Below are positions 1 through 64,000 of a DNA stretch of 64,000 nt, in pieces. The number at the start of each line of letters is the position of its first letter. Position 1 is the first letter of the stretch. The notes under the pieces are model-generated. The model had not been told where the DNA came from. It worked only from the letters and a program-made list of their open reading frames with translations, and searched no databases. This DNA comes from Planoprotostelium fungivorum (lineage: Eukaryota; Evosea; Variosea; Cavosteliida; Cavosteliaceae), in assembly GCA_003024175.1 (NCBI GenBank), contig MDYQ01000448.1, positions 1-64,000 of the forward strand, given 5' to 3'. The translations under genes were made by a program, and so were the position numbers.

Positions 1-3000
1 AGGATGATGGTGGAACGGGGGGCCGTTTTGTTCGTCTCTTCACCGCCTAAGATGAGTCTGGTGGGGGGTCAGAAATTTCGAGGAAAAAGGAAGAGTACTT
101 GGTCAGACGGTCCTCGACGTGGAGGTCAGACAATCCACTGGTCTTACTGCCGTGACCTGTGCCTGGATTAGAAAATGGGATTCTGAAGGCAGGCGTCGAT
201 TCGAGCGAGAATGCCAAACGATTGGCAGCTCACCCAACAAGACGAAACCCAAAGCGAGACCGGCCGACAGAGAGAGTGATTCTCTGTTCTCCGGAACATC
301 CCTCGGTTTCCGCGAAATTTCACCCAATAACACCTCCGTGACACGTCTGTGACAGCTGCCCATGTACAACAGACCGATACCCACCAGAGAAGCTTCCAAC
401 ACGATCGACGTCACGTCTAAATCTGTCGACAGGGGAGGCTGTAAGGCCGGGATGTGCACCGACATCAGCTTCGAAGTGTTGGGGTCCATCGTGCCCCTAA
501 AATTAGCCGACATGCCTAATAATAGCCCCACGTTCGTCAGCGTGTGGCTGGCCGTCAGATACAGAAACTGCTTCGTGCGTGCCAGGGAGGACAAATGTCC
601 CCTCAATCCCAAGGCCAACAAGACACCTGCGATGACGTCATCACACGTCATCATCTACAACGACACCCACCGGCGTGGGAGCACTGTACGGTGTCTGCAG
701 GTGTGTCTTTGTTTAGCTCCGGGCGATTGTAGGCGATCCAAGTGGATGAGACCCTCTCTGATCCGTCTCCGAGTCTTAAACCGGAAGCTACGCCGTTGTG
801 GAAATCAGCCCAGGCGGACATTTCGGCGGGAACGGCATTTTGGTCCGGGCTGACGACCAATTTCGCCCCCGCCTGGCGCGCGTTGTATATCATGGGGGGG
901 ATGACGATCGTATCGGTGGGTAAGGGTAACGGACTCGTTGCCATGGTGAACATACCCCTTCCCACGCACAGTGACATGGTTCGCTGGATGACGTCAGATA
1001 TAGAGGTGGGTGGTTGTACCTTGGCTATTTGTAGGATTTTCTCTTGTTGGAATGTCATGATGTCGTGGTCGGCCATGCCAGAGGGTAACGGATCGTGGAA
1101 CACGATGACGCGTGATGACGTCAGAATGCGTGAGACCTGGTGGGGTGAGGAGCTGGAATCTGCGAGTGCGAATCACCTCTTTGAGTCGCAGGTCGCGACC
1201 GAATCGCAGATCGCAGGAGGGGAGGTGGAAGTCGGTGCCGTCCTTTTGTTTTTCTTCTCTTTCTGTGAATTTTCTCAGAAATTTCTGACGTGGGTGTGAC
1301 CTCACCCCCAATGAGTGATTCTTCATCGAAATCTCGGTGACTCTTCGTAGATCGGGGTAAGACGTCCAAACGATCGATCAAGACGTAACCTTCCGCAGGC
1401 CACTTTGCCGAAGGTGGTGGGCATTCCTACGATGACGTCATCAACCGTCTACAACTAGTCAATCCACCTGTCGGCAGGCGCGAAACACTTCCAGTAGTGG
1501 AAGACTGACACCGAACGGCAGCTGCTCGACGTTGGACAAGGTGAAGTGTTCGGATACCATGGAGAGGACCACGGAATCTCGTGGAGAATTACTGGTACCC
1601 GTGATGGGCCCTGGGAGCAGCGCGGTGGAGCAGGTGAGCCACGTTCTGATTTGTACCGTGCGTTGGTATCGGACATCCGGCCTACCGCACAAGATGCTGT
1701 AGAATCGGCAGATCTTTCTGATTCTACAACGAGTCAGGGGAGGAGGGGGAGAGGATTCACCTCTCGCAGGGGAAGACGCGGGAGTGGGACAGCATGGGAA
1801 AGTCGTGGAAATTCGATTCCAGAGTGTTTCTCAGCCAGTTGTAGATGCTGGGGGGATGGATGCTATATTTAGATTCGACGGTGCCCACCAGTGAAGAAAA
1901 CTCGGGGAAATCTCTCAGATAGTAATCGGTGTACAAAGGACAACCGCAGCGTACGGATAACTGCGTTCGTTCAACTCAATTTTTCCGTATCTTTCCGGTT
2001 CACCCGAACCAAAAATCTCGCCAGTGGAAGTAGATCATGTTTACACAAGGTATCCAATTTGTAATCTTCATAGACCATGTGAATCGAACACAAAGAGATG
2101 ACTCTCTCCTGATCACTCAACGAGATCTCAGTACCTATCATCACGTCAGTCGACGTGGAATTCTCTTCGAAAATTCACCGTTACGCTTCGGTACATTCAT
2201 TTCGATTCCGTTCGTCTTCTGTAATCTCTGCATTTTCTCCCAAGCGGTCTCATCTACAACGAGCATCAGCCTCATCCTCCCCATCTCCTCACTCTTGATG
2301 GGCTCTGCTTCCAAAAATAGATCGCAGAAGCTAGACCACCCTTCTAGATCCCCTCGTTCATCTTGGCACCAAGCTAAAAATAGCTTCGCTACCAGTGGAA
2401 AGGGTAAGCTGGAGGCCAAGGCACGCATACCATCAGACACAGGAGCGTAGACGGGCAACAGATCGAGTTGTAAACGGACAACTTCCATCTTTCCCTCTGG
2501 CGTCATACACACCGCATTGAAACGGTTGTACACCGCATCCCTTATCTCCACGACTTCTCCCTGAGTTTTCCGTCAATTTTCACTCATCATCTCCTCTCAC
2601 CCTCTCTCTAAAGGTAGTTGTGGCTATGCAGTGTGTTCCTACGTACAAGTTTAAATTCCCACTCTTATCCAATAAGAGGAGATCGTTCAATATGTGGCCG
2701 TGGACGTTGGGCCTGCGTGTGGAGCAGAGAGGTACGGCACAGGCTACATTGGGTAATATGTAATCTACAACGCGCTCTTCCGCCGTCCTCTCGCACAGTT
2801 TCGCCACGTCATAAGCGTGAATCTTATCACTGTGAATAGTTAGATCACGTGACTTCGATCGCGATACATCATCCATTCGTGTGAAAAACTCACCCGCTGT
2901 GGATGCAGATGAAAGTGGAGTCGAACTCGTCGCTGACCGTGAAAATGTGGCCGGAGCTTCCAGAGAGGGAGTGTGGTTCTTCGTATAACATCTCCAGGAA

Positions 3001-4109
3001 AATCTGTGACGTCACCATCGGGCTGCACAGATCCCGTGGTAAGGCGCTGGGCATCTGCTCCAAGTCCTCTCCTTCGTCTACAACGCTCTTCGGTACTGAT
3101 TTGAGCTGAGAGGATGAGAAGGGGTGGACCTTGACGATCACCTTCTGTGGGGCGACGTGTCTCTTCGGTGCGGGGTGGATCTTCCATATCGAGTGTTTCT
3201 TGATGTTCTTGTCGAATAGAACGACGATGGGAAGATGTATGGAAGACCAAACGATGTGAAACTGGATGAGATGAGATGATCACCTGAGGTGATGCAATGT
3301 GTGATGACACATATCGTGAATGGAGAGGAGAATGATTCACTTGTTCTTCGGTGATGAAAGCTTGAGATGGGTTGTCGAGATCGATGAAGGAGTTGTGATA
3401 GCTGACCGGACACAATTCTTCTAATGGATGACCCATGCTGAAGATGACGGGAGCACATTGATCTCTCATGGATACTTCCATCCCCTGTGATCACATCAAC
3501 TGGTGGCGAATTGATGTCATCACACAAATGTACATTGATAACATGATGAGATTGTATGTCGTCGTGATAGGATACGAAAATGATTGTAACATACCTGCGC
3601 TCTGGAAAATGATTGATCCATATCTGAATGGCTGAATAATGATCTGTGATTGTTGACATCTCGTTGCACAAGTAAGCCAAAGGGAGTGGGCCAGAGGGAA
3701 GAGACTCGAGTGGGAGTGGAAGAATAGAAATCTTGTCCACTGGACGTATCGTATATGCTCAGTAAGAGTTCATCTCTATGCAGGACACACAAGTGAGAGG
3801 CTGATGAAAAAATGAGAACAATTCGAAACCGATTTCGTCACCTTTCTCATTGGTGTGGGGAAATGTTGCCATATGCGCCTCATCTGCATTGTACGGAAAT
3901 GTAAATTGTCGAGTCAATCGTTCTCCTGTCGTCCAGAATAACGTGTTCTCTCTGACATAGAATCCGTGGTCGAAATCGTGTTCCCCATCTCTCGAAAAAA
4001 GGTGATGCCAATGAGTTGGTGTTCGTAGAGTCACATCATCCGTCTCAGATGAGGACTTGTTCACTGGTTTGGGTGGTCGAAAGGGGTTCAAGACTGTGAG
4101 GCCCCGCAT
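1..4109 (-). CDS. APC1: Anaphase-promoting complex subunit 1 (APC1), 3' part beyond left edge
   Basis: Largest scaffold subunit of the APC/C ubiquitin ligase that drives mitotic exit. Exons on the minus strand read in order like APC1. An N-terminal beta-propeller segment at about 3500-4109 contains VSSLWPTPFGLLVQRDV, which resembles the APC1 'VWPTKYGLLFER' region. It is followed by FSMGHPLEELCPVSYHNS (about 3400) and middle blocks at 2150-3140. The segment before the PC repeats (about 1459-1690) has QLPFGVSLPLLEVFRACRQ. The PC-repeat region (about 100-1100) includes DVIQRTMSLCVGRG, FHNGVASGLRL, GVLLALGLRGHL and LLLGMSANFRGTMDP, all diagnostic of APC1. Further left an exon encodes GLSDLHVEDRLTKY. 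Start chosen at the ATG at 4109 (MRGLTVLNPF); the longer open frame upstream begins only at a TTG. Many introns of about 45-60 nt interrupt it, and the C-terminus lies outside the window. The next gene (4459, +) is divergent. Confidence 0.9.
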
Positions 4110-4458
4110 CAGATCACCTTTCAAAAATCTGAAATGGCGGGATGAAACATTATGCTCCCTACAATGAGCCAGTGAGCAGTATACAAAGCTCCACTTACCC
4201 GTATAAATGTCTGACTTTTATACCTTCAGGTGGCCTTTTCTGGTGAGGTTACACCACCCTATGATCTGAGCTAAAGATCATGCGTGTGGTTTCAACGTGT
4301 TTCAAAGCGCACAGTTCTGCATCCATGTTCGTTTGCTCGCACGCGGGAGAAGAGCTTTGAAGCGGCATGTTCACTTTGTGTCAGCTTCCGTTAAGTGCTA
4401 AGGGCGCGTGAGATGACAGTGACTTCAGCTCAACCTACCAAACACAACATTCATCAAC
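4110..4458. other. Divergent intergenic region between APC1 and the GPS receptor
   Basis: About 350 nt between two divergently transcribed start codons, so it must hold both promoters and 5' UTRs. I see no conserved ORF, RNA gene or clear TATA box in it. Confidence 0.5.
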
Positions 4459-7400
4459 ATGGGGCGGCAGCCGAGCCTTCTGCTCGTGTTATTCCTTATG
4501 TCCACCGTTCACGGAGCAACATACAACTGCGACCCCACTAACCTGACTTCTTGTGAGGTGTTTTTGACTCGATTGTAACTCATACGAACGAATCAGCCAT
4601 CACCTCGGCTACTCTTGGAGAAAACAATGTATTCAATCTATTCAGCGGTACATACAGTGATAGTGTGAGAAAGATTGCATTGAACCTACATCTGAAATCG
4701 GCTCGAGTTCAATCTCGGAGGAAATGGAACTTGGGCATTTATTGCTGCCTCTGTAGGGTCTGTAAGCTTCACAGGATCTCCATCGGTGGTTGACTCATGC
4801 AATGTGTCTTTCAACAACATTGTGTTCCACTCTTTCTTGACTGGATCTGGGGGTAGATACATGGAATTGGTAAATTGCAAATTCCAAGGCAGCAGCCCTT
4901 CAAATCCAGCCATACAAATCACATCTGGATCGTTGAATGTGAGACATCTTTCCTCTAGTTGAGAACTGCGACGGACAAAGAAACCGACGTATCTGCAGAT
5001 AACTGATTCATCCTTCGATGCCATCAATGCAGGAGTCATCCTGATGAATGGCGGTCCTTCCAGTGCCCTCACCATATCCAATAGTAACTTCACCAATAAT
5101 CGATCCCCGGGATCTGGAAGTGTAATCACGCTCACATCTGGCTCCATGTTTGTGACCGGCTGTGTCTTCTCATCCAACTCTGTCCCACAAGGCGGTGGAG
5201 CCATATTCACGGACATCAACTCCAGCACATCCACTTTCATCAATTGCATCTTCGACGGTAACACGGCCTCCATCGCGGGAGGAGCCATCTTTAGCAGAGG
5301 ACAGCAGCTCAAGATCTCCGGAACGTCTACGCTCTTCCGTGTGAACAGCGCATCAACCAACGGAGGGGCCATCATGGTGGACTTGATGTCCAGATTAGAC
5401 GTGACCAACGGCACCTTCCTCAACAACGCCGCCCCAGTGGGTAGCGCCATACAAGGTGAGCCATCCATTCCACACATATCATCACAAATTCGAAAATGAA
5501 TCGATGTAAGGGAGTGGAACAATCGGCATAAGAGGGGCAAATTTCAATAGTAACAATCCCTCGACTGGAGCATTCAACCCAAACTCATCGGCCATCTTCA
5601 TCACGAACACAGCCAGTGGAACGATATCTGATTGCACTTTCTCTAACCATTCGAACGGTGTGTACTCGTTCTACATCTCCATGGTGACATCCGCACAGCC
5701 TCCATATCTTGCTATGGAGCATCCACTTCACCACCTTATCTGACTCTGTCGTCTTTGACCATCCAGGGCCAGAATTCCACCTCCATCATCAACAGCAACG
5801 GGTGCAACACACAGGTGAATACTCAGAATGTCATCCACTCACGCAACCATAGATCTCCAACAGCCAGATCTATGGAAACCAGATCTCCCAAGATGTCATC
5901 ACAGTGAGGAATGGTCTCGTCCAGGTACCATCTCTTCCACGCATCCGCAGAGACGTCTGACACCGTCTCAGCTGACCGGTAACGTCTTCTCCTACAACAC
6001 CATCCGATCCGGCACGGTCCTCTATTGCAATGCGGTGACCACAGTCAACTGCGCCGGCAACACGTTCTCGAACAACGTTGGGTATGGCATCGATGGGGCT
6101 GCCGCTTCGTTCGTGGATGCCTCAATGGTCATGAGCCTCACTCTGCTCAATAATTCGTTCATCAGCAACACGTGGCAATCAGGAAAGAGTGGAGCGGTCT
6201 ACATCCAAACCGGAAAAGGCGTCGACGCGCGGAATAACACCTTCAGAAATAACGTCGGGGGGACTGTAGGAGGAGTCCTCGTCTATCCCAATGGAACTCC
6301 TCTCATGACGTGGACGAACAACGATTTCATCGGTAACACGGGATCCATTACGGGAGGGTTCAGTTGTATCAACACTGTCTCCTACCTGAACGCCAACATC
6401 ATGTGGAATCGGTTCTACAACAACACGGCCAACGCTGCCACCGGCACGGCTGGAGGGCTCAAATTATCGTCAGCTTCTAGCTCCTTGAATACTTTGAACG
6501 TGAACTATAATACCTTCGAGGGTAATGTCGGTGAGACCGGTGCCATTCAGAGTAATAGCGGGGGAATCAGCATATACAACAATATCTTCAACTTGAATCA
6601 CGGTACAAATTTTGGGGCCGTGTACCTCACTGGATACAACTATTTCAACATCTACTTCAACACATTCACGAAGAATTGGGCCGCAAATGGATCTGGAGGG
6701 GCTGTCTACTGGAATGGTGGAGTTGTAAATTCCACTTGGAATACGTACCAGAACAATTCTGCACCCATCGGAGGTGTGTTCACCCTGTACATTTACCCTC
6801 ATCCATACACAGGAGCCATCTTTACCAACACCAATCTAAGAGGTACGTTCATCAATGAGACATTTCTATTCAACGTGGCCACCTCATCGGGTTCTGGGGC
6901 TGGCGGAGGAGCATTGTACAGCTCGACGGGATCAGCTGGTACTATTTTCCTCATCAACGGCTGTAATTTCACGGGTAATTCTGCAGCGAGGGGTGGAGCC
7001 ATATCGATCTCCCAGAACTTCACCATGCAGAGCAGCAGTCTGATCAATAACTCGGGTGGGATTCATAGATGCCCATACTTTACATGTCATCGCGTAGACG
7101 TCTCGTTCGTTGCATCTGACATCATCGATAGCCGAAATTGGTGGAGCCATCTTCTCGAACGGACTATTTTCCCCGATGATTCAGACCAGCACATTTATCT
7201 ACAACCAGGCAAACGCAAGCGGTGGTGCCATCTTTTTCGACGGAAATAATGCCACCGTGACGTCCAGCGTGTTCCTCTACAACTCGGCCGTACAATTCGG
7301 AGGTGAGATCTTGCGGAGATCTCATCGACTCTATTGACGTCGTCTCAGCTGCGATGCGTATATATAATGCCGCACTGAAATCCAACCAAATTTCTAATAA

Positions 7401-10400
7401 CACGGCTGGTCTCGGTGCAGTCTCCTACTCAAGTGATGAATTCCATAGTCTTCTCTACAACTGACCATCATCAGATGCCCTCAGCGTCAATTCTTGTAAT
7501 TTTAGCTTCAACTCTGCCACAAACATCTCTGGATCAGCTGGCATCCACGATCATTCCTCCAGCGCTTCAGGCGGGATATTATCGATCTACAACTCCATCT
7601 TTTCCCAAAATATGGCCCAAAATGCCTCCCTTTCCTCTTGGTACAATCGTGTCAATGTCACAATCGATGGGAGTAACAATTTCCCTTGTAATTCTATGAC
7701 TCCAAGTGTAGATTGCTCGTGAGTATCTCTCCCCTTCACGTTTCACTCATCGGCATCAGATTATCCCTCGGAAGCATCAGCACATCAACTACATCCTCCA
7801 CCAGTAGCACCACATCAACTACATCGTCCACCAGTAGCACCACATCAACTACATCATCCACCAGTAGCACCACATCAACTACATCGACATCCTCGTCGGC
7901 TCCTGGCGATTCGACATCATCGACCGACACATCCTCTACTACAGATGCATCCACCACATCCTCCACTACAGATGCATCCACCACATCCTCCACTACAGAT
8001 GCATCGACCAGTTCATCTACATTGTCCACCGATTCGACATCATCTACCGACACTACCTCGTCCACATCATCCACCACCGATTCGACATCATCCACATCGT
8101 CTAGCCAATCGACATCATTCACGGCCGATTCCACATCATCAACATCATCCACCACCGATTCCACATCATCCACATCGTCTAGCGAATCGACATCATCCAC
8201 GGCCGATTCCACATCATCAACATCTTCCAGCAGTGATGAGACATCATCCAGTAGCGAGACATCATCCAGTAGCGAGACATCATCCAGCAGCACGTCATCG
8301 ACATCTTCGACCGATTCCACTTCATCCACATCGCCCACCAGCAGCACATCATCTACTACATCCACTACCAGTAGTTCCATCACTTCCACATCCACCTCTG
8401 ATACCACATCGACTACGAGTACTACCTCATCGACCTCTTCGACCGATTCCACCTCATCCACATCGTCCACCAGCAGCACTGATTCCACCACATCATCCAC
8501 CACTGATTCGACATCGACATCCAGTACCACTAGCTCATCGACGTCCTCTACCGATAGCACCTCATCCACATCGAGTACCAGTAGCACCCATCCATCGACA
8601 TCATCGACGAGCACCACATCGACATCGTCCACCACGAGCTCATCGACATCGACATCCAGTACCACTAGCTCATCGACATCATCCATCAGCTCCTCCTCTG
8701 TTCCCTCCACCACATCACAATGCGTCCCATCGTTATTCTGTCCTCACTGTCCTCACTCCCACATCAACAGGACTCTAGAAGGTGAAATTTCATCGAATTC
8801 CACGTCACTCACACGTCACAGATTACGTCAGATACGTGAACGAGACCATCTCGGGTGATTCGAAGTCGAACGTACAATGCCTCGTTGTAGATCTGTCAGA
8901 CATCTCTTCTCTCGTTGCGAACATCACTTACGCTCCTTACTGCTCCGTATTCAAACAAGCCATGAAGACCACCTCCACGGTGATCCACGAGATTCAAAAT
9001 TCAAATTTCCTGATCGCGCGGCAGGTCGGCGTCTTTGAGAAATGTTTCAACGATAATTCTACATCGATCGATCTCATCTTGAATAACGATCAATTGGTCA
9101 TCGCTGCCAATTCTACTCTGCTGACGAACATTACAACTGCCATCGGTACATCTGCCGCTCAGAATTCGACAGAGGTGACGCGTCACGATATCTCGTGAGA
9201 CGTCTCAACGTAAATAGGCGGCGCAAGTGTACGTGTGGGTGGAGCTGTTGGTGGATGCCGTGTTACGTAACACTACGGACGGGCAGTTCAACGTGTCGAC
9301 TCCACAGATGACAATTGCGGCTCAGAGGGTGGCCGTCACAAATTTAAATTCGAATTCTACGATTCAAGTGAGTCGAGTGAGAGTGATGGACGCTGAAGAT
9401 GATGTAGATATCTAATCATGGAGCGACTGTCATACCCGCTTCTGTCGTACTGAACGCTCTCACTCCAGGTAGCATATCACATACTATCTTCATCATGATC
9501 ATCATCACGATCGCCATCACGATCATGACCTCCGAGTCGATCATCATCACATCGTCATCATCATGAACATTCTTCCAGCCGAATTCGCGAACGGAACTCA
9601 CATCACGGCCGTACTGACCGTCCTACCCTTCAACATCTTCCGCGAGTCCGATCAGACCCTCATCCAATCCGACATCACTGGCCTCTCTATCTACGCTCAA
9701 GGACGTAAATTGAACATCGCCAACACCGACTCTCTCATCGAGATCAACATCCAGAATTCAAAATCATCGGACGGTGAGATGTCACATGTCATCGCATACG
9801 ATGTCTCACGTCACGTGACAGGCGAGTGTCTGTACTGGGAGGAATCTGACAGAAAATGGGCGGGAAATAACGAGGGTAATAATTGTACGTACCACTACAA
9901 CGAGACGAGACAGTATTGCCTCTGCAATCATCTGACCAATTTCACGATCGGTGCCAAACCTGTCGTTGGTAGTGGTATCTCCATCATACCAGAGGGTAAT
10001 TCTAAGTCGACGTCGACAAATATCGGCATCATCGCTGGAGTGATAGCGGGTGCCGCACTTTTGGCCGTCGTCTCGGTAGCTTTCATCGTATTATTGAGGT
10101 GAAATGTGGTGGAGATTTCGAGTCACGTCTGACACGGTGTAGAAAGAGGAGAGCAGCAAGGGTCTTCGAATTGGACGATGCGTACGTGCCGGCTGATCAC
10201 GTGACCAAGGGTGAGATGTGGTACAAGGACGCGGATTGCACTGTCTACAAGGCGACATACCAAGGAAGTATTATGACTCTCAAGTTACACGATCAGTACA
10301 GTCATTTCGAGAGGGAAAAGAATGTCATGAAGGTGATCATCGTCCACCATCACAACCATCATCGTACATCATCGTTCATCATCACGATCATCATCACCGC

Positions 10401-11424
10401 ATCATCATCGATCGTGTCATGACATGAGACAGGCATTGCATCATCCAGCCATCCTACAATACTATGGTTGCTGCACATTAGAAGGTAGAACGTACCTCAT
10501 GCTGGAACACGCCAGCTTGGGAGCCCTCTCTGCCTACTTCACCGAACATCCCAACGCTCTCTCTCCACTTCAGATGGTTCAGATGTGAGTCCAAGTGATG
10601 CCACGAGAGATATCTCACCGATCGACCAGATGCATGGACTTGTCCTCGGCCATGCATTACCTCGATGGTATACAGGTGAAATTCGAATGAGATTTCATGA
10701 ATTAATGTTCCCAGGTGGTCCTTCAGAACTTGAACTGCAGGAACGTCTTTCTACAACGCAGCGGTAACCATCTGCTCGTCGCGAAATTAGCCGATTTCTC
10801 TCTGGCATCAACACCGACATCATTCGACGTGGATCAAAAGTACGAGAAGACAGAATCCTCGTTCGACTGCAGAACACCTCACCCGGATGTCTATAGCTTC
10901 GGTCTTCTCATGTGGTGAGTGATCGTGGTTCATCGCGAACGTCATGATCTGATGATGTGTAGGGAAGTGCAGCACCAGAGAGTGTTACCTCCACAATTAG
11001 TCTCCCACACCGGGGTGAAAGATCTCATCATCTTCACATCATCGTCATCACCACCTTCATCACCACGACGGTAGACTGATAGAAGACAGGCCGCAGGTCT
11101 CCAGTGGTCCCACGACGAGCTCTTCCGTGACATCGCCATCCAATGGTGAACTCCACGTCTCCACTTCCACTGACATCCACCAGCCTCCACGATGAGCCAG
11201 AGAAGCGTCCCACATTCAAACGTCTGAATGTTCTATTGGAAGACCTCTGCGTTCGTTTGGGAGGAAGGAAGAAGAAGATTGCGCCCGAAGACCTGAGAGA
11301 CGTGTACGCAAACGGAACGACTACAGAGGACGATTATCAAGCGGACCCAACCGGGCCAGACAATGAACGAGTCGAAACGGAGAGCAGCCTGACTGGGGCA
11401 GTCAATCCTGACTCCAATGTATAA
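4459..11424 (+). CDS. Receptor: beta-helix repeats, Ser/Thr stalk, GPS motif, one TM, pseudokinase
   Basis: Begins with a signal peptide (MGRQPSLLLVLFLMSTVHGA). About 4600-7700 encodes repeats with FxxN and GGAI/V signatures (e.g. FDGNTASIAGGAIF, FTGNSAARGGAISI), typical of right-handed beta-helix, PMP-like repeats. A Ser/Thr-rich stalk (about 7776-8714) follows, then an extracellular segment (about 8800-9800). A GPS motif has two Trp and four Cys and ends in CLCNHLTNFTIG (9917-9952). One TM helix (GIIAGVIAGAALLAVVSV, about 10024-10099) leads to an intracellular TKL-like kinase fold (about 10160-11420). Kinase landmarks include YKATYQGSIMTLKLH, HHPAILQYYGCCTLEG and EKRPTFKRL, but the catalytic motifs are altered. 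HRDL..N reads LQNLNCRN (10721-10744), DFG reads DFS, and no Gly-rich loop is visible. By family knowledge GPS motifs self-cleave at HL/T, so this is probably a cleaved two-part surface receptor with a pseudokinase tail. More than fifteen short introns; exon borders are approximate. Confidence 0.82.
7782..7890 (+). repeat. 30-bp tandem repeat inside the Ser/Thr stalk
   Basis: Four nearly identical, head-to-tail 30-bp units (ACATCAACTACATC, then CTCCACCAGTAGCACC with single-base variants) encode a TSTTSSTSST-like stretch. This is the most regular part of a roughly 940-bp low-complexity block (7776-8714) built mainly of TCC, TCA, ACC and ACA codons. Copy number is likely variable. No spacers, so not a CRISPR array. 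Confidence 0.85.
9440..9562 (+). repeat. CATCATGATCATCACG low-complexity stretch in an intron
   Basis: An intron of the GPS receptor made largely of ATCATCATCACGATC and CATCATGATC permutations. Similar stretches occur in introns at about 10330-10420, 37011-37145, 49141-49300, 55115-55180, 57690-57800 and 59455-59515. Confidence 0.7.
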
Positions 11425-11505
11425 CAGATTCAGTATGATTAAAAGTATGGTTATTGGAGTGGATGAGAAGGATGAGCGGATGTGATTACAGGACATGTTA
11501 CGTGT

Positions 11506-12012
11506 ATTAGCAATTTAGAGCAGGGGTCAGTACACCTACACGGCGGACTGTTGTGCGGGTCTGATCGTCACAAGAGAAACATAGAACACGATCGTATTTC
11601 TGACTGTGGCTGATGATGTGTGAGTCCGACCGTTTCTAAGAGATCGACTCACTTGACTGTAGAACAGAACGAACAGAATGTATCGTTGCATTCTTCGCAC
11701 TGTCTAATGCAACCTCCGCAGGTAACTCGGGTACAATACGAACAATCTGATGTCTCTCCGCTCTCCCTCGAGCAGACATGACACATTTCAGAGTTGTATG
11801 TTTCCTCCATCTCCCCTTGGACTTGTGGTGATTGAGGTACCTCAGCTCTCATGAGCATCCTTACCGTCTTCTCTGAAGACTTCGTCAGCTTCTATGATAC
11901 ATCACGTACACCTCTCACCATATATGTATTCCATGTCATTCTTAATGTTCTTGACTAATCTTCCGTTTGATGATTCCTCTGCGAAGGGGTTTCTCCTCTT
12001 TGTTACAGACAT
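11506..12012 (-). CDS. Siva-like cysteine-rich zinc-binding protein
   Basis: Small protein of about 135 residues in three exons. It starts MSVTKRRNPFAEESS, close to the 'KRxxPF' start of animal Siva. The first intron (GTGAGAGGTG..CTTCAG) joins in frame to give EYIYEKTVRMLMRA, matching the Siva 'EKTxRLL' segment. The C-terminal half reproduces the Siva cysteine array with the same spacing: CHVC-x8-CSYC-x4-CGGC-x3-CEEC-x4-CSFC, then VLCFSC after the last intron. In animals Siva is a pro-apoptotic zinc protein that binds CD27-type receptors and other partners. The CD27 role cannot apply here, so the ancestral function is unknown. It is convergent with the GPS receptor (81 nt between stops). The cysteine pattern plus the EKT motif make the family call firm; function is not. 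Confidence 0.82.
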
Positions 12013-12373
12013 GGTATGCGGCCGTTGCAAAAATGATCGCGATCTGTTTGTTTGTTGAGCGCTTTCCCTCCCGCCACCTGATTTTGGCGCCAATTGCCTC
12101 GCCTCAAATTTTGAATACCAGACTATCTTCGACCGTTCAAGAGTTTCAGGCAGTGATTCGTCTTGATAGTTTCGTTTATTCGACCGCTGAGATCGAGATC
12201 ATCATCCATAAAAGTCGTTGTTGTCATCTCTTCGTATGGGGATCTGATTCATCACATGACAAGCGTCTCGGTTTAGAATGTCACTGCGCACGGCAATCGG
12301 TATCGAACAAGAAGATGTGTCCGAACTGATCATCATTCAGCCCAAATCACATCTCCCTTCGATCTTGCATCAC
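12013..12373. other. Intergenic, upstream of the Siva-like gene
   Basis: About 360 nt between two minus-strand genes. It probably holds the Siva-like promoter and the 3' UTR of the ubiquitin-like/IPT gene. Nothing else recognised. Confidence 0.5.
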
Positions 12374-13089
12374 TCACAATATGTACTCGTAGACGTTCTT
12401 ATCCCTTCTTCCCTTCAGATCGTGATGGAGTCATTCGACTCACCTAGTGTACGGACAGCCGCCATGCGAGACCTCCACCTCTACCGATCCTGGAGGATGG
12501 GGTGGGGCATAGCATTCGATTCTTCCTTGACCCTTCCACAGTGCCCCAACGACTGTTCTATAGAGGACGTGAGATGGTGCATGATGATGGAGCTCACTGT
12601 CCAAACTTGCACGCGTACGTTCTGTCTTCGGGGAAGTTCTCACCACTGATGACCACCTATCCAAATGAGATGGTGTGACGCGTAGGAGTGGCTCACTCTG
12701 TTTCCTCCAAAGGTGGACCCCGTATTGGGATGTAAACCTAAGACGCGTGTTGCATTAGAAATGGATGGTGGGGAAGATGGAGGTGTTGGAGCTGATGATT
12801 CGTTCAGATAATTTCAAAGAGAAGGTGGCGCACCGAGGAGGTGTATGGTGGGTGGATCGACTTCGTTGGTTATCGAATGGAGATCTGCGTCGGATGACAA
12901 CTCTAAACCACTAAATATGAGTCGAAACTGGGTCGAGTCAGGAGGTGGTGGGTTGGTGTTGATGTGTACCTCTCCTGTGATGTTGCGAGCGACTCTGAGA
13001 CGTTCTTTCAAAGAGAGAAGAGAGCATTCGTCGTCAATTTGTACGTCTATATTCTGTCGAGCAAGGACGTCGTGAATGATGAGACGCAT
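12374..13089 (-). CDS. Ubiquitin-like domain plus IPT/TIG domain protein
   Basis: Starts MRLIIHDVLARQNIDVQ and has a ubiquitin-like fold over about 85 residues, with FRLIFSGLELSSDADL corresponding to the ubiquitin 'RLIFAGKQLEDGRTL' strand and turn. After an intron (GTGCGCC..CATCAG, about 46 nt) and a Pro-rich linker comes an IPT/TIG domain. Its parts are VLGLHPNTGSTFGGNR, then VVISGENFPEDRTYACKFG, then QGRIECYAPPHPPGSVEVEV, a classic IPT core. It ends ...NVYEYIL at a TGA (12376-12374). Four introns of about 40-46 nt were placed by frame continuity. IPT/TIG domains are immunoglobulin-like folds found in transcription factors and surface receptors. There is no signal peptide, so an intracellular or nuclear role is more likely. 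The combination with a ubiquitin-like domain is unusual, and no specific function can be assigned. Confidence 0.75.
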
Positions 13090-13274
13090 GCGTGATGGTG
13101 ATTGATGCTTACGTAACGGAAAAATGGGAACGAAAAGGGTGATTTTATTCATATTTATTCTATATAACATGTATTTGTAACTCGAGGGATATATCTTGTC
13201 ATTTGTGGTAGACAAGTACTGCGACAGTGTCGCCAGCAAACCATCTCTCAACCGTAGACTCGTTCACCTTCTCA

Positions 13275-14217
13275 TCATTTATTTCTTATAGAGAGTAATT
13301 CGCTGACAGTGACGATCTTCCAACCCTGCTCTTTCAATCTCGGGATCAATATTCTCAACGATTCCACCGTCCATGATCTCTGATCGTGCAGAATGACAAT
13401 GCTTCCTTGGCTAACCATCTGTGCAAAAGTCAGCACGTCGAGTTCTCCTTGGATGTTGTCTTCTGTTCACCTTTTCTACGAAGAATGCATTCCATCTGAT
13501 GGGATGTCAGCAACGCATATGATGATGGGCGACTTACTCTGCCAGGGAGATCTGTGGGTCGTGGGGGTACACATTACCAAGAACAGTTTTGTATCTCTTC
13601 CCTTGGACAAGTTCCAGCATGTTACTGTTTAGCGTTAGATGCCTATATAACCATACATATCTCTCACCCATTCCAGAGTCCAGAGCCGGGGCGAAAGTAT
13701 CTTCCTCTCCTTTGCACACCCGTTCGGTTGTGTGCTCCCTCAATCATCGTGTCGACCTGCGTTCGCATCAATAAATGGTCTGGCTCTGGTCGAATGGGTG
13801 TAGATGTCTACGAACCTGGTCAATCTGGCGACTCAATTCTGAGATGGGGAGTTGAAAGGAAGGTTCGTCTCTCATGGCATGGTTCCCGATTTCGTGCCCC
13901 TCCAAAAGCATTCGGTCGAGTAACTCTCTAGCGCCAGTCTCTTCATATTGTTCTGTGACTACACTGCCGGATCCAATGTTGGAGCCGATGCAGAAAAATG
14001 TGGCCTTTGCATCATTTTCACGGAGCACGTCCAGTATCTGCGACGTATAATGACCCGGGCCATCGTCAATGGTCAGAGCTAGGACTCTCTGCGTCGTCTC
14101 GACGCGAAAAAGAACACGAGAGTCCATTAGCCCAGTGACGGCCGATGGTGGTGCCGAGACCCATCCCAGAGGAGAGACTGAGAAGATGAAGGCACACACC
14201 TTCCACCAAAAGTCCAT
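13275..14217 (-). CDS. Secreted polysaccharide (chitin-type) deacetylase
   Basis: NodB-fold carbohydrate esterase family 4 protein, predicted to remove N-acetyl groups from chitin-like polymers. The signal peptide is MDFWWKVCAFIFSVSPLGWVSA. The catalytic base and metal motif is LALTIDDGP, followed by KATFFCIG and then HEIGNHAMRDEPS. In that last motif the first His is kept and the second His of the usual HxxxH has Asp in its place, as in an NHxxxDxPS subgroup. Later exons give VLGNVYPHDPQIS, the leucine/His motif IVILHD and ILIPRLKEQGWKIVTVSELL, then the stop at 13277-13275. About three short introns. Such enzymes typically act in cyst or spore wall formation or in feeding; both are inference here. 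Its start codon lies 86 nt from the divergent E2 gene. Confidence 0.87.
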
Positions 14218-14303
14218 GAAGAGGTGAGAATGCCGTTCCCCGGTTGTAATCCGGAGTTCCTCCGGAAGGCAAGATCATCATCTCTTGTTTCTTACAAAAC
14301 AAC
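14218..14303. promoter_or_regulatory. 86-nt bidirectional promoter region
   Basis: Only 86 nt separate the start codons of the deacetylase (-) and the 2-oxoglutarate dehydrogenase E2 gene (+). Both promoters and 5' leaders must overlap here or extend into the coding regions. No specific element recognised. Confidence 0.5.
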
Positions 14304-16145
14304 ATGCTGAGAAACGTCTCGAGCGGCCAGAGGAGCCTATCCCGTCTGTTATCTCAGAGCCAGGTGCGTGCAGTTTCTGCAAATCGAATCGGGATCGCTC
14401 ATATTACCAGCGCATCGTGGCCACACAGAAGAGCGCTCAGCTGTTCCACAAGTTGGCCCCAGTCAGGACCTTCACTAACCAGACTTCTAATATCAATGTA
14501 ACTAGAATTGTATCACACAAGTTGAACACCACCCCTCGCCCTCTGTCTCGTTTCTATGCTACAGGTGAACTCATTCCGCCTTAATGTAACTCAAATCATG
14601 TTAGAGAAGATCATCAAGGTTCAGAACCTCGGTGATTCGATCACAGAAGGAACCATCCAAAAGTGGGAGAAGAGTGAGTCTCTTGTCCATCATATCGGCC
14701 CTGATGTGTGATCAGATGTCGGTGATTTCGCCAAGGAGGATGAGTTGGTTGTCCTCATCGAAACAGACAAGGTGAGCTGTCTTCTCTTCCTCCATCGCTT
14801 ATCTCCATCAGGTCGTCAACGAAGTCAGAGCACCCGAGAACGGATACATCCGCAAGCACTTTGCCGAGGCCGGTGAGACCCCCTCTTCATCTCATCCAAT
14901 CACATCACATTCCCATCATCCATCATCTCACCATCTCTCTATAGAGTCCACCGTCCTCGTAGGTGCAGATCTCTTCTCTCTCGAGCCCGCCGCCGCTCCC
15001 GCCGGTGGTGAGGCCAAGCCAGCCGCCCCTAAGGCAGAAGAGAAGAAGCCCGAGGCCAAGCCAGAGACCAAAGCTGAGCCCGCCAAGGCCAAAGAGGTCG
15101 AGAAGCCGTTCGAGTCCTCCGGACCTCAGGCCGCCAAGGCCGACAAGAGTGAATGCCTTTTATTTTATTTTATTTCTCACGCCCGACAGAGCCAGAGCCC
15201 AAGCCAGAAGCGAAGGCCGCCCCCGCCCCCGTGGCACCCACTGCCACAGGAAAGAGGACAGAAAGCCGCGTCAAGATGAACCGCATGAGACTGAGAATCG
15301 CCGAGAGGTTGAAGGACTCGCAGAACACTTATGCCCTCCTCACCACCTTCAACAAGATCGACATGTCTGCCATCATGGAGCTCAGAAACGTCTACAAGGT
15401 GGGATTTTCGGCGTTGTAGATCGGCTCAATATTTCAGGACGAGTTCGCCACGAAGCACGGAGTCAAGTTGGGATTCATGTCTGCCTTCGTGAAGGCATCC
15501 GCCATCGCTCTGCAGCAGCAACCCATCGTGAACGCCGTTATAGAGGGTAACGAGATCGTATACAGAGACTACGTAGACATATCCGTCGCTGTCTCCTCTC
15601 CCACCGGTTTAGTCGTCCCCGTCTTGAGAAACGTTCAGACTCAGAACTTCGCCCAGATCGAGAAGGGCATCGCCGATTACGGAAAGAAGGTGACGATCTA
15701 CAAGGGTCCATTCGATTGAAACCCGTCAGGCGAAGGACGGTAAGCTGGCCGTGGAAGACATGGCTGGAGGTACCTTCACCATCTCGAACGGAGGTGTCTT
15801 TGGTTCGCTCATGGGCACTCCCATCCTCAACCCACCTCAATCTGCCATCCTTGGAATGCACGCTATCAACAAGGAGGCCGTTGTAATCAACGACCAGGTG
15901 AATCATCTGAATTTGATATCCATTTCGATGTAGAGTGCGAAATGTGTGGAAAATCGAGTGTCGATCTACAACGAGACGGGGAGGACGGGAGAGACTGATG
16001 GAGGACACAGGTGGTCATCCGACCCATCATGTACGTTGCCCTGACGTACGATCACCGCTTGATCGACGGAAGAGAGGCCGTCACTTTCTTGAAGAAGATC
16101 AAGGACATCATCGAGGATCCCAGAAGAATTGTGCTGGACCTGTGA
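14304..16145 (+). CDS. DLST: Dihydrolipoamide succinyltransferase, E2 of 2-oxoglutarate dehydrogenase, mitochondrial
   Basis: Transfers succinyl groups to CoA in the TCA-cycle 2-oxoglutarate dehydrogenase complex. The N-terminus [17 protein letters not shown] is Arg/Ser-rich and looks like a mitochondrial presequence. A lipoyl domain follows ([34 protein letters not shown], with Lys in ETDK as the lipoylation site). Next is a Pro/Ala/Lys-rich linker without an E3-binding domain, as is usual for DLST. The catalytic domain runs from [19 protein letters not shown] through [13 protein letters not shown] and [14 protein letters not shown] to [15 protein letters not shown], which carries the catalytic His and Asp. 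It ends RRIVLDL at 16145. About eight introns, one of which ends in CGTTGTAG-like sequence near 15418. Length and domain order fit the family well. Confidence 0.95.
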
Positions 16146-16453
16146 GTTGGACAGTCGATAAAGGATCATATTCTCTCTCTTACTCATCTTTGTGGTGTGA
16201 TGTGATCCAGAGATGGATGGTGCTGGAAGAGTTCTCGTGTGGATCGGTCATCTGATATGAAAGAGGATGTTTGAATCTCTGTTCTTCCGAGGTATGCAGA
16301 GCGGCTGATGATGGTTGAAATTAATTTGAACCCTGTTTGAAAGAATTGACGTTTGCCAGTTTCGAAAGGGAAGGGAAAATTTAAGCCGATCTTCAACACC
16401 ATCGCATCCTCTACCAGAGCTCACCTCCTTACTCGAAGCAATCCTTAGAGCGG
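16146..16453. other. Intergenic between DLST and the SepA-like kinase
   Basis: About 310 nt between same-strand genes, holding the DLST 3' UTR and the kinase promoter and 5' UTR. No gene or RNA seen. Confidence 0.5.
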
Positions 16454-19400
16454 ATGCCCAAAGTCAGTCGAGGTAATGCGATGCATCTGATGATGGCAAA
16501 ATGGTCCTGTCACTCACTGATACCCCATAGAGAGGGGAAAGCTCTCCAGGTCTGAGTCGGTCAGTAAGTTAGACAATAATGGACAAGATTCTGAAGATGC
16601 TCTGAGTCCCAGAAGCGTGAAGCATGTGGCTGGCTCTCTCAAGATCAAAGACAAACAGACGGTCGGCGATTATGTGAGAATATTATCCGCATCGTGATGC
16701 ATCCATCTGTATATCTCTTACAATCGCTGATTCAGTATGCCAGATCTTGATCGATGTCATTGGTAAGGGAGGTTATGGTACCGTATACAAAGGTCTCCAT
16801 CGATTCAAAGGCAATTTTGTAGCGATTAAGAAGATCTTGTTGAGCCGAATCGCCGTGACAGACGACACCGTGGACACATTCATGGTGATCTATCTCCCTT
16901 TCCGACCCAAGCATCACATTTCATAGTCATTAGAACGCGTCCCTCTCTTCTCTCCACACATCATCATCACCATACAATTCATGTACCTCCATCATCTTCT
17001 CGTTCCCACTCGACTCACACCCCATAGATGGAAATCAAGTTACTGCAACGTCTGAAACATTTAAATATCGTCAAATACATTGATCACATCCTTCAGAAGC
17101 GCTCCCTCTACATCGCCATGGAGTGAGTCATCATATCGACACGAAATCTCATCGATTTTTCAGATTCATGGAGATCGGTTCTTTAGAACACATGGTACGT
17201 CGACACGGCGTGTTTCCAGAGGAGCTAGTCAGTGTCTACACGAAACAAGTTTTAGATGGTTTAAATTACCTTCACACGGAAGGTGTCGTGCACAGAGACA
17301 TCAAAGCCGCGAACGTGAGATCTCATCATCAACTCCATCGTCTTCGCTTTCATCATCGTCATCGTGATGATGTGAACGGAACGTGGCTGATTGTAGATGG
17401 AAGATCTTGGTATCATCAGACGGACACATCAAATTGGCCGATTTCGGTGTTGCGACTCAATTGTGTGACCCTCGTAATGCCGGAGATTTCGGCGGAACTC
17501 CGCACTGGAGTGAGTGAACATCTATCCTCATGTCTTAACGACACGTCGACTCATGATCACGACATCATGATGACGTCATCACAGTGGCACCCGAAGTCAT
17601 CAACATGCAGCCGGTGACGACTGCGTGTGACATATGGAGTTTGGGTTGTACGGTCATCGAGTTGTTGACGGGGAGACCACCCTACTGGGATCTACCTATC
17701 GCTGCCGCTCTCTACTCGTGAGTCATTTGGTCATCAGATGGAGACATGATGATGAGACGTGTGTGAAAAAACTGAACGTCTGTAGAATTGTTACAGAGGA
17801 TCGACCGCCGCTGCCTGAGGGAATCTCTGCGGTGAGAATTTTGTATCATTTATTTGATAACGTTCATTTATTCATTCTCCTCTGTGCTTATTCAGTATTT
17901 CCTGTATCGTTGTAGATTGACTCCTCCATGTAGAGTTTGAAAGATTTTTTGGTTCGGTGTCTGCATAAGAACGAACTATTGAGGGTAGACGCTCTCACCT
18001 TATTCTCCCACCCCTGGATCAGAAATCAAGAGAATACGGTGCGTTGTAGATCGAAATACAGTCGACTCAAGATCGCACAGCCACAAGAATTACCCGAAGT
18101 CCACGATCAATTATCCGTGTACAAGGAAAAACTTCAGGAAATCGGAAGAAAAGTCGAACTGACCACCCAAGTCGCCAGCCCGGGTAACCGCTACATGAAC
18201 GCTACCCCCAAGCCAGCCCGTGAGTTCTCCTCGAAATTTCACTGTATGACGTGTGATGACGTCATCAGGTCGGTCGCCCGTACATCCCATGGTATCACCC
18301 TCCCTGACTCCCCCCTCGTCTAGATCGGGCACCTTGAATGACATCAAAAACAATTCACTGAACAGCCGGAGAAATTCTCGCGGTGGAACATTTGTCATGC
18401 CGAAATCTCTCGCAAAATTCGAGGAAGACAACGAGGCCTTCGAGGAAGGATTCGGAGGTGATGGCGCGTTGTAGATGGATGTTGACGGGGTTAGATGCGA
18501 AGGGGGAGAGTTTGTCGTTGAGTGACATGAGTGGAAAGTTGAGAATACAAAAGGAAAATGCTCTGTGGGACGAAGAGATACAAGAATCATTCGACGGTGG
18601 TATTTTCATTTCATTTCATCTGACTCGTTGTAGATGGAGCGGAGATATCCATGTTGATGGACGAGAAGTACAGAGACCAACTACAACGAGACATCACTGG
18701 AATGATCGAAGTGTTGAACACGGACAGAGACCCAAAGACAGTCATCACCACTTGTGATCAACTGGTGGGGAAATTTCATCTGAATGTGACTCATCACCAT
18801 AGCGACACACACTGGGCAAGAACCCTACGGCCAAGATACAGCTCATCATACGTAACGGAGTGAGATTTCGAAGAAAATTCGGAGCGGCTGACGTCATGCA
18901 GATCGTTCCGCTGATGGAACAACTGTCGTGCCAGAAGGATGAAGAGGCCATTTTCCATATACTTCGGTTGATCAATTCAATCATAGACGATGCGAACGTC
19001 TTAGACACCATGTGAGTCTTCATCTGATGTCACGCGTCGATGATCGTGAGATGATGATCATGAGAGACGATGATCTTGAAGATGATGAAGGTGAATGACG
19101 CGTTGTAGATGTCTGTTGGGTGGGATACCACTCATCACAAATTACTCCACCGCGAATTTCAACAAGTCCGTTCGAACCCAAGTCGCCCGGTTCGTCTCGA
19201 ATATTTGTGCCTCCTCCTCCCTCACCGTCCACATGTTTGTCTCCTGCCGGTAACTCTCAACCCACGAAATTTCACTGACATTCCAAGGGGTTTCGCCGTA
19301 TTGACATCTCTCCTCGAGACAGACTACAACGAATTCAAAGACATGATACAGTACACCCTCGAATCCACCCTACGCATCTTCCGTCTGCAGGTATACGTCC

Positions 19401-21002
19401 GTCCCAAATATTCGTGCCTCACCCCTCTCCCAGACTCACACCCCCAAGAATGCCTTCTGTCATCTCTTCTCGAAATCAGGTTTCATCGATCGATTGGCAT
19501 TCTGTATTCAAGGAATTCCATCTCTGTTCACTCTACACTGTCACTCTGAAGACTTGGACTATCTGTTAAAGTTGAGCAGTGCGCTCTTCATCTTCTCTCA
19601 GGCAGATTCTCCCCTAGTCAAATCAGACATGGGAAAATCTTCCGTTTTAACCGGTGAGACATTTCGATGTGAATCGTGAGGGTGACCGCCTCAGCCATCA
19701 ACGCTCTGCTCAAATTTCTGCGGCCGAGGGGGAAGGAGAGAAAAACGGGCGAATTATTCGACATGGAGAATATGTCGACGTCGACACTCACACACCCTCT
19801 GTACAACCGTGGGCCCCTCAGGGACGCTCTGACACGGCTGCTGAAGACGGTGAAAAACTTGACGCTGGATCGTACGGTGAAGGAGAACATGGAGAAGGCA
19901 GGTGTAATCGAGACACTCATACTCTACCTCGAACTCCACGAGGAACACATCGACCGAGTCCAGGTGATCGACCCTCTACAACGTTGTAGACGCCGACATT
20001 TGACAGGAAATCCACAATCAGACGCTCAACGCCGTGTTCAACATCTGTCAATTGAATCGGAGGGGGCAAGATATCGTGGTGCAGAATGGAGGTGTCCATC
20101 CACTCATACGCATCGTTCAAGATAGAGGTCCGATGAAGGCACTCGCCGTATCGATACTGTCCAATCTCGTCCACACATCGGCACCGTCGAGGGTGGGAGA
20201 GGCCGGAGTGGTTCGTTGTAGATTGACGTTACCTCTCAGCAAAAAATGTGGGAGGGGAGGTGTCTGGAGATGTTCTTGGAGTTACTGAAGGAGGGGAACT
20301 ATTACGTCGACGCTATGGAGGCGATATCAGCCTGGGCTTCTTATGATATCATGAAAGTAGAGCAGCAACTGATGGAAGGAAAAAATGTCGACATTTTGAT
20401 CCGAATGTTCACGGAACAGGTGACTCGTTGTAGATGATCAAATCTGACGCGTTGTAGACGGGATCGCCGGAGTTCGGTAAAATGCTTCAGCCGCTGTTCA
20501 ATTTGACTACCCTCTCTGTGAATCTGAATCGACTGCTGGCCTCTCCCGAGAGGATGCTGATGTCAGACATCACAAAGTTGATTGGCACCACAACGGATCC
20601 GTTTTCGAGGGTGATCTCATCCTCTCGATGATGATCGTGCACGATCATCAGAGACAGGAGCTCATGCTTTACAGGTTCGACTTTTAAAGATACTGAATGT
20701 GTTGTACTCTAGCTCAGATCGTAAGAAGGAATTATTAGACAAGTATCAACTGTTGGACACAGTCAGAACCGTCGCTGAGCAAGACGACCGAGTCATCGTG
20801 TCCAACATCACAGACGTTCTGCTTCAAAACTTTGCTGGCCTGCGAATATAGTCGTTTTGTATTCTCTCGTCACCTTGGTGTCGTGTAGCAAGTGTATGCG
20901 CTGGAGGCAGAGAAGGTCAAGAACACAAGGAAGAGACCGTACAAGTTGGAAGGAAAGACACAGTTGAACAGGGACTTCAAGAAGACGAGAAGAACGCAAT
21001 AG
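16454..21002 (+). CDS. SepA/Cdc7/MAP3K-epsilon-like STE kinase with C-terminal armadillo repeats
   Basis: Protein kinase resembling the septation kinases Cdc7/SepH (fungi), SepA (Dictyostelium) and MAP3K-epsilon (plants). The start is MPKVSR, followed by a Ser-rich leader. The kinase domain (about 16730-18040) carries [55 protein letters not shown] and [19 protein letters not shown], so all catalytic motifs are intact. A linker at about 18050-18650 is followed by armadillo-type helical repeats (about 18640-20980) such as [21 protein letters not shown] and [14 protein letters not shown]. The tail is basic ([18 protein letters not shown]...KKTRRTQ) and ends at 21002. About twenty introns; several end in TGACTCGTTGTAG or TGACGCGTTGTAG. 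In its family it acts upstream of cytokinesis (septation initiation) signalling; that role here is inferred. Confidence 0.88.
18621..18633 (+). other. Stereotyped intron 3' end TGACTCGTTGTAG (one of eight exact copies)
   Basis: The exact 13-mer occurs on the + strand at 18621, 20421, 24504, 37635, 47063, 54100, 58175 and 58375. At seven of these it ends exactly at the intron 3' AG. At 20421 it sits just inside the intron start, and that intron ends in the variant TGACGCGTTGTAG. The TGAC could be the branch-site core about ten nt from the AG. Confidence 0.85.
19975..19990. repeat. 16-bp perfect palindrome TCTACAACGTTGTAGA
   Basis: Head-to-head copies of the common octamer form a perfect inverted repeat inside an intron of the SepA-like kinase. 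Near-palindromic versions lie at about 24127-24142, 48990-49005 and 59187-59202. Confidence 0.9.
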
Positions 21003-21216
21003 ATGATGGTGATGATCGTGCCTGTGTTACTCGATGGAAGCCATGTCTGGGAAAAGAGTGAGAGTATTTTACCTTCGGAGGTGATGACAAGAACCCCGGC
21101 AATGGCGTTTCTATTCCGTCATCCGCCGATCGGCGATGATGACGCGATCTGTTCGCTTCTAAATTATTCTGCCATCCTCTTATCATATTATTCAACCTAC
21201 ACAAATCAACAGCAGC

Positions 21217-22020
21217 ATGACCACTACAGACAACAACAAGATCTGGCTCGTCACCGGAGCCAACCGAGGTATCGGATTCAACTTGGTGAAGAATCTCATT
21301 TCACGTGCCGACACCATCGTCTATGCCGCAGCCAGAGATCCTCAAAAGGCTACAGAGCTGCAAAAGCTCGCAACAGCTCACAAGAACCTCCATATCATCA
21401 AGATCACGTCGGGATCCGTCGAAGATGCCAAGAACGCCGCAGCCAACATCGAGAAGGTGATACACTCATTCGATCCTCTTCTCTCATCTCACCTCCACCA
21501 GCAATCGGGAGGCCTCGATTACGTCATCGCCAACGCCGGCATCGCTTATTCCAATTCGAGACTGAAGGACGTCACGCTAGAGGATGTCAACGACCACTTT
21601 CAAGTCAACGTGGTCGGAGTGCTGGTATTATTCCAGGCCGTCCTTCCCCTCCTCCTCAAGAGACAGACACGTGTCTTCGAGGCCATCAGCTCAGCCGTCG
21701 CCAGCAACACGAACGCCGCACTCTTTGTTCCCTTCAACAACGGATCGTACAGCTTATCCAAGGCCGCTCTCAATTATCTCGTCCGCAGGATCTCTGTGGA
21801 GCATGCAGAAGAGAACCTCGTTGCCTTCACCGTCCACCCCGGTTTAGTCGAGACAGACATGGCCCAGGACTTCTTAGACAGACCGGAGGCTGCGTCATGG
21901 AAGAGCTACGCCATCAAGCCGGATGATAGTGCAAAGGCGTTGCTGGCTGTGACCGATAAGGCAAATAAGGAGTACAACGGGAAGTACCTCAACTACGATG
22001 GAACTGAACTGCCTTGGTAA
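21217..22020 (+). CDS. Short-chain dehydrogenase/reductase (SDR)
   Basis: NAD(P)-dependent oxidoreductase of the classical SDR family, about 250 residues. It has TGANRGIG for cofactor binding, the structural LDYVIANAG motif, ISSAVAS with the catalytic Ser, and YSLSK (YxxxK) at the active site, then HPGLVETDMA. Start MTTTDNNKIWLVTGANRG at 21217, stop at 22020. The frame is open throughout, but 21457-21501 looks like a 45-nt intron (AAG|GTGATACACTC..CTCCACCAG). Removing it joins NAAANIEK directly to QSGGLDYVIANAG, as the family requires, while leaving it in adds 15 residues without a stop. Substrate is unknown; it resembles fungal and amoebal sniffer-like or ketoreductase SDRs. Confidence 0.9.
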   Translation: MTTTDNNKIWLVTGANRGIGFNLVKNLISRADTIVYAAARDPQKATELQKLATAHKNLHIIKITSGSVEDAKNAAANIEKVIHSFDPLLSSHLHQQSGGLDYVIANAGIAYSNSRLKDVTLEDVNDHFQVNVVGVLVLFQAVLPLLLKRQTRVFEAISSAVASNTNAALFVPFNNGSYSLSKAALNYLVRRISVEHAEENLVAFTVHPGLVETDMAQDFLDRPEAASWKSYAIKPDDSAKALLAVTDKANKEYNGKYLNYDGTELPW

Positions 22021-22527
22021 TAGATACGCATGATGCAACTCTTGCTCTATTTTGCTCATAACTCGACACAAGAAAAGTGTGGTACGGTTTCCGATCGACT
22101 TTCCCAAGATGATGTCGGTGTTGATCGTGACATCATTAGTACTTACAAGAATTCGTTTGATCGTGATGATAGGGCTTTATAGAGGACAAGACTTATCGTC
22201 TGGAAAGGGTAGATGAAGTGAGCGTGTGTGGGAAAATCGGTTTAATCGGTTTTAAAGTTTGTAGTTCGGTGAATGGTGTTCGACAAACAAAGGTGGTGTG
22301 TTTATTCACACGAATACCCGATGAGCGAAGGTGAGCAGACGTGCACACATCTATGAAGGATAACATGAGCAGCTCTTCAACGCGAAAACCAAGTCATTGG
22401 CTTCGGTCAGAATGAATCGGATCAAATCACACCCGTTGACCAAATTCCACTGGTTGAGTCGTCAGAGATCTTCTATCGAATCACATTCTTCAATTTGTCG
22501 CTGTATCTGACGCGGATCAGGCATCCG
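22021..22527. other. Intergenic between SDR and RCC1-BTB
   Basis: About 510 nt. Several short open stretches occur near 22390-22520 but none joins convincingly to the downstream RCC1 frame. No RNA gene or repeat recognised. Confidence 0.45.
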
Positions 22528-25500
22528 ATGTTACGAAACACACACCAGAAGCATATCGTAACCGATTCGTCCATGGATTAAATCGATTTCGATTTCAGCG
22601 CTACGCCAAGCCGAACAAGTCGGCGCAACCGGCATCGAAAGACATGTGGAGAAACATTACCGATCTTCAAGCGGGGCATGAATTTGTCATCATCAACAAG
22701 AGTGAGTTTTCCATCACTGTGTCAAAATCATCTCACGTGTTACAGGAGGTAGAGGTCTTTATGCATGGGGAAAATCAGCCGAGTTCCAATTAGGCACCCG
22801 ATACGATCACAAAGAACAACATCAAACCATATCTCAACCCACCCCCGTTATTGGTGTCGAGTGAGATCTTTAACCGATCCATCGAATCATTATGTTGGAC
22901 GGCTGATCCCCATGCAGAGCATACGATGTGATTAAGAGCCTCTCTTGTGGAAAGCTCCACGCCGCTGCAGTCACGAGTGAGCCGTCTCATACATCTTTTC
23001 ATCATCGAGTGACACACCACAGCTCGTGGTCTATACGTCTGGGGAACCAACAACTACGGCCAGCTCGGCGTCGAGGTGCATAAGATAAGCAGTAGAGTTT
23101 GATGTCTCATGAGTGACACAGGATGGATGCCATCATGATGAGAATAAGAGGAACAACATGGTCTCCCGTTTAGAGTGGTCACTCCCCGTGCTGATGCCCT
23201 TCTTCCTTCAATCGCAGACGCAGATTTCAGCCGTAGCCTGCGGTGAAGGGCATACCATCGCCCTCGACGGTGCGAATTTTCTCCCAGATTTCATCAACTC
23301 ACTCGTTGTAGATCGAGGTCGAATGTATTCGTGGGGTCTGGGTCAATGGGGGTGAGTGGTCGACGTCATCATGAATGTCGACAACTACAGACAATTGGGC
23401 AACGGAGGTTGTTACAATTCGAGCAGGCCCACACTGATCGAGAGCCCTCCCATGAAAATGATAGCAGCGGGGTACAATCACTCGTTGTCCGTAGATTTCG
23501 ATGGAAATCCGTACTCTTGGGGATTGGGTGAGGGAAATTTCCGAGGAAATTTCTGAAGACGTAAGGTACGTACGGACAGCTGGGACATCAGATGGGAGAT
23601 CCAGGTGAGCGAAATTCTAAAATGAATTTAAAATGAATTAAAATAGGTGTCTTTGAAGATGAACGTCTACCCTACACGAGTAAACCAGTTGCTATTCCCA
23701 GCCTCAACGGCGGCAACATCGATCAGGTCACACATTCATTCGTCCTCGTTGTAGATTGATCTAAATTTAGATCGTCTGTGGTTCAGATTTCAGTCTCTTT
23801 CGCGATCGAAGCGGTAGGGTCTTCTCTTCCGGTTACAATCTGTGCGGGCAATGCGGACAAGGTGAGTCCCAAATCCAAGGTCAAAATCGGGACTTACTTC
23901 AACAGGAAATCGAAGAGATCAGAAGGTACCTTACCCTGTAATCTTTTCCAAGAATGATCCACCATTCATCGTACACGTTGCCGCAGGATCAGCACACTGT
24001 GCCGCCGTGTCGGGTGTGAAAAGTCGACGAAAAGTCTCGTGTTGAGAAATATCTCAGAAAAGGGAGAATTATGGACGTGGGGATCTGGTATGAGTGGAAA
24101 ATTGGGTCACGGAACGACCAACAAGTGAGCATCTACAACGATGTAGATACATCATCTGATCCAATTCAGGGGTTTATTCAAAGACGAAGTGTTTCCCCGT
24201 CTGGTAATCGAATCTTCCATATTTTTTCACTGAATTTTCTTTATAGGTTGAATCATTGAAAGAACAATTCGTCTCTTTGGCTGCTTGTGGTGATCAATTC
24301 ACCGTCCTACTTTTGGGACGTCCCAATGCCAATTTCAATCACACATTTGAATTTTCACCGGAATTAAGAGACGTACATTTTGTCACTCGAGACGGTAGAG
24401 TCAGCTCTCACCGTGCTATTCTGTCTTGTCGAAGTGGAAAATTCAAGGAAATGATCGGAGACACACCAGCGGGAGGGTGAGGATATCGCGAGGTCGAAAA
24501 AATTGACTCGTTGTAGATCGATCACAGTGGGTAACGTGTCGTCGCAAGTGTTGGAGATCATCCTAAGATATCTTTACGACGATGTCATACCACATTCTTC
24601 TCTGCCCGACTCCATAAGAAGAGAAGTCATAGAAAACTCGGAGAAATTTGGAGCCGAAGGACTCAGCGAGAGAATGGAGGGCGAGTCGAAATTCCGACGA
24701 AATTTCGTGACACACCACAGGTGTACCCTTCAACGGTATCAGACCGGTAGAGAGACAATTTGAAGAGTTGTTGCACAGCAATCAGTACAGTGACGTGTCA
24801 CTCATCAGCGCTGATGATGTGACAACACCCACACATCGAGTTCTATTGTCTTATCGCTCTCCGTTTTTCAAGAGCATGTTCGGTGGTAGGATGAAAGAAA
24901 CAGAACAGAAAGAGGTGATGCGATGTGATGTGACGTGTGATGATGACGATGATCAGGTCAAGTTGCAAGATATCGAAGGAGATGCGTTGAACCTGTTATT
25001 GCAATACATTTACACGGGAAATCTGTCTGAAACCGATCATCAGGTGATGATCATCATGATGACATCATGATGTCTGATGATGGCAGATGGACAACCGAGG
25101 GCAAGCCCTGGCGGACTTGTTACAATTGGCATCGGAGTACAACATGACTCAGCTGATGAATCTGTGCGAGATCGAACTGCAGAGATTGATCGACGGGGAG
25201 AGCGTGTTAGACATCCTCATGCTAGCTCAATTCGTTTCGGTCAACAGTCTCATCGATGTGAGTCATCACGATCGTCGGAGTTGATGCGATGGATGATGAT
25301 CTGATGATGTGATGCAGGTGTGTCTGGAATTTATCGCGGCGCACCAAGAAGAAATGCAACCCAAGTTGAACGAAGAAGAATTGAAAGACATCTGGGACAC
25401 AGTGAGACCCATCATCTTCTTCATCTCCATCATCATCATGTTGACACATCCAGTTGCAACAACGCATCATCAATTACAAGAGTAACAGCGAAGAAGTCAT

Positions 25501-25642
25501 CTTATCTCAGAAGAGAATGCACAACCAATCTCTCTACGACGAAGAGCGTGAAGACCTATCCAAGAGACAGGGTCACGTCTTTGGAATGATCGACGAGAGA
25601 CCGAACCGTTCGCTCGCTTATCTTATGGACTTGAACGTATAG
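22528..25642 (+). CDS. RCC1-repeat protein with two C-terminal BTB domains
   Basis: A seven-bladed RCC1-type propeller followed by two BTB/POZ domains, the RCBTB/Cul3-adaptor-like layout. RCC1 signatures include GRGLYAWGKSAEFQLGT, RGLYVWGTNNYGQLG, RGRMYSWGLGQWG, YNHSLSVDFDGNPYSWGLG and GELWTWGSGMSGKLG. BTB1 lies around 24370-24740 (VHFVTRDGRVSSHRAIL). BTB2 lies around 24780-25050 (YSDVSLISADD, THRVLLSYRSPFFKSMF, LLLQYIYTGNL), followed by a BACK-like helical tail (LLQLASEYNMTQLMNLCEIEL) and the stop at 25642. The start is the ATG at 22528 (MLRNTHQKHI), which splices in frame to RYAKPNKSAQ; the first exon is the least certain part. About eighteen introns, including TGACTCGTTGTAG at 24504-24516. 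An AATAAA lies at 25689-25694, 47 nt after the stop. Confidence 0.88.
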
Positions 25643-25688
25643 ACATTGTAGGACGAATGGAATGAGACGAGGACAAGTACAACTTTGA

Positions 25689-25694
25689 AATAAA
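25689..25694 (+). terminator. Likely poly(A) signal of the RCC1-BTB gene
   Basis: AATAAA 47 nt after the stop codon, within the 111-nt gap to a convergent gene. Confidence 0.45.
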
Positions 25695-25753
25695 TGAAAA
25701 GAGACGATTGCGATAGACGAAGGAGAGGTAAATGTACAAATAGATTAAGTCTC

Positions 25754-27879
25754 TTAAGATGAAGCGGGGCAGCTGACGTTGGGAGACTCGAAGAGGTTGA
25801 GCCTGGAAGGTAGAGAGACCTTATATCGTCAGTCTTCTCTACCCCCTTACCATCTCACCTTATTCGTGGGGAAGATCCTCGCCTCGGACGTGGACACTTC
25901 GTTATCGTTCGTCACCCAATTTCCATCCAAGAAGATGGGCAACACGTGTCCCTCCCACATTTCACTCTCCACCTGAGTCTTTCATCAGCGTCACACTCAT
26001 CCTCCATCTCATCATCGACCATCGTCCATCATGATGACATCCTCTACTCGATCGTGCTCACCATTCGAATGGGATCACGGATCGTTGCGGCCACGGCGCA
26101 GGTTCCACCATCTAAAAAGTCGCTCGATTGGATTCTCCACTTCTCTTCGGTCACGAGAGCATCACAGATGGGTCCCAATTGCTTCTGTATCATGTACAGC
26201 TTCTCTCCTTGAACTTGCTCGATCATGTAGTTCCTGCCTACGTCCAATTGGGACCCGATCTGTCTCAATTCGGACATGAGCTGGGTGGAGGTGAGGGGGT
26301 GGGCACGAATGTTTGGGACTCCATCACCTTTAGTACGTCGGGGACGTCTTCGTTGCGGTCGGTGTATTGAATGAAAGCTTCGACTTGTTGTTTCATGTGT
26401 ACATCGTATCGCTTGTTCGTATCTTTCATCTTCTTTTCCAGGTTCTGTGCAGGTGAGTCAGATGTAAAATAAATTATAAATAATTATAAAAATATATAAT
26501 AATAAAAAAGATAGTGATAATAGTTCTCACTGTGAATCTCTTGGCATCAGCCTCGGCATTCTTATTCTTGTACTGATTGAAGAATTCGATGGTGTGCAAC
26601 TGATTCGTTCAGGTTATGTCGAAATGGAAAGGTGAGAGTTGTAGATGGACTCACCATCTGCTTACGACCATCCTCCATCGTTTTCTTCACGTCGCTTAGA
26701 TCTTGTATGGAAGAGCCTGTCAGATGATCAGGCTCGTTGTAGATCGCCAGACTGTGAGTCTCACCCAGAGCGGTACCCTTGTGTTTCTCCGCTAATTTTC
26801 CGATCTCAGAAGCCAAGCGGTATCCACTTTCATTCAGCTCTATCTACAATGAGCCAGACGAAAATAGAAATAAATGTATATATCCCCCACGTTGATATGT
26901 CTGAACGTATTTGGTCATGGCTGCGTTCAGATCACGAAAGTCTAAGGCGTGCACCTCCTGCGCACGAGTCAGGTGACATTCGACCTCGATGCACAATGGA
27001 CTCACAGCAATCTCAGAGTTCAACTTTTCGATCTTTTGTTCGTCGAGGCAGAGTGATTCTGCAATCTTAATCTGTTCTGAAGAGAAGTCACCACCATCAT
27101 GATCGCATCGAAGACATCGTGATGAAGTCTCACGCTTGTTCTTGTGTGTACCAAACGGTTTGTTGTCGTTGATAGAGAATCGTTTGTCGCTCCTTCTCAA
27201 CGTGTCGGTCACGCCAGATATTCTCATCCCTCCACTGTTTCTCGTTTCAAAGCCTCCACACATTCAATCTACGGTCGACAAGTGGACTCTCACCTGAAGA
27301 GTATGTAACATTTGTCGACTGAGGAGGAGTGTGGGTGGGAGGTGATGCACTGATGGACACGTTACTGGGGGTGGTCACTTGTGTTGAGGGACTGGCGCCC
27401 GTCTCCGTGATGATCTTGACGCAATGAGCCGGAACGACTCCGGTGATCTCTCCGTTTTGGACGTTGATCCATCTTCCCTCGGCTTCTCCTAATGCAGATG
27501 TCATTGGAAGATCGGAATGAGAGGACGGATGTTGGAGTTTGTACTCACCGATGACGAGAATTTGGTCGTTGGGTCGTGCCGTGACCTCTCCCGGGTTCTG
27601 AGCGGTGTACGTGTACATCACTTGGCCCAATCTGACGTTGAGCCCGACTTGGCTCTATGATGCGTGAGAAGGTGAGACGATGATGCATCTCTAAACCTTC
27701 GTGGTGTCTCTGCAATCACAATCGGGTGGTATGCCGTCGGCACATTGCTGGTGGGTGGCTATCTTACAATTCTTACACTGAACACCTCTTCTTGCGTTAC
27801 GGTTGGCACCCCAGATGATGAGTGAACAGTGTCCGCATCGAACGGGATGAGAGAAGCTCTGGACTCGAATGTCATGCAT
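25754..27879 (-). CDS. C1 domain + SH3 + helical (BAR-like) signalling protein
   Basis: Starts MHDIRVQSFSHPVRC with an N-terminal C1 (phorbol-ester/DAG-type) zinc domain: H-x12-C-x2-C..C-x2-C-x4-H-x2-C-x7-C, about 27700-27879. An SH3 domain follows (about 27250-27640; VMYTYTAQNPGEVTARPNDQI and GRWINVQNGEITGVVPAHCVKI). Next comes a Ser/Thr/Pro linker, then a long charged helical region (about 25980-27230) with stretches like VKKTMEDGRKQM and LEKKMKDTNKRYDVHMKQQ, similar in character to BAR-superfamily coiled coils but not firmly assignable. The tail ...SSDFLDGGTCAVAATIRDP and VLPIFLDGNWVTNDNEVS ends at 25754. The start was chosen because an in-frame TGA lies directly before this Met. About nine introns, one (about 26455-26530) very A+T rich. 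A membrane-linked cytoskeletal adaptor is the best guess. Confidence 0.68.
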
Positions 27880-28425
27880 TCAATCGTCGTATTGTTCGTC
27901 GTGAAGCCAGTTGGAGTTGTGATAAATGATATCCATCTGTAACGTACCATGTGATGGAAACCGTGGGTGATTTTCGGAAGAGCTCACGAGGTCGAGCTCA
28001 TCCTCCATTCGGTGGTTCATATTTTTTCTCCAGTGTCTGGTCGACGTGTTGGGACAGATCACGTCCATCGATCGAAGGTGAGGCTGGCACGTGCTGCTGC
28101 CGGCCGCTCGCACGTCACCTGAGAGAAATAAAAATAAAAGAGAAGCAATGTCGACAAATCTCGTGAAGACCAATAATCATCTCTCGATAGCCAGCATCAT
28201 CTGAGGAGAAGAGAGGGAGGACGTCATTGTTTGTGGACAGAGAGCCTGACACGACAGGTGAGGCGTTTCTCTGCTTTCGCGCTGAGATCTGGCCGAGATT
28301 TCGAGTGCATCTCGTCGGTTCATCCCTTGTGCTTCAGCGGCAAACAAACTCTATCTGTTTTATCTCTCTCATCTTTCATCTCCTCGCCTTCAAAGTCTCA
28401 TTTCGAGGCTCATTTTCTCTCCAGA
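27880..28425. other. Divergent leader region between C1-SH3 gene and PKA-like kinase
   Basis: About 550 nt. On the minus strand a roughly 300-nt open stretch (about 27880-28180, containing MEDELDL) ends at a TGA immediately before the C1-protein Met, so it may be 5' UTR with an upstream ORF. On the plus strand nothing convincing precedes the kinase start. Confidence 0.4.
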
Positions 28426-30932
28426 ATGGATCCAAACGGATCGAACCCGAAAAAGAGGCCTAAATATGAAGAGTCCTCGAATAAGTGGGTGCCAATCAGA
28501 GTGTCCGCCTCTGACTTGATATTAGCAGTAATGGGGCGCCTCTTTCTGTAATGGGCGGAGGTATGCCTTCCTACACACCTTCTCCCAATGCCATATCTGG
28601 TGATACTAAATTCACTTGACATCTTCTGAACCTAATGATCTGATATGAACAGGGACCGGGATCATTAGCATAGGCGGAATGAGCGGTAATATGACTTCCA
28701 CCAGTTCCCCTTCCAATGCAACTCGTGTCATATCGGCCGGCTCTAGTAATGTCCACCGAGAAGATACTTCCAATCGAATCCTCCACAGCATCTCCATCGG
28801 CTCGGGAGGATCGAGCGGCATATCCATCGGTGCCGGAGGTGGCCCCTCTCATGCCCCATCCACTCCATCTCCAATGTCCATTTCGATCGGATCTGGTATG
28901 GGTAACGCCATGAACTCGGGCATGGGCAATGCGATGAACTCAGGCATGGGCAACGTGATGAATCCGGGCATGGGCTCTGGTCTCGGTGGTATGAGCGCCA
29001 GCCTCCAGAACAGCATCGGCTCTGGCATGGGAGCCAGCCTTCAGAACAGCATCGGCTCTGGCATGGGAGGAGCGATGGGAGCGGGCATGAGCTTGGGAGG
29101 CCTCGGTGGTGCCGGACTGTCTATCTCTTCCATGGGCATGTCTGGTCTGACGAACCCCATGGGCAATTCGCTCAGCCTGTCTGGGTCAGGACTCAACATG
29201 GGAAACTTCATGCAGCATCAGATGCAACAGTACAACGTCTACATGAACAAGGTTGCCTCGGTGACGGCCACGCTCACATACGCCAGCCGCATCATCGGGG
29301 AGCTCAACACCCTCATGCAGGTGCGACATCTCATCTGACATCTTCTCGTGATGTCACTCACGCGTCACAGCATTTGGAGCGAGACGTCGCAACATTGAGC
29401 CAATTAGAAAATTCTCTGAGACAACACTTGCCACCCGCACCCTCCATGTTCACCTCTTCTTATCCCAACCCACCGTATCCAGCTGCACCTCTGAACAACC
29501 CTGCACCTGTCCCCAAGGTGAAGGGAAGATGATGACGTCATCTGACGTCACGCAGGCACCCGAGCCCAATCGACAGAATGCGAGGTACAAGATCACACAG
29601 ATGGACGAGACGCAATTGGCCGCGTCAAAATTGGACGATTTCGAATTCATGGAAATCCTGGGAACGGGAACATTTGGAAAAGTGAGCGACATTTCGTCGA
29701 CTTTCACTCAACCTGCCAGGTTCGGTTGTGCAAGCACAAGCAGACGAAGAAACACTTCTGCATGAAGATTTTGAACAAGGCGAGAATCCACAGATTGAAA
29801 CAGACGGAACACATTCACAACGAGAAGAACGTCTTGAAACAACTGAACCACCCCTTCATCGTCAGACTGTGAGCCTACACTCACACTTACACGTCTGACT
29901 CCATCAGCTACAACTCGTTCAAAGACTCGAAATCACTCTACCTTTTATTGGAATTTATTCCCGGCGGAGAATTGTTTAACTACATCCGTCGATCGGGTAA
30001 ATTATCTTCCGAAGTGAGTCGATTGTATGCAGCGGAGATCATTCTGGCCCTGGAGCATCTACACAACAAGAGGATCTTGTATAGAGATCTAAAGCCCGAG
30101 AACATTCTCATCGATGAGACTGGACACGTCAAATTGACCGATTTCGGATTTTCGAAACACGTACCAACAGATCGGTGAGAAATACAATCGAACAAATATC
30201 ATCATGTTATTTTATATAAAATTTATCGTAGAAAAAATCGAAATGTGAAAAAAAGAAAAAAATTGACGGGGAAATAGTACGATGTCCATGTGTGGAACTC
30301 CGGAATACATTGCACCAGAGATCATTCACAACAACGGACACGGTAAGGCCGTCGATTGGTGGAGTTTGGGTATCCTCATCTTCGAGATGCTGGCGGGGTG
30401 AGTTTCGACACAGACATCCACAGACTATCTCACCGATCGTGACGATGATGACCATGATGATGACACACGCATAGATATCCACCGTTCAGTGATGAGCCCA
30501 ACAAAACCATTTTCGAGAAAATTCCGACGGAGAAAGTTGAATTTCCGGAGCCATTCGACGCAGAGGCCAGAGACCTCATCGAGAAATTGCTCGTTGTAGA
30601 TCCCAACCGAAGGCTAGGATGCAAACCAGGAGGTGACAGCGACGGCTTTAGACGATGAGGAACTCATGTGACGACAGGACCCGGCGCGGAAGAGATCAAG
30701 GGTCATCCTTGGTTCAGGAACGTAGACTGGATCGGTATCATGTCTAAACAAGTCCCCGGTGCGGTCAACCCAGGTGAAGATGAAGAGATGGTGGTGATGG
30801 TCGCTGACGATGCAAGGTATCACGAAAGACGGAGACACGCACAACTTTTACAAGTACTCTGATGTGAACCTCAACGAAGACCTCTCGACGGACGACAAGA
30901 CCAACTTGGACGAGATATTTGCAGATTTCTGA
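28426..30932 (+). CDS. PKA catalytic-subunit-like AGC kinase with long Gly/Met/Ser-rich N-terminal extension
   Basis: Start [18 protein letters not shown]. The first about 260 residues are a low-complexity Gly/Ser/Met/Asn region (repeats such as GMGNAMNS at about 28890-28970 and [13 protein letters not shown] at about 29000-29070), followed by a short helical segment. The kinase domain (about 29630-30800) has [68 protein letters not shown] (PKA activation loop, Thr197 equivalent replaced by Ser) and [20 protein letters not shown]. The C-terminal AGC tail ends ...DEIFADF at 30932, matching the PKA FxxF terminus. Intact catalytic motifs predict an active cAMP-dependent-type kinase. [11 protein letters not shown] at about 30590 is encoded through CGTTGTAGAT. 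About eight introns. Confidence 0.9.
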
Positions 30933-31154
30933 GGTCGAGTTGGAGGACACCACTCATTACCCTGTGTGATAGGATAGAACAGTAATATAGCTGCACATGA
31001 CACGATCGTCTTCTTTGTAATGACTCATGCGAAAGTCGTTTTAGAATCTATTTTATTTTTATTTCCCTCGCGTCGGGTTTTCTGTGCCGTCCGAGCTGTT
31101 CGTTTAACACCCGCAGGCCACATCATCGCGAAGACATCACCATCAGAAGAGGAC

Positions 31155-32056
31155 ATGACGGAGATAGTAGAGGATTATTCGATAGAACTGCAGGGTCTCA
31201 TCGAAGAGATTGAGCAGGGATTAGTCAAATTGAAGGCCGATAAGAAGATGAAACCTGAACAGAGGACGGAGGTGAATGAGATAAGCCCGAAAGAGTCTCA
31301 CGTACGGATAGAAAATCGTCTACCTCGAGAATCGCATAGACAGAGCGAAGAAGGTATACAAGTCTTACAAGTTAGAGATGAGAGATTTGACTAAAGTCGA
31401 AGCCGACCCATACAAGAAGGTGAAGATCATATATCATCCATCAGGGTGTTGTCATCGGATAACATCAACAGAAAGGAGCCGAATACGAAGACTCCATCAA
31501 CAAATGCATACAAGACCTCAATTGGATTCAAGACAGTAGCAATCTAGAGGGCACCAAGAGTGAGCCATCCACTATCGCCGTCATACACCCACTCATACCA
31601 CGACAGAGGAGAATTTAGACACGATGACATCCGACCAGATCCTAATGAAGGCATCGAAGACACAAGATGAATCCGTCCAAGCATTGGACAGGATGTTGGT
31701 CACATTAGAGGGCACGAAAGAGGTGAGACCCTCCCCCTCCTCTATATCAATAGAATACAGGTCGGTGCTGAAACAGCCAACACAATGGCCCAACAGACGG
31801 ACCAACTCAAAGCCGTGGGCGAAGGCGTATTGGAGGTGAAGATGATCTGCATGCGAACATGATCTGGTGTGACAATCTGCAGGTGCAAAACAATCTGAAG
31901 GAGGCCAACAAATTGTTGAGAGCCTTTGCGAGAAGAGTGGCGACTGATAAGATCTTGATGGGATTCATGTGTCTGCTGGTGTTGGCCATTGTGGCTCTCA
32001 TCGTCGTCAAGATCGTCAAAAAGAAGACGAGTGGTGGTGGAGGTCTCGTCACATAA
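31155..32056 (+). CDS. NPSN-type Qb-SNARE
   Basis: Tail-anchored Qb-SNARE with the domain order of the NPSN1 family. The N-terminal helical part starts MTEIVEDYSIELQGLI. A SNARE motif of about 60 residues (about 31620-31930) includes ASKTQDESVQALDRMLVTLE, VGAETANTMAQQTDQLKAVG and QNNLKEANKLLRAFARRVATDK; the last two parallel plant NPSN 'VGTQTAANLKGQTDQM' and 'GRQVATDK'. It is followed by one TM segment, ILMGFMCLLVLAIVALIVVKI, and a short luminal tail KKKTSGGGGLVT ending at 32056. About five introns. It should act in membrane fusion at the plasma membrane, division plane or endosomes together with Qa, Qc and R-SNAREs. Confidence 0.88.
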
Positions 32057-32202
32057 TATAAATAACTCATCGTCTTTATTTATCAACCTCATGATGTTCT
32101 CGTTTGTGTTATTGAGCGATGATCTCCCATTAAAATAGATCTCGTTGTAGAGACTTCGGTGATGGCTTCCCGCCTTTTCACCATTGAGCCTGATGTTTGA
32201 AG

Positions 32203-34142
32203 ATGGACAAGTATGAGACGATCAAATGTGTTGGAAAGGTATGAGACACTTCTTGATGTCACGTTGATCTTCGAAGGGTTCTTATGGGCAGGTGCTCTTA
32301 GTGAGAAACAAGGAGACTGACGAACAACTCGTAATGAAGAAGATTCCTCTCACAAATGCATCAGATGCTCAAAAGACGACGACATTCAAAGAGGTGATCA
32401 TCCGATGTCGCGATCTCTCATTCACGCCTTGAACAGGTGTCTCTATTATCACGTCTCCGTCACCCCAATATCGTCCAATACATTGAATCTTTCGTCTATC
32501 AAGAGGGGATCGAAGAATACTTTTGTATCCTGATGGAGTATTGTTCCAACGGGGACCTGTCCGTACGTCTTTCGAAGAACAAACAGAGCGGAAAGGGTCT
32601 TTCAGAGAAACAGATTGTCGAGTGGTTCTATCAGATCCTGCTGGCCATCCAATACATCCACAAGAAATGTATTCTACACAGAGATCTGAAGACTCAAAAT
32701 GTGAGTCACTTCTTCCCACACCATTGTCACTCTAATCACCACCAGATCTTTCTCGACTCAAAGAACATGATCAAATTGGGAGATTTTGGTATCGCTCGCA
32801 CTCTCGAAGGAACGAGAGACATGGCCAGCACCGTCATCGGGTGAGTCCACCTCATCAATCTTTTCCATCTTTCCCATCACCTTCACCCCCGTTGACAGAC
32901 TCACCAGCACCCCCTTCTACATGTCACCAGAGATCTTCGAAGGCAAACCTTACGATTACAAATCCGATCAGTGGGCCCTCGGCTGCATCCTCTACGAGAT
33001 GGTCACCATGCGACAAGCCTTCGACGCGAAAGAGATGGGAGGCCTGATGATGAAAGTCATCAAGGGCAACGCACCCAGCATCCCCTCCACCTTCTCTCCA
33101 CAGCTCGCCGAGATCGTTCGATCCCTCCTCAACAAAAGACCAGACAAGAGACCCAACTGCTCGACCATCTTCAAGACGCCCTACATGAAAAAACACGCCG
33201 AGTCATCACCCATCCTGCGCAGCATCCTTGAACAACTGAACCCTTCGCCCCCGGCCGGGTCACAGAATCATCAGCCGAACATCCAAACGAACGAGACGAA
33301 CCCTTCTACACCGAGAGAAGAGAAGAAGGAGGACAGAGTCGTCGACGCGAAGAAGAAGAGAATCGTTGCCACGAAGAACACACCCGTGAAGAAGGAAGAA
33401 GAGAAGGTGAAGAAGGAAGAGAAGGTAAAGAGAGCTACACCGCAGAAGAAGATTGTACCAGAGATGAAGCAGATGGACAAGGTGGCCAGCGGCGAGGTCA
33501 AATCGAGAGTCAAGAGGATCAGCCGTGGGGACGTGAAGAGCCCGAGGAATGTCGACGTTGTCGACAGCGTTTTACCCGCCGTACAATTGAAGGAGACACC
33601 GGATAGTTCCGGCGGAAATTTCAGCCCCAGGCACAGACTACAGAGGACCGGAGGTGAGGCCATTTCTACGTCTCACCCCTCACCCCTTCAGATGCCACGA
33701 CGGACACAGGGCCCAGTGAAGAAGTAGACTCATCACAGGCTACCAGCGATGACGTCATCGTTTCCACGGCAACGGAAGAAGAGTCTGTGGAATTTGCCGA
33801 GCTGAATTCTGATTCAGAAGAAGAGTGGGGAGCAGAAGAAGTCGACGACGAGTCCGAAATCTTGGATTCGTTCAGGAAGGGTGAGTCCCAAATTTCAACT
33901 TGAAATTGAAGAGAACAGGCTCGCTGGGAGATCGAGTGAGAAAGATCACAGAATACTGCACGAGAGAGCTTGGCTCGAATACATACGAGAGAGTGAAAGA
34001 CATGATCACCTCATTAGACGATGATGTCGATCAAGTGACGCAAGATGACCTCAACTCGAAGCTGCTGCTCTTGTTGGGAGAGAGAACTGAGTTTTACACT
34101 TCGGCCGTACGACACCTGCTCTTCTGTGAGGAGAGTCTGTAG
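32203..34142 (+). CDS. NEK-family Ser/Thr kinase
   Basis: NIMA-related kinase, N-terminal catalytic domain with a regulatory tail. MDKYETIKCVGK is joined by an intron (GTATGAG..TTCGAAG) to GSYGQVLLVRNK, restoring the Gly-rich loop. LVMKKI holds the ATP-binding Lys. Next come HPNIVQYIESF, CILHRDLKTQN, IKLGDFGIARTL, GTPFYMSPEIFEGKPYDYKSDQWALGC (NEK-typical), and an end of domain near KRPNCSTIF. The tail (about 33230-34142) is Lys/Glu-rich, with KKEEEKVKKEEKVKR at about 33390-33430 and an acidic stretch after 33770, and ends in a helical segment at HLLFCEESL. All catalytic residues are present. NEKs control mitotic entry, centrosomes and microtubules. About seven introns; AATAAA at 34270-34275. 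Confidence 0.93.
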
Positions 34143-34989
34143 GGGATCTCAGCATCATCACCTATAGACATTTCGCATGAGGAAGAGAAGTGGAATAGAT
34201 GTATATGTAGACCGTGTCCGTTTCCTTCAGTTTCTCTGTCTCATGTGAATTGAAAGAGAGATGTAATTGAATAAAGGCGTAGCTCACTCTGCACGTGATC
34301 ACGATCGTTTCCATCGTCGTATGGTAGAGTTGCCTGTTTCATATGACTATCTTCGCTTCTGTTGAGTTATCTCAACCTATCGTACAAAGACACAGCCGTA
34401 TGACCCCGTTAAAATAAGTGATCGTTATTTCAACAAGGAGATCCTCGAGTTATTTTGAGTTTCGAGCATCGAATAGTCTCTTCTGACGTATCTTACGTCT
34501 ATCTGAGTCGAAAGGAACGAACTCTGACGGACCACAACGAAGTTGGTCCATCTGTATCCATGTGTTTACAGATGGATAAATCTCTTAACACATGATGATG
34601 ATCACACTTGATTATCGGGGGGGGGGGGTGAGAAGACATCGGATCGATCTGTTGTTCACAATTCATCCTCTTTTTTGTTCATCTCACAATTCTTGCTTAC
34701 ACATTCTTCGTCTTATTTCGTGTTCGGAAATGTTGTTCTCACAGTCACCTTATTTTTGAAACGATTTCATGTCTGTTGATTCGCTTCAAGTTTTGTAGTG
34801 GTGGATTTTCTTCGTTCGCTTTAATTACTGTCGTGATGCTTTAAATTCACTGTGTACATGATGAGGACGACGATCTAGATTTTCGTGAAGATGACGGTGG
34901 CGTGATTTGATCTTTACGTGTGATGCGTCATCATCTTGTGAAGGGAAACGCACATCTCGAACAGATATATGCAATCGATGACAATAATA
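34143..34989. other. Intergenic stretch with a 12-G run
   Basis: About 850 nt without a recognisable gene. It holds the NEK 3' UTR, an uninterrupted run of 12 G (34617-34628) and T-rich sequence (34660-34850). Confidence 0.5.
34617..34628 (+). repeat. Homopolymer run of 12 G
   Basis: Twelve consecutive G, the only such run in the window, in intergenic DNA. Confidence 0.95.
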
Positions 34990-35360
34990 ATGCGACGAGA
35001 GAAAGCTTTTTATTGGCTACTTCTTGCCATATGTGTGATCGTTGAGAGCGGAGTCTCCGATCTCTTCATGGTGATGTGCCCGGTTTTACTTCAATGCATC
35101 CCATCTGCAGGACATCCAACTGTAACATTCGTGAGTTACAGGTGCACCTGCAACCCAGATCTGATCCAGACTCTTCATCCATTTGAATCCCACCACTTGG
35201 CATCCAGAAGAGAAAGAAAAATGAAAGTTGTAGCAACACAGACGCTCCTCCTCTATTGACGAGTGAAGTTGATACCTCACCTTCATCGTGGAAAACCCGC
35301 AGTGTTCGTGTCGACTGTGATGGCACTGGACCTGTCAAGGAGAAGACTGTGGATCTGTAG
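34990..35360 (+). CDS. Possible small secreted protein (doubtful)
   Basis: An ATG at 34990 opens MRREKAFYWLLLAICVIVESGVS, which has the look of a signal peptide. Splicing a possible intron (about 35131-35206, GTGAGTTACAG..CATCCAG) joins in frame to a hydrophilic stretch (KRKKNESCSNTDAPPLL, then VRVDCDGTGPVKEKTVDL) ending at TAG 35360, giving about 97 residues with four or five Cys. I recognise no family. Support rests only on the signal-like start and one frame-preserving intron, so it may be spurious. Confidence 0.3.
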
Positions 35361-36149
35361 AGGGGAGAAGTCCGTTATGATCACTGGATCCAGGGCGACC
35401 CTCTCGTTCCAACTACATTCAAATCATTCTCTTCTCACCTCTCTTCTCCTCTTCTGTCCCTTTCTCCTCTTCGCTCCTTCGTCCGAAATCCTCGGTGGCT
35501 TTGAATTTGTACGGCCTTTGTTGGGTCCTGAATGGCCTTGGTGAAGATGGTCTGTGATGAATGAATCTCCCACCTTCCAGCATAAACAACTTGTCCAGCA
35601 GTTACTTCATGGTCACGGAAGACTCAGCTAGGCATCGCCCCCTCAACTCTGGTCTCAGCCAGCCACAGGGACGTGGTCTATAGCTAGAAAGACAAACAAG
35701 TCTTCGTAACCTCTCAGAAGGCATATAATTGGTTCTATTCGAAGCTTTGGGTGATGGCAGGGTTTTCGATGCCAGAAGAGAGGATGATGGGATCAGAAAG
35801 ATGCCCTCTCTCATGTACCCTTGAACACTTACCAAGACCTTCTGTATCTTGTGGGAAATCCAACTTCTTCAGAGGCGTGACCGATGTGCGGATTATTCAT
35901 TTGACGGGAAAGAGCCTCGCGTTACATTCTCAAACGGATGCCAACACGACACAGACATCATTAATCAGGAAAAAGAAAGTCGAGCGTGGAGCCTTGAATG
36001 ATTGAGGGAGGGAGAGAGATAGGAATGAACGATTTGTTATGGGGAGCGAGCACCCCCAAGGTTCTATCTGTGAGTTACAGAAGATAGTGCACCTGTAGTG
36101 ACTATCACAGATCAGAGTGGATGTTCCATTCGGGAAGCGGTCCGATGCA
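35361..36149. other. Intergenic, pyrimidine-rich upstream of the HGSNAT-like gene
   Basis: About 790 nt with a CT-rich block at about 35410-35480 (TTCTCTTCTCACCTCTC-like). A GTGAGTTACAG element near 36070 followed by GTGCACCTG resembles one near 35131. No convincing coding frame. Confidence 0.4.
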
Positions 36150-38307
36150 ATGGCTGCTTTAGAGGGTCTGTATGGTGAGGTGATGTGATAAAAAACAGAA
36201 CTGATAGAATCAGGTGTCAGGAAGGTCAACGAAGGAAACGGAGACACATTCGATTGTGAAGTCGATGCCGACATCGAAGCAGAAGATCTGTTGAGTCAAT
36301 TAATCGACACTCGATTAGTCAATCGACACAACACATTAGTCTCATCTAAGCGAGGTAAGAACATGATTCTGCAGTCGCATCGATTGGTAGTATAAACAAT
36401 TCACAGAGGAGGAAGAGGAAGAGGAAGAAGAAACCACATTCGTATTGAAAGAAGATGCAGTGATTGCAGGTGAAACGTTCATATAATCAGTCATTTCGAC
36501 TCAATCATCTTCAGGTCCATTAGACAGAGTCACCGTCATCACCGGAGAGAAGAGGAGAAGACTCCAATGTGTGGACGTCCTAAAGGGCATCGCCGTCGTC
36601 GAATTCATCATGACCCAGGCTCAACCTGATCCATCCAACACCTACCACATCTTCCAGGGTGAGAATCAAATTCCATTTTATTTCATTTTATTTACAATCT
36701 ACAACAGAAACAGAATGGGATGGACTGTCGAATGGTGATCTGTACATGCCCTTCTTTCTATTTATCGTTGGAATTTCCATCTCTTTCGCTTCGAGAGGCT
36801 TCAGGAGGGTCCACAGAGGAGGTGAGATTCAGTGTCGATTGGGACTTTCAAGTTGAAAATTGGGACGACGGAGTGACAGACTACAGTGGGGTGGAAGATG
36901 ATCTTGAGGCAATTTTTGTTTCTCGTTGTTTTGCATTTCATCACGAAGGCGGCCGAAACAGAATGGCCGTACGGTGATACGTTCAGGATACCAGGGTAAG
37001 AGGACGTCTCACCATCTCCCATCTTCTGATCACCATCGCGATCGTCACATCGAACGGACCGCGATCGTCATCATCATGATCGTTCTCTTCATCTCATCAC
37101 GATCACGAACACATCTCCCATCACGATCGTATCATCTTCCATCCATTCGTCTGTGACTCTCTCTCATTCATTTCCTCCAGACCTCTACTGAAGGTGGCGA
37201 TCTGTTACAGCGTAGTCTCACTCTCCACCATCTTTCTATCGAGGAGGATGAGAAGATTCTTCATCGTGCAGCTCTTCTTCATCTACTTCTCGTTGACCCG
37301 TGGTGTCTTCGTTCCTTATTGTGGAAGAGGAGTCCTCACGCCCAACTGTAACTCGGCAGGATACATCGATCGTCTCATCTTTGGTGCACACAAGTGAGTG
37401 ATCGTCATGTGTTGATCGAAGATGATCATGATCATCATGATCATGAACACCATCTCACATCATGACAGGACTTATCCTAACGATAGCAGTGGATTCGTCA
37501 CTCTGTTCTCTTCCATCATCCTTACCTTCATCGGTCTCGAATACGGAAGAATCATCCAAGGCTGCGAGAGTGGAGGCACCTTCACCATCAGACGCATGAA
37601 ACTACTGAGGTCATCTCGCCCTCTTGATAAGTCCTGACTCGTTGTAGATGGGCCGGTCTCTCCGCTTTTCTCATCGTGAATGCCGTCGGGGGACATTACA
37701 CTTGGGAGCCGATCAATAGAAGAGTGTGGTCTACCTCTTTCGTCGCTGCCACCGGAGGTTTATGTGAGTTCTCCACGAGATCTATTCCGATGACGTGTGA
37801 TGACGTCATGCAGGTTCGCTGGTGCTGCTGGTGTTGTACCTGCTGCTGGACGTGTCTCCCACGAGGGATTACAAGTTTTTGAAGGTTTTGTTCAAACCGG
37901 TGGAGAAATTGGGGATGTTTCCCATCACTATCTGGATGCTAATGTGATATTCCTCACCATCACCATCATCTCACCACCATCGTCACCGTGGACATCATCA
38001 GACCATCACTCATGTTTACCTCAGGAAGATTTACATTGCCCTCTTTGGTAACATACTGAGAGTGCCCTCCGTAGAAGGTACGTCCATCTCAGCCTGGATG
38101 TATCTCTACGAATCCATCGCCAATGCAATCGGTGTGGAGTCCAGACAGTTGGTGTCTGCAGGTATGGCCGTGTTCGCTCTCTTTGGTTGGGCTGGTTCTT
38201 CTTTTGTAATGTGAGATGATCATCATGTCAACATGATGATGCTGACGTGAAATAGACATTGGGCCAGAAACAATTATGGACTGCTGAATCTGCGAGGTAC
38301 CCAATAA
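36150..38307 (+). CDS. HGSNAT-like multi-pass membrane acyltransferase
   Basis: Resembles heparan-alpha-glucosaminide N-acetyltransferase, the lysosomal enzyme that carries acetyl groups from cytosolic acetyl-CoA across the membrane. The start MAALEGLY splices in frame to GVRKVNEGNGDTFDCEV. An acidic leader containing a poly-Glu run precedes RRRLQCVDVLKGIAVVEFIM, the family's 'R..S.D..RG' first TM region with Lys in place of Arg. GLSNGDLYMPFFLFIVGISISFA matches the family 'D..FP.FLFI.G' motif. Further TM segments are at about 37190-37310, 37495-37560, 37640-37710, 37745-37860 and 37895-38290, and it ends NLRGTQ at 38307. About a dozen introns, one ending TGACTCGTTGTAG (37635-37647) and one ending GATGACGTCATGCAG (37799-37813). 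Substrate is not provable from sequence. AATAAA overlaps the stop codon. Confidence 0.82.
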
Positions 38308-38398
38308 ATGATTGTGTTATAAAGTGCGGTGATATTTAATCGTGCCTCTCTGTCCTCTTTCATCTTCATTCAAAAAAACATTTCTCTCAACATGGCAA

Positions 38399-39359
38399 TC
38401 AAACGGCCGTGTAGGTCGTATCCTTTCGTATGATCTTTCTATACGTGAATTTGAATCCATCCTGAACTTCTCATCAGCATGAAGAAGGTGATTTGACCTC
38501 CTCACTTTGACGTGTGCACCGACAGATTGCCACACGTGCACGTTTGGAATGACTTCCGTTGACTCCTTCTTCATGACAAATTTGTTGACGATGATCCCCA
38601 CAATCAAGTAGAGAACAACGAGGCCCAAAAAACTCCTCACCGATGAGAACGTGTAAAGAAGATGAAGGTACTCACACAATGGAGATGATCCAACCTATAC
38701 CCAAGAATTCTCCCTTTTCTTTGCCTTCTGTCAGGGCGCATGCTCCAGCAGACTTCCACACGATGGCGTACGTGTGTTGTTTTCCACTCGCAGACACTCC
38801 AACACCGGGGCTGGGTATATTTGGATCACAGATGAAGTCAATGTCGACCTGATTCTGTTTTAGAAGAGTATGCGAGATGTTTGTACGAACAATGTTGTTG
38901 AATGGTAGGCCTGGAACGGATCTCGATGTGATTCGAAAGCCCTCTACATCTCCCTGTGATTTTTCGGGTCCACCGACTGGTAATCGTGTCAGCCGGTGGC
39001 GATCGTGTCGCTCTTCACCTGAGGTTACATTCTGGCGACAGATGTCGGTGAGGACAGTGTCTAAACCTCCGCTTGTTTGCCAAACAGAAGTAGAGGGATC
39101 ACCTGACAGACTGACAGAAGAGCATACTGTCATATGATACACTATCTGTGTGATGTTCAGACGATGGATTTGCTATTCATTATTGATCACCCCAGCATCT
39201 GTAGTATACGATAAAGGTGTGGATGTATTGAAGCTCTTCAGATCGTATCGCTTTCCATCGGGTGCGCTAAATGCGCACTGCTCCAGAGATGAATCGATGT
39301 TCGTGCAGGCACCATAAGCCAAATGTATGGCAGACAAGAGAAGGATGATCGTGAACATC
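38399..39359 (-). CDS. MRH-domain type I membrane protein (M6P-receptor/Atg27-like), copy A
   Basis: Start MFTIILLLSAIHLAYG is a signal peptide; the open frame extends upstream only from a TTG. The luminal MRH-like domain shows YDLKSFN, YHMTVCSSVS, VDIDFICDP and HTYAIVWKSAGAC, with cysteines in the usual places. One TM segment (FLGLVVLYLIVGIIVNKF) is followed by a cytosolic tail with TEVIPNVHVWQSVG. This matches the 'GTEVIPNxxFW' signature of cation-dependent mannose-6-phosphate receptor relatives. It ends DGFKFTYRKIIRKDTTYTAV at 38399. By family it would sort cargo between Golgi and endosomes. About four short introns. Its closest relative is the next gene, with almost the same C-terminal tail. 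Confidence 0.82.
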
Positions 39360-39561
39360 AGCGCACCCAATGATCTTCCCGTGGTGACAGCCAAGCAGGA
39401 AATCGGAAGAAAAGATTTTGGGAGGAGCAATATTTATTTCGACGATGCACCGTGACCCCCATCGATGTCTAATCAGTGTTGGCAATGACGAAAGTCAGGT
39501 GTGTCTAAACAAGACCAAATCTGCTTCGCATGATGATTTATTGCGATGACGAAGATGATTC

Positions 39562-40593
39562 TCAAACAGCCGTGTAAGTCGCGTCCTGTCGTGTGACTTT
39601 CCTGTATGTAAATTTGGATCCATCCTGCGTTCACCATCAGCTCATTCCGAAGACATCAAAGTTAGAACTAGATCAGATCTTACCTTGATGAGCCCTCCCG
39701 CAGATTGCCACATGTGCACGTTTGGAATGATTTCCTTTGATTCCTTCTTCAAGACAAACTTGTTGACGATGATTCCAATGAGGAAATAAGCCACGAGCAC
39801 GCTCAAGAATCTAAAGATCGTTGAGATGGAGTCGAACCCATGTGAATTGGAATGGAGAGGAGACGTAAGAAACCTACACTATGCAGAGGATCCAGCCCAA
39901 TCCAAGATGTGATTCGTCTTCTGGTGGTGGGGGTCTTTTCTCTCCAACGGGGCACGCACCGATGGACTTCCATACGAAATGGTAGCCAGGTGATGCTGCT
40001 GTGGGTTCTGTGGCCGACACACCGACACCTGGTAGGGGGGTGTCGAAATCACAGATGAAGTCGATGTCAACCTGTGAACGTGAGAGGTAGAAGGATTATA
40101 GAATCGTACTTGTAAGAACCTCTGCTCTGCTTTGGCATGGATTCGGAATCCTTGAACATCGCCTTGCGACTTACCTGCACCACCGACTGTTCTCGCGTCA
40201 TTGATCGGATCACAAAAGGGACTGACCTTGGTCCAAAGATTGTCTGCAGATATCGGATATAATGGCCATAGAAGCATCTGCATTTGAATTCCAAACGGTA
40301 ACAAAAGGGTCACCAGCCTTCTGTACCCACGAACATACTGTGAAGAAGTAATTCAACTATCGAAATGCTGTGAGTGCTGCACTTTAATTCGTGAGAATCA
40401 CCTTCAAAGTGGATGATGGTATGGACAATCCAGTGGTGGATTTGAAGTTGTTGAGATTGTATGTGTTGTTGGCGGCAACATCTGTCCAAGTTCCAGTCAG
40501 GAGAGGAGAGACAGCGTTTACGCAAGGAGGTGTCTGTTGAGCAAACGACGACAGAGCAGAGATTGTTAAGAAGAGAAATACGATGCCCTTCAT
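39562..40593 (-). CDS. MRH-domain type I membrane protein (M6P-receptor/Atg27-like), copy B
   Basis: Tandem paralogue of copy A, same strand, with 202 nt between copy A's start and copy B's stop. Start MKGIVFLFLTISALSSFA is a signal peptide, then YNLNNFKSTTGLSI, VDIDFICD, a Gly-Pro-rich loop, GYHFVWKSIGACP (about 39960-39985) and a TM segment near 39760-39810. The cytosolic IIPNVHMWQSAGG region and tail DGSKFTYRKVTRQDATYTAV end at 39562. The ends of the two proteins are nearly identical while signal peptides and luminal loops have diverged, so the duplication is not recent. About five introns. An AATAAA lies about 20 nt past the stop on the minus strand. Confidence 0.82.
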
Positions 40594-41040
40594 GTTGCAC
40601 ACTGATCTGTTTGATGTGGCAAGGAAGTCGGGAAAGAAAAGTCGTGACCTTTTTCAACTTGAAACGGTGATTATGTCACTTCAGGGAGCAAATGAACAAT
40701 AAAATACAATTAAACCAGTGGATTTTCATATGACTGAGTGCGAAGAGATATCAATTGCATCGTGAACTGACTACGAACGTGGGCGTTTCACTTTCTTATC
40801 CACTAATGCATTCAACTGTCCTCAAACGTCAGATGATGATGATGTCCTTGCATACTTTCTCTACATCACTATAGGTGCGTTAGCGTATTGTACTATGTTT
40901 GGTTTTGTACAGAGACCAAACTCTTGTCTGGAGGGTTACTTGAAGTTGTGATTCGCAAAAGGTGGTTCCCTTTCATTGATTTGAAGCGAACGGAAAATTC
41001 ATCCTACCCAAACAGGAGACAACGCGAGCATTAGAACATC
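40594..41040. other. Divergent intergenic region between MRH copy B and Snf7
   Basis: About 450 nt between divergent starts; moderately A+T rich. Promoters of both genes must lie here; no specific elements recognised. Confidence 0.45.
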
Positions 41041-41849
41041 ATGCCTCTCTTCGGTAAGAAGCCCGCACCAAACCCAAAGGAGAGTATCCAAAAACTGAGA
41101 GATACGATCGAGTTATTGGAGAAGAGGGAGATCCACCTCCAAAAGCAAGCGGAGAAGCAAGTACTCGATGCTAAAGCGGCTATGGCCAAAAAGGATAAGA
41201 AGAGTGAGTCAGATCTTCCAATCTTTCCATTTCAGTTGCAGATTTGATCTGATCTTTACAGCTGCCCTCATGTGTCTGAAGCGCAAAAAGTTGTACGAGA
41301 ATCAGTTAGACAAGTTGGCTGGAAGTCGTATGAATCTTGAGATTCAAGCCATGAGCTTAGAGAGCGCAAATGTAGACATCGAGACACTGAAAGCCACCAA
41401 GCAAGCCACAGACACGATGAAGAAGATGCACGGTCAATTGTATCCTTTCATTTTCCAAATGCCACGTAGTTACCATCTCCTTAACCGAATCAAGAAATAT
41501 CGACAAGATAGAAGACATCGTCGATGATGCCAGAGATGTCATGGAACAATACGAAGAGATTGGAAATGTTTTGACCCAACCCATCAACGGCCAAGCCTTC
41601 GACGAGGATGACCTGTTGGAAGAGCTCAACCAGTTAGATGAGGAGAGGATCAGTGAACAGATGTTGGAGATCGGCTCGGCTCCCTCACATCCCATTCCAG
41701 TCACCAAAGGTGATCCATCTTTTCTAATCACTTCTCTTTTTCTTGTCTGATCGAATCCAACAGTTCCAACATACGCAGCTGCGGCGTCGACCAGAGTCTC
41801 ATCCACAGAAGAAGATGAACTGGCAGCACTGGAGGCCAGCATGGCGTAA
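41041..41849 (+). CDS. ESCRT-III subunit Snf7/Vps32/CHMP4
   Basis: Charged helical protein of about 215 residues that polymerises on membranes during multivesicular body formation, cytokinetic abscission and repair. MPLFGKKPAPNPKESIQKLRD is the typical CHMP4 start (family 'MSLFGKK..PTPQEAIQKLRE'), followed by EKREIHLQKQ and CLKRKKLYENQLDKLAGSRMNLE. The acidic half has MEQYEEIGNVLTQPI and DEDDLLEELNQLD, where CHMP4 proteins have 'DEDEL.AELEEL'. The C-terminal STEEDELAALEASMA matches the Alix/Bro1-binding helix. Three introns of about 45-55 nt. Stop TAA at 41847-41849, 102 nt from the convergent sedolisin gene. Confidence 0.95.
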
Positions 41850-41950
41850 TGAGAGGGCATCATAGAAGATCATTTTTCAAAACATTACTTGTAGGCGTCA
41901 CCACTCGTCAATATAGATAAATGGTTCAACCTCAGTAGTCGAAAAGTTTA

Positions 41951-44900
41951 TCACAGAAGCATGATGAGAGAGAACATGACGATGCAGAACATCTGCATGC
42001 TGGAGATGAGGCTTGCGGGGCTGGATGGGCCATTTGTGCCTACGACGTTCTGTACAGTGTATGTCTGTAGAGTCACAGTGGTTGCACCGTTTGCTGTGAA
42101 TGTATTGGTCTGTTGCGGTTTAAAGTTTCTGATTGATTTCAGTCTCTCATCGTCAAAGGCGTTGTTCAATGCATGTTGATGCTGATGATTGCTGATGTGA
42201 TGTTGTTGATGTGATGTTGTTGAGAGATGTTGATGCACTCACGAATACAGAGCTGGATTGAATGTGGAGTTGGACAGGGCGTTCACGACGTAATCCCTCA
42301 GAGCAGGATAGTTGATGGATCCCAGACCTGTAGAGGGGTCCCAACCCTGTGTGGCCTGTCCTATGCATCAGAGATGTGCATCATGGAGGAGCGTCCGATG
42401 ATGAGACGAGATGTTTCTCACGTAATAACCGTTGGCACAACACAGGACACCAGAACAACGATTACCACCGGTAGTGATGTCGTTGTAGACGCTCGGCTTT
42501 TCTCGCGCCGCCTGATGTGACATCAGAACATGAGACGTTGCGATGGTAGATGATGATGTTGGTGTAGATGTTTGGAATGAGACGAACCTGATACAACAGT
42601 GGGTTTAAGAACCCTGCCGTCGTCTTCCCGCTGTTGATGAGCACATCGTTGATCATGCTGATCATGGAGCCAAAAGCGGGTGCAGAAGCACTCGTTCCAT
42701 CGACAGAAGACAAGAAACTGTTCGAATGAGTCGAATGGAATAGACAGTACACTCACCACTGGTTGTTACTGCAAGATCCCGCGCTGGAGGACACGATGAT
42801 GTAATTGTGACCACTGAGAGAGATATCGGGTATGGCTCGGTTGGAACTGTTGTAAGAAGAGGCGGCCGGTTTCGAAGGCCCGTTGGACAACCAACCGTTG
42901 ACGGCGGAATCCTAAAGAAGTTGGCACATGATGTCATCGCGATGCGATGGTGAACGATGTGATGTGATGATGATGTCACACCTGATATGAAGGACGTGGA
43001 ACGTACAGAGAGAATCCACCGCCAGTCGAGATCGAAGCTCCCGTATCTAACGCTGCCGTAGTCTCCGAGCTCGACGTTAAGACTGTAGCTCCCACACTTG
43101 ATGGAGAATCAGCCCTCCCATACGGATGAACCCCCTCACCTAGTGACGTAGGCAGATGTGGCGGGATAGCTGGCAAAGAAGAGATCACCAAAGTCGGGAG
43201 ACGTGTAGTCATAGGCTGAAAACGTCCATCCACCAGCAAAAGTTCCGTAATTGAGAGAAGCACAGTCACAAGTGCTGTGTAGGATACTGTTTGGATGTGC
43301 CGCGGTTCCATCCAGAGCCAGATTGCAAGCGGCGTTGTTTGATAAGAATTGATTGATGACAGACTGTGACGGGTGAGCCGAAATAGAGGGAAATGGTACC
43401 TGAGGTGGATCGAGACCGAAACCCGGCCAAGGTACGCTCTGTCGGAGTAGAACTTGTTGACATTTCGAGGCGGTGTAGGTGCAGCCTCCGTACGGACAAT
43501 ACTGTCGTGAGGTTAAATGTGGAACGTATGATCTACAACGAATCACGGAGTAGTCTGGAAGGCAGACGGGTACATTTCCGGCGAGGGGACCGGTGTCTGT
43601 AAAAAGAATAAATTCAAATAAAATGATGGATGCTGGCATTACCTCCTGATGCGACGATGACACTGACACCCATGACACTATCCATTCTTCAGTCATCTAC
43701 AACCTGCCAAATCTCCTCACCCCAACTTCTGAAGCTCTACATCGACTCGATTGCGGTAGTCGGCCGAGTTCTACAACGATTCAATTCGATGAAACACGTC
43801 ACCCTCACCTTATTGCAGAGGGAGAAAGTGTTGGACCCCGAAGAAGGACAAGGTGATTCTGAACCTCCGTAGCTGATGGAGAGAACTTGAGGTGTAGTGG
43901 GTGATTTCGGCAGAGCGATCTCCAGCATCTCTAAGATGTACGAATAAGACAGATCGGCTCCAATGTGGTAGGTTGTCGTCTGTGGTGACAAGACCATCAT
44001 GGTCTACTACAAGATTAAAACGAGAATAAAATGTCATGACGATGAGAAGAGATGGAATGATGTTGACCTGCATGTCCAGATTGCTCTCTTGGTAGCCCTG
44101 TCGAAATGTCAATGAAATGTGGTGGGTTGAGGAACTCACGCAAGAGGCGCAGCCGTACTGACCCACATTGATGACTGACCTGAATGGAACGCTCTCTCTC
44201 GTCAGGGCCAACTGTCGATGGGGTCAGCGTCATGTCTTCATGAAGTCACACCTCTAATGGCTCCACTTGGTAGTATTCACTGAAGGCGATGACTCCCTGA
44301 GTCGTGTAGGAACTGGTCGTGGGCTGATGACATCGTCAACTCGATCGTATCATCACATCACGATCGCATGATGAACGTCAGACACACCGTCTTTGGAATC
44401 TGATACCTCGACCTCAAATTGGAGAAGGAGGATTGATAAGACTCTGCAGTGTAGACTCTCGATGATGCCAGGGGACTCGCCTTAGAGCTAACCTGAGGGT
44501 GGGTGAGTTCCATGCATGCGAAATGAGACGATCGTACTTTACTGTCACCCAGGTGAAAGTCATACAAGCCGGTGATGGTGTCGATGTGTTTGTGAATGGA
44601 GGTCGGGACTGAAACCTTTCCAAAAGCTCTAAGGAGGGTTAAGATGCAGATGGGGGTTGTGACTTTGATGTGGAAGTGAGTTTGTACCTGTGAATGACCT
44701 TCTTCTCGATGGGGTGCAGCCACTTGTGGATCTTCGCTCCAACTGCAGATGAGATGGCGCTAACTTTGTCTGTCACTCGTATGAATGCCGTTCCCTTCTC
44801 CATCTGACCCAAATCAATCGGCATGGTCTCATCCTCTCTGGCTCACCAACAACTCTCCAGAGAACTCTTTCAAGAGCCATCTTTCGATGGCGGCAAACGA

Positions 44901-45221
44901 ATCAGAGGAGGGTGACGTCAGGTCCTCCACATACGCCCTCGACTTGTGTTGTCCGTAATCGGCATGGCCAGGTGTGGATACATTCCAAAATAACGACTCC
45001 AATACATCGAGGTTGCGATGTCTAGAATGCAATCAACGAAACGATACAGATGATTTTCACTCGACCCACTTTAAGAAGATGGTGAAGGTCAATGGGGTGT
45101 CTTCGTGTGCCTCCTCGTGAGCCCTCCACACGTGGTGGAAACCATTGGAGGACACAACGGTGCGAGCTGACACGAAGGTGATGCCCAAGAGAAGAAGAAG
45201 ACAGAGACGTGCTGCTGCCAT
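41951..45221 (-). CDS. Sedolisin (S53) serine protease with prodomain and hydrophobic C-terminus
   Basis: Signal peptide MAAARLCLLLLLGITFVSA. The pro-kumamolisin domain (about 44830-45200) has RNLDVLESLFWNVSTPGHADY, then helical propeptide segments to about 44460. The catalytic domain contains GADLSYSYILEMLEIALP, QVLSISYGGSE, VSVIVASGDTG (oxyanion Asp), SLGATVLTSS, STGGGFS and SSVDGTSASAPAFGSMISMIND with the nucleophilic Ser in GTS; the usual SGTS reads DGTS. The C-terminus ends SSPASLISSMQMFCIVMFSLIMLL with no charged residues after the hydrophobic run, as in GPI-attachment signals or a tail anchor. Tripeptidyl-peptidase-like lysosomal or surface digestion is the likely role. About fifteen introns; a CTACAACG sits at 43532-43539. 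Divergent from PGAP1. Confidence 0.88.
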
Positions 45222-45802
45222 CTTCTATCGAGGGAGTGAAATTGTGCAGATTGTTGGGCCTCGCGTGTCTCAAAAAACCCGAAAAGAGGCCTCGCCGATA
45301 AAGGTTTATCGTCCCTTCCCTGAACAGACTTGACACCAGGGAAGCTCATTCCTCTCAATGCCACCACCTACACGAGAGACTGATACGAGACGACTCCACG
45401 GACGTCGAATGATGGAGAGAGGGTGCAGAGAGGACCCAGAAGCTGTTAATTCTGATGTCTCGTGTCCGGATCTGGTACCGGAAAATCGGAATCTAAGACC
45501 GAGGGGGATCGCCTGATGATGATGCAGGATGAGTCGTGTTGACGGCTAGTTGCTGCCGAGTGATAGGATGGAAACAATTCGGCGAGTTGTCTTCAGGGAA
45601 GTGAGCTGGCGTCTCATCACCGTCATTTGAAGACAGGAATTCTCAAGCCGAATGTGGTTTACTAGTATATACGTGTCAGATGCAATGCAAGTGGCTCGAT
45701 AGAGGACATAGTCTCACAGGAGTCGCTGCTGTGCTTTACGTTTCACAAGAATAAAAACCGGACGTCAAACACACGCCGACACCATCATCATCGAAGAGCT
45801 CG
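45222..45802. other. Divergent intergenic region between sedolisin and PGAP1
   Basis: About 580 nt. No ORF of note. An A-rich AGAATAAAAACC tract lies about 50 nt before the PGAP1 start and could be core-promoter sequence, but this is only a guess. Confidence 0.4.
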
Positions 45803-48800
45803 ATGGCAAACTCACGTCCACGATACTATTATCTACGGAGAATATCGATCACTATCGTTTCTGTCTTGGGATTGCTGGCTCTATTGGCTGGGACCGTACA
45901 AGTAACAACATGGGGATTAGAGCCGAACTACTGTGCGATGACTTTCATGTTTCCCAATTTCGTTCTCGTTTCAGAGGTGCACGAGTCCAGAAGGAGGGGG
46001 ATCTGTGATAAGTATGGGCTCTATCTGTATCTCGAGGGCTACGGTTGGCGAAATCCAGAGGAGAAACTGAGAGAGTTGACTGGCGTGCCCGTCTTATTCA
46101 TACCTGGAAATGCAGGGAGTCACCGACAAGTTCGATCTCTGGGTGCAGAATCACACAACATCTACACTCAATTTGCATCCAGTGTGAGAGATCTCTTTCA
46201 TTCGTCGTCGATTAGAATCATTCGACCTTACGTCATGCAGTTTCCAAATCATCTCGACGTCTTCGCCGTAGATTTCGAAGAAGAACTGTCGGCCCTCTCA
46301 GGTGACCTCTTGAAACAACACTCTTGGTACGTCAATCACTGCGTGGCAAGGATATTAGAACTCTACACACAGAATACCGCCCTCTCTCTACAGTGAGACG
46401 TCGTTCGACATCACATGTCCATCGCTGATCACGATGAAGACACAGACCCCAGTCTGTCATCCTCGTGGGACATTCCATGGGTGGTCTGGTGGCTCGATCC
46501 GTCTACAACATGGAAAATTACGTGGAAAATTCTGTGTCGACCATTCTGTCCCTCAGTACACCACAGAATAACCCGGTAGTGCTGGCGTCCAGGAGCACCT
46601 TCTCCTTCTACGATTCGATCAATCGTCACTGGTCGAAATACTTGTCACCCGAGCACATCAAAGGGTGATCATCTTGTTCGATCGTGTCGATCATCCGCAT
46701 CGTACACCCAGATGATCTCCATCATCGTCATCGCACGTCATCGCGATCACCGACTCATCTCGACAGAGGTCCTCTCAGCCAAGTCACCATCGTTTCCATA
46801 GGAGGTGGCTTCAGAGACATCTTAGTGAGATCGAGTCTGTCAGACTTAGAGACCATCGGTACGTACAATTCCGTTCGTTGATCTGACACGATCAGGTGTT
46901 CCAACGTCCCACGGGCTGACGACACTGTCTACATCGATTCCTGATGTCTGGAGACAGACCGATCACACCTGCATGGTCTGGTGCAATCAGGTCGTCAAAA
47001 AGGTACGTGTTCGAATCCCTCTCCCGGCATACTTTTATACCGATGATTTTGAGTGAATGGGATGACTCGTTGTAGATCGTCTGGACCCTCTTGGATGTCG
47101 TGGATAAGAATACGAGACAAGCTACATTACCGCGTGAAGACAGGATGACTGTCTTCCGCAATCACCTCATCAGGTATGATTTCACCCCGTTTTCACCCCT
47201 GACCGTACGTACAGTACGCTTCCCGCCTACTTGGGCTTGAACCATGAGACGGCCAGACAATCTGTACCACTCGGATCGAAATCAACGGCCACGAACGTTC
47301 TGAAGAAGAAACCAATGAGAGAAATATTGATCTCTCTGAGAAGACAGAAAGTCACAGAGACCTTCCTATTTGATGTGCCCCAGAGGTTGTATTCGAACGT
47401 GAATCTCTCGCTGACTGGAGACAGTGGTGAAGACACGTTTCAGATGTTTGCGGCCGTTGTAGAGCAGTACCACACTCTCAAAGTTTTCGTCGTTCTTTCC
47501 GGTACATCACAGGTGATCGTTTGAACGTCTACAACGATCACGTGACGTCTATTTTCAGCTTCAAGTCATCGAACCTGTCAGAATAGCCTCATTCACCCAC
47601 GGTGTCTCGAATTTCATCGTTCAGATCAACCGAGATGTTTTGTCCAAGTGGGTCGTAGGTTGAATATTTTCATTCTGATGAAACAGTTGCTCTCACGTAG
47701 TGATCAAGATCGAGTCGGGGCAGAACACGGTGTACGATCTGGACGTTTTTTTGGCGGGAAAGTTTGTCGACGCAAGAAATCATCAATCTCTGTCCGTCAG
47801 TTTATTTGGAGGTGAGAGTTTGGGTTATGATATCATGTACGACATCGACCACGGTGAAGGATTGATCGGGTAATTAGGACCCGAATATTTTCAATTACCC
47901 GAAGGATCTCTCTTCAGTCTCTTTTCTTTCCCCCAACACAGCAAAATACTACCCATAACGGTCATTTCAAGATTCAAAATTTAAATTCTGAATATCATAT
48001 CAGGTCAACGTGGAGGCCAGTCCATCTACATCTGAAGTCGAACACACACTTTTATCTTATCAATACACTTCATCTATGAAAGAAGAGATCTTCAGGCCAG
48101 ATACAAAGTGAGACGATTTAACGTTTTTTACGTGTGAGATTGAAAGATCTCAGATTCGATCTGAGATTCCATTCGTTACCCAGGTTACCGTCGGCATCGA
48201 ATCAAGACGTACAGTTGATCTTGTGGACGAATCCGTCGCGGCGATACGAGGTGATCACGTCATGATATCATAACGACAACTTCGAAGTATAAAGATCGCC
48301 ACATCATCGACACGATCATGATGATGATGTGATGATGATGTGATGATGATCGTGTGCAGGTTCGATTTGAAATCCAATTGGTCTCCGTGTTGGGTCAATT
48401 ATTTCATTGGTATGGTGCTTCTGTCCTGGCCTTATCTTTCGTCGTATTCTTCATGCACATGGCCGGACAGATGTTACATTTTTCACGGAAGAGTGGGTGG
48501 AATTTCTGTGATATTTCTGACAGTTTTCAGTCAAATTTCCCTCTCTGTTGGATGTCATCCTCACTCAATACGTAACTCCAAATCTCCTCGTACTCTTGAG
48601 CCTCATATTCCTACATCTACTACACGGTGAAGATTTATTCTCTACTATCTACAATAGAGTATATGATTCAACATTATGCGTTAAAATATTATAATATAAC
48701 ACCATAGAATGATAATATTACACACGAAGAAAATTCGAAAGTCTTGTTCAAAATAACACAAAATAACGATGAAAGGGGTTCTACCTGAATTCATCACACA

Positions 48801-49734
48801 ATGGACCGATTACCTGCTATTCGGTCCCCTATTAGAATCACCCGCAGCTTGGGTCATATGCGTACTGTACGCATCGGCTCTCGGCTACCATCTTTTACTG
48901 GTAGTCATATCGACTATCTTATGCAAATCGTCTCAATTTTTATTTGGGCCATTCGGTCCCAAAATTATCGCCGTGGTATCGCAGTGAGTCTACAACATTG
49001 TAGATCGTCGATTTATATGATTTTAGCCCCATGGTATTTATCGTATTATTGTTGGGTGGAGTGGTCAGTCACGGTTCCATCATGGTCGCTTTCTCTTTCC
49101 TGATCGCAGTTTTGACACCTGCTCCAACTCCACAGGTGATCTCATCTTCAACATCACCATTGACATCACATCATCACACCATCGCCATCCATCACATCAT
49201 CATGATCATCCATCATCGTCTGTCTGATCCATCACCCCCTGATTGATCCATCATCATCATCAGATCGATCCATCATCACCTGTCTGATCCATCATCATGA
49301 TCTGATGAGCATCAGTCTTCCAATTATAAAACAACCTTGGTGGTCTTTCAGATGATCACCGTAGCTTCCGTCGGTTCTTCACTCATCATCTGGCTCAAGA
49401 ACGTTCCATGGTGGTCTCTCTTCGATTTCACCTTTGATCTCTACACCATCTGCGGTATCGCCAGTCTACTCCATACGTATACGTACGTATTACGTCTCAG
49501 ATCGGGGGGAGAGTTCTCTTCATCGGCTGGAGCCGACGTGACGAGGTGATGACCTTTAGACGATGATGATGATGATGATGATGCAGTGTGGTGATCATGG
49601 GGGCTGCCATCGTATTAGCTTTCACGGGCTTGTTTGCTATTTTTGTCGCCATTGAAACATTCGCCGTAGTTCACGTCGTTTTCACTGCATTCAATTTTGG
49701 ACACACGAGACAGAGGAAAGATCGAATCGAATAA
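45803..49734 (+). CDS. PGAP1: GPI inositol-deacylase PGAP1/Bst1
   Basis: ER membrane lipase that removes the inositol acyl chain from GPI anchors so that GPI proteins can leave the ER. An N-terminal TM segment (ISITIVSVLGLLALLAGTV) precedes the alpha/beta-hydrolase part. This has KYGLYLYLEGYG, GVPVLFIPGNAGSHRQVRSLG (highly diagnostic), HLDVFAVDFEEELSA and the nucleophile elbow ILVGHSMGGLVAR (Ser in GHSMGG, about 46455-46495). Luminal beta-rich segments follow at about 46780-48260. From about 48360 to 49730 there are several TM helices (LFHWYGASVLALSFVVFFM, WVICVLYASALGYHLLLVVI, GAAIVLAFTGLFAIFVAIE). It ends RQRKDRIE at 49734, with AATAAA overlapping the stop. About twenty introns, including TGACTCGTTGTAG at 47063-47075 and an A+T-rich one at about 48640-48765. 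Confidence 0.9.
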
Positions 49735-49949
49735 AAGAATAAAAGAAGATGATGAAACTACAGGCTTCGATTGATAGAGGAGTGATAGGTGATGGTGATG
49801 ATGATCGGGTTGCATGCTGAAGGATAAGGTTGTCACGTGTCAAGCGAGAGTGAGTGGAAAGAAAAATTACGAAATAGACGTGTCAACCGACTTGCGGGTC
49901 GCAGAAACAAAAAGTCACACTCGCCCTATAAATCAAAAAGACAAGCATC

Positions 49950-52900
49950 ATGGATCTCTTAGATGCTATCGTCAGCGCTGTATCTGAGGTGATGAGAGAG
50001 GACGGAATGGATGGAATGATTCGAATCAGGTGATGCTCGTCTTCGAAGATGCACAGAGGAACGTGAGCACCGTTGTTGCGATGCCTCTGGCAAACTTCGG
50101 TCTGCTCGTTCAAGAGATTGGCCGCATGGTTTCTGTCCAGGTGCGATCGGATCACGAGCCGATGGAAATGAACTGACGCCTACAGGCGGGGCAATCGAAT
50201 CGAATCGAAGACCCTCTGATGAGAGCCGCCATGGAACAAGTCAACGAGGAGTTGAGAGCTGTAAGTCTGACACTGACGTGATAATGTGGATTGATGGAAT
50301 GCAGGAAACGATGGCATTAGAGAATACTGTAAAAACAAGCGCCCCCGTCGTTCGAGATAGCTATCACATTCCAAGGTGCGTCTCGTGATTAAGAGCCGTG
50401 ACATGACTCAACGACAGACACGCATACAAACCTCTCCACGATCACCTAAAGAACATTATCATCGGAATGATCAAACAGACGCAGATGGTCGACCAGTTTA
50501 ATGTCGATCTGATGATGAAGATCGTCAAGATCGTATTGGACCTCTACAATCGTCTCAAAGTAAGATTCGATATTCTCCATGTGAATCCAACTGAACGGAA
50601 CGAAAGGTTGCCAAAGTCGAACAACTCGATGTCATCATTGCAGATCTCAACAACCGACACGAGACATTCAAGGTCTTCATGAACCACAGACTCAACGAAG
50701 TATCCAACTACGAGATGAAAGAGAGGATGGGTGATCATCATCACATCTTGAATCATCATCATCTGATGTGATGTCGCAGCGAAGGGAATCTCTTTCTTCG
50801 AAGCAGCAAGACACGTCGTGAAAGACATCTGCCTGAACGCAGCCATGGGAAGTGAAGAAGGAAAAGACAGAAAGGAAGACTTCTTCGGTGAACTGATTCA
50901 GGTAGGTGTCTTAACATCATCATCATGATGATCATCACATGTCTCACGCGTCATCGCAGGCCGCTCAAGACATTCTGTTCGGTATCAAAGAGTCCGCTCG
51001 AATCGTGAAAGAGTTCTCCCTCTTATTCGAATTACCTCCCGCCCCTGAAGGGTGATCTACAACGCTCCAACCCCCCCTCACCTCTACCACAGCGAAGCCC
51101 ACGTTGCCATGGCATTGTCCCTCTTAAAGTCTTGCCTTGTCATGGGCGACAAGGAAGGAGCATTCGACGAGGTTCTGAGACAGATGCAACTACAACTCGC
51201 CAACGGCAGGGTCCTGGCCGGAAAATTGACCGACCAGAAGCAGAAGGCGATATTAGAGAGAAATCTCGAGGAATTAGAGAGAGTGATGGGTTCGCTAACG
51301 GTTGCCATGAAACGTTTGGAGCAGAATCCTGGAGACATCCTCCTCATCGATGAGATCGAAAAGTTGATCGACGAAGCTTCTCTCATCAACGATCGCATCG
51401 AGGTGAATTCATCATATCCATCGCGAATCATCCCATCATCAACGTCAACGACATCGAATCGATTTACCTCTCGATGTGACTCACATCACCATCAGGCCAT
51501 GGAGAAGACAGATCGAGCCATGGCAATCAACGCTCTGGAAATCAAGAGTCTCTTACATCAGATGTCCGTGGCTGCACAGAAGGCCGATCTCTCTTCCCTC
51601 GACACCATCACGGCCAAACTCATCGCAAAGAGAGCAGAGCAGATGGAAATCATGGCCAAACTCGCAGCCTCTTCTAAATCGATGGATGCCTCGTCTATCA
51701 ATCGATCGGCAGAGAGGATGGAATCGAGCATAGAAGCTGCGATGTCTTCCGCTCGTTACCTGGCCGCTGCCGCCGGTGATTACGAGAGATTGAGGCGGGC
51801 GATGGAAGATGAAGCGAGAGCGAGGGAGGGTGCTGATGCATCGAATCGAGCAGTCATCGAGGCCCTGCTGAGGGAGAATCGTATCGTCATCGGAGAGAAA
51901 TATGACAATCTACAACGAGCCATCGCGGAAGGAGGTGATGGACGAGATCGCATCGCGATGTGTGACGATAGATAGATGCCAAAGAGATCAAATCAGCTGG
52001 AATCCAAGTCAAGGACGCTCTCTATCGTCAGGCCCAGCTGGGAACGTGAGTCATCTCATTCTTTCTCTCTCTTAGTTCGATCAGATCTCTCAAGCACGTG
52101 CTGCCCTCAGACCAATGGAAGGTACAAGTCGGATCGGCTGTGTCAGATCTGACTCGTTCGCTGAACGAGCTGGACGACGTCGCTCTACAACTCGACACGC
52201 AGAAATTGAATCAACTCAATGCGTTGATGGATCGTATCACGGCGAGCAAATTGGTGTGACATCCATCGTAGATTCACATCGTGATTTCACATCGTGATTT
52301 CACATCAGTTCCTGCACAAACCGGAGACCTCATCGTTGACCGCAGAAGACGACGTGAAGCAGGCCGCCGCTCGATTGATTTCGGCGCATCGCAAAGGTCA
52401 TCCGGCCGACATCAACGATGCCGAGAGAGATCTGATGCAGGCCGTGAGAGCACAGATCGATGCCGCGAAGAAGAACATCATTTTTTTCCCCGATTCAAAA
52501 GACGAATTGATATCTGCCATGTTGGCCTTGGGAGAGACCATGAAACACTTGCATGACAAAGGTGATGAGATTTCGGTGGAAAATCTGAGAATTGTATAGA
52601 TGGAACATTCGAAGAGAGGGTTGCCAAGGTGACCGGTGCTAGCGGAGAATTGAACGATCTCCTTCTCATGGACGCTCTGCAGTCCAATCACAAGAAATTA
52701 TCCGAATTATCCGAAACGCTGCGATCTACACCCGATGGTGAGCGGACGAAACATGTGAAAAACACTGAAATTGTCCTGACATCTGTCAGATCTACAAAAG
52801 TGTACCGATCTGACGGTAGAGATCCAAGCTCTCAGCGAGAGACAAACGGATCTGTTGTGTACGTTAGGAGATAGAAGGGAGGACCCACGTTTGATCAGAG

Positions 52901-55900
52901 CCTCGGAGGTCATCCGCCAAGCTGCAGACGACCTCAAGAGTGAGACGAGAGGCTATTTTCAGCTTAACTCATTTTGCGTCAGATCACAGCTTCGAGATGC
53001 AGGAGAACCCTTCCAAGCGCTCGGATTGCGTGGAAGACACGGACAAAATTGTCGGAGCTTCGGGAGAAGTGTTGAACGACATGATCAGCCAATATTGGAA
53101 CGCCTTATTACGCCACACCGAGAGAATGAGACAGGCCACCTTGTCAGACAATGATACAGAGATGAAGTCAGCTTCGAAACAAGCGGCTCACGCTGCACAG
53201 TGAGTCAAAATCTCCACGAGATTTCACCTTATTCTCTCAGAAAATTATCGCAATTGGCCGCTGTCGCCGCGTCACAGCTCAAGGACGAGGAATTGAAGAG
53301 ATCTGCCCTGCTGATGAAATCTCATGGAAAATCCCTGAACGAGACTGTGTTACCCAGGGGTGATCAGCAGAGACAGAAGACATCCGATCTCATCGATTCA
53401 TCTCGATCTACATCTGATCAGATCTTCAGCAAATTGGCAAAGAACGATCACGTATGTCTCTACACATCACGTCACATCACATTACATCACATCACATCAT
53501 GAAATAATATGGATGATGTGATATTGTATCAGATGAGCTGATGTAGACGACAGAAGGGTTTGATCGAAGCAGATAAGAAGATGATTGCTCACGACCAAGT
53601 GTTCTCAGATACCATGGCAGCCATGAGAGCAGCAGCCGATCGAAAAGAGATGGACAAGATGACAGCTTCGGCCAGAAATCTCGTCGGAATTTCGAAGCAG
53701 TATCCCAACATCGCTCGGGAGATCGATCTACAACGCGCCGGCAACCAGCCCGTCTCCACGGTGATCATTCGTCATGAAATTTCCACGAAATTCCGATCGA
53801 ACCCCCTACAGGCATCGAAAGAAGATTCTGTTCCCGCCTTAATTCGTGCCCTCAAATCAGTCATGGTCAATCCTAATGACATCGAAGCGAAGAGATCTCT
53901 AGAGCAAGCCGTACGAGGTAACGTCCATCTACAACGCCGTATTCAAATGGAACAGACGCGACGTCCGTCCATCAGAAGGCAACGCGAGACATGATCGAGG
54001 AGCAAATTAGAGATAACGAATCGAACATCGAGAAATCGATGAACGAAGTAGAAGAAGCTGCCGCCAACGGAGGTGATCGAAAAGGCGGGAAAATAGAATT
54101 GACTCGTTGTAGAGCAATCTCGATTGGACCAAGCCATCGCTCAGAATTATTCCGATGTCGCCCTTCACTTGGCCCTCGGAGAGTGAGCGTGTCATGACAT
54201 CATCGTCAAGATGTCACGACATAAATCTGACGATATCCTACAGGTTATTGACGAGTGTCTTGCAGAAGGAGAAGGAGAGAGAACAGATACGTGTCGCCTG
54301 CAAACATTTAGAAGAGAAGAGAATAGAAGCCGCTCTACGAGCTCACCAGATGCTGGAGAAACCGAACGACAGCAACGAGAGATCTCTGACAGTTGCTGGT
54401 CAGGCATTGAAGGAGGCCGCAGGCCGAGTCAATGCGAGCTACCGATTCGTCAAGGTGAAAATTGTTTAGACGTTCGTCTACAACGAGTCACAATGAAACA
54501 GGATGTCGAGAGACCGGAAGAGGATTTCATCTCGAATCACAGGGAGATTTCATCTTACGTACAGAAGGAAGACCTTGCCGATGTGAGATGCAGTGTCGTT
54601 GAGATATCTCACATAAGACAGGCGAGAGACAACGTATTGGACGCTGCCAGAGATCAGTTGCTGCTTCTGAATGGACTACCCATCAAGATAGACGATCATA
54701 TCGTCGACGATCTACAACGAGCCATCGACGACCTCGACAGAGAAGCCAGTGAGTCCATGCGGCGCCACAATGAATTGAGACGTTTCACAGCGAGAGAAAA
54801 TCTCGAGAAAGTTCTGGCGGCCGACGCTGCACTGGTAGATGCGATCATCCTTCACCGAATGGAGAAGATGCACAAGAAGGTGATGACGTCATATGACGTG
54901 GCAGTCGAACTGAGCGTTGTAGATCGATCGCATCGACCAATTGGGACAGACGAATAGTTGGGGTGATGACGCAGATTTCATCTTGAAATCGGGAGAGGAG
55001 CAGTGTGTCTTGGCGGCCAAGTTGAGCGTGGCAGAAGATTTGTCCCTGCAGAGAGATCACTTGCAGAATCAAGTCGATGGATCACAGATGTCAGTCATGA
55101 TCGTCGATGGTGAGTCATGCATCCACGTTCATCATCATCATCATCACGATCAGCCATCACGATCATCCATCATCGCGAGTGATTCATTCATTTATCAGGA
55201 CCTGGAACCGAATTAGAGAAAGAAGCTACCAACAGCCTCAAAGAAATCGTCGAGGCCAGCAAGAGCCTCCTCGAGACTGCTTTCAGGAAACACAGAAACG
55301 AGCCTGAACCGATGCCATCCATCGACAAGAGCAGAGAAGCCATCGAGAGAGGTCTGTCCGTACGTAACGCAAAATCTTCTTCCAACAACGCCAAGGGTGA
55401 GATTTTATCGTGATATTCAATTGAGAGCGTTGTAGATGCGTTAGAGAAGATGATTATCGCTGCGAGAGAGCAAGTGAGACACGCACAAGAGCAGAGAGAT
55501 GAGAGATTGAGCGAAGACATCCATCAGCTGATGGAAGCTATTTCTGAAGCTGAGGCTGCGCTCGCCAGTGGCAGCGGTGGGATAGAGTTGAAGAGGGAGA
55601 GACTGATGGAACGTACAGAAGAGAAGATGAGAGAGAAGATGGGACTGATGGAAGAGGCGAGCGATCGATTGGTGGCAGCCATGCTGTCGAGTGACATGAG
55701 AGATAACGCGAGGGAAATGGAAGAGAAGAGGAAGGAATTGGAAGAGAAGCTACACAAAGGAGGTATGTGTGATTCCACTTCATCATCTCATGATCACATC
55801 ACGATCATCATCGCGATCACATCATCTGATGTCGAATAGACAAGAGCACCGAGATGGCCGCAGATGCTTTAGCCAAGGGAGCTCAGAAGCAATCTCTCCT

Positions 55901-58900
55901 CGCTCAATCGTTACACGATCACTTGAAGTCCTCTCCCTCCCACGTTTCGAAGGACAAGATCTTCGACAGATTGACAGATGCTATCTCAGATCTAGAACAA
56001 TACGCAATCTTGTCTTCCCAAGCCAAGGCCGCAGTGCAGAATCCAACGCAGGAGAACAAGGAGAAGGCGGAAAACTCGGCGAAATCTCTCGTAGATGCCG
56101 CACACCGCGCCGCAAGTGCCGCGGACAGCGATCTACAACGAATCATTCAATCTCAGGCGGAATTGGAGGCTGCCGCGGACGCTTTCCATTCGGCGAACGA
56201 TTCCGACAGTCTACAACGCCTGACGGGTGCCGTAGATCGTTACCTCGACAACTACAACGACCCTGATACCAAAGAACTCCGTGAAATTTCAAAGAAACTG
56301 ATGGACCTACCCCACAACGCCAAGGGAGGAAGAGAAGGAGGAGAAGTTGTGGCCATGATTCTAAAGGAAGCATCGAAAGAATTGGCGGGAGAGAAATTGA
56401 AGGAGGAAATGAGAGACAATGTGGAGAAGATGAGAAAGAAGAACGTAGAGATCGATGATGCCATCAAGAGAAGAGGTGAGCGATCGTCATCGCGATGACG
56501 ATGCATCATGCATCATGATCATGAGGCTGACGTGCGACAGATGTTGGACAAGCGAAGGCATCTACGAACGCACAGAACAGACTGGTCGACAGACAGTCCG
56601 AACTCGGAAGAAAATTAGCCGATCTCCACCGCAACGAGAAGCCCGTCTACAACGGTCCCGACGCTACACTATCCGAATTATCCGATCGCTTCCGGCAATT
56701 GAAGGAGAGGAGGGCAAACTTGTTGGACGCCATCGACCGATTAGAAGACAAGAAGTCGAACCACTCCCAACACGTGGACAGATGTCTTAAGAACCCTTCA
56801 GCTTCTCATCGAGATGACGAGTCACCGCTGGATCTCATCGTGGCCGCGGCGGCCGTGCCGATGTCACTCAGCGAACCTGAAGATACGATCTACCAGACTG
56901 GGCTCGTTGTAGAGAGACAGGAGGATGATATCGGTAGGGGAGGAAGAGATGACGTCGATCGATTGTTGGAGAACGCATTGCAGCAGGCGAATTTGGCGGG
57001 AAAACTGCCCAACAAGGAAGAGAACAGCAAGATCAAGAATGAAGCGACCAAATTGAAGCAGAGCGTTGTAGACGCGAGAAAGGCAGCCAATCAAGGACAG
57101 GGTGAGAAATTTCATCTGTCGAGATGAATAACGTCTCGTTTTAGATGGACAGAAGACTGCCGACGCAGTGGAGAAGCTGCTCCAAGTCGTCGCCAAGTCA
57201 CGTGACCTATCAGACGTCACCCTGGAGAAGCAATTGACCAAGAACGCTCGTGACATCAAAGACCAAACAGAGAAGAATCTCAGCCTGGACCCTGCCAACA
57301 GTGAGACAACTCTTACAATGGAGACAAACATTGATCACGATCAGAATCCGACCAAGAGAAGAACGCAAAGAAAGTCAACTCCTTGTGTGACAGACAGGTC
57401 GATCTCGGTAGAAAACTCGCGAGAAATCCAGCGACAACTCGTCCAGCCGTTGTAGACGAAGCCTCCGAGCTCGACAAATTGTTCAAGAAGAGAGCAGCCA
57501 GGAGAGAAGAGGTGAAGGAGTGGATGTGTAGATGATGTCTGAATCGTTGTAGATCGTCAATGCGATTCAAGACATGGAAGATGTCAAGAAGAAGTACGAT
57601 CAAGTGTCGAAGGGAGGTACCAGATCAGATGCTGCGAAGAAGGAAGGAAACAAGCTCTACGAAGCTGCATTGGCTATTCCGTTAGCACAGGTGCATGACG
57701 ATCATCATCATGATCATCATCACGATCATCATGATGATCATCATCATGATCATCATCATGATCATCATCATGATGATCATCATCACGGACACCATCATGG
57801 CCTATCCCATCATGAATTGATAGAATGTACGACTGAATACGACAGGCACCGAGCGGAGGAGAAGAAACCGTGAAGAGAGTAGCAGACCGCATTCGAAAGA
57901 AGATCGAAGAGGACAGAGAGGAAGAGACACAAGGTGATGCGAAGGCGAGGGCCAAGGACATCCAAGACAACAGTCAGAAACTGAAGAACATTGTACAAGA
58001 ATTATCTTCATCACGTGACCCACAGCAGAAGAAGAGGGTGAAATTGGGTGAAATGTCGAGTTGTTTACGAGTTGTAGATCAAAGGGAAGGTGGAGAATCT
58101 GAACCAGGCTTCTGCCGCCGCGGTCACCGCTCTTTCCGGTGAATTTTCGTGTTCATCGTTGTATATGGATCGTCTGACTCGTTGTAGATGGGCAGGAGAA
58201 GGGAGAGAAGGAGAAGAAGATGAACAAATTATCCGACGCCGTCAATCTGCTGGAGGGTTCCATCATCCAGAGCATTGTAGATGAACAGAAACCCACACTG
58301 AAGGAGAGATTGAATCAATTATCCAGGAATTACGAACAAGGAGGTGAGACCACGGGATCGATTCATACCACGATTGACTCGTTGTAGATGGAGTCAAGAG
58401 TAAGAGAGAGGTGGATGCCATCAAGGAAGACGCGGAACAATTGAAGCAGAAGGCCAAGTGAGAATCGCACGTCCCAAACGACATCTGACATCTGCGATCG
58501 CAGGAAGCTGTCCCAATTGACCGACGATCCTTTCATCGCTCAACAGATCAAAGAGGCCATCGATGTCATAGACCGAGAGATGAAGAACGTGGAGGAGCAG
58601 GTAAAGAAGGCCCATGGTAAACCAGTCGGGTCCGAGAACAGTAAGATGAAAGATCGATTAGACAAGATCGCAGATGCCATCGATCGCATCGATATGGATC
58701 ACCATCTCTCTTCGGTGAGAACTCCGAATTTTATTTCCTTTTATTCTTTCTGACGCGTGAAAAAGGATAAAAACAGACCGGAGAAGGAGATCATCTACAA
58801 CGCGTCACGACTGCCCGACGTACTGGCCTCCCCAGAAAATTCTCAGAAAACTTCGGAGCAACACTCTCGTCGACAGAAGGCTATCGCAGATCGCATCGCA

Positions 58901-60639
58901 GAATCATCGCCGAATCCAGCACGCTCGAACGCCATACGTCAAGCTGCCGAGGCTGCTCTCACTTCTTCTCTGAATTCAGAGGGAAGAGAAGACAGACTGA
59001 AGAAGGAATCCGAGTTGGTCAAGGCCGTTGTAGATGAATGCATGGAGAAGAACAACGAACAGATGAACAAGAAGAAGGACGAGGTCATTCAAAATTTGAA
59101 ATCGGGCGGAAGGGCGCCAGAGATCTTGGAAGACTTGGAGGCTTCAGTGCAGAGACAAGCCGAATTGTACAAGTGAGTGGATGTCAATCTACAACGATGT
59201 AGATGACAGAAAAATAGGGAGCTCGCGGAGAGATCAGAAGAGGGAGAGAAGCAAGATCGAATGGAAGAGACGAGCGACGTCCTCTCCATGTTGGCTCCAA
59301 AGATAACGGCCGCACGAAACGGAAAGTGAGTGTTTGAAATTTGAAAGTGAGGACTGATGGCGGGAAGGACTCACGAGGAGAGAGTTGAGAAGGTGAAGAC
59401 TGTCATGCAGCAAGTCAAATACGCACAAGAAGCTTCCAAGAAAGATCCCGTCGACGAGGTGATCATCATGAACATGATCATCACCATCATCACCATCATC
59501 ACCATCATCTTGACACAAACAGGACACTATGACCTTCGACGATTTCTGCTTCGATCTGATGAACCGTAACAATCTGTTGGGCTCTCACCTTCAGAACTTG
59601 TTCCACCTCGATCGCAATCGCACCGACAAACAGGTGACTCACCTCTATACTCACCCAAACATCTCCATCACATCCCATTGACACGCGTTCAGATCGAAAA
59701 AGACAGTGAGAAGGCGAGACAGGAGATGTCCGGCATCGCCACCAGCGCCAAGAAATTAGCCGCAAAAACATCCGACAAGAAACTACAACAGCAACTGAAC
59801 GGTGACGTCATCGTGCATCATCACTCACTTTCACTCACCCTCCACAGAGGCATCTCAGCAGTTGAACGATCTCGCTCCGCAGATTGCCGCAGCGACACGC
59901 GCGGCCATGAAAGATCCATCCAATAGAGAGAAGAGAGAACAGCTGCAAGATCTCACCACAAAGGCAGCCATCGCTAGCACTCTCATCGGTGTTGCCACGG
60001 AGAAGATACAGAGCGATCAATTGATCGGTGAGGGGAGGTGGCGGGTTGTAGATCTGATGATGTCACAGCGAAGGAGCCTCCCAAGCCCCCGGCGAACCTG
60101 GTCGTAGCTGCGGCGGAGGCTGTCGCGGAGGAGGCTGAAGTGGAGGCGATCAACGTGCAACACAAGACTTTCTTGGAGATCATTCGAGCCATGGCAGCAC
60201 AGATCAAGGTGACGGATGATCGATCGCGATCGTGCGATCGATGGCGATGATGAGCTGAACGAGATGTAGATGATGGGAACTGCCAAGAACAAATCTGAAA
60301 TGATCCAATGTGCGAGAACCATCGCCGCCATGATCGATCAGGTGATGATCCTCCCCTTCATCATCACACCTCTGACTCTAAAAGGTAGAGAAAGTGTCGG
60401 CAGAGATGGCCAATGCTTGTCCCGATGCCAGATTCAAGAACCAACTGCTGGGAACGTCCAAAGTTCCAAAGAACTATTCGATTCAGCTCAAGATCATTGC
60501 GGCTGTGAAGAGCGAGACAGGAAACGACGACTACTCTGCAAAGTCACAGCTGACCATCTGTGCTCAAGGACTCTGTGATGCAACCATCAGAACTGCCAGG
60601 GCTGCTGAAGCTGCGGCTCTCAAGACTCCTAAAGCGTAG
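49950..60639 (+). CDS. Giant vinculin/alpha-catenin superfamily protein
   Basis: A single same-strand run of helical exons from MDLLDAIVSAVSE to the TAG at 60639. The N-terminus (about 49950-51050) resembles the vinculin head: AMPLANFGLLVQEIGRMVSV, HDHLKNIIIGMIKQTQMVDQF, KGISFFEAARHVVKDICLNA. The last about 130 residues match the vinculin tail clearly: KNKSEMIQCARTIAAMIDQV, SAEMANACPDARFKNQLLG, NYSIQLKIIAAVKSETG, ARAAEAAALKT (vinculin 'RALIQCAKDIAKASDEVT..ISTQLKILSTVKA..REAEAASIK'). Between them lie about 9 kb of Ala/Glu/Lys/Gln-rich helices separated by dozens of introns of about 45-60 nt. The coding part is probably about 2,500 residues or more, versus about 1,000 for ordinary vinculin. No promoter-like gap or second start divides it. 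Likely an actin-linked adhesion or cortex protein. CTACAACG/CGTTGTAG sites are especially dense here, in exons and introns. Confidence 0.8.
57690..57800 (+). repeat. GATCATCATCACG/ATGATGATCATC satellite-like intron
   Basis: Almost the whole intron is permutations of CATCATCATGATC, CACGATCATC and CATGATGATCATC, rich in GATC palindromes and partly self-complementary. It is the longest such stretch in the window. Confidence 0.85.
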
Positions 60640-60750
60640 GAAGTATAAAGGTTGGCCTTGTGTTGGTAAAAAACAAAAAATCCGTTGTAGCGAGCGAAAT
60701 TCAATTCCGATCCTTTTCCGATCATAACACCGCGACATTGAGATAGAGGG

Positions 60751-61503
60751 ATGGCTTCTGGTAACGTGCCACAGACCGCATTATCAAAGGAGCAGAAATG
60801 GGAGCTCTTTATCAGTGGAGTTCGCTGCATCATGAGTCGATGGACAGCACTCAATCTCGCCATAGATAACTGCTGGGGAGGTATTATTTCCTTCTATATT
60901 ATTTCTCACGTTCTTAGGCGCTTCATCGCGAGAGAAAGCCGATGCGATGTTTGATAATCTCCTCTATGCTTTCGAATGTGAGCTCCTCGATGATTCATTC
61001 ATCATTAATAAGACAAAGCTTCGACTGTACATGCTGATGAGCTCGTCGAATTTTTCGATTATTACCTGTCGAACGATTTTCATGTAGACGCACAAGACGG
61101 TAGCATCGAAGAGGTGACACCTGCGAATAGTGACCTCGTCAGACGACTCACGATAATGATAGGTCTCTCGCACAATCGTTCTCATGTTCAATCGCATCGC
61201 CATAGACGATTTCACAATGGTCAATCAGATCTTGTCTGCCAGAGTACCCAAAGGGACAGAAAACAGTGTCTTTCAGAAGGTGATGACCCCCAATCGAACT
61301 GGACATCATCATTGACACATCAACAGCCACCATCAGACGACGATTCTTCCGATGAAGGAGAAGACGAGGGAGGAGACGAAGGAATGGACGTAGAACAACC
61401 GACGGCCATGAACATCGAGCTAGAGGAAAACACACGACCGATCAAGGAGATCGATGAAGATGGTTTCGAGACAGTCACATCTAGAAAGGGTAGAAAGAAA
61501 TGA
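60751..61503 (+). CDS. TSR2: Pre-rRNA processing protein TSR2
   Basis: Small acidic protein that escorts ribosomal protein eS26 and acts in 20S pre-rRNA processing. MASGNVPQTALSKEQKWELF is followed by GVRCIMSRWTALNLAIDNCWGG (TSR2 'GV...L..WTAL.LAV...WGG'). After an intron (GTATTATTTCC..TTCTTAG) come ASSREKADAMFDNLLYAF, HADELVEFFDYYLSNDFHV and QDGSIEEV, all matching the family helices. The C-terminal half has an acidic Asp/Ser/Glu run (DDDSSDEGEDEGGDEG) and the closing IDEDGFETVTSRKGRKK, equivalent to the conserved 'DGW..V..KK' end. About five introns. Stop at 61501-61503, only 55 nt from the convergent gene's stop. Confidence 0.92.
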
Positions 61504-61558
61504 AGATATTTTCGTCAAATGAAGAGAGGAGAAGAGTAGAATTTAAACAAATTTCGAT

Positions 61559-62036
61559 TTATGTCTTTAGGCGTGTGACAGCCATCTCTGTCGGTGGATC
61601 ACTGTTCATCGCTCTCTTCAGATTGTCTTCAGAGGTGGTGCGTTTTTCACACTTCCAGCAGTTGCAATCTTCTCCCTGCGTCCATTGCATGAGAAAGCAT
61701 AAAGACATGAGATATACCTCTGAGTCGGTCTCGTCGTTCTTTGAGAGGATCATGGATCTCATCGGTGGACGGGTGGCATAAGAATCTGGTGCCTCTGGAC
61801 AGGCACCTTCTAGTTCTTCGGTATCTGCACGTGTATCCTCATGTAGATCAGACACGTGCATGTCACTGTTGATGAAGAGGAGAGTGGAAGGAATCCAGAA
61901 AGATCGCTTAGAAGAACGTCTTTCGAAGTCCTCTGAAGTCGTCCACTAATTTCTGTCAGACGTGTATGAGATGCAGAACGATCGGCACCTCTATCTCTTC
62001 CTCTGTGCGGAGATCGATTTGTCTGCCTCTCTTCAT
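61559..62036 (-). CDS. Small uncharacterised protein
   Basis: Three exons join in frame to about 131 residues. MKRGRQIDLRTEEEIE continues, after a 43-nt intron (GTGCCGATCG..AAATTAG), with WTTSEDFERRSSKRSFWIPS, then an acidic middle (HEDTRADTEELEG). After a second intron (GTATATCTC..GGACGCAG) comes GEDCNCWKCEKRTTSEDNL and the end VTRLKT. There is a CxCxxC cluster but no recognisable domain, signal peptide or TM segment. Low-complexity character and consistent splicing suggest a real but lineage-specific gene. No function can be given. Confidence 0.5.
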
Positions 62037-62253
62037 GACTGATGATGTGTCTCTGTTGAGTCCGTTTGTGGGCGGCAGAAATTAATCTTCTTTACGTTCA
62101 TCTACAAACCTCTATCTCAACCCTGGACGACAAGAGCCGCTGCAGCTATCCATGCCAATTCTTTCTATCCACCGGTGTCTACAGGACGGTGTCATATATA
62201 TGTGCCAGAGCTGACCACCGACGCGGAATCAACAAGGAGTCCACTCTGACAAA

Positions 62254-64000
62254 ATGATGACGTCTGGAAAGGCAATCCTGCATGATTTAGGTAACTTGTG
62301 GTTCAGGGGTCACCAAGAGGCTGCATGGAGTCCCTTATGTGGGCCTCTACAACGCACAAACGTCTCGTTCACAGAATCAAAACCAGCTCCCCATCAGCAG
62401 AAGCTCCTGCCATCTCGATGGAAAGCAAGGTAGAATCATGTTGTCAATTTCAAAGTTCGAAGATATTTTTGAACTCGTGCTTGTTTTCCATATCCATTTT
62501 AAGATCGAGTGCAACTCTTTGGAAACTCAATTGAAACGAACAACAGACGATGCGGCATCATAAGACGACTTCTTTGGTCACAGATGCAAGCGAGAAGAAA
62601 CATCATCATTTTGGACATCGGAGGAAGAAATCAACGAATGACGCCAACATACGTGAGTTGATTCAAAAATCCGAGGATTTATGTTACCCACACTTCCATT
62701 GAAGACATCACGTATATCTGATGTCTAAAAGATGCATCAAAAGAGGGACACACAGTGCCTCTTGTCAAGTTTTGGAAAGCGAAAAGAGGTTTCGATCGTA
62801 ACGTAGATGTCATTCCTCCAATCGTCAACGAGACCGTAGAGTGGTTATATAAATACGGTGAGATCTCATCCAACACCCCATCTTCATCACACGTCCGTAC
62901 CTCTATCCATCCATAATGACGTCCATCTGATCTCATTCCAGCGTTGAGGACAGAAGGACTCTTCAGACTCAGCGGTTCCGTTGTCGATGTGAAAAAGTTG
63001 AAGAAGAAATACGACAAAGGTGAGATACCAAGCGAAGGAAGGTGTTGAAGATTCACCAGGTAAGAGTCCGGAGCTGCCATCAGATATGGACCCACACATC
63101 GTCTCCGGCCTTCTCAAACAATTCTTCATCGAACCACCCGAGTCCATTCTGACAGACGAACTCTACGAGGCCTTCTTACAGTCCGTTGGTGCGTCATCGA
63201 TCATGTCGCATGGAACATCATGCTGATGATGTGATGTGTCCGGCTTCAACTGATGAGAAGAGACAGAGATAGAAGACGAACAGGCTAGAACAGATTGTGT
63301 CATCGAAGTCCTGGGACAACTACCGCCCGCCAACAAGGCCATCTTATCTAGACTCTTCCGTCTCCTCTACACGATACAACTCCACTCTGATGAGAACAAG
63401 ATGGTGAAGACGTCTTCCATCTACAACCCGCCAAAGTCTGATTTCAATTCAGACGGCCAGCAATTTGAGTATATGTTTTGCACCCACTCTGGTGAGGAAG
63501 CAACACATGGAGATGCTGAAGGTTCTCTCTAACTCTGAAGTGACGAAATGTCTCGTTCAATTCATCATCGAAAAGTATCATGCCGTCTTCGAGGTGAGAG
63601 AGAATGGAATGTTTATGGGCGATGTATCGATCTACAACCAGCCACAACCCACTCAGAACCGTCCACGAGCTGCCGCCATCGACGGGGTGAGTCGAAGAAA
63701 TTTCATCGATTTTTTCTATTTTCTATTCTCCTTGACTTTTTTCCATTTTTTTCTATTTTCCTCTTTTTCTTCTACTTTTCTCTCTTGTCAACCTTCTCAA
63801 CTCTTTCAGGATAAGAAGATGACAGAATTCAAGAAGGCCCTCCTAAAGGGAACCGTCAGGCTGGCCCGCAACAAGATGAAAGAACTCGGACAATACGAAG
63901 ACATACAAGACATATCCAAAGAGACATCCATGCAAGAAGATCAGATCGGCATGGAAGAGCTGCAGTCGGCTCATGAGAAGAGACCCGTGCAAGAGATCGC
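62254..64000 (+). CDS. RhoGAP-domain protein, C-terminus beyond right edge
   Basis: GTPase-activating protein for Rho-family small GTPases. The RhoGAP domain (about 62755-63600) reads NVDVIPPIVNETVEWLYKY, then after an intron ALRTEGLFRLSGSVVDVKKLKKKYD, with the arginine finger in GLFRLSG. SDMDPHIVSGLLKQFFIEPPE corresponds to the conserved 'D.H.VA.LLK.FLRELPEPL' helix. Next come ILTDELYEAF, VIEVLGQLPPANKAILSRLFRLL, and ENKMVKTSS followed by AV/TLW after an intron. Downstream is a Lys-rich helical segment (MTEFKKALLKGTVRLARNK), and the frame is still open at the window end. The start is uncertain: the ATG at 62254 (MMTSGKAILHDL) is a guess, and exons before 62700 (KRLHGVPYVGLYNAQ, SEKKHHHFGHRRKKS) are placed only approximately. 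Confidence 0.78.

Follow-up and report, generated by a model that had tools for sequence, protein, structure and literature searches.

Genome-wide signature words are known from bacteria, and one of them, HIP1, is found on either strand, within as well as outside coding sequence. Among eukaryotes, the yeast general regulatory factors Reb1, Rap1 and Abf1 are abundant proteins whose sharp sites lie mainly in promoters; the upstream motif of C. elegans piRNA genes is present in about 10^4 copies, partly intronic and on either strand; introners are whole introns copied as units; and gene-body methylation in plants and insects avoids gene starts. In the abstracts of the respective reports, HIP1 (GCGATCGC) of cyanobacteria is described as a short word in great genome-wide excess with a possible link to orphan methyltransferases (PMC4390886), and the periodic An/Tn clusters (PATCs) of C. 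elegans as non-coding DNA able to prevent transgene silencing (PMC7725773). Among the titles and abstract openings covered by a literature search, none described a eukaryotic word as sharp as the one reported here, or one placed in the interiors of long genes.

The window (the whole 64-kb stretch of Planoprotostelium fungivorum DNA analysed, positions 1 to 64000) harbours 60 copies of the 8-mer CTACAACG/CGTTGTAG (28 plus 32; third-order Markov expectation 3.6) and 55 copies of the 9-mer TCTACAACG/CGTTGTAGA (24 plus 31; expectation 1.9), each ranking first in over-representation, by z-score, among the window's words of its length. The preliminary description, based on a count by eye, had put the number at roughly 50 against about two expected; its remark that most copies carry a further flanking T/A is borne out by the 55 of 60 8-mer copies that extend to TCTACAACG. 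Across the whole assembly (36,859,091 bases), TCTACAACG was found 12,082 times on the two strands combined (6,040 and 6,042), that is, ~21-fold the 562 occurrences of the word read backwards, which served as control. The excess is thus real and genome-wide rather than confined to the window, and in being so on both strands it resembles that of HIP1. The density is uneven, at 0.86 copies per kb in the window, 0.345 in C1:1-200000 and 0.33 as genome average, with 0, 0, 1, 0, 1, 1, 0, 0, 3 and 0 copies in ten 2-kb samples from ten contigs. The excess is also sharp: in the sample the exact word was found 130 times (5.3 expected), while variants at positions 1-8 numbered 102 (90 expected). No Rfam match was found in the window at the gathering threshold, and a prokaryotic origin was rejected, as the 17-mer CGATCTACAACGAGTCA is present in only two stretches of the prokaryote collection.

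Refinement of the motif around the word yielded 18.8 bits with an asymmetric core, the monomer site being (C)(C/G)A-TCTACAACG-(A/C)-G-(C/T)-C-A and the dimer site (AT)CTACAACGTTGTAG(AT). The 14-bp palindrome CTACAACGTTGTAG occupies 750 places genome-wide (0 for the control), and the near-palindrome class CTACANNNNTGTAG 2,042 (169 for the control). In the window, the full palindrome sits centrally in a predicted intron of 43 nt (19976..19989), and two near-palindromes CTACAACGATGTAG, which belong to class CTACANNNNTGTAG, lie in predicted introns at 24133..24146 and 59189..59202. Outside positions −3 to +13 of the word, no column reached p<1e-4 for conservation over 150 bp in either direction, and the sequence common to the copies amounts to ~17 bp at most. 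With splice sites and palindromes left out, orientation relative to the gene strand was 53 versus 43 (introns alone, 23 versus 26); TCTACAACG is therefore a DNA-level signal without strand preference outside splice sites. A compact motif, either orientation and a dimer form are features of a protein-binding site, one of the readings offered in the preliminary description, and the word has this anatomy. HIP1, in comparison, is an octameric palindrome, whereas the core of TCTACAACG is asymmetric.

In coding exons, 40 synonymous shuffles produced a mean of 7.1 copies of CTACAACG (maximum 12; 29 observed) and 0.7 of CGTTGTAG (maximum 2; 16 observed), which rules out a codon or amino-acid origin of the exonic copies. 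For example, the copy at 30592..30600 (minus strand), in a PKA-like kinase, reads as the codons GTT GTA GAT (Val-Val-Asp), and since the resulting LLVVD aligns gap-free with LLQVD of PKA, this copy arose from substitution and not insertion. Other exonic copies read GAT CTA CAA CGA (Asp-Leu-Gln-Arg; 54711..54719, plus strand) and ATC TAC AAC GAG (Ile-Tyr-Asn-Glu; 26735..26743, minus strand); one at 42481, in a sedolisin-like protein, falls in a poorly aligned part. A Pfam search of 10 long exons from word-rich genes returned matches for four (PMP repeat, protein kinase, RSN1_TM, and DUF7553 below cut-off), with no common protein theme.

The gene models were produced from sequence alone by our own HMM, with approximate start and stop positions, and the position tests cover 294 kb of the 36.9-Mb assembly (<1%). 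These models confirmed the placement in introns and exons and in both orientations that had been noted before. In the stretches examined, the copies are mostly concentrated in the interior of long genes, which is a new result. The 46 genes shorter than 1.5 kb (45,246 bp) harbour no site and the 53 longer ones (193,285 bp) harbour 143, of which 5 are found at most 750 bp from a predicted start and 22 at most 750 bp from a predicted stop; avoidance of gene ends is thus lopsided and stronger at the start. In genes of at least 2.5 kb, site density is restored by 500-750 bp ahead of the stop, and the nine genes of at least 5 kb show a weak depletion at the 5′ end, with 5 sites in their first kb. 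Only 1 of 195 introns in first or second position carries a site, compared with 55 of 326 past the tenth, and with growing distance from the nearest gene end site density climbs from 0.19 to 3.88 per kb in introns and from 0 to 0.69 per kb in exons. Within-gene permutation (2000 rounds) placed 49.2 ± 5.1 sites (minimum 32) less than 750 bp from a gene end, compared with the 27 observed, and among 3,299 8-mers tested the word was the most interior-biased (112 versus 30). In a hold-out of 30 kb of C2, fetched afterwards from a contig chosen after being found site-rich, 6 sites were found in 13.5 kb near ends and 20 in 9.2 kb of interior (p=2e-4; each palindrome counted once), and its six genes shorter than 1.5 kb had none. 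Introns carry 82 copies in 55.7 kb and intergenic DNA 7 in 47.4 kb (11 in 54.8 kb with the hold-out, which contributes 4 in 7.3 kb), a distribution unlike that of a promoter element. The word matches the sites of Reb1, Rap1 and Abf1 in sharpness, but it is depleted at gene starts and less frequent in intergenic DNA than in introns. Two long genes of the window illustrate the accumulation. Predicted gene W_g18 (49814..61503, plus strand; 11.7 kb, coiled-coil-like by eye) holds 23 copies in introns and exons and in both orientations, the highest number among genes modelled in the window, and predicted gene W_g5 (16454..21002, plus strand) holds 12, with one in each of 7 of its 21 introns. Density did not follow length among 38 genes of at least 2.2 kb (rho 0.21, p 0.20), and 19 of the 53 genes of at least 1.5 kb have no site.

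On this evidence we lean, with modest confidence, towards the word being the recognition site of a sequence-specific DNA-binding protein inside long transcription units. This protein would bind sites that are mostly separated from the start codon by more than ~0.75 kb and from the stop codon by more than ~0.5 kb; these sites may be born by point mutation at partial matches, such as an existing splice site with TAG before and A after the junction, or Tyr-Asn or Val-Val-Asp codons, and once formed would be retained by selection. The bound protein may aid transcription or chromatin along the whole of a long gene, for instance by maintaining an open gene body or by suppressing internal initiation or silencing, and near gene starts sites may be counter-selected or unneeded. 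To any such specific role in chromatin or elongation we would give at most half the likelihood of the recognition site itself. Several findings count against a binding site: two genes carry 23 and 21 sites, far above what a classical transcription factor would need; long genes may be siteless, C1:1-115000 is nearly empty and density does not track length; gene ends are avoided lopsidedly, with weak 5′ depletion in genes of at least 5 kb; copies occur between genes; and words one letter off are in modest excess genome-wide (19,502 versus 14,427). A bolder proposal, possible but in our view doubtful, is an orientation-free ‘gene-interior' code, in which ~12,000 copies of a ~10-bp word in introns, splice junctions and synonymous codons would be read by a putative protein that sustains long transcription units or shields them from silencing, with ATGACGTCAT and GAAATTTC as companion words. 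PATCs are a possible functional analogue, although they are periodic A/T runs, whereas TCTACAACG is a word that is also exonic, with no clear 10-bp peak of WW dinucleotides around 157 sites. If functional, the word would offer a simple sequence handle on the needs of long versus short transcription units, and would represent a demand at the DNA level that is strong enough to leave its mark on synonymous codons and on the sequence of splice sites.

Of the three readings first offered, the signature word and the binding site survive in modified form and the spreading element found no support. As a signature word, TCTACAACG might be HIP1-like or uptake-sequence-like and owe its spread to a drive at the DNA level (through biased conversion, repair or a modifying enzyme) and not to any benefit for the individual gene, with gene starts, short genes and one domain resisting; we consider this unlikely, though it keeps the most weight among the rivals to a recognition site. 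Sharpness, orientation neutrality, synonymous choice in exons and thousands of copies all resemble such words. The domain effect also tracks CpG, as a process linked to recombination or repair might: C1:1-115000 is one CpG-poor domain nearly free of the word, with 6 sites in 56.6 kb of genes of at least 2.2 kb, compared with 141 in 108.7 kb elsewhere. These genes, together with the siteless ones above, imply that long genes can do without the word. CpG correlated with word density in 10-kb bins (rho 0.76) and over the 38 genes of at least 2.2 kb (rho 0.71, word masked), yet less so outside the CpG-poor domain (rho 0.42, p 0.04, 24 genes), which weakens a drive linked to CpG. Over the same 38 genes, density also correlated with exonic CpG observed/expected (rho 0.72), median intron length (rho 0.47, p 0.003) and the CGN share of Arg codons (rho 0.38, p 0.02), while GC3 was not significant. 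Regional composition was also considered and rejected as an explanation; GpC, for one, showed no relation to word density over 10-kb bins (rho −0.18). The word is genome-wide and a DNA-level one, but the even spread of a HIP1-type word over all gene and non-gene DNA was not found: the 46 short genes have none, density rises within genes away from their ends, and one domain is nearly empty. The word also differs from HIP1 in belonging to a eukaryote.

An improbable alternative is a mark tied to gene-body DNA methylation, by analogy with the avoidance of gene starts and because of the CpG at the end of the word. Matches to the DNA C5-methylase family were found at two loci, the distribution favours long-gene interiors, other excess words also contain CpG, and long genes with little of the word are poor in CpG, with slightly more TpG/CpA (rho −0.43 with density, p 0.008, 38 genes), as if methylated where the word is absent. 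For the word as the methylated mark itself, however, the direction is reversed, since word-rich genes are CpG-rich; TpG/CpA showed no trend in 10-kb bins (rho −0.14); and decay of the word by CpG deamination in the poor domain was rejected, its products TCTACAACA and TCTACAATG not being in excess there (4 and 1 in 115 kb).

Less probable again is a splicing element, namely a joint branch-point and 3′ splice-site sequence of very short introns (TGACTCGTTGTAG before the junction, AT after it) of which other copies are by-products. Outside exons, 34 of the 71 gene-sense copies of CGTTGTAG end exactly at a predicted 3′ splice site, and TGAC directly precedes 23 of these 34. One is the copy at 1723..1731 (plus strand), which on the minus gene strand places CGTTGTAG before and A after the predicted 3′ splice site of a 37-nt intron (1724-1760). 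Others, all on the minus strand, are at 18626..18634 (intron 18597-18633; CTGACTCGTTGTAG before the junction, AT after it), 24509..24517 (intron 24477-24516), 37640..37648 (37610-37647), 47068..47076 (47003-47075), 54105..54113 (54073-54112) and 58380..58388 (58344-58387). The splice-site form TGACTCGTTGTAG occurs 966 times genome-wide (2 for the control), but this is only ~8% of the 12,082 copies. A spliceosomal signal would hold a fixed, sense-only position at the intron end, whereas the acceptor accounts for 34 sites, other intron positions for 74 and exons for 51; the opposite orientation is equally common in the rest of the introns (23 versus 26), exonic copies lie on either strand, and palindromic sites are numerous. 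Moreover, the exon opens with the word's own AT in 27 of the 34, and the first two introns, which also need splice sites, are almost devoid of the word. As sole explanation, a splicing element is already disfavoured. The genome is intron-rich, and introns carrying the word are typically ~40 nt.

Very improbable, too, is that the word marks intragenic small non-coding RNAs, or is their promoter, at thousands of places, as suggested by analogy with the piRNA upstream motif, which the word resembles in copy number, partly intronic placement and occurrence on either strand; the word differs in lacking a downstream signature (in the 150 bp to each side, no further column is conserved; T runs 65 downstream versus 57 upstream) and in its exonic copies, which with the palindrome are hard to explain in this way. 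A footprint left by a tiny mobile element or a family of introners, for which thousands of sharp, partly palindromic and often intronic copies would speak, is extremely unlikely and already contradicted, as the conserved columns end at −3 and +13, only ~9-17 bp are common where introners would show whole-intron similarity (no 16-mer is common to more than six introns), the exonic excess lies in synonymous choice, the one exonic copy tested (the kinase LLVVD) has no inserted bases, and, of the 71 copies that lie outside exons in one orientation, 34 re-use the intron's own TAG.

CTACAACG is also identical to part of the 10-23 DNAzyme core, which we take to be coincidence; the genome word has T where the DNAzyme has G. 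RNA hairpins were considered and rejected, as they cannot account for single exonic copies. Inverted repeats (arms of at least 7) are nevertheless in excess in 698 short introns (71 versus ~20 in shuffles), and 36 are left after removal of the two main words, so that other palindromes share the excess.

The 9-mer TCTACAACG/CGTTGTAGA (the word) was found 55 times in the window, as compared with 1.9 expected under a third-order Markov model, and its 8-mer form CTACAACG/CGTTGTAG 60 times (3.6 expected); by z-score each ranks top among the window's words of its own length. The over-representation reported in the preliminary description is thus borne out, its count having been slightly low, and the excess holds across the whole assembly (36,859,091 bases), where 12,082 9-mers, equally divided between the strands, were counted versus 562 for the control (the word read backwards); the first 284 kb sampled held 130 (5.3 expected). 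The word is best read as a putative site of a DNA-binding protein acting along long transcription units, since it is sharp, orientation-free, palindrome-forming and kept up at the DNA level inside long genes.

In the 284-kb sample, single-base variants at word positions 1 to 8 were near expectation (summed, 102 observed versus 90 expected), and the final G may be replaced by T (21 observed versus about 4.7 expected) or by C (11 versus about 4.0). Assembly-wide, 31,584 sequences equal the word or differ from it at a single base, compared with 14,989 for the control; the one-off words alone show a modest excess (19,502 versus 14,427). The motif refined on the window plus C1:1-200000, from another contig of the assembly (264 kb together), carries 18.8 bits with the consensus TCCA-TCTACAACG-AG.CA; at a threshold admitting ≤5% false matches it found 173 matches, and 7 in simulated sequence. 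Among the columns up to 150 bp from 105 non-palindromic sites, none beyond the motif differs from background at p<1e-4. The palindromic form CTACAACGTTGTAG occupies 750 places in the genome (none for the control), or 2,042 versus 169 when any four central bases are allowed.

Genes were predicted by a hidden Markov model trained on the same 264 kb with no supplied annotation, word-bearing introns being left out of training of the final 3′ splice-site model. The models are unvalidated; the proteins that they yield are long and sensible, one of them a kinase whose match to PKA extends over 266 residues. Predicted introns are very short (546 of 890 are 36–50 nt, most commonly 37–44 nt); they mostly open with GTGAG and close with CAG or TAG, and some introns of different genes have 16–20-nt phrases in common, such as ATGACGTGTGATGACGTCAT.

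In these 264 kb the word is rare in introns of rank 1–5 and frequent in later ones, and its density climbs with distance from gene ends. A hold-out stretch (C2:70001-100000), fetched after this first position result from a contig already seen to be site-rich, contained no copies in six genes <1.5 kb, 32 in five longer ones (palindromes counted twice) and 4 further intergenic copies; with palindromes counted once, the 13.5 kb near gene ends (<750 bp) held 6 sites and the 9.2 kb of interior held 20 (p = 2e-4). The pooled set (294 kb; palindromes counted once, genes with <300 nt of coding sequence dropped) comprised 99 genes and 143 sites, including four genes cut by stretch ends. None of its 46 genes <1.5 kb (45,246 bp) and 34 of its 53 genes longer than 1.5 kb carried sites, and the word-bearing introns were 1 of 195 at ranks 1–2, 10 of 229 at ranks 3–5, 27 of 233 at ranks 6–10 and 55 of 326 beyond. 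In all 34 site-bearing genes a minimum of 396 bp separates the predicted start from the first site, and a minimum of 180 bp separates the last site from the stop. Near gene ends 27 sites were observed, versus 49.2 ± 5.1 under random placement that kept each site's gene and exon/intron class, and this 8-mer had the strongest interior bias among 3,299 8-mers. The avoidance is lopsided, with 5 of 143 sites within 750 bp of the start and 22 of 143 within 750 bp of the stop (3 of 137 on the start side for the 95 genes left without the four cut ones); in genes ≥2.5 kb density had recovered by 500–750 bp before the stop, and the nine genes ≥5 kb still had 5 sites within their first kilobase. Density did not depend on length among 38 genes ≥2.2 kb (rho 0.21, p 0.20). 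Thus, the clear exclusion is from gene starts and short genes, and a rule that longer genes are denser is unsupported by the position data. The proposed protein would presumably function within long genes; the main rival is a drive-like process that spreads the word without benefit and is shut out from gene starts.

The CpG-poor domain C1:1-115000 is also word-poor: its 14 genes ≥2.2 kb hold 6 copies in 56.6 kb, versus 141 copies in 108.7 kb for the 24 such genes outside it. Part of the domain, C1:40000-80000, has few genes and a CpG observed/expected ratio of 0.61–0.69. Over the 38 genes, with the word masked, density follows CpG content (rho 0.71), a link that is weak without the domain (rho 0.42, p 0.04). 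Genes poor in the word have slightly more TpG/CpA (rho −0.43, p 0.008); in 10-kb bins it shows no trend with word density (rho −0.14), and decay products of the word are not in excess in the domain. DNA C5-methylase homologues (PF00145) are present in the genome: two loci, G000:C72:12097-14301 and G000:C271:17948-18965, match the family in several fragments that introns probably separate. Perhaps, then, the word marks or protects unmethylated long genes; that word-rich genes are CpG-rich counts against the word being itself the methylated mark, a reading that failed at least one test.

The 8-mer is in excess in introns (82 versus 2.8 expected), exons (45 versus 5.8) and between genes (7 versus 1.3; 264 kb). 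Among gene-sense CGTTGTAG copies outside exons, 34 of 71 end exactly at a predicted 3′ splice site (294 kb), with exonic AT directly after 27 of the 34 and a branch-point-like TGAC just upstream of 23; TGACTCGTTGTAG occurs 966 times genome-wide versus 2 for the control. A splicing signal alone nevertheless failed at least one test, as exonic copies lie on both strands and no orientation preference was found outside acceptors and palindromes (53 versus 43; introns alone, 23 versus 26; 294 kb).

In 40 rounds of shuffling synonymous codons inside each of 86 genes, coding copies fell from 29 to 7.1 for CTACAACG and from 16 to 0.7 for CGTTGTAG; the word is thus favoured in exons whatever the protein, on both strands, although some of the copies counted as exonic may lie in mis-modelled introns. 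The exonic copy at 30592 of the window lies in a conserved stretch of the PKA-like kinase (LLVVD versus LLQVD in PKA), and since the alignment is gap-free this copy arose by substitution, not insertion, contrary to the mobile-element footprint suggested in the preliminary description. Since splice sites and codons already in place are re-used, new sites of the putative binding protein would presumably arise by point mutation and then be retained. A reading as small-RNA promoters failed at least one test.

Other words are also over-represented. The CRE-like palindrome ATGACGTCAT occurs in 1,603 places genome-wide versus 30 for its control (for example, C1:144587-144596 and C1:185330-185339). 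TGACGTCA is concentrated in introns (70 matches on both strands versus 12.6 expected; 264 kb) and tends to share genes with the word (rho 0.40 per kb). The palindromic GAAATTTC, which is interior-biased (35 versus 10), and GTACGTAC are in excess in introns of the same 264 kb. E2F-like GGCGGGAA/TTCCCGCC is over-represented in exons plus introns (GGCGGGAA, 24 versus 4.2 expected), with TTCCCGCC found 11 times in coding sequence versus 1.55 in synonymous shuffles. Finally, AGACCCAC is repeated 36 times within one predicted gene at G000:C1:174436-175207, many spacings being ~12 nt or multiples, and this looks like a gene for a tandem-repeat protein.
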